Position numbers and translations under genes: made by a program. A stretch of 64,000 nucleotides of DNA from Mesostigma viride. Taxonomy: Eukaryota > Streptophyta > Mesostigmatophyceae > Mesostigmatales > Mesostigmataceae. The notes under the pieces are model-generated. The model saw nothing but the letters and a program-made list of their open reading frames with translations. It ran no database searches and was not told the DNA's origin. Each line of letters begins with the position of its first letter. The stretch's first letter is position 1. The stretch lies in assembly GCA_009746045.1 (NCBI GenBank), contig RPFO01000310.1, positions 4,718,817 through 4,782,816 on the forward strand. Direction: 5' to 3'. This document shows positions 1 to 64,000 of the stretch, piece by piece.

Positions 1-70
1 GGTGGTGGTGGTGGTGGTGGTGGTGGTGGTGGTGGTGGTGGTGGTGGTGGTGGTGGTGGTGGTGGTGGTG
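1..70. repeat. (GGT)n microsatellite, left of the YR retroelement
   Basis: Uninterrupted GGT trinucleotides up to the first base of the retroelement at 71. The same array resumes at 5550 on the other side, so the retroelement sits inside a GGT array. The array continues beyond the left edge of the window. Confidence 0.97.
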
Positions 71-600
71 ATCCAGTGTTTACATAGTGATTGGTTTCGG
101 GTTACACGCCAGACACCTCATGTTTATTACAAATTAGTGAAATAACACACCAGCGCTAGGTCTAGACTCTAAGCGGGATAACACACAAAATTTGGGACGG
201 CAGTATAAACACCTAAACTGCCCGTCCCCGTCCCCCAAGGGTGGGTGGGTGGGGAGTCAAGAAAAACGGGTAGGCTCACCGCCATCCCCCTCTCCCTTTA
301 TAGGAAAACCTCCCTAGCAAGGGGGGGGGGGGTGACCTGTGCCAGAAATATATTTTTACAAATTCTTTCTAGAAGCTAGCGGCGAGTACCCTGACCCTAA
401 TGCACCATGTAGCACAAGATAATACGAGCATTAGCTCACAAAATCCAGTGTTTACATAGTGATTGGTTTCGGGTTACACGCCAGACACCTCATGTTTATT
501 ACAAATTAGTGAAATAACACACCAGCGCTAGGTCTAGACTCTAAGCGGGATAACACACAAAATTTGGGACGGCAGTATAAACACCTAAACTGCCCGTCCC
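71..600 (-). repeat. B2-A2-B1 split direct repeats of the YR retroelement
   Basis: B2 (71-228) and B1 (443-600) are copies of one 158-bp sequence; A2 (254-442) copies A1 at the other end. Between A2 and B2 lies a short G-rich spacer with the four-tract motif GGGTGGGTGGGTGGGG at 239-254. The A2/B1 junction at 442/443 is the junction expected if the two ends of the element were joined in a circle. Confidence 0.9.
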
Positions 601-681
601 ACATCTCCATTCTGGCCCCTCAGGCCGTAGTAGACACAAGTAGGCTCACAACCCAGGCGCCCGCAGTGGGTGCGGGTCGGG

Positions 682-1606
682 TCACAGTAGATGGCCCCGG
701 AAGTGGGCGCGCCAGTGCGCCGGGTCCCAGGAATGCGCCAGGGCCCAGAGGCGCGGGGGGAGGTCCAGCAGCAGGGCCCTGTGGAGTCCCACGTAGCGCT
801 GCACCGAGTCAGCCGCGCGCCAACGGCCGCGCCGCTGGATGTCCGCCGTCGGGATGTTGCGCAAGGCGTCGTGGGTGGCCCCACCATGCCGCAGCGAGTG
901 CAGCGTGAACTTGCCCGGGAGCTGGAGCTGGGTCCAGACACTGACCCACTGGACCGCGCCTGCGCATACGTGAGCCCGCCGAAGACCAGCGCCCCCGGTG
1001 CCCGGCCGCGGCACAGCGCGGACAAGAGGCCCAACGAGAGAGGGTCCTCCACGAGGACATGCTGGGTACCACCTTGGGCTGTCTTGGGGTCCCGGAGCAG
1101 GAGTGCCCCCTGACCACGCGCCGGCCCCAGACGGGGGTCCCCTGGGAACGCCACGTCCCCAACGTGCAGGCCCAAAGCCTCGCTGATGCGCAGATACTGC
1201 TGGAAAGCCACCAGCACCAGCGCAGCCATGGCGGTCTGATGGCGGGAGAGTAGCAGGACAGCCGCGAGGTAGCACAGTCGCCACGGGACCGGGGGGGACT
1301 CTGGCAGGGGACCAGCCGACCCCAGCCGCGCAGCATGCGGTCAGCCATCTGCCACGAGTCGACCACCGAGGGCTGGTACAAGCGGAGCCCCTGCTTCGCC
1401 TGCTGACAAAGAGTCCGCCCCCTGCCCCCTCCACTCTCGTACACCGCCGAGACCCACTCGCAGAACAGTGCCTCGGCCTCGGTGGGGTCGTGCTCCCCGG
1501 GTGGAAGCCACGCCAGAAAGACCGACACGGCGCGGTGGTAGCGGGGCAGGGTGGAACGGGGGTTGACCGTGCCCTCCAAGAGCCGGTGACGGGCGTTGCG
1601 CAGCCG
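682..1606 (-). pseudogene. Tyrosine recombinase of the YR retroelement (frame-broken)
   Basis: Downstream of the 2A-like motif an N-terminal helical region (PRYHRAVSVFLAWL) leads into a phage-integrase-type catalytic domain. Visible catalytic signatures are R in YLRISEALGL (about 1178-1200), H-x-x-R in LHSLRHGG (about 883-905) and the nucleophile-region RYVG (about 791-802). These motifs fall in three different frames, with breaks near 1225 and near 960, so the gene as read is not functional. The enzyme would integrate circular element DNA without target duplication, matching the repeat layout. Confidence 0.82.
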
Positions 1607-1636
1607 CGGCCCCGGATTGGCCTCCACGTCGCCGTC
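1607..1636 (-). other. 2A-like ribosome-skipping motif between RNase H and recombinase
   Basis: The minus strand codes DGDVEANPGP, an exact match to the 2A consensus D-[VI]-E-x-N-P-G-P. In viruses and some non-LTR retrotransposons this sequence makes the ribosome skip a peptide bond before the final proline, releasing two proteins from one frame. Here it lies a few residues after the last RNase H motif and just before the recombinase, where separation of RT-RH from recombinase would make sense. Activity is inferred from the match alone. Confidence 0.75.
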
Positions 1637-4198
1637 GGAGGTGAGGTCCCGGCGCCAGCCACCCGCCACCGGGGCACTGCGCGCTCGGCTGGGTCCATCC
1701 GCAGGGTTACTCGAGGTACGCACATACACCCAATGAGACCGGGTGTCCGCCGCCAAGGACAGGGCCGCTACGCGCCGGGCCACTTGGTTGAGCCGGTAAG
1801 AAGACGACCGGCCCTTGACCATGCAGCCGAGGACCGCGCTGGAGTCCACCATCCGCACAACGCGCGTCCCGCGGACGGCCAGGGAGCGACACGACCATTC
1901 CAGACCCTGGGCAGCCACGCGCGCCTCCTTGATGTTGATGTGCTCCCGCGGGTTGCCCCAGCGGTAGGACACCGCCGTCCGCCACGGCGCGGTGGCGATC
2001 ACCTGGTAGTCCGCCTCCGTCAGCCGCTCAACGGTCCAAGGCGTATCCGAGGCCCCCAGCGCCACCGTGGCCCACCCCCGAGCCTCCCGGCGCTGGGCCA
2101 AGGACTGCACCTGTGCAGCCGGTAGGTCGGCGTACACGATCCCGGCCCCCTCCGTGCTGGCGTCTGTCACCACCACCCGGCCCGCGAGGGGGGCTGCCCG
2201 CGGCGCCCGTAGGAAGGGCGCCGTGGCGACAGCCGCCGTGAGCTCCTCCCGCACGCTTTGCCACAACTGCCAGCGGCGGCGCCGCGCGTACCAGTCCCAC
2301 GGGTCTGCCCGCATGACGCGCAGCAAGCGGTACGTCTCCCCCCAGAGGGAGAGCAGCGGCCGGCACAGCAGCTGGATCCACACCCACTTGCCGACGAGGG
2401 ACTCGAGTTCCCGCTGGTAGGTGAACCCGCGCCGCAAGACGGCCTGGGTGGCGGCAACGACCCCAGCCAGCCGCTCCGCGGTCGGGACGATGCTTCCGTC
2501 GCGCCGGTGCACGACACCCAAGGCCACCACGTCCCGCTGGTCGGGGCTGGCCGGCACCACCTTACTCGCCTTCTGCGGCAGCCCCGCTGCTGCATAGGCT
2601 GCCGCGGCCCGCGCCAGCTGCTGGTTGACACCCGTCGCCGTTGCACAGTGGGAGACGTGCAGATCGTCGATGGTGATGGCATGGAGGCCCTCCTCGTCGT
2701 GCGGCGGGTCGAAGATGGCGGCGGGGGCCAAGGGGTTGGCCGGGTCCTCCTCCCACCGGAGGCGCACCGTCTGGCCCAGGGTCCCTTGTCCACCACCAGC
2801 AGGAGCTGGGCCATGTTAATGCTGACGCCCCGACGGGGATCCAAAGCCCCAGAGCGGTACAGCACCGCCATGTGGATCACCTGGGCGACCACCACGGCGT
2901 GCTTGTTACCCATGGGCCAGCAGCGCATCCACGGCCATACCCGCCGGGCGGGCCCGGGCAGCCCGACGTCCCGGGAGTCCACAGCCGGCCAAGCGCAGTA
3001 CTTGCGCAGCCAGTCGGGGAGCCGCAGGCGGTTGTAGTAGCCCTCGAGGTCGGAAGTGCCCCCGAACACCGGGCAGCCAGCCCGCACCCACAGCTCGGCT
3101 ATCACCCCAAGGTGGGGGAGAAGGGCCGCGGGGGGTCTACCAGGAGCCAGTTGCCAGGCCGGTTGTCCACGATGAGTCGCATCGAGCCGTCCGGCTTCTT
3201 GCGCCCCGCCACCCCATTTACTGCTGGGGGCGCCTGCTCATAAAACCCCCCGACAACCCCGGCCTCCAACGCGCGCAGCAACAGCTTGATGTACTCCGCA
3301 GGGGCGCACCCCCGGGTGGCCCGGAACCGCACCCGCCGCTCGCCGGGTGTCAACAGTCGCACCAGCGTCTCCTCGCTGGCATACACGGCCGCCACCGAGG
3401 GCGGCAAGAGCCCCAGCACGTCCACGGTGCCCCCCTCCCCCGGCGCGGGGAACGCGACCTTGTCCGCCTGAATTGTTGTGAAAGGTCCACTTGTGTTGTA
3501 GTCATCCCTGACTGGGGCCGGGCCAGCTGCCGCTACAACAGGCTGCTGGCGGCAATAGGCCCGGCAAGTTTTGAAGATCTCTTGTAGAGCCGCCTCCTGG
3601 ACCGGCCCCGTCGCCCGGGCCGGCAGGTTTAGCGGGTGTCGGCCCCCGCCCCCACACCAGTTTAAGGCCCCCACCGCCGCACAGGCGGCGTCCTGACCCC
3701 GAAGGGTCAAGGCCGCCCGCTGTCGGCGCCGGGCAGACCCCAGCGCGCCCCACCGGCGCTTTGCCAAGTCAACTGGTAGAGGCAACGGAAGCAAGGCATG
3801 TTGTCGATTGGTAGTTACCCCAGATTCGCCCCTGGCGCCCAGCGGCCAAACAGGCCGCACCGGCACGCCAAGTGGAGCCACTGGCTGTGGGGGGCTTCCA
3901 GATTCCACCACCGAATCCCGACCAGGCCCTGACGTGCCCGTCAGAGTGCGCCCAGCCGTGCCACGCCCCACACCAGAATATTTCGAGAATTGATTCACAC
4001 GATCCCCAGCAGAGGGGGCGGGGCCAAATTCCCCGGGCTGATTCTGCAGAATCTGGGAAAGCCCTAGCGTGCCCACTAGAGTGCGCCTCCCCAGATCCAA
4101 ATTCGACAAAATCTGCCGATTCCGCGGCAGATTCTGGGAAAGCCCTAGCGTGCCCACTAGAGTGCGCCTCCCCAGATTCAAATTCGGCAAAGTCTCCC
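1637..4198 (-). pseudogene. RT-RNase H polyprotein of the YR retroelement (frame-broken)
   Basis: The protein begins with a Pro/Gly-rich linker holding an in-frame duplicated block (4041-4195, about 78 bp per copy). RT palm motifs follow in order: KPDGSMRLIVDNRP (about 3150-3195), SDLEGYYNRLRLP (about 3010-3050) and the catalytic box TIDDL (about 2660-2675), a form of the usual [YF]xDD. RNase H follows with VVTDAS (about 2165), NIKEARV, VDSSAVLG and NPADGPSR. RT and RH copy the RNA intermediate into DNA. The frame breaks near 3103 and near 2770, so one continuous protein cannot be read as given. The RNase H end runs directly into a 2A-like motif. Confidence 0.82.
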
Positions 4199-5280
4199 CT
4201 ACTCCTTCTTCGGCCCCTTGCCCTTCTCTAGGCGGTTGGAGAGCTCGGCTGCCTTCATAGCGCTCTGCACTGCCGGATGCCACAGCAGGTTCGCATCCTC
4301 CTGCAAGGGGAGCATCGCTAATGCTGCCCCCTTGAACCCTTGCATGGTATCGGCCAGCGTGATCGCCGTCAGAATTTTCATCAGGTACTCGGGGGCTGCC
4401 ATGTGCTTGATGGCATCGTCCCCCATTCCCCGCGGCAGCCAGCCTAACTCCGTGTTCAGAGTATCCAGCGTGAAGGCGATCTGGTGGGCCAGGAGCTTGC
4501 GCACCTCGGCCCCCTGACCCGTCCAGGTCGGCTTGGTGGCCAGCAGCCATCCCCTGATGCTCCCCCCGCCACCGACTCCGCAGACCGCAGAGCACTCGGC
4601 AGCAGGGGCTGCCGCGCTCCGCACTCCACGTTCACCGAGGTGGCGTGGGTGGGCAGCTCCACGCCCGGCGTGCAGGTCTGTCGACCCCCTTGCGCAGCTA
4701 TGGCTTGCTCGCTGGTCAGCAGGCCGCTCATAACCAAGCGGCCCATTGCTAAAGCTAGAGCGTCGCCATCCTCCCCTGCCTGCTGCCGGCCGCGCTGGGT
4801 TGAACGCGCCGTCTGGGGAGGCTGGCGGCCCGCCCTGTCGCCAGATTTTCCCGCTTCCCCACCCGCCAAAAACTGGTCGACGCGTAGCCCCACCCCGGAG
4901 CTCACGCGTCGATTGTTCCCTGACTCCTCCCGGACTTCTTGCCGGGGCTCCTCCTCCTCCTCGTAATTTTCCTCCTCGCCCGGGTCCTGCAGCGCATCCC
5001 GCAGCATGGCAGCGATGGCGGACTGCATCGTCTCCCTGGGGAGGGGCTCGACGTAAAAACCACGTCGCCTCAAGTACTTCTCGAGGTTGTCGAGCCGACG
5101 ACCGTCTGGTAGGGCCAGGATGCGATCCAGCCAGCGTGGGCCGCCCCCCAACAAGGCCCTCGCCCTGAGGGCAATGTCCTTTAGCGAACCATCCATAGGG
5201 ACAACCCGCATTCGGTTTAGCCACTCCGCTTCCGGTGGTCTCACCGCCGACGGAACCCCTGCGTCTGCCATTGCATGCAT
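4199..5280 (-). CDS. Gag-like protein of the YR retroelement (frame-broken)
   Basis: First reading frame of the element on the minus strand, starting with two close methionines at 5280 and ending with a lysine-rich tail and stop at 4199. The N-terminal half is alpha-helical looking with an acidic run (EEENYEEEEE) near residue 105, followed by Arg/Gln/Gly-rich sequence. About two thirds of the way along (near 4565) the frame shifts, and the natural-looking C-terminal part (ending KGKGPKKE) lies in another frame. No zinc knuckle is visible. The position ahead of RT is that of Gag in DIRS-order elements; function is inferred from position, not from a recognised domain. Confidence 0.6.
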
Positions 5281-5360
5281 CCTGAAAGACCTCCTCTGCC
5301 ATTGGTAAGTTGTCTGATTGACGCCGTTATTAGCTAGGCGTATAATGCTTCACGAGTTTC

Positions 5361-5549
5361 GAGTCAAGAAAAACGGGTAGGCTCACCGCCATCCCCCTCT
5401 CCCTTTATAGGAAAACCTCCCTAGCAAGGGGGGGGGGGGTGACCTGTGCCAGAAATATATTTTTACAAATTCTTTCTAGAAGCTAGCGGCGAGTACCCTG
5501 ACCCTAATGCACCGTGTAGCACAAGATAATACGAGCATTAGCTCACAAA
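5361..5549 (-). repeat. A1 repeat, 5' end of the YR retroelement
   Basis: 189-bp copy of A2 (254-442), differing by very few bases. It precedes the Gag-like gene on the minus strand, so it should contain the promoter. The next base, 5550, is already GGT array. Confidence 0.9.
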
Positions 5550-6414
<865 letters not shown>

Positions 6415-6666
6415 ACTTAGAACCGGCGCGGCGCGGAAGTCATGGGTTCGAAACCTCGTGGGGACAGTGCCGAGTAGGGATTATTTGGGAGGATCCGCTG
6501 GGGCACCGGTCGGACCTAATTAATCGCCTAGCGAGGTAGATATCGGACCTTCCCGCCCGGGATTAATATCGAATCAGTAATTCGATATCGAATTGGTAAT
6601 TCGATGCGGAAGTAAACCCTAGTTAGGGAGCCGCTTAATATTCCGCCCCAACGCGCAAAGGTTTTA
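6415..6666. other. Non-coding spacer with a tRNA-like B box
   Basis: No gene is seen. A GGTTCGAAACC at 6445-6455 matches the tRNA T-arm/B-box consensus, followed by a stretch resembling the spacer of the 59-kb palindrome (GGATTATTTGGG). It is probably a SINE-like remnant; no complete tRNA can be folded. Confidence 0.4.
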
Positions 6667-8814
6667 AGTTGTACAAGCTAACGCTTATACTTTTTATGCG
6701 CAAACCTTTTAGCTAAGGTTAACGCATATTCATACACCCGTTTGCTCACCATAGTCACCAGCATCTTTGTTAAAACAATAAGTAGATGCATACAGACAGG
6801 TAGCGGTTACAGAACCGCTATTAAGAACTCCTTAGGCATGGCTCGCGATTACCCGCGCAGACCAGGCCACCAAAGAGGGTGGGTGGGTGGGACAAGAAAA
6901 AAGACCACAACAATGTCACTACGCCGCCAAAGTAGTCAAACTGCCCTAGCACGGGGCTGACATCAGCAACCGAGCTTAACTTAACACGCCAACCTGAGAA
7001 TGTAGCGACACCTACCGTACCACAAAAACAACAACCAATCAAATACCCTTTCCGAAAGGTTCTAATTATCATTCAACAAACCGGTTCAACAAACCCGGCC
7101 CTGTCAAACTTTAAGCATAAGATTGTTTCGAGATTGTAGCACAATAGGGCCACTGCCCCTACTAACAATTCCAGGTCGCCAGCCACTAGCCAAATCCGGT
7201 TACATCTGCCAAACCCGCCCGGTTCAGCCGACCATCCAGGCGGCTCCCGTGAGCGGCCTTATTCCCCGCCTCACTTCGAGAAACTCTTTTCAAAGAAATC
7301 CGATTCATACACCCGTTTGCTCACCATAGTCACCAGCATCTTTGTTAAAACAATAAGTAGATGCATACAGACAGGTAGCGGTTACAGAACCGCTATTAAG
7401 AACTCCTTAGGCATGGCTCGCGATTACCCAACCTCCCCTTCCTGGCCCTCCGGTCCGCTAAAGAAGCACCATTTCCTTTCCCGTCAAAAGCTGTCCTGTC
7501 GCGATGGGCGCTCTCCGTTGCCAGAAAACAGATTTAATTCCCAGCGACTGTGAATGCACAAAAATTCATGCACTGTCAATCGACACAGCTCGCATTTTTG
7601 ACCCCACTCGGGGGCCCCCGCTGACCTCGTTGCCGACCTCTTCTCTGGTCCGCTAAGGGGTGCTGTCGCGGAACACAAAGTCAAAGCAAAAGCTGCTGAC
7701 TGGCGCCGCTGATTCCAGCCGACGCCCAGTTTACAACTTTTTTGAAGAGCAACCAACCTAGTGCCGAGCACATAAACACTCCTTCCGTACAAAAAAGTGG
7801 AAATACCACTGATTACGAAATCAAGTTGGCTTTCAGCCCTTGCCTCCTGCGCCGAGGCTCCGTGTCCCACAACGGTGACTTAAATTTTTTACCCCCCCGA
7901 GCCGCGGCGGCCCTCAAGCCAAGCCCAACCCGGAATGCAAGCATTTCCAGGTACGAGACAACTCAAAGGCAGGCCAGCCTGCCGACAGCCCAACCCGAGG
8001 CGCAAGCATCCCCAGGTACGGAACCATCAAGCAAGCTAGCCCTTGCCCAACCCGGCCAGCTGGCCGTTTCTTTCAAACAAACCAGCCATTAAATAATGCA
8101 TCAGCCCCCGCTTCGCATTTAAACCCCGATCACCCGGACATTAATTCCGGGCCAGTGGCAGCCATGAATCCCAACCGCCTTAAGCAGCCAGGGATCATGG
8201 ATGCCGGAAATTTGGTTAACAAATTTTAGCCCCGCACCCATGCTGAGCGCAAGGCTGGTGAGGCACTTCTTGTACCGCCATAGCCTCAGCCGTCGGCGCT
8301 CAGCCAACGTTTACAAGAAAAAAGACCACAACAATGTCACTACGCCGCCAAAGTAGTCAAACTGCCCTAGCACGGGGCTGACATCAGCAACCGAGCTTAA
8401 CTTAACACGCCAACCTGAGAATGTAGCGACACCTACCGTACCACAAAAACAACAACCAATCAAATACCCTTTCCGAAAGGTTCTAATTATCATTCAACAA
8501 ACCGGTTCAACAAACCCGGCCCTGTCAAACTTTAAGCATAAGATTGTTTCGAGATTGTAGCACAATAGGGCCACTGCCCCTACTAACAATTCCAGGTCGC
8601 CAGCCACTAGCCAAATCCGGTTACATCTGCCAAACCCGCCCGGTTCAGCCGACCATCCAGGCGGCTCCCGTGAGCGGCCTTATTCCCCGCCTCACTTCGA
8701 GAAACTCTTTTCAAAGAAATCCGATTCTTACATCCTGCGCAGGATGTAAGAATATGCGTTAACCTTAGCTAAAAGGTTTGCGCATAAAAAGTATAAGCGT
8801 TAGCTTGTACAACT
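6667..8814. mobile_element. 152-bp perfect palindromic element, split by an insertion
   Basis: The left arm 6667-6730 and right arm 8751-8814 are exact 64-bp inverted copies that begin AGTTGTACAAGC and end in its complement. The remaining 24 bp (8727-8750) form the symmetric centre around CTGCGCAG. Joining 6730 to 8727 gives one 152-bp palindrome; everything between (6731-8726) is a later insertion. No obvious target duplication was found. Confidence 0.8.
6731..8726 (-). mobile_element. Non-autonomous split-direct-repeat element (YR-retroelement relative), 1,996 bp
   Basis: On the minus strand the order is A1 (8313-8726, 414 bp), unique core (7430-8312), B1 (7306-7429, 124 bp), A2 (6892-7305, 414 bp), B2 (6731-6854, 124 bp). 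B1 and A2 abut directly. A2 and B2 are separated by a short spacer ending in GGGTGGGTGGGTGGG (6877-6891). This is the architecture of the 5.5-kb element at 71-5549, including the G-rich spacer. The core has no RT, RNase H or recombinase, so mobilisation in trans is likely. It sits in a palindrome without target duplication, as expected for recombinase-mediated insertion. Confidence 0.78.
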
Positions 8815-8961
8815 GCAATTAGGTCCGTCACTATATTTAATATCCGGCGAAAACCACTCGCCGGTATCTATTCCGCGTAAGTTCACGTGAACTTACGCGT
8901 CCGGAATAGATACCGGTCGGCGAGTGGTTTTCGCCGGATAAATAGTGACGGACCTAATTGC
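8815..8961. repeat. Imperfect 147-bp palindrome centred on CACGTG
   Basis: Arms begin GCAATTAGGTCCGTCACTAT and end in its complement; the centre is at about 8886 within GTTCACGTGAAC. It contains the motif ACCACTCGCCGG also present in the three palindromes at 59 kb, so the families look related. It abuts the 152-bp palindrome on its left. Confidence 0.75.
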
Positions 8962-8974
8962 CAAGTGGCAATAG

Positions 8975-9229
8975 GGTTCCGTCACTATTTATAATAACTA
9001 AGACCTCCTAAGTCGGGGGTTCGAATCCCTGTGGTGACACGGGTATTTCCGAATACTGGAAGGAATTGATACCAGAAGGCCAATTAATAAAAGCGCCATG
9101 CAGAAGGGAAAATATGCCCGGTTGGAATATCGTTAAGGCGTGATTCGGTACTGCAGTAGGCATCAGCGGTGCGATAGATATCGGCCCCCACACTACGACG
9201 TTTTAGTTGTTATAAATAGTGACGGAACC
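8975..9229. mobile_element. MITE-like 255-bp element with tRNA-like core, in the copia C integrase region
   Basis: Terminal inverted repeats of about 30 bp start GGTTCCGTCACTATTTATAA at both ends (8975 and 9229). The interior holds GGTTCGAATCC (9018-9028), a B-box/T-arm sequence, followed by CCTGTGGTGAC as in a tRNA 3' half. Coding sequence of copia C resumes immediately to the right. No transposase is encoded. Confidence 0.6.
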
Positions 9230-11629
9230 GAGTCACAAGGGATAGCGGAGAGAGCGGTACAGGAGTTTAAGCTGCTTGCTACCCGACGTGGGGACCACAT
9301 GCCACACAGTGAATTCTCTAGTCGACGGCTCTTGTGGGCACTTGCCGTGTGTCGAAGTTTGAACAACCGTGTGCTGATGTCGACACAGGATGGGGTGTTG
9401 GTGACTGCCGAGGGTTTGCAGTTTGGCCAATATCAAGATGTGGTGGTGGATGTGTACAAAGACCACCTAGCATCCCGTTTTCAGCGCCTTGTCCAGTTGG
9501 ATATAGGCGACGTGGGGCTTATGAGCCCAGTGTGGGGCATGATGTTTGGCTGCATAAGGAAGGTACCCTGGGTAAGCGTGGCAGGTGGCTTGGTCCAGCC
9601 AAGGTCATTTCTTGTGATGCTGCTATGCGTAAATGCGTGGTGGACTATGAGGGCACTGAGGTCACTATGGCTTGCATGGAATAGGGTGAAGCCCTACATG
9701 CGTGATGTGGAGGCTTGGTCTAGAGTGTTGGAGTTGTACTCCGACCCTAGCAGGCTCTCTAGCACTGTGACTCCTCCTTCCTCTTCGGCTCCTGTATGTG
9801 GCAATGCAGGGGACAGTGGTACTAGCGCGCCTAGTGGGGAAGCTGAGTTGGAGTTGCAGAGTGGGGACTATGATGATGATGTTGCTGTGGTAGCACACCA
9901 CTTACACACCCTAGGGGTAGAACAGGCAGAGAGCTTGCGCGACAGCTTGCCCGTAACCTCCCCCCTTGATCTGGCGTTGGTCGGAAGGATCCCTGCGTTG
10001 GTAGGGATAGTAGTCAGGGCAGTTCGTTCGTGTCTTGCTCAAGCGCCCAAGCCGTAAGGGCTTTCTCACCCTTGCTGTAGAAAGGTTGATGCGTAAACCT
10101 TCTATACAGACGCTTTGCAAAATCCCGTCAAGGCAGCGATGGTATCCGCATTTGGTACCCTGGGTGATCAGCATGGTATGAGGATGTTGGTAGTAGATAC
10201 GCATGCAGGCGAGAACCTCCATTGTCTCATCGATCCCTGCACTACAATCCTGTGAGACCCTCAGTGCACTGGGAGTGTGTGACTGATTTTGCTGGCTCAA
10301 CGAAGTTCCCTGTCCTTGGTGTCATTGATGTCAATAATGTGATGGGGGTGCTAGTTGAGTTTTGCGTGGTGGAAGGGTATAGTGGTCCACCAATCCTTGG
10401 TCAGAACTTCCTTGTACGGGAGGATGTCTGGGTAAACTCCACCTGCTTGCGGCGGGAGGGGCATGCTGATCTGCCTCTTGAGGACTATGCTGTCATGTCC
10501 GACTGCCAACTTGTTGCTGTCATAGGCAACATTCGGAACGTGAACTATGCCCGTGAGAGTGATGTGCCGTTGGTTTACAACTCAGTTGTTGCTTCCTAAA
10601 CGTCCTAGCTTGGCTAGTCTCGGCATTGCCGGACGTCATGATGTTGCTACCCAAAGCCCTATCTCTTACCATGATGCTGACGTGGAGTGTCAAACGGAGG
10701 AGGGGCTAGATGGGTGGACTAAGGCCATTATTGCGTCAGGTGAAAGGTGGCTTGCATACCGTGCTGTTGAACCGGTTGATGAAGTGCCCAGTGGTGCTCG
10801 CCTTTTGCGCCACAAGTGGACTTTGGAGCGTAAGTTGGTGCCTGACACAACAACTAGGGTGCCTTTTGTTCGCCCGGTGGTCCTAGAATTTTCAGGTACT
10901 AGTGATCTTCCGGACAATGCCATCTCAGCACCTGGGTTGATCAAGGCAAAAAAGTAATTGGCGCATGGTCCTGTCCTTCTACCTAGGCCAGCTCAACAAG
11001 GGACTTCCGTATGAGTCAGCCCTCATGGATTTCAGCAAAGCTTTTTTGAATGGTGATCCCAAGCTCGCTGAGAATGTGTGGGCTGGCACGACCCGCTTGC
11101 ATGTGCGCTGTCCTCCCTTGTGGCAGCCTATCATGGGCAAGAAGTTTCTCCGTCTCTTGAAGGGTGTTGACGGTACTGTGATGTCCAGGTCCTCGGATTT
11201 GGCGCCTTTGCCTCGAGCGTCTTTTGCTCGATGTGATGCACATGTACTATCATGACCTGGACCCCTCTCTGTTTGTTGGCTCATGGGAGGGGCAGCCAGT
11301 TTTTGTGTTCATTCATGTCGATGATGTGGACTGCATGGGCCCCACACCGTGGCTAGACTGGTCTTGTGCCACTGTTGCTCAGCACTTCCCGGTCGGCAAG
11401 GTCATTCGCCGCGTCTTGGACAAGTATGTCAAGTTCTGTGGCGTCGACACTATGCTCACCAAGGATGCCTCTGGCAGATATGTGATGACGCTGCGTGCAG
11501 CGGGGGACTATGTTCAGGAGCTCATCACTCAGATTTCATCCCTTACTAGTCAGTATATTCAGCCTGCTGAGTGTGGTTCTCTGCGGGGTAAGCTGAACTG
11601 GCTGGTCTCTACCGTTTCCCCTGACTTGG
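9230..11629 (+). pseudogene. Copia C Pol: integrase C-terminus, protease-like region and RT (decayed, interrupted)
   Basis: Reading starts inside the integrase core, with the glutamate motif SQGIAERAVQEFK (about 9232-9270) and then the basic C-terminal part GKRGRWLGPAKV (about 9570-9605). A protease-like segment follows (DFAGSTKFPVLG to EGYSGPPILGQNFL, about 10285-10410), then RT with DFSKAFLNGDP (about 11025) and the active box IHVDD (about 11312). Frame breaks near 9540, 10590, 10960 and 11220 show decay. The RT sequence stops after SPDL at 11629, where the 42-kb element begins, and continues at 53757. The 5' part (LTR, gag, integrase N-terminus) is not in the window. Confidence 0.85.
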
Positions 11630-11704
11630 GGGTGGTCCCACGCGGAATGGGGTAGATTTTTGCAAGAAAAAAACGCTAATTTCAATCGTCCGAAAACCGG
11701 ACAT
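11630..11704 (+). repeat. Left terminal inverted repeat of the 42-kb element
   Basis: The outer 24 bases match the right end exactly. After a short indel the block GCAAGAAAAAAACGCTA and the following TTTCAATCGTCCGA match again, with one mismatch. Subterminal DNA to about 11950 is rich in CCGAAATTTT-type sequence and has no gene. Confidence 0.88.
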
Positions 11705-12077
11705 TGCGCCGAAATTCTTGCCGAAAATTTGGCAGCCGAGCGAATTTTTCGCCCGACGGACTTTGCGCCGAAATTTTTTGTCTGCCGTGCTTCGAACTCA
11801 ACCGACTCCTGCTGTTGCGTGCACTTTGTCCGATGCCGGCAGGCCACGCACGAATTTTGCGACCGAAATATGACGACTAGACAAGTTTATCGACGACCTA
11901 CATCGATCTATTGCCACTTTTGAAGTCCTTGGCTTGCTAGCAGCTTTTGATTATCAATGCCGGGAACAAAATTGCCGAAATTTTTTATTGAATCAGTACA
12001 TATATGTGCACATGTCCGTAATTTTATCATTCTCAATTTTGACATTGTCGGAGTATTTGACAACTTAGGCATTGCGC

Positions 12078-12680
12078 CTAGAAAAAGGTGCCCCATCCGT
12101 CGATGTCAAAATCGCCGAAGGAGTACACTCCCTGGTACTGGTCTCCCCTGTAGTTGGGAGGCTCGCCTGTATACATTTTGGTGTTCCACTTGGCCCCGCC
12201 GTTCTCCGCAGCAGCCAGGAACTCCTGCTGGGCCTCGGCCCTCAGGCGCATCATTGATACATTGGGAGAGCCCGGAATTTCCGTGCTCTCCACCACCACT
12301 CTCGCCTGATTGTCAGGCACGCATTGGTAAGCAGGGTTCAAATCTGAATCGGGTGGCACCAGATCGATCATGCCATTGCCGAACGCAATGACACCTGCAC
12401 CCCACTGTGCAGAAGGTCCGAGCAACTCTACATCAATTCTGATGTTTGCAGCGTGCTCATTTTTGTCGACCATCACATAGGTATGCTGAGAACCGAAAAT
12501 ATTGCTCTGCTCCATTTGTGACAGTGTTAAATTTCGGCAAGCTTGGCTGCTTGCAATCGACAGGAAATTGGTGACCCCGACAGCCAGACGCGCAAGGGTT
12601 ATAACTGCAGGTAGAACCCAAAATTTGTCGATAAGGAGTAATGGAAGGGCACGACCACCAGTCACTAGTATTCGCTTCAC
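12078..12680 (-). CDS. Unrecognised protein, possible cargo gene next to the left TIR
   Basis: Open frame of about 200 codons on the minus strand ending ...DIDGWGTFF. A hydrophobic stretch lies near the N-terminus (LPLLLIDKFWVLPAVITLARLAVGV). The part from MEQSNIFGSQHTYV onward (about 147 residues) reads like a folded soluble domain, so the true start may be that methionine and the upstream part may be an intron or 5' region. No family was recognised. It is the only gene-like frame between the left end and copia B and points toward the TIR. Composition is unlike the copia genes around it. Confidence 0.45.
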   Translation of the reverse strand: MKRILVTGGRALPLLLIDKFWVLPAVITLARLAVGVTNFLSIASSQACRNLTLSQMEQSNIFGSQHTYVMVDKNEHAANIRIDVELLGPSAQWGAGVIAFGNGMIDLVPPDSDLNPAYQCVPDNQARVVVESTEIPGSPNVSMMRLRAEAQQEFLAAAENGGAKWNTKMYTGEPPNYRGDQYQGVYSFGDFDIDGWGTFF

Positions 12681-12835
12681 CGGACACCTTTTTCAGCTTC
12701 CGGATAAAATTCAGCAAGAGCAGCGGCGATTAGATACTAAATATTGCGTTATTGGTTCGTACCGTACCCAGACAAAAATTGTACTAGTGACGCAATTGTA
12801 CTAGGCGGAATGACAACTGCGCCCGGCAAATAAGT

Positions 12836-13050
12836 ATTTATTGCTCCAACCCCACACCTAACTTGTTCCGGAGCTGTTCGAAGCGAAGAGCAATGGAAGG
12901 GATCGGACCCGAGCCAGATTTGAGTGCGAAACATGATGGCTGGCCTACCTCACTCCGAACATTAAGGTGGACCCGGGTTCGAATCCTGTCAGTGCTATTC
13001 GCTTCGAACAGTTCCGGAACGATTTTTTTTGTGGGGGTGGAGCAATAAAT
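12836..13050. mobile_element. MITE-like 215-bp element with tRNA-like core
   Basis: Ends are ATTTATTGCTCC and its complement. Inner arms GTTCCGGAGCTGTTCGAAGC (12865 on) and their inverted copy (about 12990-13015) extend the inverted repeat to about 60 bp. The loop carries GGTTCGAATCC (12976-12986), a tRNA B box. Same design as 8975-9229: short TIR element with tRNA-like core. Confidence 0.6.
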
Positions 13051-13338
13051 TCTCGACATGCAGAAACAAATGTCGAATAGATTGTGCAAAAAAATATCGA
13101 AATCCTTATCATTATTTAAATATACAGCATAAAATTATGTTGCAGTAAAAAATAACTGTTAATTGAAGGCCGCAAAAAATTATCAACTACCCTTAAACTT
13201 GACCACAGAAAGATCTCGAAAAATATATACAATATATGCGGCCACCTTTTTACACCCTACTGAAGCCCCACTCTAAAGATATAATACGAGCCGAAACTAG
13301 GGCGTCGTCTACCCGCAGCGAGACCCCAATTTCTTGTT
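13051..13338. other. 3' region of the transposase gene with one CTGCAG-type palindrome relative
   Basis: AT-rich DNA without a gene. A degenerate palindrome copy (13308-13328, on the minus strand GGGTCTCGCTGCGGGTAGACG) lies just past the predicted transposase stop codon at about 13339. Confidence 0.5.
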
Positions 13339-13353
13339 TAAGTCGGTGCCGGC
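13339..13353 (-). CDS. Last codons and stop of the transposase gene, beyond copia B
   Basis: With copia B and one CCGGC copy set aside, the frame of the 23160-23895 exon continues for Ala-Pro-Thr and then TAA. This explains where the gene ends and shows copia B hit the last few codons. Confidence 0.55.
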
Positions 13354-13836
13354 AGTTAGTCTCCATGCTTTGCTGGAGACTAAGTCTCAAAGGCATTGTG
13401 AATACAACGTATGAATAAGCCTTGTAAACCTACGTTGGTATGTGAATATAAATACCACGTGGGCTATGCAGATAGGAATGCTAGTTGAGTCGCATACGTT
13501 TCCCTAGATAGGTACTTTGGGTACTGAGGTACGTGACAGATGTCAGTACCCAGTATACGTAGTGTCCTGTCATTGGACGGTACTAGAGTATCCTAGATAG
13601 GGACCGTACGGCAGCGTGCATTGATCTGTGATCGCACGATGCAGTGACTAGACGGCGACCTGTCATCGTGTGGCCTCGGGCCAACGGTCTGCACCCAACG
13701 GTCACTGGCGGCGCAGCCGGTGAGAGGAACGTTGATAAAGGGTAAACCTATTTTCTAATGAACCAAGCAATTCATTGCTCACAGCATACAGTGTTCTCAA
13801 GCAATATATCACGTCGTTCATTTCTCATTCCTAACT
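13354..13836 (+). repeat. Copia B 5' LTR
   Basis: 483 bp with termini AGTTAG...CTAACT instead of the usual TG...CA. Nearly identical to the 3' LTR. A diverged solo copy lies inverted at 54076-54559. Confidence 0.93.
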
Positions 13837-14400
13837 TGAATTTTATAAACGCTCTTCAGCAACATCAAACTCAACAACGGTTCAAACCGGCACTGGAAAA
13901 AACAAAAAAAAGAAAAGAAAAGAGAAAAAGAAACTATATCTTGGGGACGACGATGATGATCAGCGTCGTCCGCCAGACAACAGGGCACCGGCTGATGTCG
14001 GTGCGCCTGCATGCAATAACAACAAAACAAAAAGAAGACAAAGAAAAAGAAAACAAAAGAACAACCATGACAATACCAGCCAGGTGGAGGGTCCGGCTGC
14101 CGCGAGGCAGTCCGAACAACCCCCCTCCCCTGTGCGCCAGCCGGTGGCGGAGCCGGTTCCCCTACGGGGCACCGACCAACCCTCTTCCCCGGCGGCTGCG
14201 ACAGCAGCACCCACTGCTGGAGCAGCCATGGCGGCGGCAATGCGGCAGGAAAACAACCCCCCAGGAGGCACCGGCCCCGCGCCGGCCCCTGGGGCTTCCA
14301 GCGTAAGCAAGTCCGTTGCTTTCTTTCCTCATGCATGCTCTGATATAATGCTCAAGAGCGGTGGCTATCTTTTCAACATATCATAACCAAACAGAAAGCT
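13837..14400 (+). pseudogene. Copia B 5' internal region, possible Gag N-terminal remnant
   Basis: A frame rich in Lys, then Asp (GDDDDDQRRPPDNRAPADVG), then Ala/Pro/Gly runs from about 13900 to a stop at 14386. Composition suggests a disordered protein, but no Gag signature is visible. It is not continuous with the zinc-knuckle region 1 kb downstream; stops and a tandem repeat lie between. Function unknown. Confidence 0.35.
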
Positions 14401-14874
14401 ATCGCTGCAGCATGAGGAGCATAGAAACGCTCCAGCTGTTATGTGATAAAAGCACTCCTGGCCTATCCCCATCGCCGGCGGTGGGCGGCCTGGGCTGGAC
14501 GGCATATGCAAACGAGACAAGTATCTCCGTCCACCCCAACGTGACTTATCTGAATGAATGTCATGTCTTTTGAACGCAGATCTCCCCATTTTATTTGGGA
14601 TGAGTGTAAGGGTATTGTTGCTTTCTTGGCAGCACAGCCTCTACCCTCTAGGGAGACTGTTGATCCTCTCTATGTCAGGGCTGAGGGCCCTTAATCAAAC
14701 CCACTGCTGTCAACTCCCTAAACATGGAGCTTGCCCAGCCGCCGCACATAATCAATAACGCATGCAGTAGTGGCAGAAGCCATTACCAAACGCATGTACT
14801 TGCGGGTAAAGACATGGCTGGTGCTAACGCTCAAGCAGCACCGGGAGGCAATAACAAGAAACACTAACAGAAAA

Positions 14875-15235
14875 CAAACAAACAAACAAAACTGTTACCA
14901 AACCATGGTTGGTGTTGAGGCAGCACAGATGCTGTCCTCTCATTACAAGCAAACAAACGAAACTGTTACCAAACCATGGTTGGTGTTGAGGCAGCACAGA
15001 TGCTGTCCTCTCACTGCAAGCAAACAAACGAAACTGTTACCAAACCATGGTTGGTGTTGAGGCAGCACAGATGCTGTCCTCTCACTGCAAACAAACAAAC
15101 GAAACTGTTACCAAACCATGGTTGGTGTTGAGGCAGCACAGATGCTGTCCTCTCATTACAAGCAAACAAACGAAAATGCTACCAAACCATGGTGGGTTTT
15201 GAGGCAGCAAAGATACTGTCCTCTCAATCAATACA
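14875..15235 (+). repeat. 71-bp tandem repeat, about five copies, inside copia B
   Basis: Units recur at about 14888, 14960, 15031, 15102 and 15173, each holding ACCAAACCATGGTTGGTG and GAGGCAGCACAGATGCTGTC. The last copy is diverged. The array lies where the main part of Gag should be, so Gag may have been replaced or lost here. Confidence 0.85.
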
Positions 15236-15263
15236 ATGAACAAACAAGAAAAGCTGCGATTAA

Positions 15264-15337
15264 TTAATTAACAATAACAATACCAACAACAGGCCCTCAC
15301 AGGGCAATAACAACAACAACAACCGGCCCCAACAGGG

Positions 15338-15368
<31 letters not shown>

Positions 15369-17420
15369 AGGCAACCTGGCAACCCTGGAAGGGTCAGGTG
15401 CCTGAGGTGCTTCCAGACGGGGCACAGCCGCAACCAGTGCAACCACAACCCTACACTGGTCAACAATGTGGATCTCTGCCCAGGCTGCCACTACACGAGG
15501 CACAACCTGGCCAGCTCCAGGCAGCCGTTGCAACAGGCCTCGCTACCCAAACAATGTGAGTTCTCTCACCTTGCTTACTCTGAGGATGATGATCTCATTA
15601 CCATTGGGGATGGCAGCCAGGGCATAATTGATTTTGAGGCAGCAACCTTACTGTCCTCCCAACACCCTGTACTGGAACCTTACATAAAAGCACTAACCCC
15701 TACTGTTGACAACTCCATAGATATCAAGGAGCTTGCTCATCAGCTGCACCTAGCCATGGGTCATGAAACAGTGGCTGAGGAACTGGCCAGACGGCTGGGG
15801 GGTAGTAGCATGGGAAAACAACTCAGGAATGCAGTAAAACTGGCTAGACAACACTGTCAAGAATGTCAGTTCAATAGCCCCAAACCTCAAAAATGGCATA
15901 CTGCAACTCCTTCCACCACTAGAGGCATGATAGTGGGGGATGTGATGCACATCAACAAAGATGTCCAACCCTACCTGATCCTAAAAGATTCATGGTCCAG
16001 GTTCACAGTAATGGAACCCCTACCTGGCATGTCTGCAGGGCAGCTACGTGTTGCACTCATGATTGCTTTACCCAGATTCTACCCAGTTGACAGAATTTTG
16101 CTTGATCAACAATTTTCTTGTCTGACTGACCTGGAAGGGTGTGAAGCAATAGAGATTGCTGGGCTGGAAGATCATGAGGGTCAGGGGGTCATTGAAAGAA
16201 CCATCAGATCTGTCAAAACCCTACTAGCCAAAAATCCTTCCAAGGATGCTACTTCAGGGGTCTATTGTGACAGGGCACTCTGGTGTCATGAAATGTGCAC
16301 AACCCTAAACATGAGACCTGTCTTGCATGCCAAGTGGGGTGAAGTAATCCCAGCAGGCCTGCAGGCAGGTGTATATCCCCCAGAGGTGATAGCACTGTAC
16401 AACACTGCACGTGCACAAACCTCAGCAAAACTGGCAGAAAAAGATAAAACCCATCCCAGGCCAGTATTCCAAAAAGGTGATCAAGTTCTCTATTACAAGG
16501 AAAACAGCTTTGGTAAGGTTGGAACTTGGCTAGGTCCAGTTACCATCCGTGGATTTACCAAAAACAGCAAGACCGTGGAGGTCAAGCACAATATCAATGG
16601 GAAGCGTCACAGGGTGAGCTGTCATAGAATTAAGAAGTATTATTCTCCCATGGCAGACGTGCCTGGGGAAGAGTCTTTAAGCATGGACTCACTACTTCTA
16701 TCTGGCAACTCCAGCATGCCCAGCAGTAGCCCTGAGCCACCAATTACTGCTGTTGACAGCACCACAGCACCCTCTGTGAACCCTTCCACCCTCAGTGAAG
16801 CCAGGCCCACTTCACAACCTGGGGATTGCTTAACCAGGCACGAGGTAGCTGGGTTGGAAGCATTAGCTCAGCCCCAAGGCACCAAATTGTCTGCCAACCC
16901 TCCCGCTCTGAGGTCAAGATTGGCAGTCGCCTTGCAAGCATTACACAGGTCACATAAGCAACAAGCTGCTGTGGCCGAAGGGTTGGCAAAAGTCTCAGCT
17001 GTGTGCACTAGTCAGGACCCCTGGACCCTGGCAATAGACACTCAGGCACAGGTCAGTGTGATCAGTGCACAAGCCATCCCTGGTCTTGAGATTGCACCTT
17101 CATTTTGGGCACGGGTGCAGGATTTCTCAGGCCAAAGCTCACTGGATGTAGTGGGACAGGTGATGCTCCCTATACTTGGTATTCAGACACCCTTCCAGGT
17201 GGTGGAGGGGTACTCTGGTAACACCTTGTTGGGGGAACCTTTTGTATCCTATCCTGGGGTGCTTATCTCAGCTAATGAGCTCAGTGTCACAGGGGTGGGT
17301 GCAGTTCCTCTGGACCACTTTAAAATCCCTCTCTCCAGTATTGTCCCTGGTATGGATGCTGTCATCAAGGCAGTCAACACTCAGTATGCACCAGGGGAGA
17401 TCCCTGATTGGACAAGTTAG
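15264..17420 (+). pseudogene. Copia B Gag zinc knuckle fused to integrase and protease-like domain
   Basis: One open frame. It begins with Asn/Gln-rich sequence, then a CCHC knuckle C-x2-C-x4-H-x4-C (about 15394-15440) and a second Cys/His cluster (CPGCHYTRH). Integrase follows with the HHCC region ending CQEC (about 15860), catalytic D in GDVMHI (about 15940), D in LLDQQFS (about 16100) and E in GVIERTIRSVK (about 16190). A retropepsin-like segment comes next, with DTQAQVSVIS (Asp at 17037-17039) and VVEGYSGNTLLGEPF. Protease thus lies after integrase. The frame ends at 17420 just where RT should continue, pointing to a frame break. Confidence 0.82.
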
Positions 17421-18355
17421 TGCACAGCCAGTTCCTCCATCCCTCAGCCTTTGGGCTGGGTAAGTGGGACATAGCCATGCACTCACCCCACCAAATCTCC
17501 CACGTCATACAAGAATGCAAAACACAAAAAGGGTTTACCAAGTGGCTGATGGCCATTGTCCACCAAGCCAGGCAGGAATGGGTCCTGCCCAACCCCAAAA
17601 ACCCTCAATACAAACCTCCTGTCACCCCTTCATGGGACGTGCCAGAGGGAGCCAAAAAGCTCAGATTAAAATTTGTTCTCAAACAAAAACCACAAAAAGT
17701 GGGCTCCCCAATCTTCCATGCCAGACCATGTGTCACAGAATTAAAGGGGACATCCACACTGCCAAAAGGGGAAACCTACACACCTGGGCTGCAACAAACC
17801 TCACTCAGGATCATGCTCTCCCTATTCCTCCACAACCTCAATGCAGGCCAAGACTATGTCTGCAAAGCCACTGATATTAAAAGGGCCTTCCTCAGGGGGG
17901 ACCCAGAAAAGGCTGAATCTGTGTGGAAAGGGAAGGTGTACGTGGTAGACACCCCAGCTGTGTGGAAACCTTACATTGATGAGCCCCACCTTATCATCAA
18001 CATTGGGGTGGAAGGGCTTGTCAGTGCCCCCAAAATTTTCAGAGACTCAGCAGAGGAAGTATTCAAAAAGCTCAAGGCCACGTATGATGACCTGGACCCA
18101 TGCTTTTTTGTTGTACCCACCCCCTCTGGACTGCTGCTCTTTGTGTGGCATGGAGATGACCAACTCATTTGTGGGCCTAGAGCTGAGGTGGAAACATTTA
18201 TTCAGCAGGTCCAGGAATCATATGAGATTGGCAAACAGGTGGAATTGAGCACAACCCCCATCCAGTTCTGTGGCATCATGTTGCAGCTGCATAGGCAGCC
18301 AGATCAGTGGGTCTGCTCTCTCTCCCTCCTGCAGAATATATCCAAGATTGTCTAG
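17408..18355 (+). pseudogene. Copia B reverse transcriptase (frame-broken)
   Basis: RVT_2-type RT of Ty1/copia elements in a different frame from the integrase part. Motifs: LRLKFVLKQKP, TDIKRAFLRGDPE (first catalytic Asp, about 17870) and FVWHGDDQLI (active box, about 18150), where the usual YVDD is replaced by HGDD. The frame stops at 18355 and the chain continues one frame over, a second single-base break. Confidence 0.85.
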
Positions 18356-19079
18356 ATCTGCTGCAGACAACTACCTCCCCTTACACATGTGTGCCACTGT
18401 TCAGGGCAAACTGGGGTGGTGGTCAGCCATCTGTGGGGCTCCCTTAGCTGTCATCAGCAGGGTCACCCATGATGTTCTAGTCAAGATAAAATGCAGTCAC
18501 ATCAGGAAGTTGGTCAATGACTGTCCCCCCCTCATCCTCCATGGCCTGAATCTGATGGAAGACATCCACATCCAATGTGTCATGGACAGCTCCATGGAGA
18601 GCAGAACAATCAATCAGATGGGGGCACGGGAATCAGGGCTGTTTTTTCTCACCAACAGGTCAGATTACATGTCCCTCACTTCCTGGTACAGCAGGCTACA
18701 CCGCAGAAAACCTGGCAGCAGCAACTCAGCTGAATGTCGTGCTGTGGTGTCTGCTGCATTGCATGCTCGTTCCCTGCAGCACATGCTCACCTGGCTACAA
18801 ACCCAGGCAGGCAGCACATGCAATGTTATCTCACATCTCTACACTGACAGCTTTTCTGTGATCAGTTTTCTAACCAAGAAATCTGTTTCTGCTGCTGTCC
18901 ACACTGACTTGGATTGGGTGATCCTCAAACAGGAGGCCACCTATTTTTCCAGCTGGACTCATGTGGATGATGAGGACAACCCAGCAGACGCTCTAACGAA
19001 GCTGCGGGATGCTGCTGGCCAACAGTACCAGCTCCTCTTTCAGAACATGAACCCCTATGATATCAGAGTCAGTGTTTGA
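18340..19079 (+). pseudogene. Copia B RT C-terminus and RNase H
   Basis: Continues RT (CATVQGKLGWWSAI) and then RNase H with CVMDSSMESR (Asp), SAECRAVVSA (Glu), YTDSFSVI (Asp) and the terminal NPADALTKLRD motif typical of copia RNase H. Stop at 19077-19079. The frame opens only by skipping the break near 18345. Confidence 0.85.
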
Positions 19080-19453
19080 ATAAATGACTGGCCATAGCAC
19101 AGTACACAACCACCACACCCCCTTACCACAGCGATAGCTGCTGGGCGCCATAAAATTCAACACATTCGTTGTGGGGTGTGAGTGCTGGCTAGGTCAGATT
19201 TGTATCCATTTGCAGCTTGAGGACACAAGCTTTGTATACACTTACTTAATGTGTGCTCCAATAACTGGCCAAACCAGCCAGCTGTGTACACCTTATTTAA
19301 TGTGCAATATAACACCTGGCCAGAACAGCCAGCTGTAACCAACCTGGCTCAACCAGCCATGTCTCTTTTGTACCCCTAATCAACTTAAAAACAATAACAA
19401 TAATGTTGGGGGTGCAGACCTGCATTAAGAAATAAATAATAAAACAATACTGG
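19080..19453 (+). other. Copia B 3' non-coding region
   Basis: No gene. Short direct repeats on GGCCA(A/G)AACAGCCAGCTGT occur (about 19265-19340). An A-rich tract precedes the 3' LTR at 19454, but a clear polypurine tract is not obvious. Confidence 0.6.
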
Positions 19454-19492
19454 AGTTAGTCTCCATGCTTTGCTGCACTAGGAACTCGGGGG

Positions 19493-19800
19493 TGGTAAAT
19501 TTACCACTTTTTATCACTTTTTACCACCTTTTTACCACCTCGAGGTGGTAAAAGAGGTCTAAGGGTGGTAAAAAGTGATAAAAAGTGATAAAAAGTGATA
19601 TAAAGTGATAAAAAGTGGTAAAAAAGTGGTATATTTTACCACTTTTTACCACTTTGTGGTAAAAAGTGGTAAAGTGGTGGTAAAAGGCTTGTGCAAGTGG
19701 TAAAAAGTGATAAAAAGTGGTAAAACCAAAGAAGTGATAAAAAGTGGTAAAAAAATACCACATGAGCATGCACACAAGTGGTAAAAACACAAGTGCTAAA
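19493..19800 (+). repeat. Left subterminal TGGTAAAAAGTGATAAAA array of the CACTA-like element
   Basis: Tightly iterated 10-bp units (GTGGTAAAAA / GTGATAAAAA) in both orientations. The mirror array at the right end is in inverse orientation. Probably protein-binding sites for transposition, by analogy with TNPA sites. Confidence 0.75.
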
Positions 19801-20439
19801 CCGACAAAAATGTCAGGCGCAAAACGACAAGAAAAGCATCTTTATTCATTCAATCATCAAAATATTGGCATGGTTGTCAGGTGAACCTGCTACATATGGT
19901 GTTTGTCAACCGTAGGAGACTTCTTGCGCCTGCGCCTGCCCCAACAGTATACCACGAGAAAAATCATGAGCTTTATTTCATTAAGTCATTAATGTGAAAA
20001 AAAACTCAGCACCACTAAGGTGGATTATAGGGTTATCATACAATATAGCCAATGTACCATCAAAGCCGCGAGCGACGAGGTAGCCATGGCTGACAGCGGA
20101 GATCATAACTTTCTCGTTTGGGCACCGAATTCGGCTGTGAATATCACAATCGCTTCGTCTTTCTAAGACGCACACGCTGATATAATTTTCCGAAGCTATT
20201 GCGCAATATGTGATGAGCAAACGCTCCTCGACACAGGCAGCCTGGCGGCTGCGCTAAGCCCTGAAAATACGTCTGCAGCTCCGGCTGCAGCCTTGCCCTC
20301 AGGTCCGGAAGGCAGTGGTGACACTAGTCGGGCACTGGTGGTCGCCCAGATCCCTCATTTGATGCCCAGCACGTTGAACGCGTTGTGTCGGCACAGCGAT
20401 CCCCCCTGCATTCAAACAAAGGCACACCGATAACCAAGA

Positions 20440-20700
20440 AAAGAGTATGCAAATGTGTAGCCTTGTTCATTGAAATTATGGCTGGCTTACGCAAAGAGCG
20501 AATGTAAGATGACCTATACAGTGGGGCCGGAAACAGGTTGCTTGATGAGGACGTTAATCGGGCTTCACTGGCCGGGAGTGTCTAGTGGTGAGAACCATTG
20601 CTGCGATCGCTTTCCCACCATTTACGAGGAAAAACCCGCAAATGAAAAACCACTGAAACGGTCTAGCTAGTCAGTCATTACATTAGCCATATGCCATGCA
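20440..20700 (+). repeat. Dispersed repeat copy 1 (shared with 58.7-59.08 kb)
   Basis: Contains TTGAAATTATGGCTGGCTTACG, GTGGGGCCGGAAACAG, CTGGCCGGGAGTGTCTAGTGG and CCATTTACGAGGAAA, all present in the same order at 58840-59090. A third partial copy lies inverted at about 21303-21520. Lies within the CACTA-like element. Confidence 0.75.
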
Positions 20701-21302
20701 TGTTTCCAAACGTCCAAGAACTGCACACGGTGCAAATGCAAAAATCCGGAGGACACGACTTCTTGGCTTCATATTTGTATGCAGAAGAATAAATAAGTGA
20801 CATGCATTAAGGGCCCGCCTGCATAAAGGGCCTGCAGTCTGATTCGGGCCCAACGGCAGCACCGCCATAGAAGATAAGGGCCCGCAGTCTGATGCGGGCC
20901 CCACGGCACCACCGCCATAGCAGAGCTCGAAGGGGTCGTGGTGCGCGTGAAAGGTAATGTATGCCCTTTGTCGGTAGGTACCGTTGGGGTCAAATTGGGT
21001 GCCGCCAAAATCGGGCCGACGAGTCAGCAGACTGAGGCCGTCGATGAGTGCCATCGTGCGGCTTGGGTAACTTCTGTTGGAAAACTTCAGGTAAGTTAAC
21101 TTAATGCAAACCACTGGTCGCCCGCGTCGGGAACCGGCCCAACGGCTCTCCCGCAAAAAATTACGCGGCATACTGCATAAGTCGTCGGATCGTTACATTT
21201 CGACGGTCAAGATTTCATGATGAGGTTTGCGTTCAATTTGCCGCAGTTTGCAACCCAGAGAAAGTAGTCGTTGGACTCGTTGCCCACGATGAAACACAAA
21301 CA

Positions 21303-21520
21303 AGCAAGCTGTGTCCGGCCCCACCGTCTAGGTCATCTAGTCGCTCTTCACGTCAGCCGGCCATTATTTCGCATGTAAGGCTACACATTTCCATCTCCAT
21401 TCATATTCATAATCCTGCTCGGCTCGACAGCGCGGACAAGATAACGGCAGGCTCGAGCTACCATGGTCCGGATTCTCCCGATTTCTGACCTGCGCTGGTT
21501 GTCTCCTTGATATTGGCAAA
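21303..21520 (-). repeat. Dispersed repeat copy 2, inverted
   Basis: The complement matches about 58720-58900, including CCTGCCGTTATCTTGTCCGCG and GGAGAATCCGGACCATGGTA. Together with copy 1 it makes an inverted pair inside the CACTA-like element. Confidence 0.7.
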
Positions 21521-22399
21521 ACTCTCCGGTAAGAGGGTTTTCGCAGTTTGGCTGTTTCGAAACGTTACTTAAGTGAGATGCCTTCGGATCAGGAGACTCA
21601 CACAGCCGCGAAATCATGCCAAAGGTCCTATGTTCGATCCCTTGCTGGTAGCTTCTGAGCTTTCTTATTTTCTGTGTTCCGCGGAATCTCAGATTTGGGC
21701 CGCTAGCGTTTTCACGTTTGTTGCTTTCTGATCCGACGACAACGTTGTGGCTTGCTCGTGTGACATCTGGCGCATGGTGTGATTCATGTGTATGGGCTGC
21801 TTTGCCATAAGAGTGAGTGTTGGGTCTTAAATCGTATTCTACACATTTGCTGCATGGACCGTTAGGTGCTGGCGAGCTCTTCCTTGTAGAATGGTGATGT
21901 CTATGTCAAGGATCTGATATCTTTTTGTTCTCTTGCATCTTGTGTCGCGGCTTGCTTGGATTCTTGCAGGAGCCACGGGAATGAAATGGGAGCGGTCAGC
22001 ATGATGCCCTAGCAAGCGACCAGCTTCGTTAACCACTAGCTGCTATCGTATAAGATGAAAGGCAATGACGGATGTGTCATAAAGCCATAACAGTGTTGTA
22101 TAGATGATTCATTAAAAATGATCAATGGTTACAATTTCAGAACAGCCTCTGAATGGGTAGTATGAATCGATAGGTTCTTGACGGCTATAAACATTTATTA
22201 TTTAAACATTTTAATGAAGCGATTTTGATTGCCCTGATTTGACCAGTGCTGTTGATTCACGTCCTGTTTTTTGAGATTTTTCTCACGTTTTCTCCTTTTC
22301 TCACCTTTTTTGGGTCATCTCACCCAGGTGAGAAACGTGTTTTCTCACCCATTCTCAAAGCCGAGTTCCTAGTGAGATCTATCTGCGTTTTTTCCCTCC

Positions 22400-22680
22400 A
22401 TATTTTTTACCATTTTTACCACCGATTTTTTCACCTCCATGGTGGTAATTTTTTACCACCTGTTTTCACCCTCGTTTTTACCACCTGGTGGTAATTTTTT
22501 ACCACGATGGCGGTCAGGTGGTAAAATGGAGGTGGTAAAGGCTTTTACCACCCCCTGTTTTACCACCTTTTACCACCAGTTTTACCCCTTTTTTACCACT
22601 TTTTATCACTTTTTATCACTTTTTATCACTTTTTACCACCGGGTGATATAGATTTTACCACTTTTTACCACTTATATCAC
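22400..22680 (-). repeat. Right subterminal array of the CACTA-like element
   Basis: Repeats of TTTTTACCACTTTTTATCAC, the complement of the left array, ending against the right terminal repeat. Confidence 0.75.
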
Positions 22681-23159
22681 CCCCGAGTTCCTAGTGTGGA
22701 GACTAAGTCTCAAAGGCATTGTGAATACAACGTATGAATAAGCCTTGTAAACCTACGTTGGTATGTGAATATAAATACCACGTGGGCTATGCAGATAGGA
22801 ATGCTAGTTGAGTCGCATACGTTTCCCTAGATAGGTACTTTGGGTACTGAGGTACGTGACAGATGTCAGTACCCAGTATACGTAGTGTCCTGTCATTGGA
22901 CGGTACTAGAGTATCCTAGATAGGGACCGTACGGCAGCGTGCATTGATCTGTGATCGCACGATGCAGTGACTAGACGGCGACCTGTCATCGTGTGGCCTC
23001 GGGCCAACGGTCTGCACCCAACGGTCACTGGCGGCGCAGCCGGTGAGAGGAACGTTGATAAAGGGTAAACCTATTTTCTAATGAACCAAGCAATTCATTG
23101 CTCACAGCATACAGTGTTCTCAAGCAATATATCACGTCGTTCATTTCTCATTCCTAACT

Positions 23160-23895
23160 CCGGCCCCTCCGGGGCTTCATCCTTGATCACCAGCGCAGTA
23201 AGCCACTTGTCGAGCTCCTTGCTCATCCTGATGTCGGCACACATTCCGTCGCTGCGCACGCGTGCTTCTAGCCGGAGAGCCGGAGCGACGCAGAGATAGC
23301 AATTCACAAGCTCGGGCTGGCGTGACGGTGGCCAATCCTCAACGTTGAGCGTGAAATGCAGGGGGTCATGCTTATCCCGCTTCCAAATCCGAACGGGAAG
23401 AATGCCGTTCCCGGCGAGGAACAGCTCCTTCTCCCGTCCGTTCCGGCCCTCGACCCACCTCTCGAAGTTCTCGTCTAACACGATCGGCCCGGCTTCGCTT
23501 ACAACCTCAGCCAACCAGAACGGGTGGATGGGATCGTGATCCGTGTCCTTGTCCGATGGAACTGCCACATAGTCGTGGAGTCTCATCTGCCGGCCCATCG
23601 CCTCCCGCTTGTCCTTCAGCTGCTCCCCCCGCGTCACCATGCGAACCGGAGGGTTGGGCTGGCTCGGTGGCAGCAAACGGACAGTTTTCATCGAGCTTCC
23701 TGCATCATTGAACTCGATGATAAACGACCACTCGCTTAGACATCCCTCAAACCGCCCAGCCAAACAGGGCGGACAGTAGCAGGAATAGCGCCTAATCATC
23801 AAAAGGCCAGGGTCGGACTTGTCCAGTCGCCACCAATGCGCCTTCTTGATGCCAGGCACCTCCTCAACCTCCGCGCGTCGGCCGGACTCGACGTC
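23160..23895 (-). CDS. Transposase of the 42-kb element, last exon (C-terminal part)
   Basis: The acceptor is GATGGCAG before GACGTCGAG on the minus strand (exon starts about 23895). It encodes about 244 residues: HWWRLDKSDPG, then a Cys cluster CYCPPCLAGRFEGC (C-x-C-x2-C-x7-C), then a mixed alpha/beta-looking region ending DEAPEGP. Copia B is inserted there (duplication CCGGC). On the other side of copia B only a few codons remain before a stop at about 13339, so the insertion removes almost nothing except continuity. The link to the DDD exon is inferred from strand, spacing and intron signals. Confidence 0.65.
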
Positions 23896-23966
23896 CTGCC
23901 ATCAAATAGTTAGGACAAAAAGAATACCGTTCAAATTAGCAAAATTGACCAAAAACCAATAAAACA

Positions 23967-24060
23967 GGGTATAGCTGCAGAGAGACCCCTTAAAAAAAAA
24001 ATTAACGACAAGACATCAAGTGATCAAAATTCGACACAGGGTATAGCTGCAGAGAGACCC
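23967..24060. repeat. CTGCAG-centred 22-bp palindromes, two copies in an intron
   Basis: Copies at 23967-23988 and 24039-24060, each GGGTATAGCTG plus CAGAGAGACCC. The second is preceded by GATCAAAATTCGACACAG, which also precedes the copies at 27769 and 27848 (one base different there). Confidence 0.85.
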
Positions 24061-24369
24061 CACACAACGGTATGAAAGTGCCAAAAAATGCCCTTATAAG
24101 CCCTACAAGGAGCAAATTGAGTCCAAACATGCTAGATATTGGTAGGCAGCATGTCCATGACACCAGTAAAAGGAATTTGACTTTCCAGAATTTTCCGACA
24201 TCGGTTGGTCTATTTTTGGCATGTCTATTTTTAGCAACTTTCCAGATTTTAATACAAACAAATACCATTTGATATGCAAATAAAGAGCTCCTGACCTGGC
24301 TGTTTGCATGTAGGCTTATGCTCATGTCTACCAACTGTGCACCAGGTCCCATGGTCATCTGACCTCATT

Positions 24370-24900
24370 TGGTGACAAACTGCCACCAAATGCTAGCAAA
24401 AACACACCGTTTCACCACATCTCATAGCAGTTTCCATAGAAGGTGTGTTCAGTCGAGGCTGGAAATTTGCAATCACGTTACACATCATAAATGTAGACAT
24501 GGCACAAAAAATCAGGTCCATCGTACTGTATTTGGTAACAAAATGCCACCAAATGCTAGCAAAAATGCGCGTTTTTCGCGTTTTTTTTACACATTTCATG
24601 TCAGTTTTCATACAAGATGTGCTCAGTTGGGGCTGGAAACTTGCAAGCATATTAAATATCATCATTGTAGACATTGCACAAAAATCCAGGTCTGTTGTAC
24701 TTCATTCATTGACAGCTCGCTAACAAATGTGAGCAAAAATGTGCGTTTTTTGCATTTCCGCCACATTTCTTGCAGTTTCCCATGCAAGATGTGCTCAGGT
24801 GAGGCTGAAAACAAGCGCCCATGTTAATCATCATGTCATTTCAGACATTGCACAAAACTTCAGGTCCATCAAGTGTCATTGGGTTCACTGGTCCATGCAA
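24370..24900 (+). repeat. Degenerate tandem repeat, about 170-bp period
   Basis: Three diverged units sharing CCACCAAATGCTAGCAAAAA, a CATTTC/TTTCCAT stretch, GTGCTCAG...GGCTGGAAA and CACAAAAATCAGGTCC. No coding potential. Confidence 0.65.
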
Positions 24901-24949
24901 CACCTGCCAGTTTCCAGCTAATCACTCAACCTTGGATGCAAAGTTCTTT

Positions 24950-26560
24950 AGTAACGGTATGGCCAACTCCCACCAACTGTGTTGCTAACTGTTCAGACCT
25001 TGCACAGATAATATAACACAACTTTTGTGACACATAGACAAAGATATATGAACATGAACAGTGGCTAGACATGGTTGTATATATGTGCATACGGCCATGC
25101 TAAGGCAATTTTCAAGTAGGGGCTTGTTAGACATAAGAACTGCCAGCTGTAACGTCGGCTAGCATGATCAGTTCAAACCCACAGCACGCACGGTAGTCGC
25201 AAACTCAGCTTGGCAATGTAATAATCTAATCATGCCAGGCGTCTCGGCCGTCGGCATGGTTGCGATGTGTTTTGTGCGCCTTGATTTGGTAGCAGCACAT
25301 CCCTTGGCAACCGGCCCGCCTGACCAAGGTTGCCACACATGGTCCTCTGCATCACCATGGATGCCCCCATGTCCCTGTCTCTGTTATAGGGGCCCACGTT
25401 GCTGGCAACGCAGCTTCCAAGTTGGACTAGATCTCCTCAGCCAGCGCTGTGGTGCAATTAGCCAGACAGCTCATACACTGCTCAGTTGCTACCTCGAGGT
25501 TGCCGGCTTGAAATGTGCCACCAAAGGACTGCACTTGGCCGCCATCATACCTAGCATGAAGAAGCCACTGCACATCCCCGGTGAGCCGCTTGGCCACCAT
25601 ACCGCAGTTGTCTTCAACAGATAGTGCAAGCCCAATGGCCTCTACATAGGCACATGCATCGTGCTCATGCTCTTGCTCTGGCCCTTGTCAACATGAGATG
25701 CATGCCCATGCATGCTTCACCATGTTTCTCCAAGCCATCCGTGACTACTTGCTTCAGATATGTCATTCAACTCCTGCACGTCCTCAGCCAGACTGTCAAA
25801 CTAGCTGGGGCCCCATCCCTCACTTTGGTGAGGACTGCGATTCTGGCTAGCAGCTTAGCGATCGTGCGTGGTTGTGCCTGAGTTTCTGGGTGAGTGGCAG
25901 TGGCATTGGAGCAAGAGGTGTTGAGCATGTGCGTGTGTCTATCCACTTGACAAACAACCCCTCCCAGCCCTGACATTGAGGAGTTTGGCCATGTGCCAGG
26001 TTGCCAGAATTCCGCAAACATGCATCATAGGGAAATAAAGGATTGCTGGTTGTGCACACGACATGAGAAAACAAAACACACATACCTGTCAGGAGGGCAG
26101 GCTTGGGTTGCTTCATTGGCGCTGGTTGCAGCGTGCGTAATAATAGCCCGCCATTGGCTCATTTACCCGTGCCCTTGGCCAGCACGCACAGCCTGAACTG
26201 CATGAACTGCATGGATGCGGCCGTCCAGGATGCCCTCTGCTCATCATTCAGGGGTATGAAGGCAGCTTGGATGCTGGTGTGTAAGGCAGCTTGTGCATCG
26301 GTGTTTGCCGCCCGGTCCTGTGGCAGCACAGGTAGCTGGCCTAGCCCGGCCACTGTCCTCTCTCCGCTCTCACGCAATATGCCACCCTCTCCACAAACCA
26401 TGACAGTTCTCATGTGCATGCATGTCTTAAGATGCTTGTTGAAGGCAGATGCTTTCAGCTTAGAGACGGTGGGCACGTATGCAGTGGGTTTTATGGACTC
26501 ACAAGCATGCATGTGAAGCCATCGAGCATCCAAGAAAGCCACCAATTGCTTCTGGGTTTT
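24950..26560. other. Non-coding interior of the 24-27.7 kb TIR element
   Basis: Several short frames on both strands but none with convincing protein character. Rich in GCATG and short dispersed motifs. Confidence 0.5.
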
Positions 26561-26599
26561 CCATCAATCTTCGTGGTCAACCATGTCATGCAACATTAC

Positions 26600-27480
26600 T
26601 TGCCGTGAGCACAATGCCAATAAATTGCAGCATGTACAACTAGAGCAAAGCAACAGCTTTGTGATCCATAGCCCTGCCTGCAAATCATTGCCATCGGCGG
26701 CAATAGCGCTGCAAGGCTGCCAGCCAGCCCGTATCTTGCCCGCAATCCGTCATGCACCCTCCCTAATATCCGTGTGAAGAATTCCTTGACATCCCTAGCC
26801 TCTAAGGTAACCTGTACGTCGCTGATGTGAAGAAAAGGCTCGCCATGAAACCGTAGCTCGCTATACGATTCATGACGCACCTCCCGTAAGATAAGAAGAT
26901 GACCAAAAGAGAAACTCCGGAGATGGGGAACTGGTAACATATTCATCCGTGACAAGGTCAGGGATTCAACAAGGAGTGAATTGGCCCGTAGATTTGAATA
27001 AGGGAACATACCGCTCGGAGGTATCCATGTCTGCCGTGCGCTTGATGTCTGTTTCGCACACCCCGCCGCAGAAACTCGTTCCGGCATTCACCTGCTGACC
27101 GCAGTTTGTGCATGTCCAGAGGCTGATAAAAGCCCCAGCATCGTGGGGGTCTTTAGAGTCCACAAAGCCTGCATTAAACATGACGTTCGGGGCAAACGCA
27201 GATATATACGAAGTATGGGTCTGCCAAGCCTGACGCAGCCTTGAAATTGGTCGGAAATATGCGGTAGCTCAGGAAAAAAAAATTGCAGCGGTAATGAAGA
27301 AAGTCGTTCGGTCAAAGTCTTTAGAATTAAAAAATGCATCGTTTATGATGGAAACCCCGATCTTAGGGCGCACTTCATCGGGAAAATTTTTTGCTGCGGT
27401 CAGGTGGGGTCGAGAGAAAATCTGCGACCATTCAGGCACCCACCTATGAATGACGCAACATGCTGTTCGATTCCGCAAAT
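26600..27480 (-). CDS. Possible multi-exon gene of unknown function inside the TIR element
   Basis: Minus-strand stretches read like exons. One is VPEWSQIFSRPHLTAAKNFP with SIINDAFFNSKDFDRTTFF (27300-27440). The next is MFNAGFVDSKDPHDAGAF with a zinc-ribbon-like CTNCGQQVNAGTSFCGGVC (27030-27180), ending DMDTSER before GTATGT, a good donor. A third is LREVRHESYSELRFHGEPFL with RDVKEFFTRIL (26780-26900). Stops separate them, so splicing or decay is required. No family recognised; it could be the element's own gene or captured host exons. Confidence 0.4.
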
Positions 27481-27711
27481 TATATGGCGAAAAAAAAACA
27501 GTGGTGGATCGAATAACACCTTAGGAGGATAATCGTAAAATTTCAGCCTTGATAGTGCCTTTATACACGCTCAGCATCGCCTGCCAGACCGCCATGCCTG
27601 TCGCCCGGAATTCGGTCACTTTCGTGCACGCGCACACCAAAAATCGCATTTGGCGCCACTTTTCGGGTACCGCTTACGAGGGCAGATTTTGGCGCGGCTC
27701 GTACCGTTGTG

Positions 27712-27956
27712 CATTCGAATCATAATAACAACGTACGACAAGATATCAAGTGATCAAAATTCGACACAGGGTATAGCTGCAGAGAGACCCCATTCGAATC
27801 ATAATAACAACGTACGACAAGATATCAAGTGATCGAAATTCGACACAGGGTATAGCTGCAGAGAGACCCCTTCATACCGAAAGAACAAGCGAAATTTCAT
27901 ACCTAAAAGAAAAGCAACCCATGGACAGTATATAGGGTCTCTCTGCAGAGATACCT
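27712..27956. repeat. 79-bp tandem unit and three CTGCAG palindromes
   Basis: CATTCGAATCATAATAACAA...GACCCC is repeated twice (27712-27790 and 27791-27869), each ending with a palindrome (27769-27790 and 27848-27869). A third, GGGTCTCTCTG plus CAGAGATACCT, lies at 27935-27956. Confidence 0.85.
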
Positions 27957-28031
27957 TTATTGGGTTTGAATTTTTATAGAACAGCGGCAGTTGACGTCTT
28001 AAAACCTGAAATAACACAAAATTCCGTACCG

Positions 28032-30431
28032 GGGGTAAAAGGAAGAAGTGGCGAGTGACGTTCTCGGCCCGCGCGCGGGCCGACTCCCTGCTCGATGTCT
28101 TGCCGCCCTGCCAGTTCTGGTTCAAGTAGGCGACTAGCTGGTGGGTCTCAAGTATGTGCTGGTTTTCGGCAGAGTGCAATCATACGCCGTATAATACGGT
28201 ATAATACGGTATAATACGTAATACGCTGGCTTTGAGCGTATGATTCATACGTTATAATACGTTTTAGCGTATAATGACGTATAATACCGTATTATACCGT
28301 ATGATGCCGTGTTTTCCGCGTTTTTTTTACGTTTTGCGCGGCTAGGATGCCAGAACGACAGGGCAACGATTTGAAGCCACAGATTTCGTATCTCTACTAT
28401 AAGTACTGACCCGTCTGAACTTTCACAATTCGACGCGATCTTATTTTGACATTGTGGTGCACAGTGCGCGCACCGTGCGGAGGTGGCCATGGCGACGTGC
28501 GTTCCGTTAAAATATGGCTAATCCAGCGGGCGACAGGCGAAAAAATTAAGCCGATGGTTAAAAGTGATGTTCTATTATGATGTTTCATAGCAAGATCTGC
28601 ACTATTTGCAAATTCGCTGCCTTTGTTGGTACAGATTTGCACGGGGGTCTCATCCAACAATTTGGCCGCGATGAATAATCTAGCATGTGTGCCTGCGACG
28701 GTAGAACTCGATATTCGTGGGTTATTTTGATGCAGCAAGAGCCGTTTAGTAACGGACACCATGAAAATAACCTAAGCATCTTCGATCTGCGGCCATTTCC
28801 TGTCATTTCTAAAATGATTTCGTTCAGGCCTGCGCGATCCGCGGTTAATCCATCCATGGCTGGCTGGCTTTTCTTGCGCGCCTGGGTAGGAAATAATGCC
28901 GGCCGTGGTACGTTGATTTGCCGCATGTCACCGCCCAGTCTGTTTGCGCTCTTAATGAACCTGGCATGAAACTTTTTGCGCCGTTTCTGGGTTTTTCTTG
29001 CTATTTTGTTCTCCACTTGTTGCAGTTGTGCTATCAGATTTTCCGCAGCTTTCAATGGTTTTCCTTACGCTGCGTATGCCATGCTTCCTAAAGCTACCCA
29101 GAATTGATCGGGCAGTTATCTGGCTTTGCTACGCTTCCTGTATGGAGGTTTTCACACGGTAGACATTCTATATTGCGTAGTCAAGGACCCTAGCTGCCTG
29201 GGAGCGGCATCACCGTTGCAAGGAGCTGGCGAGCTCATAGACGCCTGTCATGCTCTTCAGCCTGCTGGAAAACAAGGTTGTTGTATGGAAGGTGAGAATA
29301 TGTGAGTTACTTATTATCACATCCCCACCTGTTTAGCCATGTTTAACATGTTGGCCCCTTGCTGGCCCACTGCACGGTCCCCTAGTTATTGCTGGCCTTT
29401 TTACCATATATAATTACTTGCATCAAAGTGAAGGCACCCAAGTAAACATAACCAATATAAAGCCACATATATACAGTTATACACATGCACACAATTATGC
29501 ATGCGCACGTTTACATTCTCAGTATTACATGCAATATATCGATCGTGTCCACAATATCCACCGTATAGAGTATAGCCGAGGGTAGGGCAACCTTGGATTA
29601 TGTCCAAAACAGTGTTAAAAACATGTGGATTGATGGTGGGTGTCTTAAAATGTGTAAAATCAGAGTATTCTAAGTGTGTCCGTACGAAAACGTATAATAC
29701 CGTATTATACCGTATTATACCGTATTATACATTATACTCCACCGTGACCGTATAACGCGTATAACGTACGATTGCACTCTGGTTTTCGGGAATCCTCTGC
29801 ATTTCCCTCAAGACGCACTTGCACTTCGCTCCTTGACCATCCACCTCCCCCTTCCCATGCTGCTCCCCCATGTAGTGGAACTCAAAGGCCTGCAGGTCGG
29901 GATCCCCCATGAGCAGACCGTTAATCTGGTTAATCACGTACCTGGACTTAAACTGCACCGCGCAGTTGTCCGAGCACATGTACAGGTTTCGCACCTCTAC
30001 CCCTACTTCTACCCGCAGGGTTTCCAGAATCTTGCGAAGAGCGTATACGAGTGCGCGCTCGCCCCGCTTGATACTGGAATCCCCCAGGAAAAAGAAGACG
30101 CGCTTTTCCAGCTCGCCGTTGAGCCGATAACGCACGATCATGGGCATCAGGATGTGGCTGCGCTTGTGGAAGTACTGCGACTGCAGTTGGACGTAGCTGC
30201 TGTTCTCGTAGTTCTCGGCCCAGTCGCCGTGCACGAGCACGTCCCCCTCTCTCAGATTCTTCTCCCGATCCTTGATTGTATCCGCCTGCGACCAGGCCGT
30301 AAAGCAGTGCACGGTGAACTTGTCCCACCTCTTAAGAATCTCGTCCCGCAGCTCAGCTGGGGTGGACCTCATTTGGACTTGCTCGGGCCGCTTCACCTTC
30401 TTCGCCGCCCTGCCATCGGTCTCGCCCTGTT
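28032..30431 (-). CDS. Transposase of the 42-kb element, DDD catalytic exon (split by a hAT element)
   Basis: The minus-strand exon follows the acceptor AAACAG/GGCGAG (about 30431). Putative catalytic aspartates: GDWAENYE (Asp codon about 30225), MCSDNCAVQFKSRY (about 29970) and GEQHGKGEVDGQG (about 29841). The pattern D...SDN-x-x-QFK-[SN]-R...HGKG-x-x-DG is, as I recall, typical of Sola-type DDD transposases. The chain runs to ENQ, is cut by the hAT insertion (28170-29781, 8-bp duplication), and resumes as HILETHQLVAYLNQNW to a donor at about 28031. With the hAT removed the frame is continuous. Family assignment needs a profile search. Confidence 0.7.
28170..29781. mobile_element. hAT-type element, 1,612 bp, in the transposase exon
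   Basis: Ends CAGAGTGCAATCATACG and the complement of CAGAGTGCAATCGTACG, with 8-bp target duplication GTTTTCGG (28162-28169 and 29782-29789). CAG-starting short TIRs and 8-bp duplications define hAT superfamily insertions. Subterminal DNA is full of GTATAATAC-type repeats at both ends. No hAT transposase is present, so it is non-autonomous. A related end sequence occurs at 61954. Confidence 0.88.
28480..29055 (-). pseudogene. Possible retroelement-type integrase remnant inside the hAT element
   Basis: Two overlapping minus-strand frames together resemble a decayed DDE integrase: PVQICTNKGSEFANSADL (28600-28660) looks like the conserved T-D-x-G-x-E-F region, with HARLFIAAKLL upstream, and the N-terminal frame has Lys/Arg-rich sequence. 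The Asp is replaced by Asn and the frame is broken. It could be chance; I give it as a weak call. Confidence 0.3.
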
Positions 30432-30588
30432 TCGCAAAGGTCCGCAGACAGTTTCGATTTGCAATAAAATCGCATTTCGATCAGATAACTGCAACTCACA
30501 AAGGGTCTCGCTGCAGCTATAGGTCACAAAAACAAAAAGTCAACGACATTTTAACGGAGAAATAAATTCGAAACCTACTCACCCTCAC
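30432..30588 (-). other. Transposase intron with one CTGCAG palindrome
   Basis: The donor GGGTGAGG/GTGAGTAGG lies at about 30588 and the acceptor GCGAAACAG at about 30432 on the minus strand, about 157 bp. It contains a diverged palindrome copy at 30503-30524. The coding frame is natural on both sides of it. Confidence 0.65.
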
Positions 30589-32060
30589 CCCTCGGGTCAC
30601 AGTCTGCTCCACCATCTCGAACTTGAACCAATTCAGAATCTCCGTGGAATTCTTGTCCCGATCACACTGCACCCAGTTACTATGGATGCCGCATGATTCC
30701 TCAGGACAGAACCCCTCCACACACGCCATCTTCAGTATGCGGTGAACCCTCTCCGTCCTCGGCACCCCATCTTCGTCCTCCACCAGCCTCTCAGAAATGT
30801 CGAGGTCTTCCAGGTCCCGTCCCCGCCATTCATCTTCCCCCTCCCCCTCTTCCATCCCCCGCCCATTCCGCCCCCTTCACGCAGCCCGTTATCCCTGCCG
30901 TCAGTCTCGGCGGACACCGGGCAGTGAAAGTGCTTGATCCAGTCCGTCGAGTGAATGGCTTTCCACATTCCGCAAGTACCGTCCGGCTGTCTGTACTTGG
31001 AGCATCCCGCACACTCCGCGCCACACTTGCAGTTCTTGCCGTGGTTCGCATTGCAGTGCTTGGTCCACGCCCCCATGGCCGACTGCATGGTGACGTGCTT
31101 CTCACACGCGCACAGGTTCCTCTCCTTCCACTTGCCCTTGATGCAATCGGGCGCGTATTTCCAGAAGGTCGTGTAGCCCACGTGAATGCCCACGTCCTTA
31201 TCATACTGGTCACTCCTTTTGTTCCAGTACGCGTGCTTTTCGAGAAAGTGATTGTACATGTCCTCCTTGGAGGTCATGTAATAGCGCGCTCCCTCAACGG
31301 CGACGAGCACCCCGCGATTGCCATGACCCTCCCTGCTGTAAGTGCGCTTGACATCCTTCATCTGGGAGGAGGCGCGCGACTCATCATCGTGCATCCACGC
31401 GTCCACTATCGCGTCAATCACGAAATTTGCGGCAAAGGGCGCCCCTTGCGAGCCTGCGCCTGTCTGAGGTAGTCCAACTTCTGCTGCCTTCGAATCGCGC
31501 GAATTCCGCGAATCTTCTTGGCGTCCATCCCCGTCAGGTTCTCCAACTCCGCGGCCGAAAACTCCTTCTCCAAGTCGTCACCACAGTAAAGCGTGGACAT
31601 CAGCACCATCCTGACGTCTCTGTCTGCGTCGCTTTTGGTCAGACCATCAAAAAAGCCGTTAATCCGAGCCACCCACAACCTGTTCAGTTCTGCCATCCGC
31701 TCCTGATTGTAAAGCTTTTTCGCCTCATCATGATACAGCCCGTGACCTAGTACAGCGGCCCTAGAGTTAAAGCCAGCAATCATCTGGTCGAAAGCCGGCC
31801 CTCGCCCCTCGGGTTTTGTCATCGCCTGAGCCGCTTCAAACGCCTGGTCAGCGAAATATTCCCCAATAACCCTCTTTGATTTCTTGTATTCTCCCGGCCG
31901 CTTGACTTCCTTGGCTTCAGGCTGCGCTGGATTCTGGTTCTCATCTCCGAAAACCCTTTTTGCGCCAGTTGGCTGCTTCGTCCCGGTGTTCAACTTAATT
32001 GCACTGAATCCTGGACGACCGGACGCAAGAGCGAAAACTCCCACCCGTTCGCGTGCTGCA
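30589..32060 (-). CDS. Transposase of the 42-kb element, N-terminal exon (frame-broken)
   Basis: Minus-strand coding with two apparent single-base breaks, near 31440 (in GGGG) and near 30860 (in GGGGG). It contains a helical N-terminal part (KRVFGDENQNPAQPEAK, LYNQERMAELNRLWVARINGFF), then ANFVIDAIVDAWMHDD, and a Cys/His-rich segment NLCACEKHVTM...KHCNANHGKNCKCGAECAGC that probably binds zinc. It ends ILNWFKFEMVEQTVTRGVR at the donor. A Cys-rich region ahead of the DDD core fits a DNA-binding role. The true start is unclear: a likely upstream mini-exon around 32456-32510 (ECSGRTNKRMSREG) is separated by an intron holding four palindromes. Confidence 0.6.
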
Positions 32061-32455
32061 TGCCATGACGACCGGCATAACGAAATCCATGCAAATCGAG
32101 TATCGTTGGGAAAAGCGACAATTACAGACAAAGTTCGAAAGTGTATCATTTTTTACCACGATTGGGGTCTAGCTGCAGCTAGACCCTTAGAGGGGCTTTT
32201 TCCGTTAGACGAAAAGATTACCTGATGTGGTGAACTTAGCATACCCCGACCAAGATTGGGGTCTCGCTGCAGCTAGACCCTTCATTGCGGCGTGCGATTG
32301 TTAAATCACAGACTTCTGATTCATTAATTTTATAGCAACCATAAAGAGGGTCTAGCTGCAGCGAGACCCATGAATTTAAGCTATTGCTTGTGGTCATAAA
32401 TGGTCTAGCTGCAGAGAGACCCCAATAAGGACGAAAAGATTTCAGGTTTTCCTCA
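32061..32455 (-). other. Probable 5' intron of the transposase gene with four CTGCAG palindromes
   Basis: Palindromes at 32165-32186 and 32259-32280, 32348-32369 and 32402-32422. The first is a perfect inverted repeat (GGGTCTAGCTG and its complement). The minus-strand donor GAAG/GTGAGG near 32455 and acceptor ATGCAG near 32061 are plausible splice sites. Confidence 0.55.
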
Positions 32456-33990
32456 CCTTCGCGGCTCATTCTCTTATTAGTTCTCCCAGAACACTCAGAT
32501 ACCTGCATGGCGAGAATAACAAAAATAACACAGTAGCATTGATAAAATTGTTTATCAGAAAATATATATACTAATTACAGTATATTTTGCAAAAGATTTT
32601 ATAATATATTGTGAATAGCATGGATTAATTCCACATACTTTAATAATATGGTATGTTAAAGTATATAGAATCATTATTTAGTAAATCATTTACAAGAAAA
32701 AGTGGTATAGACTATTATTATTATATAGTTCGGCAATCTATGATAGTAAGACATACCGGATGTCAGGTTTATCAGCGGCCTCCAGGGCTATAGCGTCTCG
32801 CTGCAGCGTGACCGTTTGGTGCTATGACTGATTTCAGTAGATGTGCAGAAAAAAATTTATTTCCATGACCACACCAGGAATCGAACCCAGAACCTCATTG
32901 TACATTTCTGCATGGTAACGATGTCAGCCAAACATCCGAATGTTCCCAGGTAAATGGGCTGGAGGTCGTCTCTTTTTATACCTGCGGCCACAAGCACGGG
33001 TGACGGCATATTGGATGTCGTCCAATCCGCTAGCTTGGTTCCAAAAGATGGGATCGAGCTTTTGCACCAGCGCCGCGCTTCCAGTTTTCAGTTCCGTGGG
33101 GAGGAACGAGGATGCCACGTTTCCAATTTTTTCAATACCGTTCAGCCCTGTGACGCCGCGTCCGGTTTGCGAATTGCGACCGTCCCATCGCCCATCGAAA
33201 AAGAAGCGCAGCCGCAGAGAGACCCCATAGCTAATAGTAACCAGCTGCAACCGTTTGCATGCTACCTGCTTTTTTACAACATCGCTTTGCTACCTGTGCA
33301 TAACGAAAGGAAATCGGTCTTCAAGCAATTAAGGCAATCAGTCTTCATTTTCCCGCATAAAGAAAAAAGGTGAGCTTTTGCCGCATCGTGGATGGTAGGC
33401 TGACAAAGTTTGTTCTATCAAAAACGGCAACTAAACAGCGCATGCACGCCGACGACACACTTAGCCAGCTGGGCGAAGACATGTCCTTGCTGCCATCGCA
33501 AGAAACTCTATGTTACAGCAAGAGTGATAAAAATGTCTGGCTTCCTTCTTTTCGTTGCTAGCTAAACCCTGCAGACATCTCGGTAGAGTCAGCTAAGCCG
33601 ATCCTAATCCACATCTGGCATCCATCCCTTTAGTCTAGTTGCCATGGAGCGTTTCTTGGTCTCGCACATGTCGATCATGGTGGTGCTAGGCTTTCAATTG
33701 GGTCACCCTTTCCATGTTTGCTATGCCTTTGGTCTGGTTAGGTTATAGGTGTAGATGTGCACATACTGCATTTGCTGCGTTTCTAATCGGTGCTCCTGTT
33801 TGATGCTTTTTTTCCCCTTCATATATATATCGTTTCGACGTTTGCATGCTACCTGCCGGATTATAACATCGGACGTTGCTACCTACCTGCATAACGATAG
33901 TTTGCAAGAAATCTTCATTTTGCCGAAACACAAAAAAAGGTGATCTTTTGCCGCAACGTGGATGGTAGGCTGACTAAAATTGTGCTGCTA
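32456..33990. other. Upstream region of the transposase gene: AT-rich spacer, tRNA-like remnant, 150-bp direct repeat
   Basis: 32520-32760 is very AT-rich and may be promoter DNA. Degenerate palindromes occur near 32793 and 33215. On the minus strand 32861-32935 has a tRNA-like 3' half with GGTTCTGGGTTCGATTCC but no matching acceptor 5' strand, so it is a SINE or pseudo-tRNA. A direct repeat of about 150 bp (GTTTGCATGCTACCTGC ... GTGGATGGTAGGCTGAC) occurs at 33256-33407 and 33841-33976, the second copy abutting the minisatellite. No convincing gene. Confidence 0.55.
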
Positions 33991-34634
33991 CGTATCAATA
34001 CATGTGGGGGGGTGCTGCTACGTATCAATACATGTGGGGGGGTGATGCTACGTATCAATACACGTGGGGGGGTGCTGCTACGTATCAATACACGTGGGGG
34101 GTGATGCTACGTATCAATACATGTGGGGGGTGCTGCTACGTATCAATACATGTGGGGGGGGATGCTACGTATCAATACATGTGGGGGGTGCTGCTACGTA
34201 TCAATACATGTGGGGGGGGCTGCTACGTATCAATACATGTGGGGCGGTGCTGCTACGTATCAATACATGTGGGGGGGTGCTGCTACGTATCAATACATGT
34301 GGGGGGTGCTGCTACGTATCAATACATGTGGGGGGGTGCTGCTACATATCAATACACGTGGGGGGGGATGCTACGTATCAATACATGTGGGGGGGGATGC
34401 TACGTATCAATACATGTGGGGGGGTGCTGCTACGTATCAATACATGTGGGGGGTGCTGCTACGTATCAATACATGTGGGGGGGTGCTGCTACGTATCAAT
34501 ACATGTGGGGGGTGCTGCTACGTATCAATACATGTGGGGGGGTGCTGCTACGTATCAATACACGTGGGGGGGTGCTGCTACGTATCAATACATGTGGGGG
34601 GTGCTGCTACGTATCAATACATGTGGGGGGGTGC
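33991..34634 (+). repeat. 30-31 bp minisatellite, left part (split by copia A)
   Basis: About 21 units of GCTGCTACGTATCAATACATG followed by TGGGGGGG(G)T, with variable G-run length and occasional CACGTG or GATGC variants. It continues at 42467 across copia A. Long open frames here are repeat artefacts. Confidence 0.95.
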
Positions 34635-35251
34635 AGTTAACGTAAAGGATTTACGTTAGATGGATAGAGATTGTTACGCTCTTTCCAACGGCACCTTGAA
34701 CGCCTCATTTGGTTAAGGAACGTAAAAGTTATGACGTTTCCTAGGCTGTGCCGACAGTACCCGGCGCGCCACTGTGGGCGCGTACGGACACAGGATGTAC
34801 AAGTGTCACTTTGATAGTCCGCAGGACGCTGACAGGACTTGTACAGGACTTGATGGTCAATTGATAGGTAGGCGCACTGTAGCGCGCCAGGACCTATGAG
34901 ACAGTTGATGCTGACTAGTGTACGGATAGGTCCACAGGACTGGCCGTATGGACAATTGATAGATCTGCGCGCCAAAGGCGTGCCAGAGTCTGTGTAATCA
35001 ATTGATTGACAGTTCAGCTGTGACAGTGCAGCTGAATACTTGGACGCGTCCCTAGCAAGCTATATGAGTGACTTGGTCACACCGGGACGCTAGTTCTTGC
35101 GTGCACGTTCTCTTGGCACTGCGACCCTGTCGTCTGTGCTGCGTGCAGTCTTGGAAGTGACGTGACTTACGTCTGTGTTTCCTGATTGTTAATAAAGGCA
35201 ACTTCCTGCAAGAACCATGGCGGAATTCGTGGCATTCTTACCCTCACAACT
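34635..35251 (+). repeat. Copia A 5' LTR
   Basis: 617 bp, ends AGTT...AACT. Contains a TATA-like TATATGAG (35061-35068), AATAAA (35191-35196) and an ACCATGG start context at 35215. That ATG (35217) opens a short frame of about 33 codons crossing the LTR end and overlapping ORF1 in another frame. Confidence 0.95.
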
Positions 35252-35275
35252 CGTATTACACGCTCTGTCAAAAAG

Positions 35276-35986
35276 ATGCCAAATTCGGAAGAATTTCGGA
35301 TTCCGGACGATGAGGAAATAGCCGCTCCGCCGGCTGGTTCTTCGTCAAGACCGACGGTGCCGTCGTGGCAGCAATTGCTCGACGAAGTAACGGTCTCGCT
35401 CGACGAGCTTCATCGTCAGCAGCGTGCAGCTCACGCATTGCTCGGGGATAACCCCGAGGACCCCGATTTGCCAGCACTGGTGCCGGCAATCCGCAACCTG
35501 TTGGACCAGATTCGAAACATTTTATCGACATTTACGGTCCAGGTGCGGGGAGGTTTGCGGTCGGTGACCGAAGTCACGACTGCCATTGAGGAGTTGGACA
35601 ACGTCCTCTCTTCACTCACCGGTTACCAGAGAAACCTGCAAAACTGGGCATCGCTACGCACGGGGGGCGCGCCGGCGGTGTCGACAAATTTGTTTCAGGA
35701 TCTCGCGCTGTTATCGCTGCTCACTCGCGGCGTACGCAGTCGCGAGCGCCAGGTTTTAATTAACCTGGTGGCATTTCTCGCCTCTGTGCGAGAGTGGATT
35801 CCCGCGGGGTGGGAATTATTGACGATCTTTACACATCCTCTGCGCCTCGTCGCGCGTCGGCGCGTCGCAACTTACGCGGCGGGGAGCACGCCGGTTTTAA
35901 TTCATACCGGTGCAGGTCCGGAGCTGGATATGGAGGATCGTGAGTTCGTATACACGTACTGCGACTTCAGGGGCCTTGACTACTAG
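35276..35986 (+). CDS. Copia A ORF1, conserved accessory protein upstream of Gag (236 aa)
   Basis: An extra gene between 5' LTR and Gag, in a different frame from Gag. It starts MPNSEEFRIPDDEE and ends YCDFRGLDY. Acidic/Pro-rich N-terminus; central helical region with LSSLTGYQRNLQNW and NLFQDLALLSLL; basic segment RLVARRRVATYA near the C-terminus. A homologue of 261 aa lies in the related element at 55886-56671 with the same start, middle motifs and end. Two separate copies retaining an open frame with shared motifs suggests a real product. No known domain recognised; possibilities are a second structural protein or an envelope/regulatory-type accessory factor, both guesses. Confidence 0.8.
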   Translation: MPNSEEFRIPDDEEIAAPPAGSSSRPTVPSWQQLLDEVTVSLDELHRQQRAAHALLGDNPEDPDLPALVPAIRNLLDQIRNILSTFTVQVRGGLRSVTEVTTAIEELDNVLSSLTGYQRNLQNWASLRTGGAPAVSTNLFQDLALLSLLTRGVRSRERQVLINLVAFLASVREWIPAGWELLTIFTHPLRLVARRRVATYAAGSTPVLIHTGAGPELDMEDREFVYTYCDFRGLDY

Positions 35987-36156
35987 TCGGCCTAATTTTC
36001 TTCTGCAGTACTCGTCGACATTTTTTTTGTCGAATTTTCAGCGGCAATTCGCGGGGCGGCAGCGACACCGGCGCAGGCGGCAGTGGCGACACAAAAATTT
36101 TGTACATATTTTCTGCTGCTTTGTTAAGGTGTTCTTTGAATAGCTGGTAGTGCAGG

Positions 36157-37272
36157 ATGGCTGAGGGACGCCGTAGCAAGGGTCCAGCCAGTGGGAATAA
36201 TAATGGGGGTGCTGGTAGTGGAACCGCTCACGTAGATGACGTGGGGCTTACCGGAGAGATTACCAACCTTCCTCACAATAATAATAATGCACAAGCTATT
36301 CATGGCTTTGATCTTACCACACAGGGTCTTTTAATTGTCAATCAGTTGCAGCCTGTAACCTCAGACTCCAAGCCTAAGCAGGCTGAAGAGTTTGTGGAGG
36401 GATTGGAAGGGTTCCCTAGCTTGTACGGTGGTACAAATTACTATCAAATCTGGATAGGCAGTAGCACTTTTGGCAAGTGTACTGACCAGATTAAGGACCT
36501 AACCAGGGAGTGCAAAAAGGCCAATAAGGCCTGGGCACTGTACGTGGCTGAGCTGAAGGAGCTGCTGGAGGACCAACGCAAGAAGGTCGGCATCCATTGG
36601 CAGGACAAGTATCAAGGGTGGGAGGTCAAGGGGGACCTGATCCAGAACTTTCTCAACTATTGTAAGATGGTTGAGGAGGGCAGGGCTCACGGCTTTAATG
36701 TCGCTGATAACATAGCCCTAACCAACTGGCTCAAGGTTTCTGGGCTGGATAAGGCGACACGTGGCTCCTTAAAAGTCATGTGTGCCCCACACTCTACCCT
36801 GAAGGCCTACAAGGTCATCATTAAACAAGCTCTCGAGGCAGAGGAGCTGTTTGAGGGTGGAGTGCCAGCAGTGAAGGCTACCCAGGCAGGCGGGCGTACC
36901 CAGGGTGGCTCCAAGACGTCTGAGGCTGACCGAAGCCAAGGAGGGCGTAGGGGCAACCATCACAAGCGCAAGGGAGATCATTCACCTGATTCTGACAGGA
37001 GGTCACACTCCAAGTCGGTGTTCAGGCGGGTGGGTGGTCAGCCCAAGCAGGGCAACGCGTCTGACAATGGGGGCAGTGGCCAGGGCAAGTCCAAGATACA
37101 ATGCTACCTGTGCAAGGGGTGGGGGCACATCAAGAAGGAGTGTCCCAGCTTCAAGAAGTCCCAGGGCCAGGGCAGCAACAAGAATAACAACAACAACAAG
37201 AAGAACAACAACAAGTCCCAGGCAGGCCAGCCTTCAAAGGGCAGTCAGCAAGAAGACAACAAGGAGCAGTGA
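36157..37272 (+). CDS. gag: Copia A Gag (371 aa)
   Basis: N-terminal Asn/Gly-rich part, a helical capsid-like region (residues about 75-235, with KANKAWALYVAELKELLED and NALTNWLKVSGLDKATRGSL-like stretch), a basic Gly/Arg-rich linker, then one zinc knuckle C-x2-C-x4-H-x4-C at residues 316-329 and a Lys/Asn/Gln-rich tail. Gag packages the RNA into particles. The frame ends with a single TGA (37270-37272), and Pol continues open in the same frame, so readthrough is likely. ATG at 36157 follows a purine-rich leader. Confidence 0.9.
   Translation: MAEGRRSKGPASGNNNGGAGSGTAHVDDVGLTGEITNLPHNNNNAQAIHGFDLTTQGLLIVNQLQPVTSDSKPKQAEEFVEGLEGFPSLYGGTNYYQIWIGSSTFGKCTDQIKDLTRECKKANKAWALYVAELKELLEDQRKKVGIHWQDKYQGWEVKGDLIQNFLNYCKMVEEGRAHGFNVADNIALTNWLKVSGLDKATRGSLKVMCAPHSTLKAYKVIIKQALEAEELFEGGVPAVKATQAGGRTQGGSKTSEADRSQGGRRGNHHKRKGDHSPDSDRRSHSKSVFRRVGGQPKQGNASDNGGSGQGKSKIQCYLCKGWGHIKKECPSFKKSQGQGSNKNNNNNKKNNNKSQAGQPSKGSQQEDNKEQ
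37270..37272 (+). other. TGA between Gag and Pol, candidate readthrough stop
   Basis: Gag and Pol lie in the same frame; only this TGA separates them, and the frame is open from there through the Pol ATG at 37414. The context CAG-TGA-CTG resembles leaky UGA-CU contexts. Reinitiation at 37414 is the alternative. Confidence 0.6.
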
Positions 37273-40200
37273 CTGTCTGAGGCAACCCCTACACACCTTA
37301 ATTCACCCAAGGGGGAGGCCAGGTGCTCCAATGCAGATTTTATATCTGGGCAACAAGAGGGTGATCTCCAGGTTCAGTGTGGCCCCAGGTCACCTGGAGA
37401 GGTACAGGTTCCTATGAAGACGTCCTTGACAGCTGATGCAGCTGTAAGTATGTCTGACCCTATGCATCCTCGTGCTGGGCACGAGGGTGGACCTCTCATT
37501 TTGAGAGAAACCAATGTACAACCACAGAGGGGTGTGAAGGCCTCTGGTGGTATGCATGTGGTCCCTGCTGGCGGTCCAGGTGTTGGGCATGAGCAGGGTG
37601 ACTCAGGCTCTGAGTCAGAACAGGATGGAAGTCAGCATGGTGATGCTGGACAACCTGACAGCACAGTCCTGACTGTGCCAGGGACTGCTTCCTCTGTGTA
37701 CCAGGAGTTGGGTGCCCGAATCCACAACATGTTTGGGCATGCCACTTCTCTGTCAAACAACTTTGCCTTCCGTATGGGCAGGGCACCCCTTCTTAAGGCG
37801 TGTCAGCAAGCTGCCTCACGGTGTAAGTGCCAGTTGTCCTCCAACAAGCCCAGGAAATCACATGCCAAAGCTCTACCTCAGAGCATTGGTGATCTGCAGT
37901 GTGATATCCAACACATCAGGGGCATGCAACTGTTGGTGTGCGTGGACAGGTACACGAAATACAAGGTGCTGGAGCATTTACCTTCTATGAAGAACAGGTA
38001 CTTGCTGGCTGCCCTGCAGAATGTAAGAGCCAAGTTTCCTACCACAAGGATCCAGGTGGACATGCAGTTTCAGCATCTCAAGGGTGATCCTACCCTTCCT
38101 GAGTTGCTGGTTACACCTAGGGAGGCTCATGGGCAGCAGGGTGCTATCGAGAGGGCAATCCAGGAGGTCAAGAAATTGATCATCTCTGAAGACTGGGTAC
38201 CCTTGTCTGCACCTGCACTTGTCAGGAGTGCATGGCTGAGGAACGTGGAGCAGCAGCTGAACAGCAGGGTTAACTTCTACTATGATGGAGTTGCTGTCAG
38301 CCCAATGGGTCTATATCATGGCCTGTGCCCACCACATGTGCTGGAGGGCTGGAAACATGCTGCACATGTCACCTTTGCCAAGCTGAGGGAGAAGGACCGG
38401 GGTTGGAAGATGCTGGAGCCACAAGTGGGTCAGAAGGTCCTAGCTTGGAAGGAACCTAGCCTTTATGGCAAACGTGGTAGCTGGAGTCCTGGGGTGGTTA
38501 CCCAGGTTGATGAAGCTAGCCACGCATGCTTGGTCAGCATGGAGGACGAACCAAAGCATGTACACCGGCTGAGTTGGTCATATGTCAAGCCTAACCTGAT
38601 GAATGAGGGCAGTCAGGCACAAGGCTCACAGGATCTGCAGGATTTTCAGGTCCCAGGTGACATCACTGACGCAACGACCACATCTGTTGCAGGGGAATCT
38701 GTCAGCCCTGGCCAGGTTGCAGAGGTACTTGTTGAACAGGCTGCAAGGTCAACAGCTGGGGAGTCAACTGTCAAGCCCAAGGCACTAACCAAGCCCAGGG
38801 GGACAAGTTTGGCTGGATTGATTGGGGCTCTACAAAGGGCCAAGAAGCAGCCCAAGGTAGCCAAGCTCAGGTGGCATGGCAATCTGGGGCTGGACACTGC
38901 CTTAGAGGTAGACACTAATTCTCAGGTCTCCATTATTGGGACCAGGGCTGCAGCAGGGTACAGCATGTCTGAACCCAGCTATCAGTTTGTGTCTGACTTC
39001 AGTGGCGGGGTACACGTGAAGGTACTGGGTGAGGTATTCATTCCTATCCTTGGACAGGACACTGCTTTTTGTGTCTTGGAGGGCTATCAAGGACCTGCTC
39101 TTCTGGGGCAGAATTTCCTATGCCAGGATGGGGTAGTGATCACGTCCTCTCTCCTGACTAAGGAAGGGGCTGGTCAGGTCCCACTGATTAATTTCAGGAC
39201 CACTCACCTATCACGTGCAGTAACCAGGACGGTTAAGCGTGTGCAAGTGTGCCAGGGGCAGGAGCCCTTGGTTGATGACCTCATACTGCCAGCTGCTAGT
39301 CATCCAAGCAGTTTGGGCATTGGTCCTCACTCACTTGCTGGACACAGCCCTATCAACTACCAAGGCCTGGTGAAGCTCATGTCCTCTCCCATTATGTGTC
39401 CCCAGGTCACACTGGGTCTGATTAAATCTGGGGAGGACTGGATCTCCAAGAAATGCGTGGAACCTGTCAATGACCTGCCTCCTGCACGACGTCTACTCAA
39501 GCTCAAGTTTGTCATCAAGATGAAGGAGGTGGACGGGGTCAAGGTACCACATGTCAGGCCAGTGCTGAATGAGTTCAAGGGTACTGGTGAGTGCACTGCT
39601 GAGGAGTTGTATACCCCTGGCATGCTGCATGATACTTGGAGGCTGCTGCTGTGTGTCTTTCTAGGCCTTCTCAACAAGGGCTTGGACTATGGCTCAGTGG
39701 TGATAGACTTCAAGAGGGCATTTCTGGAGGGTGATGCAGATGTGGCACAGGAAAAGTGGGAGGGCAAGACGCCTTTCTATGTTAGGGTGCCTGCTGTATG
39801 GAAAAGGGACATCCACACGGAGTTCCTTAAAATCCTCAAGGGCCTGGAGGGCCTGAGGTCAAGTCCAATAATCTGGAGGGAGACTCTCAACCGTTTCCTG
39901 AAGGAGCATTGCAACTTGAAGGTCTCTCCTGTAGACCCCTGTCTGTTTCTGGGGCAATGGGAAGGCCTGCCAGTGTATGCTTCGCTGCACGGGGATGACC
40001 TACATCTGATAGCTCCCACGTCGTGGCTTAAGGAGCTGATCTCCATCATTAAGTCCAAGTTTCCTCTGGGTAGGGAGCAATGGCAGGTGGAGAATGAGCC
40101 TCTGCTGTTTGTGGGCATGGAGGCCACACTGGTGAAGAAGGGAGGGGAGTGGCGTATGCTGCTGGTGGGGGGCAATGACTATCAAGAGACCCTCATTAGC

Positions 40201-40899
40201 AAGCTTCCTCCAACCATCACACAGGCACTGTGTCCCATGGTGAGGGGCATGGTTGCTTGGGTGGCAGGCATTTCCAGGCCAGACCTTATGGTCATAGCCA
40301 GGTTGCCTGATGACATGCTGGTGGAGCTAGGGTCTGCCAAGGTGGCTGATCAGGTCAGGGCTTCATCTGGCATTCTGTTGTCTGCAGTGGATTTATCACA
40401 ACCCATTTGCATGGAGCTGTATGTGGATAGCTCAATGGACAGCAGGCAGGTCTCCAAGGTCAGGGGCAGGGCTGCAGGGCTCTTTGTGCTCAGACAGGAA
40501 GGCCTGGGGAGTTTGGTGAGCTGGTTTAGTCGCCTGCACAAACGGGTGGCTGTCAGCAGTGATGTGGCAGAATGCAGGGCTATTTGTGAAGGCATTCACA
40601 CAAGCCTTTATCTGAAGGAGTTGCTTCATCAGATGACTTCTAACACTCCTTGGCCACTTCAGGTTACCACTCTTCTAAAAACAGACTCCATGGGGATGGT
40701 GCAGTTTGTGCACAGGCAGATGGCCAGAAGTAGGGACTTGGATTATCTCCTTCTTAAGGAGTTGTCCTCCTTGGCCAATATTGAGCATATCCCTGGGGTT
40801 GACAATCCTGCTGATGCTTTGACCAAGCTAGTGCAGAAGGCAGCAGTGCAATACAAGGTTCTTCAGTCTCTGATGGACCCATCTCAGCAAGCTGTCTAA
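37273..40899 (+). CDS. pol: Copia A Pol: integrase, protease-like, RT, RNase H (1,161 aa from ATG 37414)
   Basis: Residues counted from ATG 37414. Integrase: H-x4-H (IHNMFGH, about 104-109) and CKC (137-139); catalytic D164 (QCDIQH), D216 (QVDMQF), E246 (GAIERAIQEVKK). Protease-like: D500 in EVDTNSQVSIIG, then LEGYQGPALLGQNFL (about 555-569). RVT_2 RT: about 676-930, with D765 in DFKRAFLEGD and LHGDD (858-862) as active box. RNase H: D1005, E1053, D1091 and NPADALTKL (1131 on). The order INT-PR-RT-RH differs from the classical PR-INT-RT-RH of Ty1/copia. The frame is intact, so the enzyme set may be active. Confidence 0.92.
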   Translation: MSEATPTHLNSPKGEARCSNADFISGQQEGDLQVQCGPRSPGEVQVPMKTSLTADAAVSMSDPMHPRAGHEGGPLILRETNVQPQRGVKASGGMHVVPAGGPGVGHEQGDSGSESEQDGSQHGDAGQPDSTVLTVPGTASSVYQELGARIHNMFGHATSLSNNFAFRMGRAPLLKACQQAASRCKCQLSSNKPRKSHAKALPQSIGDLQCDIQHIRGMQLLVCVDRYTKYKVLEHLPSMKNRYLLAALQNVRAKFPTTRIQVDMQFQHLKGDPTLPELLVTPREAHGQQGAIERAIQEVKKLIISEDWVPLSAPALVRSAWLRNVEQQLNSRVNFYYDGVAVSPMGLYHGLCPPHVLEGWKHAAHVTFAKLREKDRGWKMLEPQVGQKVLAWKEPSLYGKRGSWSPGVVTQVDEASHACLVSMEDEPKHVHRLSWSYVKPNLMNEGSQAQGSQDLQDFQVPGDITDATTTSVAGESVSPGQVAEVLVEQAARSTAGESTVKPKALTKPRGTSLAGLIGALQRAKKQPKVAKLRWHGNLGLDTALEVDTNSQVSIIGTRAAAGYSMSEPSYQFVSDFSGGVHVKVLGEVFIPILGQDTAFCVLEGYQGPALLGQNFLCQDGVVITSSLLTKEGAGQVPLINFRTTHLSRAVTRTVKRVQVCQGQEPLVDDLILPAASHPSSLGIGPHSLAGHSPINYQGLVKLMSSPIMCPQVTLGLIKSGEDWISKKCVEPVNDLPPARRLLKLKFVIKMKEVDGVKVPHVRPVLNEFKGTGECTAEELYTPGMLHDTWRLLLCVFLGLLNKGLDYGSVVIDFKRAFLEGDADVAQEKWEGKTPFYVRVPAVWKRDIHTEFLKILKGLEGLRSSPIIWRETLNRFLKEHCNLKVSPVDPCLFLGQWEGLPVYASLHGDDLHLIAPTSWLKELISIIKSKFPLGREQWQVENEPLLFVGMEATLVKKGGEWRMLLVGGNDYQETLISKLPPTITQALCPMVRGMVAWVAGISRPDLMVIARLPDDMLVELGSAKVADQVRASSGILLSAVDLSQPICMELYVDSSMDSRQVSKVRGRAAGLFVLRQEGLGSLVSWFSRLHKRVAVSSDVAECRAICEGIHTSLYLKELLHQMTSNTPWPLQVTTLLKTDSMGMVQFVHRQMARSRDLDYLLLKELSSLANIEHIPGVDNPADALTKLVQKAAVQYKVLQSLMDPSQQAV

Positions 40900-41849
40900 G
40901 CTGGTGCATGGTTATAGGGCATTGGAGAGCAGATTGTGTGGTAGTGTCAGCATTGTGACTGGCATAATACCTGTATTTTAGTCTGTACTAAGGCTCATGG
41001 ACCATGGTACACTCACTCTGATTTTAATCAGGATACAGCCAGGTTTTGGCTGGGGTTCATGCTGTTGACTACACAAGGTTGACAGGTCCATTACAGACCA
41101 TGTATTCTATTTTAAAAGAAATGTATATTTGTACATACTTCTCACAATGGTCTGGGAACCTTTATTCTGGGGTTTATAGGGCGGGGTTCGATTCCCTGGT
41201 ATTATGTTTCTACAAGCTGGCCTGTTCAGGTGTTTGCCTGTTCAGACTTCCCTAGTTCCCCAGGGCAGGATTTAATTGTTGCCTATGTGTTTCATTTTGT
41301 CATTTGTTTGCTGTGGCAGTTTACCATCTGGCAAGTAGACGGGCGCCGTAAGACGGGCGCCAATAGACCCCTGTTGAGAGAATGACAGGCAAACTATTGT
41401 AATACGCCTTACTTTGTCAAGTGGTATTTTAATTGTCATGGATTTATTGTACTTATATTGAATATGTACTGGGTTTTATGGGATTAGTATCTGGGATTAA
41501 TGTAACTCACCGCCAGAAGGTCATTGTACTGGAGGCTCTACCGAGGTGATGGGATTAATTCCTGGAGAAGACCTCATAGAATTAACCTGTATGTATTTAA
41601 TTTTGTGTGCTTCTAATATCTGGTGGTACTCTGTAATGCCACTTCCATAGGTTTTTATCCATTTCTCATGAAATGGTTTTCCCTGTGGCAGATCTGTTTC
41701 TTTTCCAGTTCCTTAAAAGAAAGGGCTGGGGGAATGGCATTGGCCATTAAAGACATCTGTTCAAGCTTCAAGCTGGAGTGAAGGACATTTCAAGCTACTT
41801 CAAGGGTCCCTGGCAGGGGATGTGATCCCTAAAGAAAAGAAGGGATTGG
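40900..41849 (+). other. Copia A 3' non-coding region with polypurine tract
   Basis: 950 bp with no gene. A polypurine tract AAAGAAAAGAAGGGATTGG (41831-41849) directly precedes the 3' LTR, where plus-strand DNA synthesis would be primed. A GGGTTCGATTCCC (41183-41195) resembles a B box but no tRNA folds around it. Confidence 0.8.
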
Positions 41850-42466
41850 AGTTAACGTAAAGGATTTACGTTAGATGGATAGAGATTGTTACGCTCTTTC
41901 CAACGGCACCTTGAACGCCTCATTTGGTTAAGGAACGTAAAAGTTATGACGTTTCCTAGGCTGTGCCGACAGTACCCGGCGCGCCACTGTGGGCGCGTAC
42001 GGACACAGGATGTACAAGTGTCACTTTGATAGTCCGCAGGACGTTGACAGGACTTGTACAGGACTTGATGGTCAATTGATAGGTAGGCGCACTGTAGCGC
42101 GCCAGGACCTATGAGACAGTTGATGCTGACTAGTGTACGGATAGGTCCACAGGACTAGCCGTATGGACAATTGATAGATCTGCGCGCCAAAGGCGTGCCA
42201 GAGTCTGTGTAATCAATTGATTGACAGTTCAGCTGTGACAGTGCAGCTGAATACTTGGACGCGTCCCTAGCAAGCTATATGAGTGACTTGGTCACACTGG
42301 GGCGCTAGTTCTTGCGTGCACGTTCTCTTGGCACTGCGACCCTGTCGTCTGTGCTGCGTGCAGTCTTGGAAGTGACGTGACTTACGTCTGTGTTTCCTGA
42401 TTGTTAATAAAGGCAACTTCCTGCAAGAACCATGGCGGAATTCGTGGCATTCTTACCCTCACAACT
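41850..42466 (+). repeat. Copia A 3' LTR
   Basis: 617 bp, about four differences from the 5' LTR. AATAAA at 42406-42411. Followed at once by target duplication GGTGC and minisatellite. Confidence 0.95.
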
Positions 42467-43425
42467 GGTGCTGCTACGTATCAATACATGTGGGGGGGGG
42501 ATGCTACGTATTAATACATGTGGGGGGGTGATGCTACGTATCAATACATGTGGGGGGGGATGCTACGTATTAATACATGTGGGGGGGTGCTGCTACGTAT
42601 CAATACATGTGGGGGGTGCTGCTACGTATCAATACATGTGGGGGGGTGCTGCTACGTATCAATACATGTGGGGGGTGCTGCTACGTATCAATACATGTGG
42701 GGGGTGCTGCTACGTATCAATACATGTGGGGGGTGCTGCTACGTATCAATACATGTGGGGGGGGATGCTACGTATTAATACATGTGGGGGGTGATGCTAC
42801 GTATCAATACATGTGGGGGGGGATGCTACGTATTAATACATGTGGGGGGGTGATGCTACGTATCAATACATGTGGGGGGTGCTGCTACGTATCAATACAT
42901 GTGGGGGGTGCTGCTACGTATCAATACATGTGGGGGGTGCTGCTACGTATCAATACATGTGGGGGGGTGCTGCTACGTATCAATACACGTGGGGGGGTGC
43001 TGCTACGTATCAATACATGTGGGGGGTGCTGCTACGTATCAATACATGTGGGGGGGGCTGCTACGTATCAATACATGTGGGGGGTGCTGCTACGTATCAA
43101 TACATGTGTGGGGGTGCTGCTACGTATCAATACATGTGGGGGGGTGCTGCTACGTATCAATACATGTGGGGGGGTGCTGCTACGTATCAATACATGTGGG
43201 GGGTGCTGCTACGTATCAATACATGTGGGGGGGTGCTGCTACGTATCAATACATGTGGGGGGGGATGCTACGTATTAATACATGTGGGGGGGTGATGCTA
43301 CGTATCAATACATGTGGGGGGGGATGCTACGTATTAATACATGTGGGGGGGTGATGCTACGTATCAATACATGTGGGGGGGTGCTGCTACGTATCAATAC
43401 ATGTGGGGGGGTGCTGCTACGTATC
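42467..43425 (+). repeat. 30-31 bp minisatellite, right part
   Basis: About 31 units of the same repeat as 33991-34634, with a TACGTATTAATAC variant interspersed in a semi-regular way. It ends at TACGTATCA, where the inverted, diverged array begins. Confidence 0.95.
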
Positions 43426-44390
43426 ATTTATTTATTCATGCCATCACCTTCCCACATTTAATGATTAATGCCAGCACCCCCCAACATTCATTTATTCATG
43501 CCATCACACCCCCACATTCTTTTATTCATGGCAGCACCCCCCACATTTATTTATTCATGCCATCACCCCCCACATTTAATGATTGATGCCAGCACCCCCC
43601 AACATTCATTTATTCATGCCATCACACCCCCACATTCTTTTATTCATGGCAGCACCCCCCCACATTTATTTATTCATGCCATCACCCCCCACATTTAATG
43701 ATTAATGCCAGCACCCCCCAACATTCATTTATTCATGCCATCACACCCCCACATTCTTTTATTCATGGCAGCACCCCCCACATTTATTTATTCATGCCAT
43801 CACCCCCCCACATTTAATTATTAATGCCAGCACCCCCCAACATTCATTTATTCATGCCATCACACCCCCACATTCTTTTATTCATGGCAGCACCCCCCCA
43901 CATTTATTTATTCATGCCATCACCCCCCACATTTAATTATTAATGCCAGCACCCCCCAACATTCATTTATTCATGCCATCACACCCCCACATTCTTTTAT
44001 TCATGGCAGCACCCCCCACATTTATTTATTCATGCCATCACCCCCCACATTTAATTATTAATGCCAGCACCCCCCAACATTCATTTATTCATGCCATCAC
44101 ACCCCCACATTCTTTTATTCATGGCAGCACCCCCCCACATTTATTTATTCATGCCATCACCCCCCCACATTTAATTATTAATGCCAGCACCCCCCAACAT
44201 TCATTTATTCATGCCATCACACCCCCACATTCTTTTATTCATGGCAGCACCCCCCCACATTTATTTATTCATGCCATCACCCCCCCACATTTAATTATTA
44301 ATGCCAGCACCCCCCCACATGCATTTATACATAGCATCCCCCCCCACATGTATTTATACGTAGCTTCCCCCCCCACATGTATTTATACGT
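43426..44390 (-). repeat. Diverged inverted minisatellite array with about 122-bp higher-order unit
   Basis: Units such as CATTTATTTATTCATGCC followed by ATCACCCCCCA are the reverse-complement form of the 42467-43425 unit, diverged in the middle. Four unit types alternate (ATTTATTTATTC, ATTTAATTATTAATG, ATTCATTTATTC, ATTCTTTTATTC) giving a higher-order period of about 122 bp, repeated seven to eight times. The last two units (44320-44390) return to the CACATGTATTTATACGTA form closest to the direct array. Confidence 0.9.
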
Positions 44391-44398
44391 GGTCGTAA

Positions 44399-44862
44399 GG
44401 GTCTCGCTGCGGGTAGACCCTCGGAATTTTGTTTTTGTATTGACGTAAGGGTCTCGCTGCAGCGAGACCCCAAGGAATGTCAATTTTTCATGTTTTCATG
44501 ATGGGGGGTCTTTCTTTTCTCACCCTTAAAATGATTTGTTTTTGTATCGGTGTTAGGGTCTCGCTGCAGCGAGACCCCTACGAATGTCGACTTTTAATGT
44601 TTGCAAGATGGGAGGGGGCTTTCTTCGCTCACCCTAAAAATGATTTGTTTTTGTTTGACGTTAGGGTCTCGCTGCAGCGAGACCCCAAGGAATGTATACT
44701 TTTTTATGTTTGCATGATGGGAGGTTGCTTGTTTTCGCTCACCCTAAAAATGATTTGTTTTTGCTTGAAGTGAGGGTCTCGCTGCAGCGAGACGCCAAAG
44801 TTTTGCATTAAACTAAATGTCCCTTTTAGAATCCACGAAAGGGTCTAGCTGCAGCGAGACCC
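44399..44862. repeat. Six CTGCAG palindromes, four in about 108-bp tandem units
   Basis: Palindromes at 44399-44420, 44449-44470, 44556-44577, 44664-44685, 44774-44795 and 44841-44862. Those from 44449 to 44774 are spaced 107-110 bp by a repeated sequence (CAAGGAATGTC ... TGATTTGTTTTTGT). They precede the first recognised exon of the large plus-strand gene, so they may lie in its 5' intron or leader. Confidence 0.9.
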
Positions 44863-44939
44863 TCCCCATCGTTTTTCTGCCGGCGATTCAGATTCTGAAT
44901 GACATTTGTGAAACTTGCTTTTTTGATATTGTTCTGCAG

Positions 44940-46138
44940 ATGTCGTCCTCCTATTCCGATTCTGTCAAGGCCACTCCCGTTTCACCCAAGATGACGTCGA
45001 ACACCTCGCCGGACCGAACGGCAACGGAGGCGTTTCCTCCGTTGCAGTTCGGTCCCGTAAATGCTCTGCGAGGTCCCCCCCACCGAGTCCCCCTCGCCCT
45101 CCAAGTCCAACTTGCCCCCCAGCGAGTTGGACAGAATTATACCCCCCAACCTCTCTCGCTGCTGCGTCTCGCGCTCCGTCCCGCTCTCCGCCCCGTAAGT
45201 CTCCATCGCCGCCCCCCAAGTCGGCCGGAGCTACTGCGTCCCGCTCGCCGCCCCGCAAGTCCCCCAAGTCCCCCGCAACTGCGACCCGTTCGCCGAACCG
45301 CAAGTCCCCCTCTCCGCCCAAAGTTCCCCCCGCTACCGCGTCCCGCTCTCCTTCTCGCAAGTCCCCCTCGCCGTCAACCAAGAACCCCGCAACTGCGTCC
45401 CGCTCGCCGTCCCGCTCTCCTTCCCCCAAGTCCCGCTCGCCGCCACCCAAGTCCCCCGCTTCTGCGTCCCGCTCGCCGTCCCCCAAGCATTCCAGTTCTA
45501 AGCGTAAGCCTGCGGCCGAGTGGGTAGAGGAAGACGACCGCACCAAAGAGCTCAGGAAGCTGAGGAAGTCTATCAGTGAGCTTGTTGAGGAGGACGAGCG
45601 CGATCAGACTAACGGGAGGCCTGAAGACCCGGAATCGCCGGTTCGGGAGTCGCGTCAGAAGCGGTTGTCCGATTTGTTAGCAATGGCCGCAAGCTTTGCT
45701 GACGAATACGCGGCTCTCGACAAGAAGGACAAGGAGAAGGAGAAGGCGGAGAGGGAGGCCATCGAGAAGGCGGAGAGGGAGAGGGTGGAGAGGGAGGAGA
45801 AGGAGAGGCTGGAGAAGGCGGAGAGGGAGGAGGAGGAGAGGGAGTACAAGGAGAAAAAGGCTGCCCAGGAGAAGGAGCACAGGATCCTGGTGGCGAAGCA
45901 GAAGGAGGAGGCGAAGAAGAAGACGGAGGCGGCAGCGAAGGAATTCTTGCGGAGGAGGCCGCTCTTTTTTTGCAGATGCGACAGGAGAGGATGAAGGCGG
46001 AAGAGGCCGCGAGGAAGATGGAGGAGGAGGCTGCGAGGAAGGAGGAGGAGGCTGCGAAGGCAGTTGAGGGGGAGAAGGACGAGAACGGAGAACCCCTTCT
46101 TCACGAAGGATTTTCAGTCGATTATCAGGTATGTTTAT
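44940..46138 (+). CDS. Large charged protein gene of the 42-kb element, Ser-Pro/KE-rich exon
   Basis: The acceptor TTCTGCAG ends at 44939. The frame that fits is not the first ATG but the one reading CQGHSRFTQDDVEHLAG, then a long Ser-Arg-Ser-Pro / Lys-Ser-Pro repeat region (45180-45490), then SELVEEDERDQTN and a long Glu/Lys/Arg coiled-coil-like segment (45700-46080). One single-base break lies near 45955. The exon ends YQ/GTATGT at 46138. The 5' start is not resolved. SR/SP-type repeats resemble RNA-binding or chromatin proteins, but that is only composition. Lies in the right half of the 42-kb element and reads toward its right TIR. Confidence 0.6.
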
Positions 46139-46318
46139 TAATGTGAGACGTACATTTTTCAGATGGCTTGAACGGCGTGTGTGTATCGTAGAAAGGGTGG
46201 GATTTTATGTCATACATTGATCGTAAGGGTCTAGCTGCGGAGAGACGTTGACCTAGGAGTTAAGGTTGTTGACGACGACGACGATGTGTGGCCTTTTTTT
46301 TACTCTTGTTGTCTGCAG

Positions 46319-47367
46319 CCCTCCACGGTGGCCATTCTGAAACAGTACCTGGCTCAGACTGAGTCTGAGGCTGGGGTGAGTCGTAAAGCCGAAAAGGGCT
46401 TGAGAGGCTTGATCCGCTTTCTTTCGGCCGAGATAGCGTTTGCAGAGAAGTCCGGTGTCGTCGTGGACCGTCCGGAGTCGGCACACATAATTTGGAAGAA
46501 CGACCGCCTGGGCCGTCTTGCATTGTTCGAAGCCACACAGCGAGCCATTCATGGGAAGAGGGTCGTTGGTGACGACATGTATGAGGTTTTGAAGATCGCG
46601 CAGTCGTGCATCCTTAATCTGAAGGAGGATGTCGGACGTTACTTTCCCCGTCGTGCTTTAATATGGTCGACGCTCTTTGATGAGGTTGAAAAGTTCGAGG
46701 TCCACATTGGCTTCACATGCATCGAGGCTTCCTATATGGAAACCTTGAAAACCACTGCGTTGCATCAGCTCTTTAAACTCATGACTGGAGATATGAGAGC
46801 GGATTCGAGGGCTTCACTGTCGGAAGATGAAGTGTTTGATATTGTCAGGCAAGGATTTGTTGACACGTCCAACAGTGACTTATCGTAATTGTGCCGGGAA
46901 GAATGAATGACGTAGGAGGATTGGAGGAGCGCGCACATGAAGTGATCGCGCATTTGGACATGGCAAGAGACCACTTACTGCAATCTTTTGTTAAGTGGCG
47001 GACTGACTTTCTTGTCAGCCCGGACGCCAGCCTTTCGCGGGAAGCGGTCGCTTTCTTTTTGGATTGGGCTGGACAGGTGATCCAAAGTTTCCGGCACCGG
47101 GAGGACTTCCATGTTATTCAGACATATAAGCCATACCGGGAAGTCGTCCAGGAATGGTTGGATCAAATCTCGTTGGTTGATTGTCTCCAGAGTATCCGAA
47201 CCAAGACAGACACGGAGTGGTCTGATTTAGAGGCGGGAGGCCATTGGCAGTCCCTCGAGTTGTTCTTCGAGGCGGAATTGAGGCGGCAACTGGAAAAGGA
47301 GAGAGCCCATCAAGTGCCGATATGGCCTTTGGGGAAGATTTTGAGGAGGTGGAAGTTCTACGTTTCG
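46319..47367 (+). CDS. Large charged protein gene, helical exon 2
   Basis: Acceptor GTCTGCAG (46318), donor TCG/GTACGT (47367). Encodes a mostly helical, soluble-looking region: PSTVAILKQYLAQTESEAG, RLALFEATQRAIHGKRVVGDD, EVEKFEVHIGFTC, then LEERAHEVIAHLDMARDHLL and a C-terminal EAELRRQLEKERAHQ. A single-base break near 46880 splits it. The upstream intron (46139-46318) holds a palindrome at 46227-46248. No domain recognised. Confidence 0.6.
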
Positions 47368-47474
47368 GTACGTTAACTTGCCGATATCGTTTATCGATTT
47401 GGGTTGTTTCCATTCCCTGAATAGGGCTCTATATGCTGACCAACCTTCATGGTTTGTCCTGTCATATCATGCAG

Positions 47475-47990
47475 GGGGGCTCCATGCCAGGGGACGTATC
47501 GGAGGATTTACCTAATTTGTCAGACTTGGTTGATAAGGTGGGTGCTTGTCCGTCGAGTTTCCACGAGCATCTTACATGGGGTCTAGCTGCAGGTAGACCC
47601 TCACCCTTTTATTGAGACTGACATGTTCGGCTAATTTCAACGGTGCCCCCAACCAATCTGTTGTCTTTTTTCAGGGGGCGGCTGCGGCGATGGCTGTTGA
47701 CAGTGCTGGTATTTGGTCTGGACTCGAGATGGAAATGGTAAGCATTAAACGATATCCGGATGTCTGCATTTCGCCTGAAGTTTTAGTGAGCGCATTATGC
47801 GAAATATACAAATGTCGACTAATTTTGATTTCCAATGAGCTGTCGTATTCGGTGTTGACAGGCGGGGGGTTTGGCCTCAGCAGGCGCTGCCGGAGAGGAA
47901 GAAAACGCTGGAGGAGATGAGGATGGGGGGGATGAAAACGCTGGAGGAGATGAGGATGGGGGAGACGCTGAGGGAGAAGTGGCTGTGCAG
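47475..47990 (+). CDS. Large charged protein gene, three small exons
   Basis: Exons 47475-47537 (SMPGDVSEDLPNLSDLVDK), 47675-47737 (AMAVDSAGIWSGLEMEM) and 47862-47990 (Gly/Glu/Asp repeats ENAGGDEDGGD). Each has AG before and GTGGGT, GTAAGC or GTACGT after. The first intron (47538-47674) carries a palindrome at 47579-47600. The intron after 47990 holds a degenerate one near 48034-48058. Acidic repeats are directly duplicated. Confidence 0.55.
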
Positions 47991-48116
47991 GTACGTTCAT
48001 CCGCCGCGAGTTCGTGTGATTTTTTTCGTGCTGAGGGGTATCTCCGCAGAGAGACGATGGTGCAACAATCGAACTGAGGTCAAGTCCCTTCTTGTTCGTT
48101 TTTTTTTGTCATGCAG

Positions 48117-48655
48117 GCGGGGGCTGTCGCTGGGGGTACTGCGGGGGGGAAGGCGGCGAAGCCCATTGACAGTATGAAAGGGAAAAGCTGGATTCCCGCA
48201 AGAAGGTTGCGAAGGATCATATTATTGCTGTTGGCCTGATCATGCTTAAGTCTCCGCCCGATGGCGTCGATTCGGAGGGACCTGCGGGGTCCGAGTTTCG
48301 CAAGTACCTGACACGACTTGAGGCGGAAGTCGATGCCGATTTCGATACGGAGGTGTTGGGTGACGCTACCTTTAAGAGTGAATTGGCATATGAATTCGCA
48401 AATCTGGTGAAGTCGAAAGCCACCAAGAATTTCAAGTGGCAGCCTAAGGAGTACTCAGAGGCAAAGGTTGACAAGATCGAGAAATTCATGAAGGCTGATT
48501 TTCGTCGTCGGGCCGCTGAGGGAAAAAGGGCGCTGAATGCGGTGGCAAAGGCCAACAGTAAGAAGAACGCGGAGGCGAAGGCGGCGGAGAAGGAGGCGAA
48601 GAAGGCGGAGAAGGAGAAGGCTAAGGAGGCCAAGAAGCAGCAGAAAACTGGACAG
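48117..48655 (+). CDS. Large charged protein gene, exon with Lys/Ala-rich tail
   Basis: Acceptor CATGCAG (48116), donor ACAG/GTACG (48655). Begins AGAVAGGTAGGKAAKPIDS, shifts frame near 48185, then reads VGLIMLKSPPDGVDSEGP, FRKYLTRLEAEVDADFDTEV and a Lys/Ala/Glu coiled-coil-like tail (AKANSKKNAEAKAAEKEAKK). The following intron holds a degenerate palindrome at 48678-48700. Confidence 0.55.
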
Positions 48656-48844
48656 GTACGATTGTTGTGAAAATTTAGACCTCTCGCTGCGGGTAGACGC
48701 TGACCGGCTGCGGGACTTGGTGTTTAGTGTCAGTAAGGTACTATTCCAACAGAACTTTGTTCGTCCCTGAACAGGATGTCGTGGTCGGCCTAAAGATTAC
48801 TGACTTGAGCAAATCCTGCGGTCCTTTTCGATTTTTTACTTCAG

Positions 48845-50012
48845 GATGACGGGGGGGACGAAGACGCCACGGTGGAGAAGAAGTTACCTGGTCATGACGC
48901 CGTGTTCGCGCTGGTGAAGGATATGCTCAAGTACTGCTCGAGTAGGCGGATGGCGGACGTCGATGACCTGCCAAACTGGCCCGAGTTCTCCCCCTTTCTT
49001 GAGCTGCTCCGGTCACTCAACAAGCTTTTTAAGGAGGGGGTGCTCACGAGCAGTGGGAACCCGGACACCGACCCTATCATTGAAAGCTGGAAGCCTTCGA
49101 AAAAGGTCGACTCGAACAAGGAGGTCAGGGACCAGAACATCCGGAAGGCCAATACTCTCAGGGAAACGCGTTGGATTCGGCCGGCCGATTTTAAGCAGAC
49201 CGGATGTTTCAGTATGCGGATCCAGACGGTCAACGCGCTTATTTTGCCAGAGGCTTTGAGGCAGCGGCGTTTAAACCTTGAAACCATTAAGGAGAACGGC
49301 CGCATTCTCCTCAATGCGCGGGACAACGCCTTGCACTTCAAGGTTGTTGTCCCGGTCTGGCAGTTCCCTTTCCAGGCGCTTGCCGAATCTCAACCTGACC
49401 TGTTCGACAAGCAAATCTTGTGCATGCCGGATTTCGTCAAGTGGCTGAAGCATTCACCACGGCGCCAAGATTGACGCGGAGGATGTGGGGTCCAGGTACT
49501 TCCGGCCCCTTTCGGATACTGAAGTCGACGTGTGGCTTAACACGGAGTCCACCACCTCTTTCCTCGCGAGAGGACTTGAGTGGCGTACCTACGCCAGGGT
49601 GGACGAGGTGGAAGCAGTTTTGCCTCAGGAGATCGAGGGCAGTCGGCAAGTTTTCAACCTGCTGTGCAATACTGCGATGAAGTCCTACGATCCGAAATTT
49701 TTTGAGGAACGGGTACCGGTACCGTATCTGGTTCTCCGGTACGCGGTGGTGGATGGGAACCACTACTTTAAGGGGTTAAAGTCGTTTCTCAGGGGGCCGG
49801 ATGGCGGGTGGGGAGAGGTTCGGGCAATGATGTGCGAGGGTGGGGCGGAGTCCAATTTCGCAAATACTCCTAAGGAGGCGGAGCACGCCTTCCAGGACCT
49901 GTTGCGGAAATTCCGTGGTGGTTACATGGGTACGAACGTCATTCTTCTCAAGGGTGGCGACCTGCTCCCGTCGTGGAGTGAGCTGCGAAATCTACCTAAG
50001 GCAAAAGAAGAT
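48845..50012 (+). CDS. Large charged protein gene, long conserved-looking exon
   Basis: Acceptor CTTCAG (48844), donor GAT/GTAAGC (50012). About 390 residues of globular character: GHDAVFALVKDMLKYCSSRR, FLELLRSLNKLFKEGVL, LRETRWIRPADFKQTGCF, KVVVPVWQFPFQALAESQPD, then (after a single-base break near 49462) GSRYFRPLSDTEVDVWLN and VPYLVLRYAVVDGNHYFKGL. Varied composition makes this the best region for a homology search. No family recognised. Confidence 0.6.
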
Positions 50013-50267
50013 GTAAGCTATCTATTTTGGCAGGGTCTAGCTGCGGGTAGACCCTCGGAATTTTCGTGGTTGTTTTTTGTGTGCGCTTCAAGTTTTTTGC
50101 GAGGGTCTCGCTGCAGCTAGACCCTCTCCTTTTTTTTGTTGGAATTTTCGTTGCGTATTGTCGGCCGTTTCTTTTTCGAATTTTGTTAGGGTCTATCCGC
50201 AGCTATACCCCTCGCCTTTTATGACTGAGTTTTGTCGTTGCTCGCTCGATGTTAATTGATGTCGCAG
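50013..50267 (+). other. Intron with three CTGCAG-type palindromes
   Basis: Palindromes at 50033-50054, 50103-50124 and 50189-50210, the first two followed by CT-rich tracts. The donor GTAAGC and acceptor GTCGCAG bound the 255-bp intron. Confidence 0.75.
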
Positions 50268-51450
50268 GCGGTGCTGACCGGCAAGCTGGAGAAGCTGTTC
50301 GACATCGCCAAGGGGGCGAATTCGGAGGACTTAGCCGTGGCGGATCGTACGCTGGGCCAGGCGTTGCTTGACGTGTGGAACTACAACAAGCTATATCTAT
50401 ACGGCAAAGTCACGCGTGGGAAGGGCCACTATATTGCGGATGGCCACTACACCAATCTGCTCACGTACATCCTCCCGGCTATGCGGCAAGCGGGGGGAAG
50501 GGAAGGGAATGTGGAGCCGGCAGCGGTGGATGTACACGAGGAGGAAGCAGAAGGAAAGAAAAAGCCGGCCCACAGCATTGCTTCAGTGCATTCCGCTTAC
50601 AGTCGCACGCTGGCCAACACGTTTCTCCGTCTGACACAGGAGCAGACTGATGATCCTGCCTCAACGAAACCCGCGCCTGAGGAGGTGATGATGCAAAGGT
50701 GCAAATTCGCCAATGCAGAGGGGGAGAAGAAAGGCCAGAAGGTCTCTTGGACTTCTTTCAGGAACTTGGCCAGCCTTCCTATGATGGACGCCGTGATCGA
50801 TTGCATCATGAGCTGCCAGGTTGGACCGGAAAAGCTCACCAAGTTGGTGGAGATCGCCAAGGATGTGCTGGAGTGCCTGCGGCTGACCATTTGCGCCAGA
50901 TTCAAGGAGGATGAGACGCTGGAAGCGCAATGCAAGGACGCAAATGGCAAGGAGTTTGTGGCGTCTCATATTTTCGAACTCGTCTTCAATCTCCATCCTC
51001 TCGCTCGGCCGGTCGGCAGGAAGGAGATTGTGGCCAGATACCGGGAATTTTGGGATGTGGCCGTCATCATAACGAGGAACATCGCCTACCTTCTTAAAGC
51101 CAAAAAACACGCCGCACATCTGAGGATTCCGAGAAAGGATATCAGTAATGGCAAGATCGACTTTCAGGAGATTCTGCTAAAAGAGAGCGAGGACAAGACG
51201 GTGGGTTTGGCACTTTTGGCTCCGGAAGCGTTCAGGAAGTACGCTCCAAAAGTTGGATTACTCGAAGGGGGGTGAAGGAGGCGGCGATGAAGGGGCCGGT
51301 GAAGGGGCTGGAGAAGGGGAAGGGGAAGGGGAAGGGACGGAGAAGAAGGAGAGGAGGCGAAGGAGGAGGAGGAGTGGGACGTGAAGTATGAGTGGCAGAG
51401 TGTGGACTGGGGCCGTCGCCGGGTCTGGTTTTGCTGTCAGGACTAGACGG
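50268..51450 (+). CDS. Large charged protein gene, helical exon
   Basis: Reads AVLTGKLEKLFDIAKGANSE, TLGQALLDVWNYNKLYLYGK, then an acidic insert, SIASVHSAYSRTLANTFLRL, LPMMDAVIDCIMSCQVGPEK, ASHIFELVFNLHPLARPVG and FWDVAVIITRNIAYLLKAKK. A frame shift at 51268 (in GGGGGG) leads into Gly/Glu repeats and EEEEWDVKYEWQSVDWGRR. About 330 residues before the shift look globular and helical. No family recognised. Confidence 0.6.
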
Positions 51451-52800
51451 TGATGATGATGACAAGTCGCTCGTCAAGCAGGTGGCAGGCGAGGTTGCCT
51501 CAGCTTCAGCCCGCCCCTTTCCCTTGGGCAGGTCCCTTCCGTGCCTGAGCCTGCTGAACTTGGCGAACATTTGGGGTGATAAGTGGAGTAACTTTCAGAG
51601 AGGGTGGTGGGCGTTCGGTCCTTGCCCGAAGCTTCGACATTCCCCAACCGGGCGGGATGTACGATCATGTGCTGAAGGCTTGCGCCCACGAGTTTTTCTC
51701 CAGGTTCGAACCGATGGTGATCGTGTTTGGTACCGAGACGGAGATTAAGGGGTTTCAAGAGATAGTGGAAAGGATCGGGAAAGGGAGTGAATTGTGGGAG
51801 CGGCTTGAACAGGGGGAAGGTGATGGGGGGCCTAGGCTCGGAAGGGCGAAGAAGCGAAAAGCTTCCCACGAAGCTGGGGGATTGTCCGCCGTGGTGGAGA
51901 GGGATGACCAACAGTTGTTGGAGGGAGGGGATGGAGGGGATGGAGGTCCGGCAGGAGGGTCTAACCGCGGAGAGACCCCCGTCGAGGTCAGAACGCAGCA
52001 GGCCGAACAGATGACGGGGCCTGAAGGTGATTCGGATCCGCCTGCGGCGAAGAAGCCCGCTTCTCAAGTGACTCGACGGGCAGTCGTGTCACTTGTTGAG
52101 GATGATGGAGGTGGGCCTTCCAAGCCTGCCGCGTCGCAGACCGTTTTTCAGGTTCCGAAGAAGCAGCTTCGGGTTCCCCCGCCGACTCTGCCCACCCCGG
52201 CGCCTCTGCCCACCCCGGCGCCTCTGCCCAGTTCTCAGGTACCGAAGAAGCAGCTTCGGGTTCCCCCGCCGACTCTGGCCATTTCTCAGGTACCGAAGAA
52301 GCAGCTTCGTAAGCCAGTTGTGGCAGTGGCTGATTCGGACGACGATGCTGAGGAGGAGGAGGAGGAGGACGACGACGATGCTGAGGAGGAGGAGGGGGAG
52401 GAGGAGGAGGAGGAGGAGGAGGAGCAGCACGTTGCTACCAAGAAATCCGCCAAGGGTGGGAAGGCTGCGGAGCACGTTGCTTCCAAGAAATCGGCCAAGG
52501 TGGGGAAGCCTCCCAAGCCTGCCCTGCCTCAGAAACGGCGTCGAAAAGCAGTTGTGCTTTCAGATTCGGACGATGAGGAGGCGAAGGAGGAGGAGGATGG
52601 CGGCGGAGAGGAGGAGGACGGGGGAAAGGGGCGCGTTCAGCTTCCAAGAAGCTACCCAAGACCGCGAAGACTGCCAAGGTTGCCGAGCCCGCCAAACCCG
52701 CCCCGGCGCCTGCCCCCCACCCCCAGACGGGGTCTACCTGCGAGCAGAGGTCGAAGGAAAAGGCCAAAAAGGGTAAGAAAAAATCTGCGAGTGAATTCTG
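51451..52800 (+). CDS. Large charged protein gene, acidic/basic low-complexity exon
   Basis: Frame from about 51576: SFDIPQPGGMYDHVLKACAHEFF, EIKGFQEIVERIGKGSELWERL, then disordered sequence with three copies of QVPKKQLR, acidic runs (DDDAEEEEEEDDDD) and repeats HVATKKSAKGGK / HVASKKSAKVGK, ending KSASEFW at GTATGT (52800). A palindrome relative (51957-51978, centre CCGCGG) is translated in frame as GGSNRGETP, so one copy sits in coding sequence. Junction with the previous exon (51420-51570) is not resolved. Confidence 0.55.
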
Positions 52801-52895
52801 GTATGTAGAGTGTTTTGATTTTTCACGGTTGGCAGTCCGATTTCTACTAACTCGATTTTAGTCATGCGTTGATGGCATGATCGGTTTGCTCGCAG

Positions 52896-53458
52896 GTAAT
52901 GAGGATGTGGAGCAGTTACTTCGCTTGGCTAATGTGGCGGTGGGCTTCGGACCAGCGGCTGTACATGCTGACACTTCCGGACGGGAGGAGCCTAAGGGGG
53001 CGGAAGACAGTCAGGCGGGCGATGAGGATGATGACAAGCCCACGTTGGAAATGAGACTTATGGACGGGGAAATGGGGTTCGGAGCACCAGAGGCCTTTTG
53101 GTGTGATGGGTGGACTTTAGCCATTATGCAAGCAGGGAACAAGGATACGGCTACGCCAATGTATGCCAAGCTAGAAGACGTCATGCTTTATGGGCAGGTG
53201 TCTGGATACGACACCAAGTGGAGGGACGTCGCATTTAAGTTTTTCGCTGAGGGGGAGAAGGGAGGGAAGTTGAAGAACAAGTTGTGGTGGATGCCGCTGG
53301 ACTACGCGATGAAGGTGGTAAAGCTGACGGATGGCAAGAGCTGGAAGGATGTGGAAGTCTGGGCGCCTGCAAAGGAGATCGATAAGAAGAGGAGGAACTC
53401 GAAAACGGAACAGCAGATCGCGGAAGCGAAATTACGGAAGAGGCCCTCGAAAGTGTGA
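52896..53458 (+). CDS. Large charged protein gene, last exon
   Basis: The acceptor GCTCGCAG ends at 52895. Reads EDVEQLLRLANVAVGFGPA, an acidic stretch, EMGFGAPEAFWCDGWTLAIM, YGQVSGYDTKWRDVAFKFFA, LWWMPLDYAMKVVKLTDGKS and a Lys/Arg-rich end, with stop at 53456-53458. About 190 residues, the second half globular. The stop lies about 220 bp from the right TIR. Confidence 0.65.
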
Positions 53459-53679
53459 GGGAAAGTTAGCACTTGGACATGCGCTGGCAATGCTCGTCCT
53501 ATGGTTAATACAAAGGTTAGGATGATGTCGAGTCTCTCCACGTAAAATTTACATGAATTACTAACTTTCAAGCCTCTCGATGTGGAATGTACGCTCAAAT
53601 TGACATGAATTAAGCATTATGACACCAAATTAGCTCGAAAATACGCGATCGGACGCCAAATTCGCGCGAAAAAAAGATA

Positions 53680-53752
53680 TCGGACGATTGAAACTAGCGT
53701 TTTTTTCTTGCAAAATGCGCCAAAAATGACCCCATTCCGCGTGGGACCACCC
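53680..53752 (-). repeat. Right terminal inverted repeat of the 42-kb element
   Basis: Inverted copy of 11630-11704, ending CGTGGGACCACCC at 53752 and followed by TTGG. It contains a 10-bp insertion (GGCGCATTTT region) relative to the left copy. The subterminal stretch 53459-53680 has no gene. Confidence 0.88.
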
Positions 53753-53756
53753 TTGG

Positions 53757-54075
53757 CGGTGCTTGCTCGGTTGCCAGATGACTTGATGTGCTCTCTTTCC
53801 CGCAATGTCATGTGTAAGTACATTTCTGCCTCCCCTGGGTTGGTCTTACATGGGGTGGACTATGAGCGGCCTATTCACTTGTCCGCGTATTGTGATATAT
53901 AGCAGTTTGGATAGTGCTAATACCTCTAAGCTCCGTGGGCGCTGTGCCGCTGTGGTGCTTTTGAGTAATTCTGCCACTGTCCATGTCCCTGAATCTTCCC
54001 CTTCACCCTTTGCGTACGGTTTTCTCGCTTACATCGGCAGGTGTATGTGGGTAGTGACACTGCAGAGGCTCGTGC
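53757..54075 (+). pseudogene. Copia C RT/RNase H continuation beyond the 42-kb element
   Basis: Begins LARLPDDLMCSLS right after the TTGG duplication, matching IARLPDDMLVEL of copia A at the equivalent place. Continues with ISASPGLVLHGVDYERPIHLSAYCD and the RNase H start, with one stop near 53900, then GRCAAVVLLS and DTAEARA. It is cut at 54075 by a solo LTR and resumes at 54565. Confidence 0.85.
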
Positions 54076-54559
54076 AGTAATTAGAATATGAACGACCGAC
54101 TTGGTACAATGCTTGAGAACACAGAGTGCTGAGAGCAATGAATTGCTTGGTTCATTAGAAAATAGGTTTACCCTTTATCAACGTTCCTCTCACTGGCTGC
54201 GCCGCCAGTGACCGTTGGGTGCAGACCGTTGGCCCGAGGCCGCACGATGACAGGTAGCAGTCTAGTCACTGCATCGTGTGATCACAGATCAATGCACGCT
54301 GCAGTACGGTCCCTATCTAGGATACTCTAGTACCGTCCAATGACAGGACACTACGTATACTGGGTACTGACATCTGTCACGTACCCCAGTACCCAAAGTA
54401 CCTATCTAGGGAAACGTATGCGACTCGACTAGCATTCCTATCTGCATAGCCCACGTGGTATTTATATTCACATACCAACGTAGGTTTACAAGGCTTATTC
54501 ATACGTTGTATTCACAATGCCTTTGAGACTTAGTCTACAGCAAAGCATGGAGACTAACT
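54076..54559 (-). mobile_element. Solo LTR of the copia B family
   Basis: A 484-bp inverted, diverged copy of the copia B LTR (13354-13836) with 5-bp duplication CGTGC (54071-54075 and 54560-54564). Termini AGT...AACT. Removing it rejoins the RNase H frame of copia C (EARA then FCETAEEL). A solo LTR results from recombination between two LTRs of one insertion. Confidence 0.92.
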
Positions 54560-54564
54560 CGTGC

Positions 54565-54960
54565 CTTCTGCGAGACTGCTGAGGAGTTGATGTATTTCCG
54601 TGCGGTTCTTCGGTGGTGTTTGAAGTTTTGCCGTGTCATTCCACAGGTTGATACCACCATCTCCACGGATTCGCAGTCGCCGATTGACTTAATTTTGGCT
54701 GATCCTTATGCGCGCACGCGCAAGCTCGACTTCCTTCGTGCCAAAGAATATAGTGATGCTGTTTCGCTGTACCATGTTCACGACAATGATAACATTTCAG
54801 ATGCTTTGACCAAGCTGTATGCCAAGGCTAGGCCTCAGTATGACCAGCTTCGTCTAGTTCAGGCGTTGTCCCTGTCTGATTTCAGGGTTACATCTTGCCC
54901 TGACTCATGTGTGTTCTCACTCTTTTCTGAATTTCCTATTTATAAGGGGAGGGGACATGC
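54565..54960 (+). pseudogene. Copia C RNase H C-terminus
   Basis: Reads FCETAEELMYFRAVLRW, STDSQSPIDLI (catalytic Asp), REYSDAVSLYHVHDNDNISDALTKLYAKA-like end with the motif NISDALTKL in place of NPADALTKL. Stop near 54961. 54961-55242 is 3' non-coding DNA with no gene. Confidence 0.82.
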
Positions 54961-55242
54961 CTAAAGGGCACTTTTCTGGAAACCATACCTATGCATGTGC
55001 TAAAAATCCAATGATGATTGGGGACCATAAATATGATTTTAAAAAAATTTTCCAGCCACTTGGGGGGGGTACTAGCCCCCACCATACACCGGTAACGCGC
55101 TAAAAATAGAAATAGACGCTATTTTAGTCACATTTTCCCTATGACAATGGGCAAACATATTGGGACCAAATCATATATTCCCGCATAGTTCCCCCACTTT
55201 TTAGAAATTCTACCTAGTTGGGACCAAGAAATAAGCATGTTT

Positions 55243-56745
55243 AGTTAACGTAAAGGATTTACGTTAGATGGATAGAGATTGTTACGCTCTTTCCAGCGGC
55301 ACCTTGAACGCCTCATTTGGTTAAGGAACGTAAAAGTTATGACGTTTCCTAGGCTGTGCCGACAGTACCCGGCGCGCCACTGTGGGCGCGTACGGACACA
55401 GGATGTACAAGTGTCACTTTGATAGTCCGCAGGACGTTGACAGGACTTGTACAGGACTTGATGGTCAATTGATAGGTAGGCGTGCTGTAGCGCGCCAGGA
55501 CCTATGAGACAATTGATGCTGAGTAATGTACGGATAGGTCCACAGGACTAGCCGTATGGACAATTGATAGATCTGCGCGCCAAAGGCGTGCCAGAGTCCG
55601 TGTAATCAATTGATTGACAGTTCAGCTGTGACAGTACAGCTGAATACTTGGACGCGTCCCTAGCAAGCTATATGTGTGACTTGGTCGCACCGGGACGCTA
55701 GCTCTTGCGTGCACGCTCTCTTGGCACAACGACCCTGTCGTCTGTGCTACGTGCAGTCTCGGACTTGACGTGACTTACGTCTGTGTTTGCTTGTTATAAT
55801 AAAGGCAACTTTCCTGCAAGAGCCATGGATTCCCTCGGTGGTAAACTCTCACTCAACTCGTATTACAATCTTCGTACCAAGAAAAATGCCGGACTCAATG
55901 GAGTTCCGCATTCCGAGGGATTCTGAAATTTTGGGCAGTCCAGCGGACATCGCCGAATCTCCGGCTGGTCCTTCAACGACTCCTGTTCGTGAAGATCGTC
56001 CGGTTCTTAATCCGGCGTGGCAGCGTGTTGTTGACCAGGCGGTAGCGTCCAGTGCGGAGCTACGCGCTCAGCAGCAAGAACTGCTGCAAAACCTACGACT
56101 GCCGCCCCCGCCTCCGCAACCTTCGATTGTTTCGGGGTTTCGCGATTACCTTGATTCCATTCGCGCTTTGCTCGCGGACTTCGAGGTCCATACCCGGGCG
56201 GGGTTGCAAGCGCCCAGCGCGGTTGCCGAGGTCTCTGAGGAGATCGACAACGCGGTTTCATCGCTTACAGGTTACCAGCGCAATCTCGCTAACTGGCTGT
56301 CGGTTCGTTCGGGCGTCATTCCGACGATTACGACCAACCTGTTTCAAGACCTTGCGATTCTGCAGTTGCTGTCGCGAGGCTTCCGGACGCGTGAGCGGCA
56401 ATTGCTGCTCAATCTTGTCGCGTTCTTGTCTGCATTGCGAGAGTGGGCGCCGGACGGGTGGGATTTTCTAACGATTCTTACCAACCCGCTCCGCATCGTC
56501 ACCCGCCGCCGTCGTCGCCGCATTGATCCGGTGACGGGACGTCGGTTGGACCCCATCGTCATCGAAACACCGGTGACGATTGAGGTTGGGCAAGGCCAGG
56601 ACGCGCCTGCGCCTGTCGCCAACGATCCAATTTACGACTACGACTACTGCGATTTTCGTGGTCTCGACTGAATTCGGCATGGTGGCGCGGTCGGCACCGG
56701 GGCAGGCGGCTTTTTGACAGATTGTACATATCTACCTGTCTTTTG
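55243..56745 (+). mobile_element. Truncated copia A-family element (5' LTR and ORF1 only)
   Basis: The LTR 55243-55858 (616 bp, AGTTAACG...CAACT) is about 95% or more like copia A LTRs by eye. After the internal start (CGTATTACA, as in copia A) comes ORF1 and about 70 bp of the following leader (GGCACCGGGGCAGGCGGC). Similarity then stops. Gag, Pol and 3' LTR are missing. Confidence 0.88.
55886..56671 (+). CDS. ORF1 homologue of the copia A family (261 aa)
   Basis: Starts MPDSMEFRIPRDSE and ends DYCDFRGLD, like copia A ORF1 (35276-35986). Shared central motifs SSLTGYQRNLANW, TNLFQDLAILQLLSRG and RERQLLLNLVAFLSALREW. It has an extra Pro-rich stretch and a longer basic C-terminal part (TRRRRRRIDPVTGRR). 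Open over its whole length although the rest of the element is gone. Overlapped upstream by a short frame starting in the LTR. Confidence 0.8.
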   Translation: MPDSMEFRIPRDSEILGSPADIAESPAGPSTTPVREDRPVLNPAWQRVVDQAVASSAELRAQQQELLQNLRLPPPPPQPSIVSGFRDYLDSIRALLADFEVHTRAGLQAPSAVAEVSEEIDNAVSSLTGYQRNLANWLSVRSGVIPTITTNLFQDLAILQLLSRGFRTRERQLLLNLVAFLSALREWAPDGWDFLTILTNPLRIVTRRRRRRIDPVTGRRLDPIVIETPVTIEVGQGQDAPAPVANDPIYDYDYCDFRGLD

Positions 56746-58699
56746 TTTTCCAGACTTGTTTACTCACGTTGATGGATTTCCCGCAAAACAGGTACTTTTT
56801 TAATCAAAAAAAAAAATCAAATCATAAACGCATCATATCATGCTCCACCATATATTTCCAAAGATTACAGGTGGGGGGACATGCAGCCCCAAATTTTCAG
56901 GTCATTCTGACAAGCGCAGCTCTAGTTGATGGATTTCCTAGGTAGCCACCTGTGACGAAGCTAAGGGAGGTTTTTAAGTGTATCTTACCACATAAACACC
57001 CCTTAATGCATCCAAACCATGCAAAAACTGGCCAAACCACATGCTGCCAAACTCTGCACGTATGGTACCTCCCATGTTCAAGGTTTGACGCCATTCTGAC
57101 AAGAACTGCCCAAGTTACAACCATTCCAAGACGGCCACCCATGTAGACACTACAAGGAAAATAGAGTAACCATTCAGCCACACTAGCACCTCCTTCATCA
57201 AAGACATCTGCAAACTGACCAAAGCACACATAATTAACTCTTGCATGCTGACGGCAACGCATGCTCAACGTGGGGGGTCATTGTGACAAGAACTACTCAA
57301 GTTGATGGGTTTCCTATATGACCACCTGACAAGGCGCTAAGGACCACTCAGTAAGTTAGTAACCCCACGGTGCCACTTAATAATATGCCATCCAACATGC
57401 ACCAAAACCATGCTGAGTATGTTTACAATGTGCGAAGGGGTGGCCAGTGGCCACGCACCTCATATGTCTTCATCATCCCTCCAGCATGGCCAGCCTTGTA
57501 AATATGTTCATAGCCTTCTTGACGATGGTAGCCCTAATTACATGCCTAACTTAGCAGCATTTCCTATGTTTCTCCTAGGTTAGAGTGTAAGGTTGATGAC
57601 AACCATAATCAACTCAACAACACCTCCTAAACTGTCCTCCCCGGCATGGATGAGAAACCAGTGGGACTATGGAGGGCAAGGAACCAAGTAGGAACATGGT
57701 ATATATAGCTTGCATGCAGTCATGCATGTCAACCATGGTTGGCTCAGCACATGGTAGTCTTGTCACATCATCATAACAAAGGAAAGCTGAAACAACCATT
57801 GGTGCCAGCTATCTACATGCAGTCACACAAATGCAATATCTCCAACATCATCACTAAAACACTTCCATCCCTGCACGATAAAATGCAAAGAAACCATTGG
57901 CGGCCCTTCAGCGCATGAGCGCTGTGATGCCGCTGCGAAGAGAGGGTGCGTCACTCTCACACAACAAGAAGCGTCCATACGCACAGCATCCTTGCCGGAA
58001 CACGTTTTATGACGTTTCAGACACGCACTGCGCAGGTCTGAACAATTACTTATACCGATAATGGCCGAAAATCTGGCAAAAAGCACCAGCTCGGTTTAGA
58101 ACTCGATGCAACCGATATTAACGCCTGCTTCACGGTCAGAACAACCCCCAAAACCGCGATTTTACAGCCGCTATCATGAATTCTATTTCATTCCGCGCGA
58201 CCAAAAAATTCAGATTACCCCCCATGCCGATGGCATAAAAAAACAACAGCGATATTATTGTAAACCAGCTGATTTCCGCCACAAACTAACATCATAAACT
58301 CATCGTCTTTTAGATTAATTCGAGTAAAATTTTTGCATTTCGCCTGCCCTAGTGTGGTAGTTTCGCCTGAACGCAGTCGCCATGGCCACTTCCGCAAGGG
58401 GTGCGCGCACCATGCACGTGAAATTTATGACCTTCGGTTCCGGCGCGAATTTTTTGGCGCCAAAAAATTCGGGCATGTCCCGTACGTCCTCTTAAAATTG
58501 GCATTGACCATGGCCTTGATGCTTCTCTCTGCGGGAGAGTTGCATACTATGTAATGGGCTCTTGTCTGGGTTTTCACCCGTTGATGCTTGGCGGTGGCCG
58601 GCCGGCATACTCTGTTTCCGGTTTTCCCCAGTGTGGTACGATGAATAAATGACTTGCCATCATGATGTGTGTCTTGCACATGCATACCATGTTCATGCG
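56746..58699. other. Repeat-rich spacer without a recognised gene
   Basis: 56880-57420 holds three degenerate units of about 190 bp sharing ATTCTGACAAG, AGTTGATGG(A/G)TTTCCTA and CCACCTG. The rest has no protein-like frame on either strand. Confidence 0.55.
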
Positions 58700-59083
58700 A
58701 CCGCTATCAAGGAGACAACCAGCGCAGGCCAGAAATCGGGAGAATCCGGACCATGGTAGCTCGAGCCTGCCGTTATCTTGTCCGCGTGTTAGAGTCGTTC
58801 AGGATGATGAAGATGAATGGTGATTGAAATGTGTATCCTTGTGCATTGAAATTATGGCTGGCTTACGTGTAGAGCGACTAGATGACCTAGACGGTGGGGC
58901 CGGAAACAGCATGCTTGATCAGGGCGTGTGTTTCGAGCCTAACTGGCCGGGAGTGTCTAGTGGTGAGCATGCACCATTGCTGCGATCGCTCTCCCACCAT
59001 TTACGAGGAAATACCCGCAAATGGAAAACCACTGAAAAGGTAGCTAGTCAGTCATCACGTTAGCCATGCCATGATTCCAACAA
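58700..59083 (+). repeat. Dispersed repeat copy 3
   Basis: Fullest copy of the repeat found at 20440-20700 (same orientation) and 21303-21520 (inverted). It ends against the target duplication of the 59-kb palindrome. Confidence 0.75.
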
Positions 59084-59088
59084 GACTT

Positions 59089-60178
59089 AGTTAGGTTAAT
59101 ATTGTGCGGAAACCTTTTTGCCACTTGGGCTACTCAGGTTCCGCACAATATTACCGGCGATAACCACTCGCCGGACACTCAAGTTCACGACGTCGTGAAC
59201 TTGAGTGTCCGGCGAGTGGTTATCGCCGGTAATATTGTGCGGAACCTGAGTAGCCCAAGTGGCAAAAAGGTTTCCGCACAATATTAACCTAACTAAAACC
59301 TAGCCTCTTGGGGCGAGGACGAATCACTAGGCTCGGAACACCCGTATGCATGAATATGATCGAATATAAGCATCTCGTTGGTGCAAATATCGATATGAAT
59401 ATGATCGAATATGAGCATCTCCTTGGTGCGCATATGATTAGAGCCGGGTGCCAAATCGGAACGAATTATTCCCCCAAATAATCCGCTTCCGAGTGGATTC
59501 GAACCTGCGCCCCGCAAGGATCCAGGTCTTAGTTAGGTTAATATTGTGCGGAAACCTTTTTGCCACTTGGGCTACTCAGGTTCCGCACAATATTACCGGC
59601 GATAACCACTCGCCGGACACTCAAGTTCACGACGTCGTGAACTTGAGTGTCCGGCGAGTGGTTATCGCCGGTAATATTGTGCGGAACCTGAGTAGCCCAA
59701 GTGGCAAAAAGGTTTCCGCACAATATTAACCTAACTAAGACCTGGATCCTTGCGGGGCGCAGGTTCGAATCCACTCGGAAGCGGATTATTTGGGGGAATA
59801 ATTCGTTCCGATTTGGCACCCGGCTCTAATCATATGCGCACCAAGGAGATGCTCATATTCGATCATATTCATATCGATATTTGCACCAACGAGATGCTTA
59901 TATTCGATCATATTCATGCATACGGGTGTTCCGAGCCTAGTGATTCGTCCTCGCCCCAAGAGGCTAGGTTTTAGTTAGGTTAATATTGTGCGGAAACCTT
60001 TTTGCCACTTGGGCTACTCAGGTTCCGCACAATATTACCGGCGATAACCACTCGCCGGACACTCAAGTTCACGACGTCGTGAACTTGAGTGTCCGGCGAG
60101 TGGTTATCGCCGGTAATATTGTGCGGAACCTGAGTAGCCCAAGTGGCAAAAAGGTTTCCGCACAATATTAACCTAACT
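59089..60178. mobile_element. 1,090-bp palindromic composite element with LTR-like ends and GACTT duplication
   Basis: Three 206-bp perfect palindromes (59089-59294, 59531-59736 and 59973-60178), each starting AGTTAGGTTAATATTG, ending in its complement and centred on GACGTC. The two spacers between them are inverted copies of each other, so the whole unit is symmetric about 59633. Flanked by GACTT on both sides (59084-59088 and 60179-60183). AGTTAG...CTAACT ends and a 5-bp duplication match the copia LTR termini seen here, suggesting mobilisation by a retroviral-type integrase. Spacers carry a tRNA-like B box (GGTTCGAATCC at 59762-59772 and inverted at 59495-59505). Confidence 0.85.
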
Positions 60179-60183
60179 GACTT

Positions 60184-61300
60184 CCAATTGGTGTTGTTTC
60201 CCAACAAGACTTTGCCACTACTAGGATTGTGAAGTCGGTGACTGGGATGCGGCCGTACCGATCATCTTTAGCCCCTAAACCGTCCTCGTGCCGATTTTCG
60301 ACCACGAGTTTTACTCATGACTCGAAATCGGCACGAGTTTGTGCGCCCTGTAGGGATCTGGCGGGAAGGTTTTTTCGGGAAAAAATTGGACCAACGGAAA
60401 GATCTAGATTCACTCTATCCGTAGCACACTTGTCTGATCATATCTGACAACCGGACCATGGTGGAAACCCTGGTCAAAGTCAAGGGGGTCCCTGGTGCAA
60501 GAGTTTTGCACCAGTTTTGCACCACTTATAACTAGTTATTTTTAGCACCATCTGGTGAGTCCCTGGGAAAATTTTAATTTTTTGTGTTGGTATGCCATCC
60601 TAATTAGTAAATCTATCTACAAAACCAACCCCAGGGTCAAACCATTAAGGAAAGGTGTCTATCATGCAGATAAGGGTGTCACTGTGCACACTCAGCGTAC
60701 CCCCCTGAGGGGGGGGGGCTATTTATAGAGCAGGGGGGCCTAGTACTGGGACCACCCACTATACCCCCAGGTGGGCCCTCATATGGGTATGCTTGGTTCC
60801 TAGTATGGTATGGAAATAATAATCAGGCTGAATGGGGGCACTTGTGGCGTAGCGTGCAACTGGTGACTCATTCTAGGTACGAGTCAGAGACGGTTGAGGG
60901 GTTAGTACATCCCTGTCCGTACCGACTCACAAAGAAAAAGAAGTCGGAGTTGTACTGTGTAGTTCTACTCAGTACCATAAATCCTAGTGTGGACGCCGCG
61001 CCGTCAGCATCTTTGCTGCGCCGGAATCTTGTGAACGGCATCTAGCGTCGCGCCGATCGAGGAATCTCGGACTTTAAGCAAGTCCAATGCACGATGATAA
61101 GTTAATGAGAAGTAAATGCAACGTGACGGGCGGACGAGGTAGCCGCCTAGCTGCGTGTTCCTCTGCGTAGCACCAAAGCACTTGCCTCTCGACGAAGAGC
61201 GTTGATATCCAAAACACATTATCTCTTTAGTCCGGCGGACTATGAAAGCGAGCTATCGAAAGTCCCAAACGAATACTGACAAATGACTTTCGACTTAATT
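60184..61300. other. Non-coding spacer
   Basis: No convincing gene. A short hairpin (arms CTCGTGCCGATTT and AAATCGGCACGAG) lies at about 60287-60332. A run of G (60709-60719) and short simple repeats occur. Confidence 0.55.
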
Positions 61301-61604
61301 ATTGAAGGCATTGTTACGCCCATACAAAGGTCTGGGCCGTAACAAGCGCCGGGAGATCTCCCGGTTTGCCAAGGAGTACGCACGCAAGCTCTGCGCCCCC
61401 GGCCCAGGCAAAGCTTCCCAGCGAAATCCTGCCCGACTACATTGACGGCGCCGAGGAGCCGCAGTATGCACGAAGCATGCAGCCATCTACCCCCGCTCCA
61501 CCAACCGGGACGGCTTCCCCTGAGATCCTGGTCATCCCGGATGACCCTGAAATCCTGGTCATCCCGGATGAAGACGAGCTAGGATGGAGCACTCAACGGG
61601 GTAG
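61300..61604 (+). pseudogene. Fragment of an unknown coding sequence ahead of a minisatellite
   Basis: A frame reads GLGRNKRREISRFAKEYARK (about 61330-61390), then after a shift PSEILPDYIDGAEEPQYARS, and the duplicated EILVIPDDP / EILVIPDED. Protein-like composition, but no family recognised. It runs into the GC-rich minisatellite. Confidence 0.35.
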
Positions 61605-61950
61605 GCGACGAGCTTCCCACAGTGGCAGCGGGGGGGGGCAGCGACGAGCTTCCCACAGTGGCAGCGGGGGGGGCAGCGACGAGCTTCCCACGGGCGCAGC
61701 GGGGGGGGCTGCCAGCGACGAGCTTCCCACGGGCACAGCGGGGGGGGGCAGCATCGAGCTTCCCACGGGCGTAGCGGGGGGGGGCAGCGACGAGCTTCCC
61801 ACGGGCGCAGTGGGGGGGGCAGCGACGAGCTTCCCACGGGCACAGCGGGGGGGGGCAGCGACGAGCTTCCCACGGGCGCAGCGGGGGGGGGCAGCGACGA
61901 GCTTCCCACGGGCGTAGCGGGGGGGGGGCAGCGACGAGCTTCCCACGGGC
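61605..61950 (+). repeat. 35-bp GC-rich minisatellite
   Basis: About nine or ten units of GCAGCGACGAGCTTCCCACG followed by GGCGCAGCGGGGGGG, with variable G-run length. Open frames through it are repeat artefacts. Confidence 0.92.
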
Positions 61951-62792
61951 AGTGAATAATCATACGCCGTATTATACGCCGTATCGCGCGTATTATACGC
62001 GATACGCGAGCAGCGCGTACGAAAACGGGGTACTTTCGTACGCGCCGCGTATTTTTCGGGTATTTCTTGCGTATGTATCGCGTATTTGTTTGCGTATTTT
62101 TTGCGTATTTTTGGCTCCGGCATCAGTTTACAGCTCGGGTGAAGCGGAAGTTTCTAGACTAGGCTGCGGCGCGCCGAGTAGTAGAAACAAGTGAGCAGCA
62201 AGGTGCCACTTGGCCAAGATCAATGCATATGGCTGCGTGTATTGGCAGGACAGGAAGGCAGTGACCGTTCAAGAAGACAAAATGTGCCAAGATAATTCTA
62301 TCGTAGCATATCAACAGGCGCCATGGCTACGGAGAGTGAGGAGATGGACCATGATGATGATGGGGCCGACGAGTTAGAGGCTGATTCTGAGGATGTTTGG
62401 ACATATGTTAGCAAAGAGCGTGTCTTCAAGGATCGATGGGCAGCAGACAAATAACTACCAAATGACGTGCTCAGAATGCAAGCCAAGTTGTGCGACGTTG
62501 AAGTCGAGGACCAACCGGGGGTTTTCAAGATCGAGCCCTAGTACCAGTGGTGGCTTACCTGGGGGGGGAATGTTCCTGAGTTGCAGCGCGTGGCTGTCAG
62601 GGTGCTGGCCCAGCCAGTATCCAATTCAGCCGTGGAGCGGGTGAACATACATGCAGCACGGGTGGGTGCATGGCTCAAGTCCCTCAGACGCAACAGGATA
62701 TTACTGATGAGACCCTAAACAAGATGGTCTATGTCTGCCACAACCTGCGTGCCCTGAACAAGATCAAGGCTCATCTTGCGTATGATGACTAA
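61951..62792 (+). pseudogene. hAT transposase C-terminal remnant
   Basis: Starts near CAGTGAATAATCATACGCCG (61953), similar to the end of the hAT element at 28170. Downstream the plus strand reads EDVWTYVSKERVFKDRWAAD, then YQWWLTWGGNVPELQRVAVR, VLAQPVSNSAVERVN and, one frame over, ETLNKMVYVCHNLRALNKIK. This is the hAT C-terminal dimerisation region (WW...G..P.L...A...L.....S...ER). Two in-frame stops and a frame shift (near 62700) show it is dead. The N-terminal DDE part is absent. Confidence 0.75.
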
Positions 62793-63340
62793 TTAAGGAC
62801 CCTTGCCCGACATGCGGTGACCGTTATTGCAGCTGTTTCGTGATGTGAAGCACGATGCACTAGTGCCTTATTAGGCCATGCAGGTCAATGCAGCCAGTCA
62901 GTGGCCACCTTACCACATGTGATCAGTTTTCACGGATCGAAGTGCCAGCAATAGGGCATGCAGGTTGCATGAATGCATGCACTTTGTTAGCCTGCATGCC
63001 AGGCTGCCATAAAGCCTTTTGTATCCTTGCTTCATGCAGAACCATTAGTAATGGCCGGCCTACGATGAGTAGGCAATCATTGTGTCTTATTTCTGGCAAA
63101 ATGTCTTATTCAGTACCCCTAGTTGAATATATAAACTTGACGTTTTGTTGTGCTTTTATTGAGTAACTATTCATTAGGGACAGCGCTCGTTGTTCTAGGT
63201 AGTGACGACATTGGCAAGGTCATGTGATAATGTGGCATATATATTATAAAAATATAATTACTTACAGCAGAGTGAAATCACTCAAACCAAAGCAAACGCC
63301 CAGCTATAAACCAGCTATAAATGTGGCATATATATATTAC
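62793..63340. other. Non-coding spacer
   Basis: No gene recognised. Short repeats TGGCATATATATTA occur twice (about 63232-63250 and 63322-63340), the second directly at the 5' edge of the RT fragment. Confidence 0.5.
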
Positions 63341-63341
63341 G

Positions 63342-64000
63342 GGAACCCAGCAAGGTGACCCCCTCGGCCCCTTTTACCTGTCTGCCCCGCTGCACAAGGC
63401 TCTCCAAGGTGTCCACGCTGCGCACCCGGATGTCGTGCTCCTCGCCTACATGGACGATATCCATGCCCTTGGCCCGGCCGACGCTGTGGTTGCCGCCCTG
63501 GCTGCCCTTGAAGTGGCCATGGCGGCCATCAACCTTCGGCTCACCCTCCCCAAGTGTGCAGTCTTTTCGCCCCAGGGGGACTGCTCTGGCTTCCCCGCGG
63601 CTATCCCGGGGGCCTTGGCGCGGGCGCGTGGTTTCTCGTGCCTGGGCGTCCCTGTGGGTGACCCTGACTACGTCGAAGAGGAGCTCCGGGCCACCGTGGA
63701 ACAGCGCACCCATGTCCTTGAGACTTGGGCGCGCCTCAAGGACCCCCAGACCAAAGGGCTCCTCCTGTGGTTTTGCGCCCACCCGCGGGTGGTTCACTGG
63801 CTCCGTGGCGCTCCCCCCACTTGGTGCGGCTTGCCGCGGAAGGCCATGACGAGCGCATTCAGGCCGCCTTGCAGGTGCTCCTCCCCGGCCCTAGCCTGCC
63901 AGCTCACTCCATGCGCTTGGCCACCCTCCCCTGCCGCATGGGCGGGTGTGGGCTCACCCGCGCCGCCCGCCTCGCCCCCGCCGCCTTCCTTGGCTCTGTT
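63342..64000 (+). pseudogene. LINE-type reverse transcriptase fragment, 5'-truncated, runs off the window
   Basis: Coding starts abruptly with GTQQGDPLGPFYLSAPLH, the conserved region of RVT_1 RTs, then VVLLAYMDDIHALGP with the catalytic DD (63446-63451), then NLRLTLPKCAVFSP and FSCLGVPVGDPDYVEEEL. A shift at the run of C near 63820 leads to HLVRLAAEGHDERIQAALQV and LPCRMGGCGLTRAARLAPAA, typical of the RT C-terminal region in algal LINE-like copies. Abrupt 5' loss is usual for non-LTR retrotransposons. The 3' end is outside the window. Confidence 0.82.

Follow-up and report, generated by a model that had tools for sequence, protein, structure and literature searches.

Two parts of a decayed copia polymerase gene (copia C) lie 42.1 kb apart in the window, by which we mean the whole 64-kb stretch of DNA analyzed, and the question is what separates them. 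With a probability of approximately 85%, we regard the block at 11630–53752 as a single DNA transposon of about 22.9 kb with terminal inverted repeats (TIRs), which inserted at TTGG into a decaying copia element, was enlarged to 42 kb by nesting, and carries its own candidate transposase gene and one or more divergent accessory genes. The features of the locus are given in Table 1, in which the exon borders are predicted from the sequence by the coding scan.

Table 1. Features of the locus, with positions in the window (TSD, target-site duplication).
Feature	Position	Strand	Basis
copia C polymerase, left part of target, decayed	9188..11629	+	alignment to copia A
Left TSD, TTGG	11626..11629	.	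sequence
Left TIR; 24 bp identical to right end, imperfect beyond	11630..11693	+	blastn/alignment
Left arm of element, with one palindrome (13306; differs at 4 positions) and a weak coding signal (12099–12476, minus strand)	11694..13353	.	
Nested copia B, TSD CCGGC	13354..23159	+	
Putative C-terminal exon, leftward gene; coding signal stops at copia B boundary	23158..23898	-	coding scan, outside training set
hAT-like insert inside leftward gene	28170..29781	.	TIR + TSD
Exon with DDE/D-like core, leftward gene	29737..30447	-	coding scan + motif
Putative exon, leftward gene	30604..30870	-	coding scan, outside training set
Putative exon with cysteine/histidine-rich stretch, leftward gene	30768..31424	-	coding scan
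Putative N-terminal exon, leftward gene	31445..31999	-	coding scan
Five palindromes directly upstream of leftward gene	32166..32813	.	
29/30-bp minisatellite left of copia A	33982..34634	.	
Nested copia A, TSD GGTGC	34635..42466	+	
Minisatellites: 29/30-bp, then 30-bp array with 119-bp higher-order unit	42467..44386	.	
Six palindromes upstream of rightward gene, 3 perfect	44400..44861	.	
Rightward gene or genes with several exons (8 or more coding-like blocks)	45500..53443	+	coding scan
Right TIR	53680..53752	-	blastn/alignment
Right TSD, TTGG	53753..53756	.	sequence
copia C polymerase, right part, interrupted by solo B-type LTR	53757..54853	+	alignment to copia A

Ends of the element and the reconstructed target

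The block between the two TTGG copies measures 42,123 bp. Its terminal sequence, GGGTGGTCCCACGCGG, occurs once within the window, at 11630, and the reverse complement also occurs once, ending at 53752. In the local alignment of the two ends, 24 identical base pairs are followed by a stretch containing three mismatches and gaps of 1 and 8 nt, giving an identity of 61 in 73 alignment columns (blastn E = 3e-14). Because TTGG is not self-complementary, the duplication is no by-product of the inverted repeat. By our own arithmetic, the chance of finding 24-bp arms with a 4-bp TSD in 64 kb is approximately 3e-8. The inverted ends and the 4-bp duplication, which the earlier note had described around this block, are confirmed. 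Most other TSD-like rows of the TIR/TSD scan, unlike TTGG, were by-products of inverted repeats.

The left piece of copia C (11191–11643) aligns to residues 865–1010 of the copia A polymerase and extends 14 nt into the element, and the right piece (53747–54079) aligns to residues 1003–1104 and begins 10 nt before the flank. When the flanks are joined with one TTGG, the frame is open across the join and aligns there without a gap to copia A, with SPDL before and AVLARLPDDL after the join set against RPDLMVIARLPDDM. The ends, the TSD and the flank alignments support the claim that a DNA element bounded by TIRs inserted exactly here, and the claim that removal of the element and one TTGG restores the copia frame also stands, with the qualification that copia C was already decayed before the insertion. 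Its pieces are spread over several frames, and the joined frame meets a stop 48 residues past the join. A solo B-type LTR (54076–54559, TSD GCACG) splits the RNase H part. The locus represents a nested insertion for which the empty site is known exactly.

Long simple repeats are also present in the window, as is a perfect inverted repeat whose arms measure 545 bp. Such sequences can mislead assemblers, and the whole 42-kb block might then be a misassembly, but a misjoin is unlikely to yield, all together, matching inverted ends of 24 bp, a 4-bp duplication that is not palindromic and a joined frame that stays open. As the matching ends, TSD and frame coincide, we rejected this explanation, which has hardly any probability left.

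Nested insertions and the size of the element proper

The block had been described as a 42-kb transposon, roughly 19 kb of it original. It does span 42 kb, but through nesting: the nested inserts and their duplications account for 19.3 of the 42.1 kb, and once both nested copias and a hAT-like insert of 1.6 kb are subtracted, 22.9 kb of element proper remains (20.3 kb without the minisatellites). The first figure was overstated, and the second is replaced by this count. The LTRs of copia B are identical over 463 bp, and copia B itself contains a 3.2-kb DNA element (19482–22690). Those of copia A differ by 4 mismatches in 617, and its pol ORF (37273–40899) is open. The hAT-like insert has a 12-bp TIR, CAGAGTGCAATC, and an 8-bp TSD, GTTTTCGG, in agreement with the 8-bp TSD and short TIR of hAT elements; the one ORF scanned (28588–29064, minus strand) had no transposase row in Pfam. 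A 3.7-kb stretch (24062–27711) lies between two similar repeats.

A palindrome family confined to the element

The element carries a 22-bp palindrome, GGGTCT[C/A]GCTGCAGC[G/T]AGACCC. With up to 4 mismatches allowed, 22 copies were found in the window, every one of them within the 20.3 kb of the element proper. They lie in both arms and around the leftward gene, and occupy spacers, introns and both upstream regions. In 200 shuffles of the element-proper DNA, the mean was 0.005 palindromes. Confinement of the family to the element-proper segments ties these segments into one element.

This observation bears on a composite origin, in which the ends would be those of an element that is smaller or non-autonomous, and the transposase-like and rightward genes would be separate nested elements. 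The heavy nesting, which separates the element-proper segments by inserts, would suit such an origin, as would the unexplained stretch between the two similar repeats. However, one palindrome family is present in all element segments and, at up to 4 mismatches, nowhere else in the window, and no credible second TIR/TSD pair surrounds the transposase-like gene in the two sections of the scan that were covered in full (exact ends of 12 bp combined with duplications of 4 bp or more, and ends of 10 bp combined with duplications of 7 bp or more, outside simple-repeat and minisatellite stretches). In these sections, the pairs spanning the transposase-like exons comprise the ends of the element itself, inverted copies of the B-type LTR, inverted copies of the 21.3/58.9-kb repeat, and one T-rich 12-bp match starting inside copia B. 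We consider a composite improbable and retain a single transposon.

Position 7 of the palindrome is complementary between half-sites in 9 of the 22 copies, compared with 10.6 expected from the counts. Because the half-sites vary independently there, binding of a protein to the half-sites fits better than an RNA hairpin, and a constrained hairpin was rejected, as its arms lack covariation at the variable position.

Two divergent gene sets

In the leftward gene, exon 29737–30447 contains a D-(84)-D-(42)-D pattern ending in HGKGEVD, and we take DWAENY, SDNCAVQFK and HGKGEVD to be DDE/D-like motifs. Judging from this pattern, the gene probably encodes a transposase. It is interrupted by the hAT-like insert, and its joint near 31424/31445 may be a frameshift. 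The sole Pfam row on the DDE core was DUF7869, for which a literature search gave no publication; it appeared with three trimmed pieces (E = 0.15–0.21, under its cut-off), and neither the 251-aa ORF nor the 460-aa joined protein had a row on the core. In a decoy control, one of seven shuffled or reversed decoys obtained a better E-value (0.041), with an unrelated family. Two single-sequence AlphaFold models had pLDDT values of 37.6 and 38.1; that of the transposase candidate (37.6) is poor, and its order of secondary structures is compatible with RNase H. A search of GTDB contigs with the transposase core returned 26 pattern matches, none of which is a relative.

The rightward gene or genes are divergent from the leftward gene. 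Coding signal outside the training set was detected on both sides (23158–23898, 30604–30870, 45500–45970, 51657–52628 and 52901–53443), by a scan that is not fully specific, since low-complexity stretches on the other strand were also positive (45045–45498). Among the rightward pieces scanned, no Pfam family reached its cut-off, and neither a ParB nor a methyltransferase domain, both of which were looked for, had a Pfam row. The only four-residue methyltransferase-type motif listed, SPPF at 48987, is outside the coding frame. The segment VVDGNHYFKG in the rightward gene is ParB-like by eye; no model matched it.

Affiliation and comparison with known giant elements

A Sola-type affiliation seems slightly better than an even bet; it is drawn from the TSD length and the motif pattern, and not from a significant homology match. 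Sola elements characteristically encode a DDD transposase and duplicate 4 bp of the target, and some exceed 15 kb (PMC10741241). Here, TTGG is present on both sides, and the ends, with 24 identical base pairs and similarity over 73 columns, lie within the TIR range of 11–1124 bp in reported elements.

A less probable, though serious, alternative is that this giant element belongs to another superfamily (EnSpm/Chapaev, Academ, Ginger or an undescribed one), as the pieces scanned have no significant homology to any family. EnSpm/CACTA elements are expected to have CACTA-type ends, whereas the ends here are GGGTGG and no such transposase row was found by Pfam in the ORFs scanned; this group was rejected. 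Ginger and Polinton were also set aside, because no rve integrase row was present in the element-proper ORFs scanned. The 4-bp TSD argues against KDZ, whose groups have 7–8-bp TSDs (PMC12730594), and TTGG against piggyBac and Kolobok, which duplicate TTAA (PMC9587614); all three were rejected. On the other hand, the TSDs of amoebozoan Sola2 are AT-rich (PMC3627910), unlike the GC-rich TTGG, which speaks for another superfamily.

The earlier note also considered the size to be very large for a cut-and-paste element. The element is large, but it has precedents among algae (PMC12477816), and since giant algal DNA transposons are already published, size alone is not new. Closest in architecture is Sola1-1_Ec32 of Ectocarpus (21.5 kb, compared with 22.9 kb here), in which the transposase and an accessory gene lie on opposite strands; its accessory protein contains ParB-like and DNA methyltransferase domains (PMC12477816), for neither of which a Pfam row was found here. 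Nested inserts and pseudogenized transposase genes, features of the same kind as those seen here, are described for giant families in general (PMC12477816). Other giant DNA transposons are KDZ in Chlamydomonas, with a 31.7-kb active copy (cited in PMC12477816), and EnSpm/CACTA of Chondrus, likewise enlarged (16–20 kb) and with several genes (4–5 ORFs; PMC6431247). Teratorn (180 kb) is a piggyBac-like transposon fused to a herpesvirus (PMC5601938, PMC6431247), whereas no viral family was found in the ORFs scanned here. The present element would join the known ones as a giant TIR transposon whose two gene sets are divergent and apparently multi-exon.

The size and the multiple genes between inverted ends might also suggest an integrated virus, Polinton-like or other. 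We consider this very unlikely: the Pfam rows of the ORFs scanned include no capsid or DNA-polymerase family, five protein queries (four from the element, one from copia A) had no relatives in IMG/VR, and the genes look intron-rich. IMG/VR gave no match to the palindrome and five to the 16-bp end, none resembling the element end beyond 16 bp. Searches of Pfam, NCBIfam and PDB with element, copia and flanking ORFs returned only weak RVT_2, zinc-knuckle and rve rows in the copias and sub-threshold rows elsewhere; one copia B ORF matched no phage record, and Rfam and tRNA searches gave nothing.

Possible mechanism and role of the palindromes

The single transposon would have entered through a staggered 4-bp cut at TTGG in the decaying copia polymerase gene, and two copia elements and the hAT-like insert would then have enlarged it to 42 kb. 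If movement is by cut-and-paste, the transposase, presumably encoded by the leftward gene, would bind the GGGTGGTCCCACGCGG ends, excise the element and join it to a new 4-bp target. The nested inserts probably postdate the last jump. The copy is most likely disabled at present, and would be mobile only with transposase supplied in trans.

ParB reads parS, and by analogy the palindromes might be an address system of the element, read by a dimeric DNA-binding protein that it encodes, possibly the rightward gene product. We offer this only as a speculative and rather unlikely idea; if true, reading of the palindromes would let the element recognize, silence, protect or segregate its own DNA. A role in self-recognition has been proposed for the ParB-methyltransferase accessory proteins by the Ectocarpus authors (PMC12477816), and the element-confined palindromes provide a testable case for transposon self-recognition.

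Ends and target of the element

The block between the two TTGG copies measures 42,123 bp, starting with GGGTGGTCCCACGCGGAATGGGGT and finishing with the exact reverse complement of GGGTGGTCCCACGCGGAATGGGGT. Beyond these identical 24 bp, the inverted ends differ by three mismatches and by gaps of 1 and 8 nt; over the whole alignment 61 of 73 columns are identical (82% by blastn). In the scan for inverted ends and target-site duplications (TSDs), most other rows had palindromic "duplications", a by-product of long inverted repeats. Because TTGG, unlike most of these, is not self-complementary, we took the pair as a genuine TSD. A unit bounded by terminal inverted repeats (TIRs) was thus inserted with a 4-bp stagger, which confirms the ends and duplication described in the earlier note.

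Features of the element, its target and its inserts
Feature	Position	Remarks
TTGG, left	11626-11629	TSD
TTGG, right	53753-53756	TSD
Element (block)	11630-53752
Copia B	13354-23159	duplication CCGGC
Copia A	34635-42466	duplication GGTGC
hAT-like insert	28170-29781	1,612 bp; 12-bp TIR, GTTTTCGG
Copia C, left pieces	9188-9508, 10243-10488, 10586-10942, 10953-11174, 11191-11643	match to copia A pol
Copia C, right pieces	53747-54079, 54560-54853	match to copia A pol
B-family solo LTR	54076-54559	TSD GCACG (5 bp); starts with AGTTA, terminates in TACT
Leftward gene	31999-29737; additional exon 23898-23158	minus strand
Rightward series	45500 to 53443	plus strand
Palindromes (≤4 mismatches)	left arm	1
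Palindromes (≤4 mismatches)	23.9-28.0 kb	5
Palindromes (≤4 mismatches)	30.5-32.8 kb	6
Palindromes (≤4 mismatches)	44.4-50.2 kb	10

The target, copia C, was measured against the 1208-aa pol ORF (37273-40899) of copia A, a copia nested inside the element. Its junction pieces extend 14 nt (left) and 10 nt (right) into the element. When the flanks are joined with a single TTGG, the frame is open across the join, with no gap there in the alignment to copia A. To this extent the proposed restoration of the copia frame stands, but copia C was already in poor condition as a gene: it is broken into pieces in several frames, the joined frame reaches a stop 48 residues past the join, and the solo LTR breaks up the RNase H part.

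Nested inserts and size

Exact insert borders were set from TSDs. Subtracting copia A, copia B and the hAT-like insert by count leaves 22,855 bp of element-proper DNA (20,282 bp also without minisatellites). The description of a 42-kb transposon therefore fits the block but not the element proper, and this count replaces the former estimate of about 19 kb. The LTR pair of copia B (463 bp) is identical, and that of copia A differs at 4 of 617 positions. We infer that the copias arrived after the element's last jump. The element may also have moved in an already enlarged state, since comparable inserts in Ectocarpus giant elements are generally fixed among copies (PMC12477816).

The copia A and copia B LTRs start with AGTTA and terminate in AACT rather than TG...CA, with 5-bp TSDs. 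A 3.2-kb DNA element (19482-22690; ends GAACTCGGGGGTG, TSD CTAG) lies at the start of the copia B 3' LTR and splits its first bases from the remainder. In the last long gap of the leftward gene, 3.7 kb (24062-27711) flanked by two similar ~100-bp repeats may be a further insert; the inverted-end/TSD scan found no ends for it.

Genes and superfamily

A scan of codon usage, with nine stretches from ORFs of the element itself as its training set, marked the leftward candidate transposase gene and a divergent, apparently multi-exon rightward series. The score is circular for most marked blocks other than the five outside the training set (23158-23898, 30604-30870, 45500-45970, 51657-52628 and 52901-53443). 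Because low-complexity sequence on the other strand (45045-45498) was marked as well, the scores of acidic or low-complexity blocks overstate their weight as evidence. The hAT-like insert interrupts the leftward gene, and copia B borders its last marked exon on the 3' side.

Exon 29737-30447 contains DWAENY ... SDNCAVQFK ... HGKGEVD with the spacing D-(84)-D-(42)-D, which we take to be a DDE/D transposase pattern. The predicted order of secondary structures is as expected for an RNase H fold, in a poor model (pLDDT 37.6). The only Pfam row on this exon, DUF7869 (E 0.15-0.21, three trimmed pieces), appeared for neither the whole ORF nor the joined protein, and one of seven decoys scored better, with an unrelated family; the row is by itself no evidence. 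Among the rightward pieces scanned, none had a Pfam match at the curated cut-off, and no ParB model matched a stretch (VVDGNHYFKG, ~49752) that looks ParB-like by eye.

The leftward protein would have bound at the GGGTGG ends, cut the unit out and integrated it at a new site. EnSpm elements have their own characteristic end sequence, and the GGGTGG ends exclude that superfamily. By published descriptions, TSD length excludes KDZ (4 bp here), and their TTAA TSD excludes piggyBac and Kolobok. The 4-bp duplication, DDD-like pattern and TIR length fit Sola as defined in PMC10741241 (4-bp TSD, DDD transposase, TIR length range), and we give Sola a probability of roughly 0.55. Against this count the AT-rich TSDs published for amoebozoan Sola2 and the absence of a homology match; an undescribed or other superfamily is a tentative alternative, at less than even odds.

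Giant DNA transposons have already been published in algae, and the element therefore belongs to a known kind. Published accounts describe giant KDZ, EnSpm and Sola-1 elements of up to 30.3 kb in Ectocarpus and, in Chlamydomonas, a KDZ element of 31.7 kb that is active (PMC12477816), EnSpm elements of 16-20 kb in Chondrus (PMC6431247), and Sola elements mostly of 2-9 kb, some >15 kb (PMC10741241).

A palindrome confined to the element

The palindrome GGGTCT[C/A]GCTGCAGC[G/T]AGACCC is an unusual feature of the element; comparable palindromes were not seen in the published passages compared. It occurs 22 times in the window with ≤4 mismatches in the 20-bp core, always within element-proper DNA, and is absent from copia A, copia B, the hAT-like insert, the minisatellites and the 21.9 kb outside the element. 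With ≤5 mismatches, 25 of 26 copies are in element-proper DNA, the exception lying inside copia B. In 200 shuffles of this DNA the means were 0.005 (≤4) and 0.075 (≤5). The 22 are not independent events, since tandem duplication (units of 107 bp and 79 bp) accounts for some of them. Their locations are upstream of both divergent genes, within spacers or within putative introns; the copy at 46228 overlaps the very beginning of a marked coding block, and two of the three extra 5-mismatch copies in the element (48037 and 51958) are inside marked blocks.

At the most variable position pair the arms vary independently (complementary in 9 of 22 copies vs 10.6 expected), which argues against a hairpin and points to the arms as putative half-sites for a protein.

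Other repeats in the window

A perfect inverted repeat (59089-60178; two 545-bp arms, zero spacer, 442-bp tandem period) may be genuine or may have been produced by the assembly. A common repeat (85-89%) occurs, partly inverted, in the copia B 3' region (20451-21512) and outside the element (58705-59073). At 55243-56668, a second copia A-type LTR is followed by a gag-like ORF ~45% identical to that of copia A. Inverted ends of 73 bp (97%) at 6667-8814 enclose a 423-bp direct repeat (6892-7314 / 8313-8735, 99.5%). Long (GTG)n tracts occupy 1-70 and 5550-6410 (~288 units in the latter), and near-identical direct repeats (254-442 / 5361-5549 and 71-228 / 443-600) lie at the left window edge.
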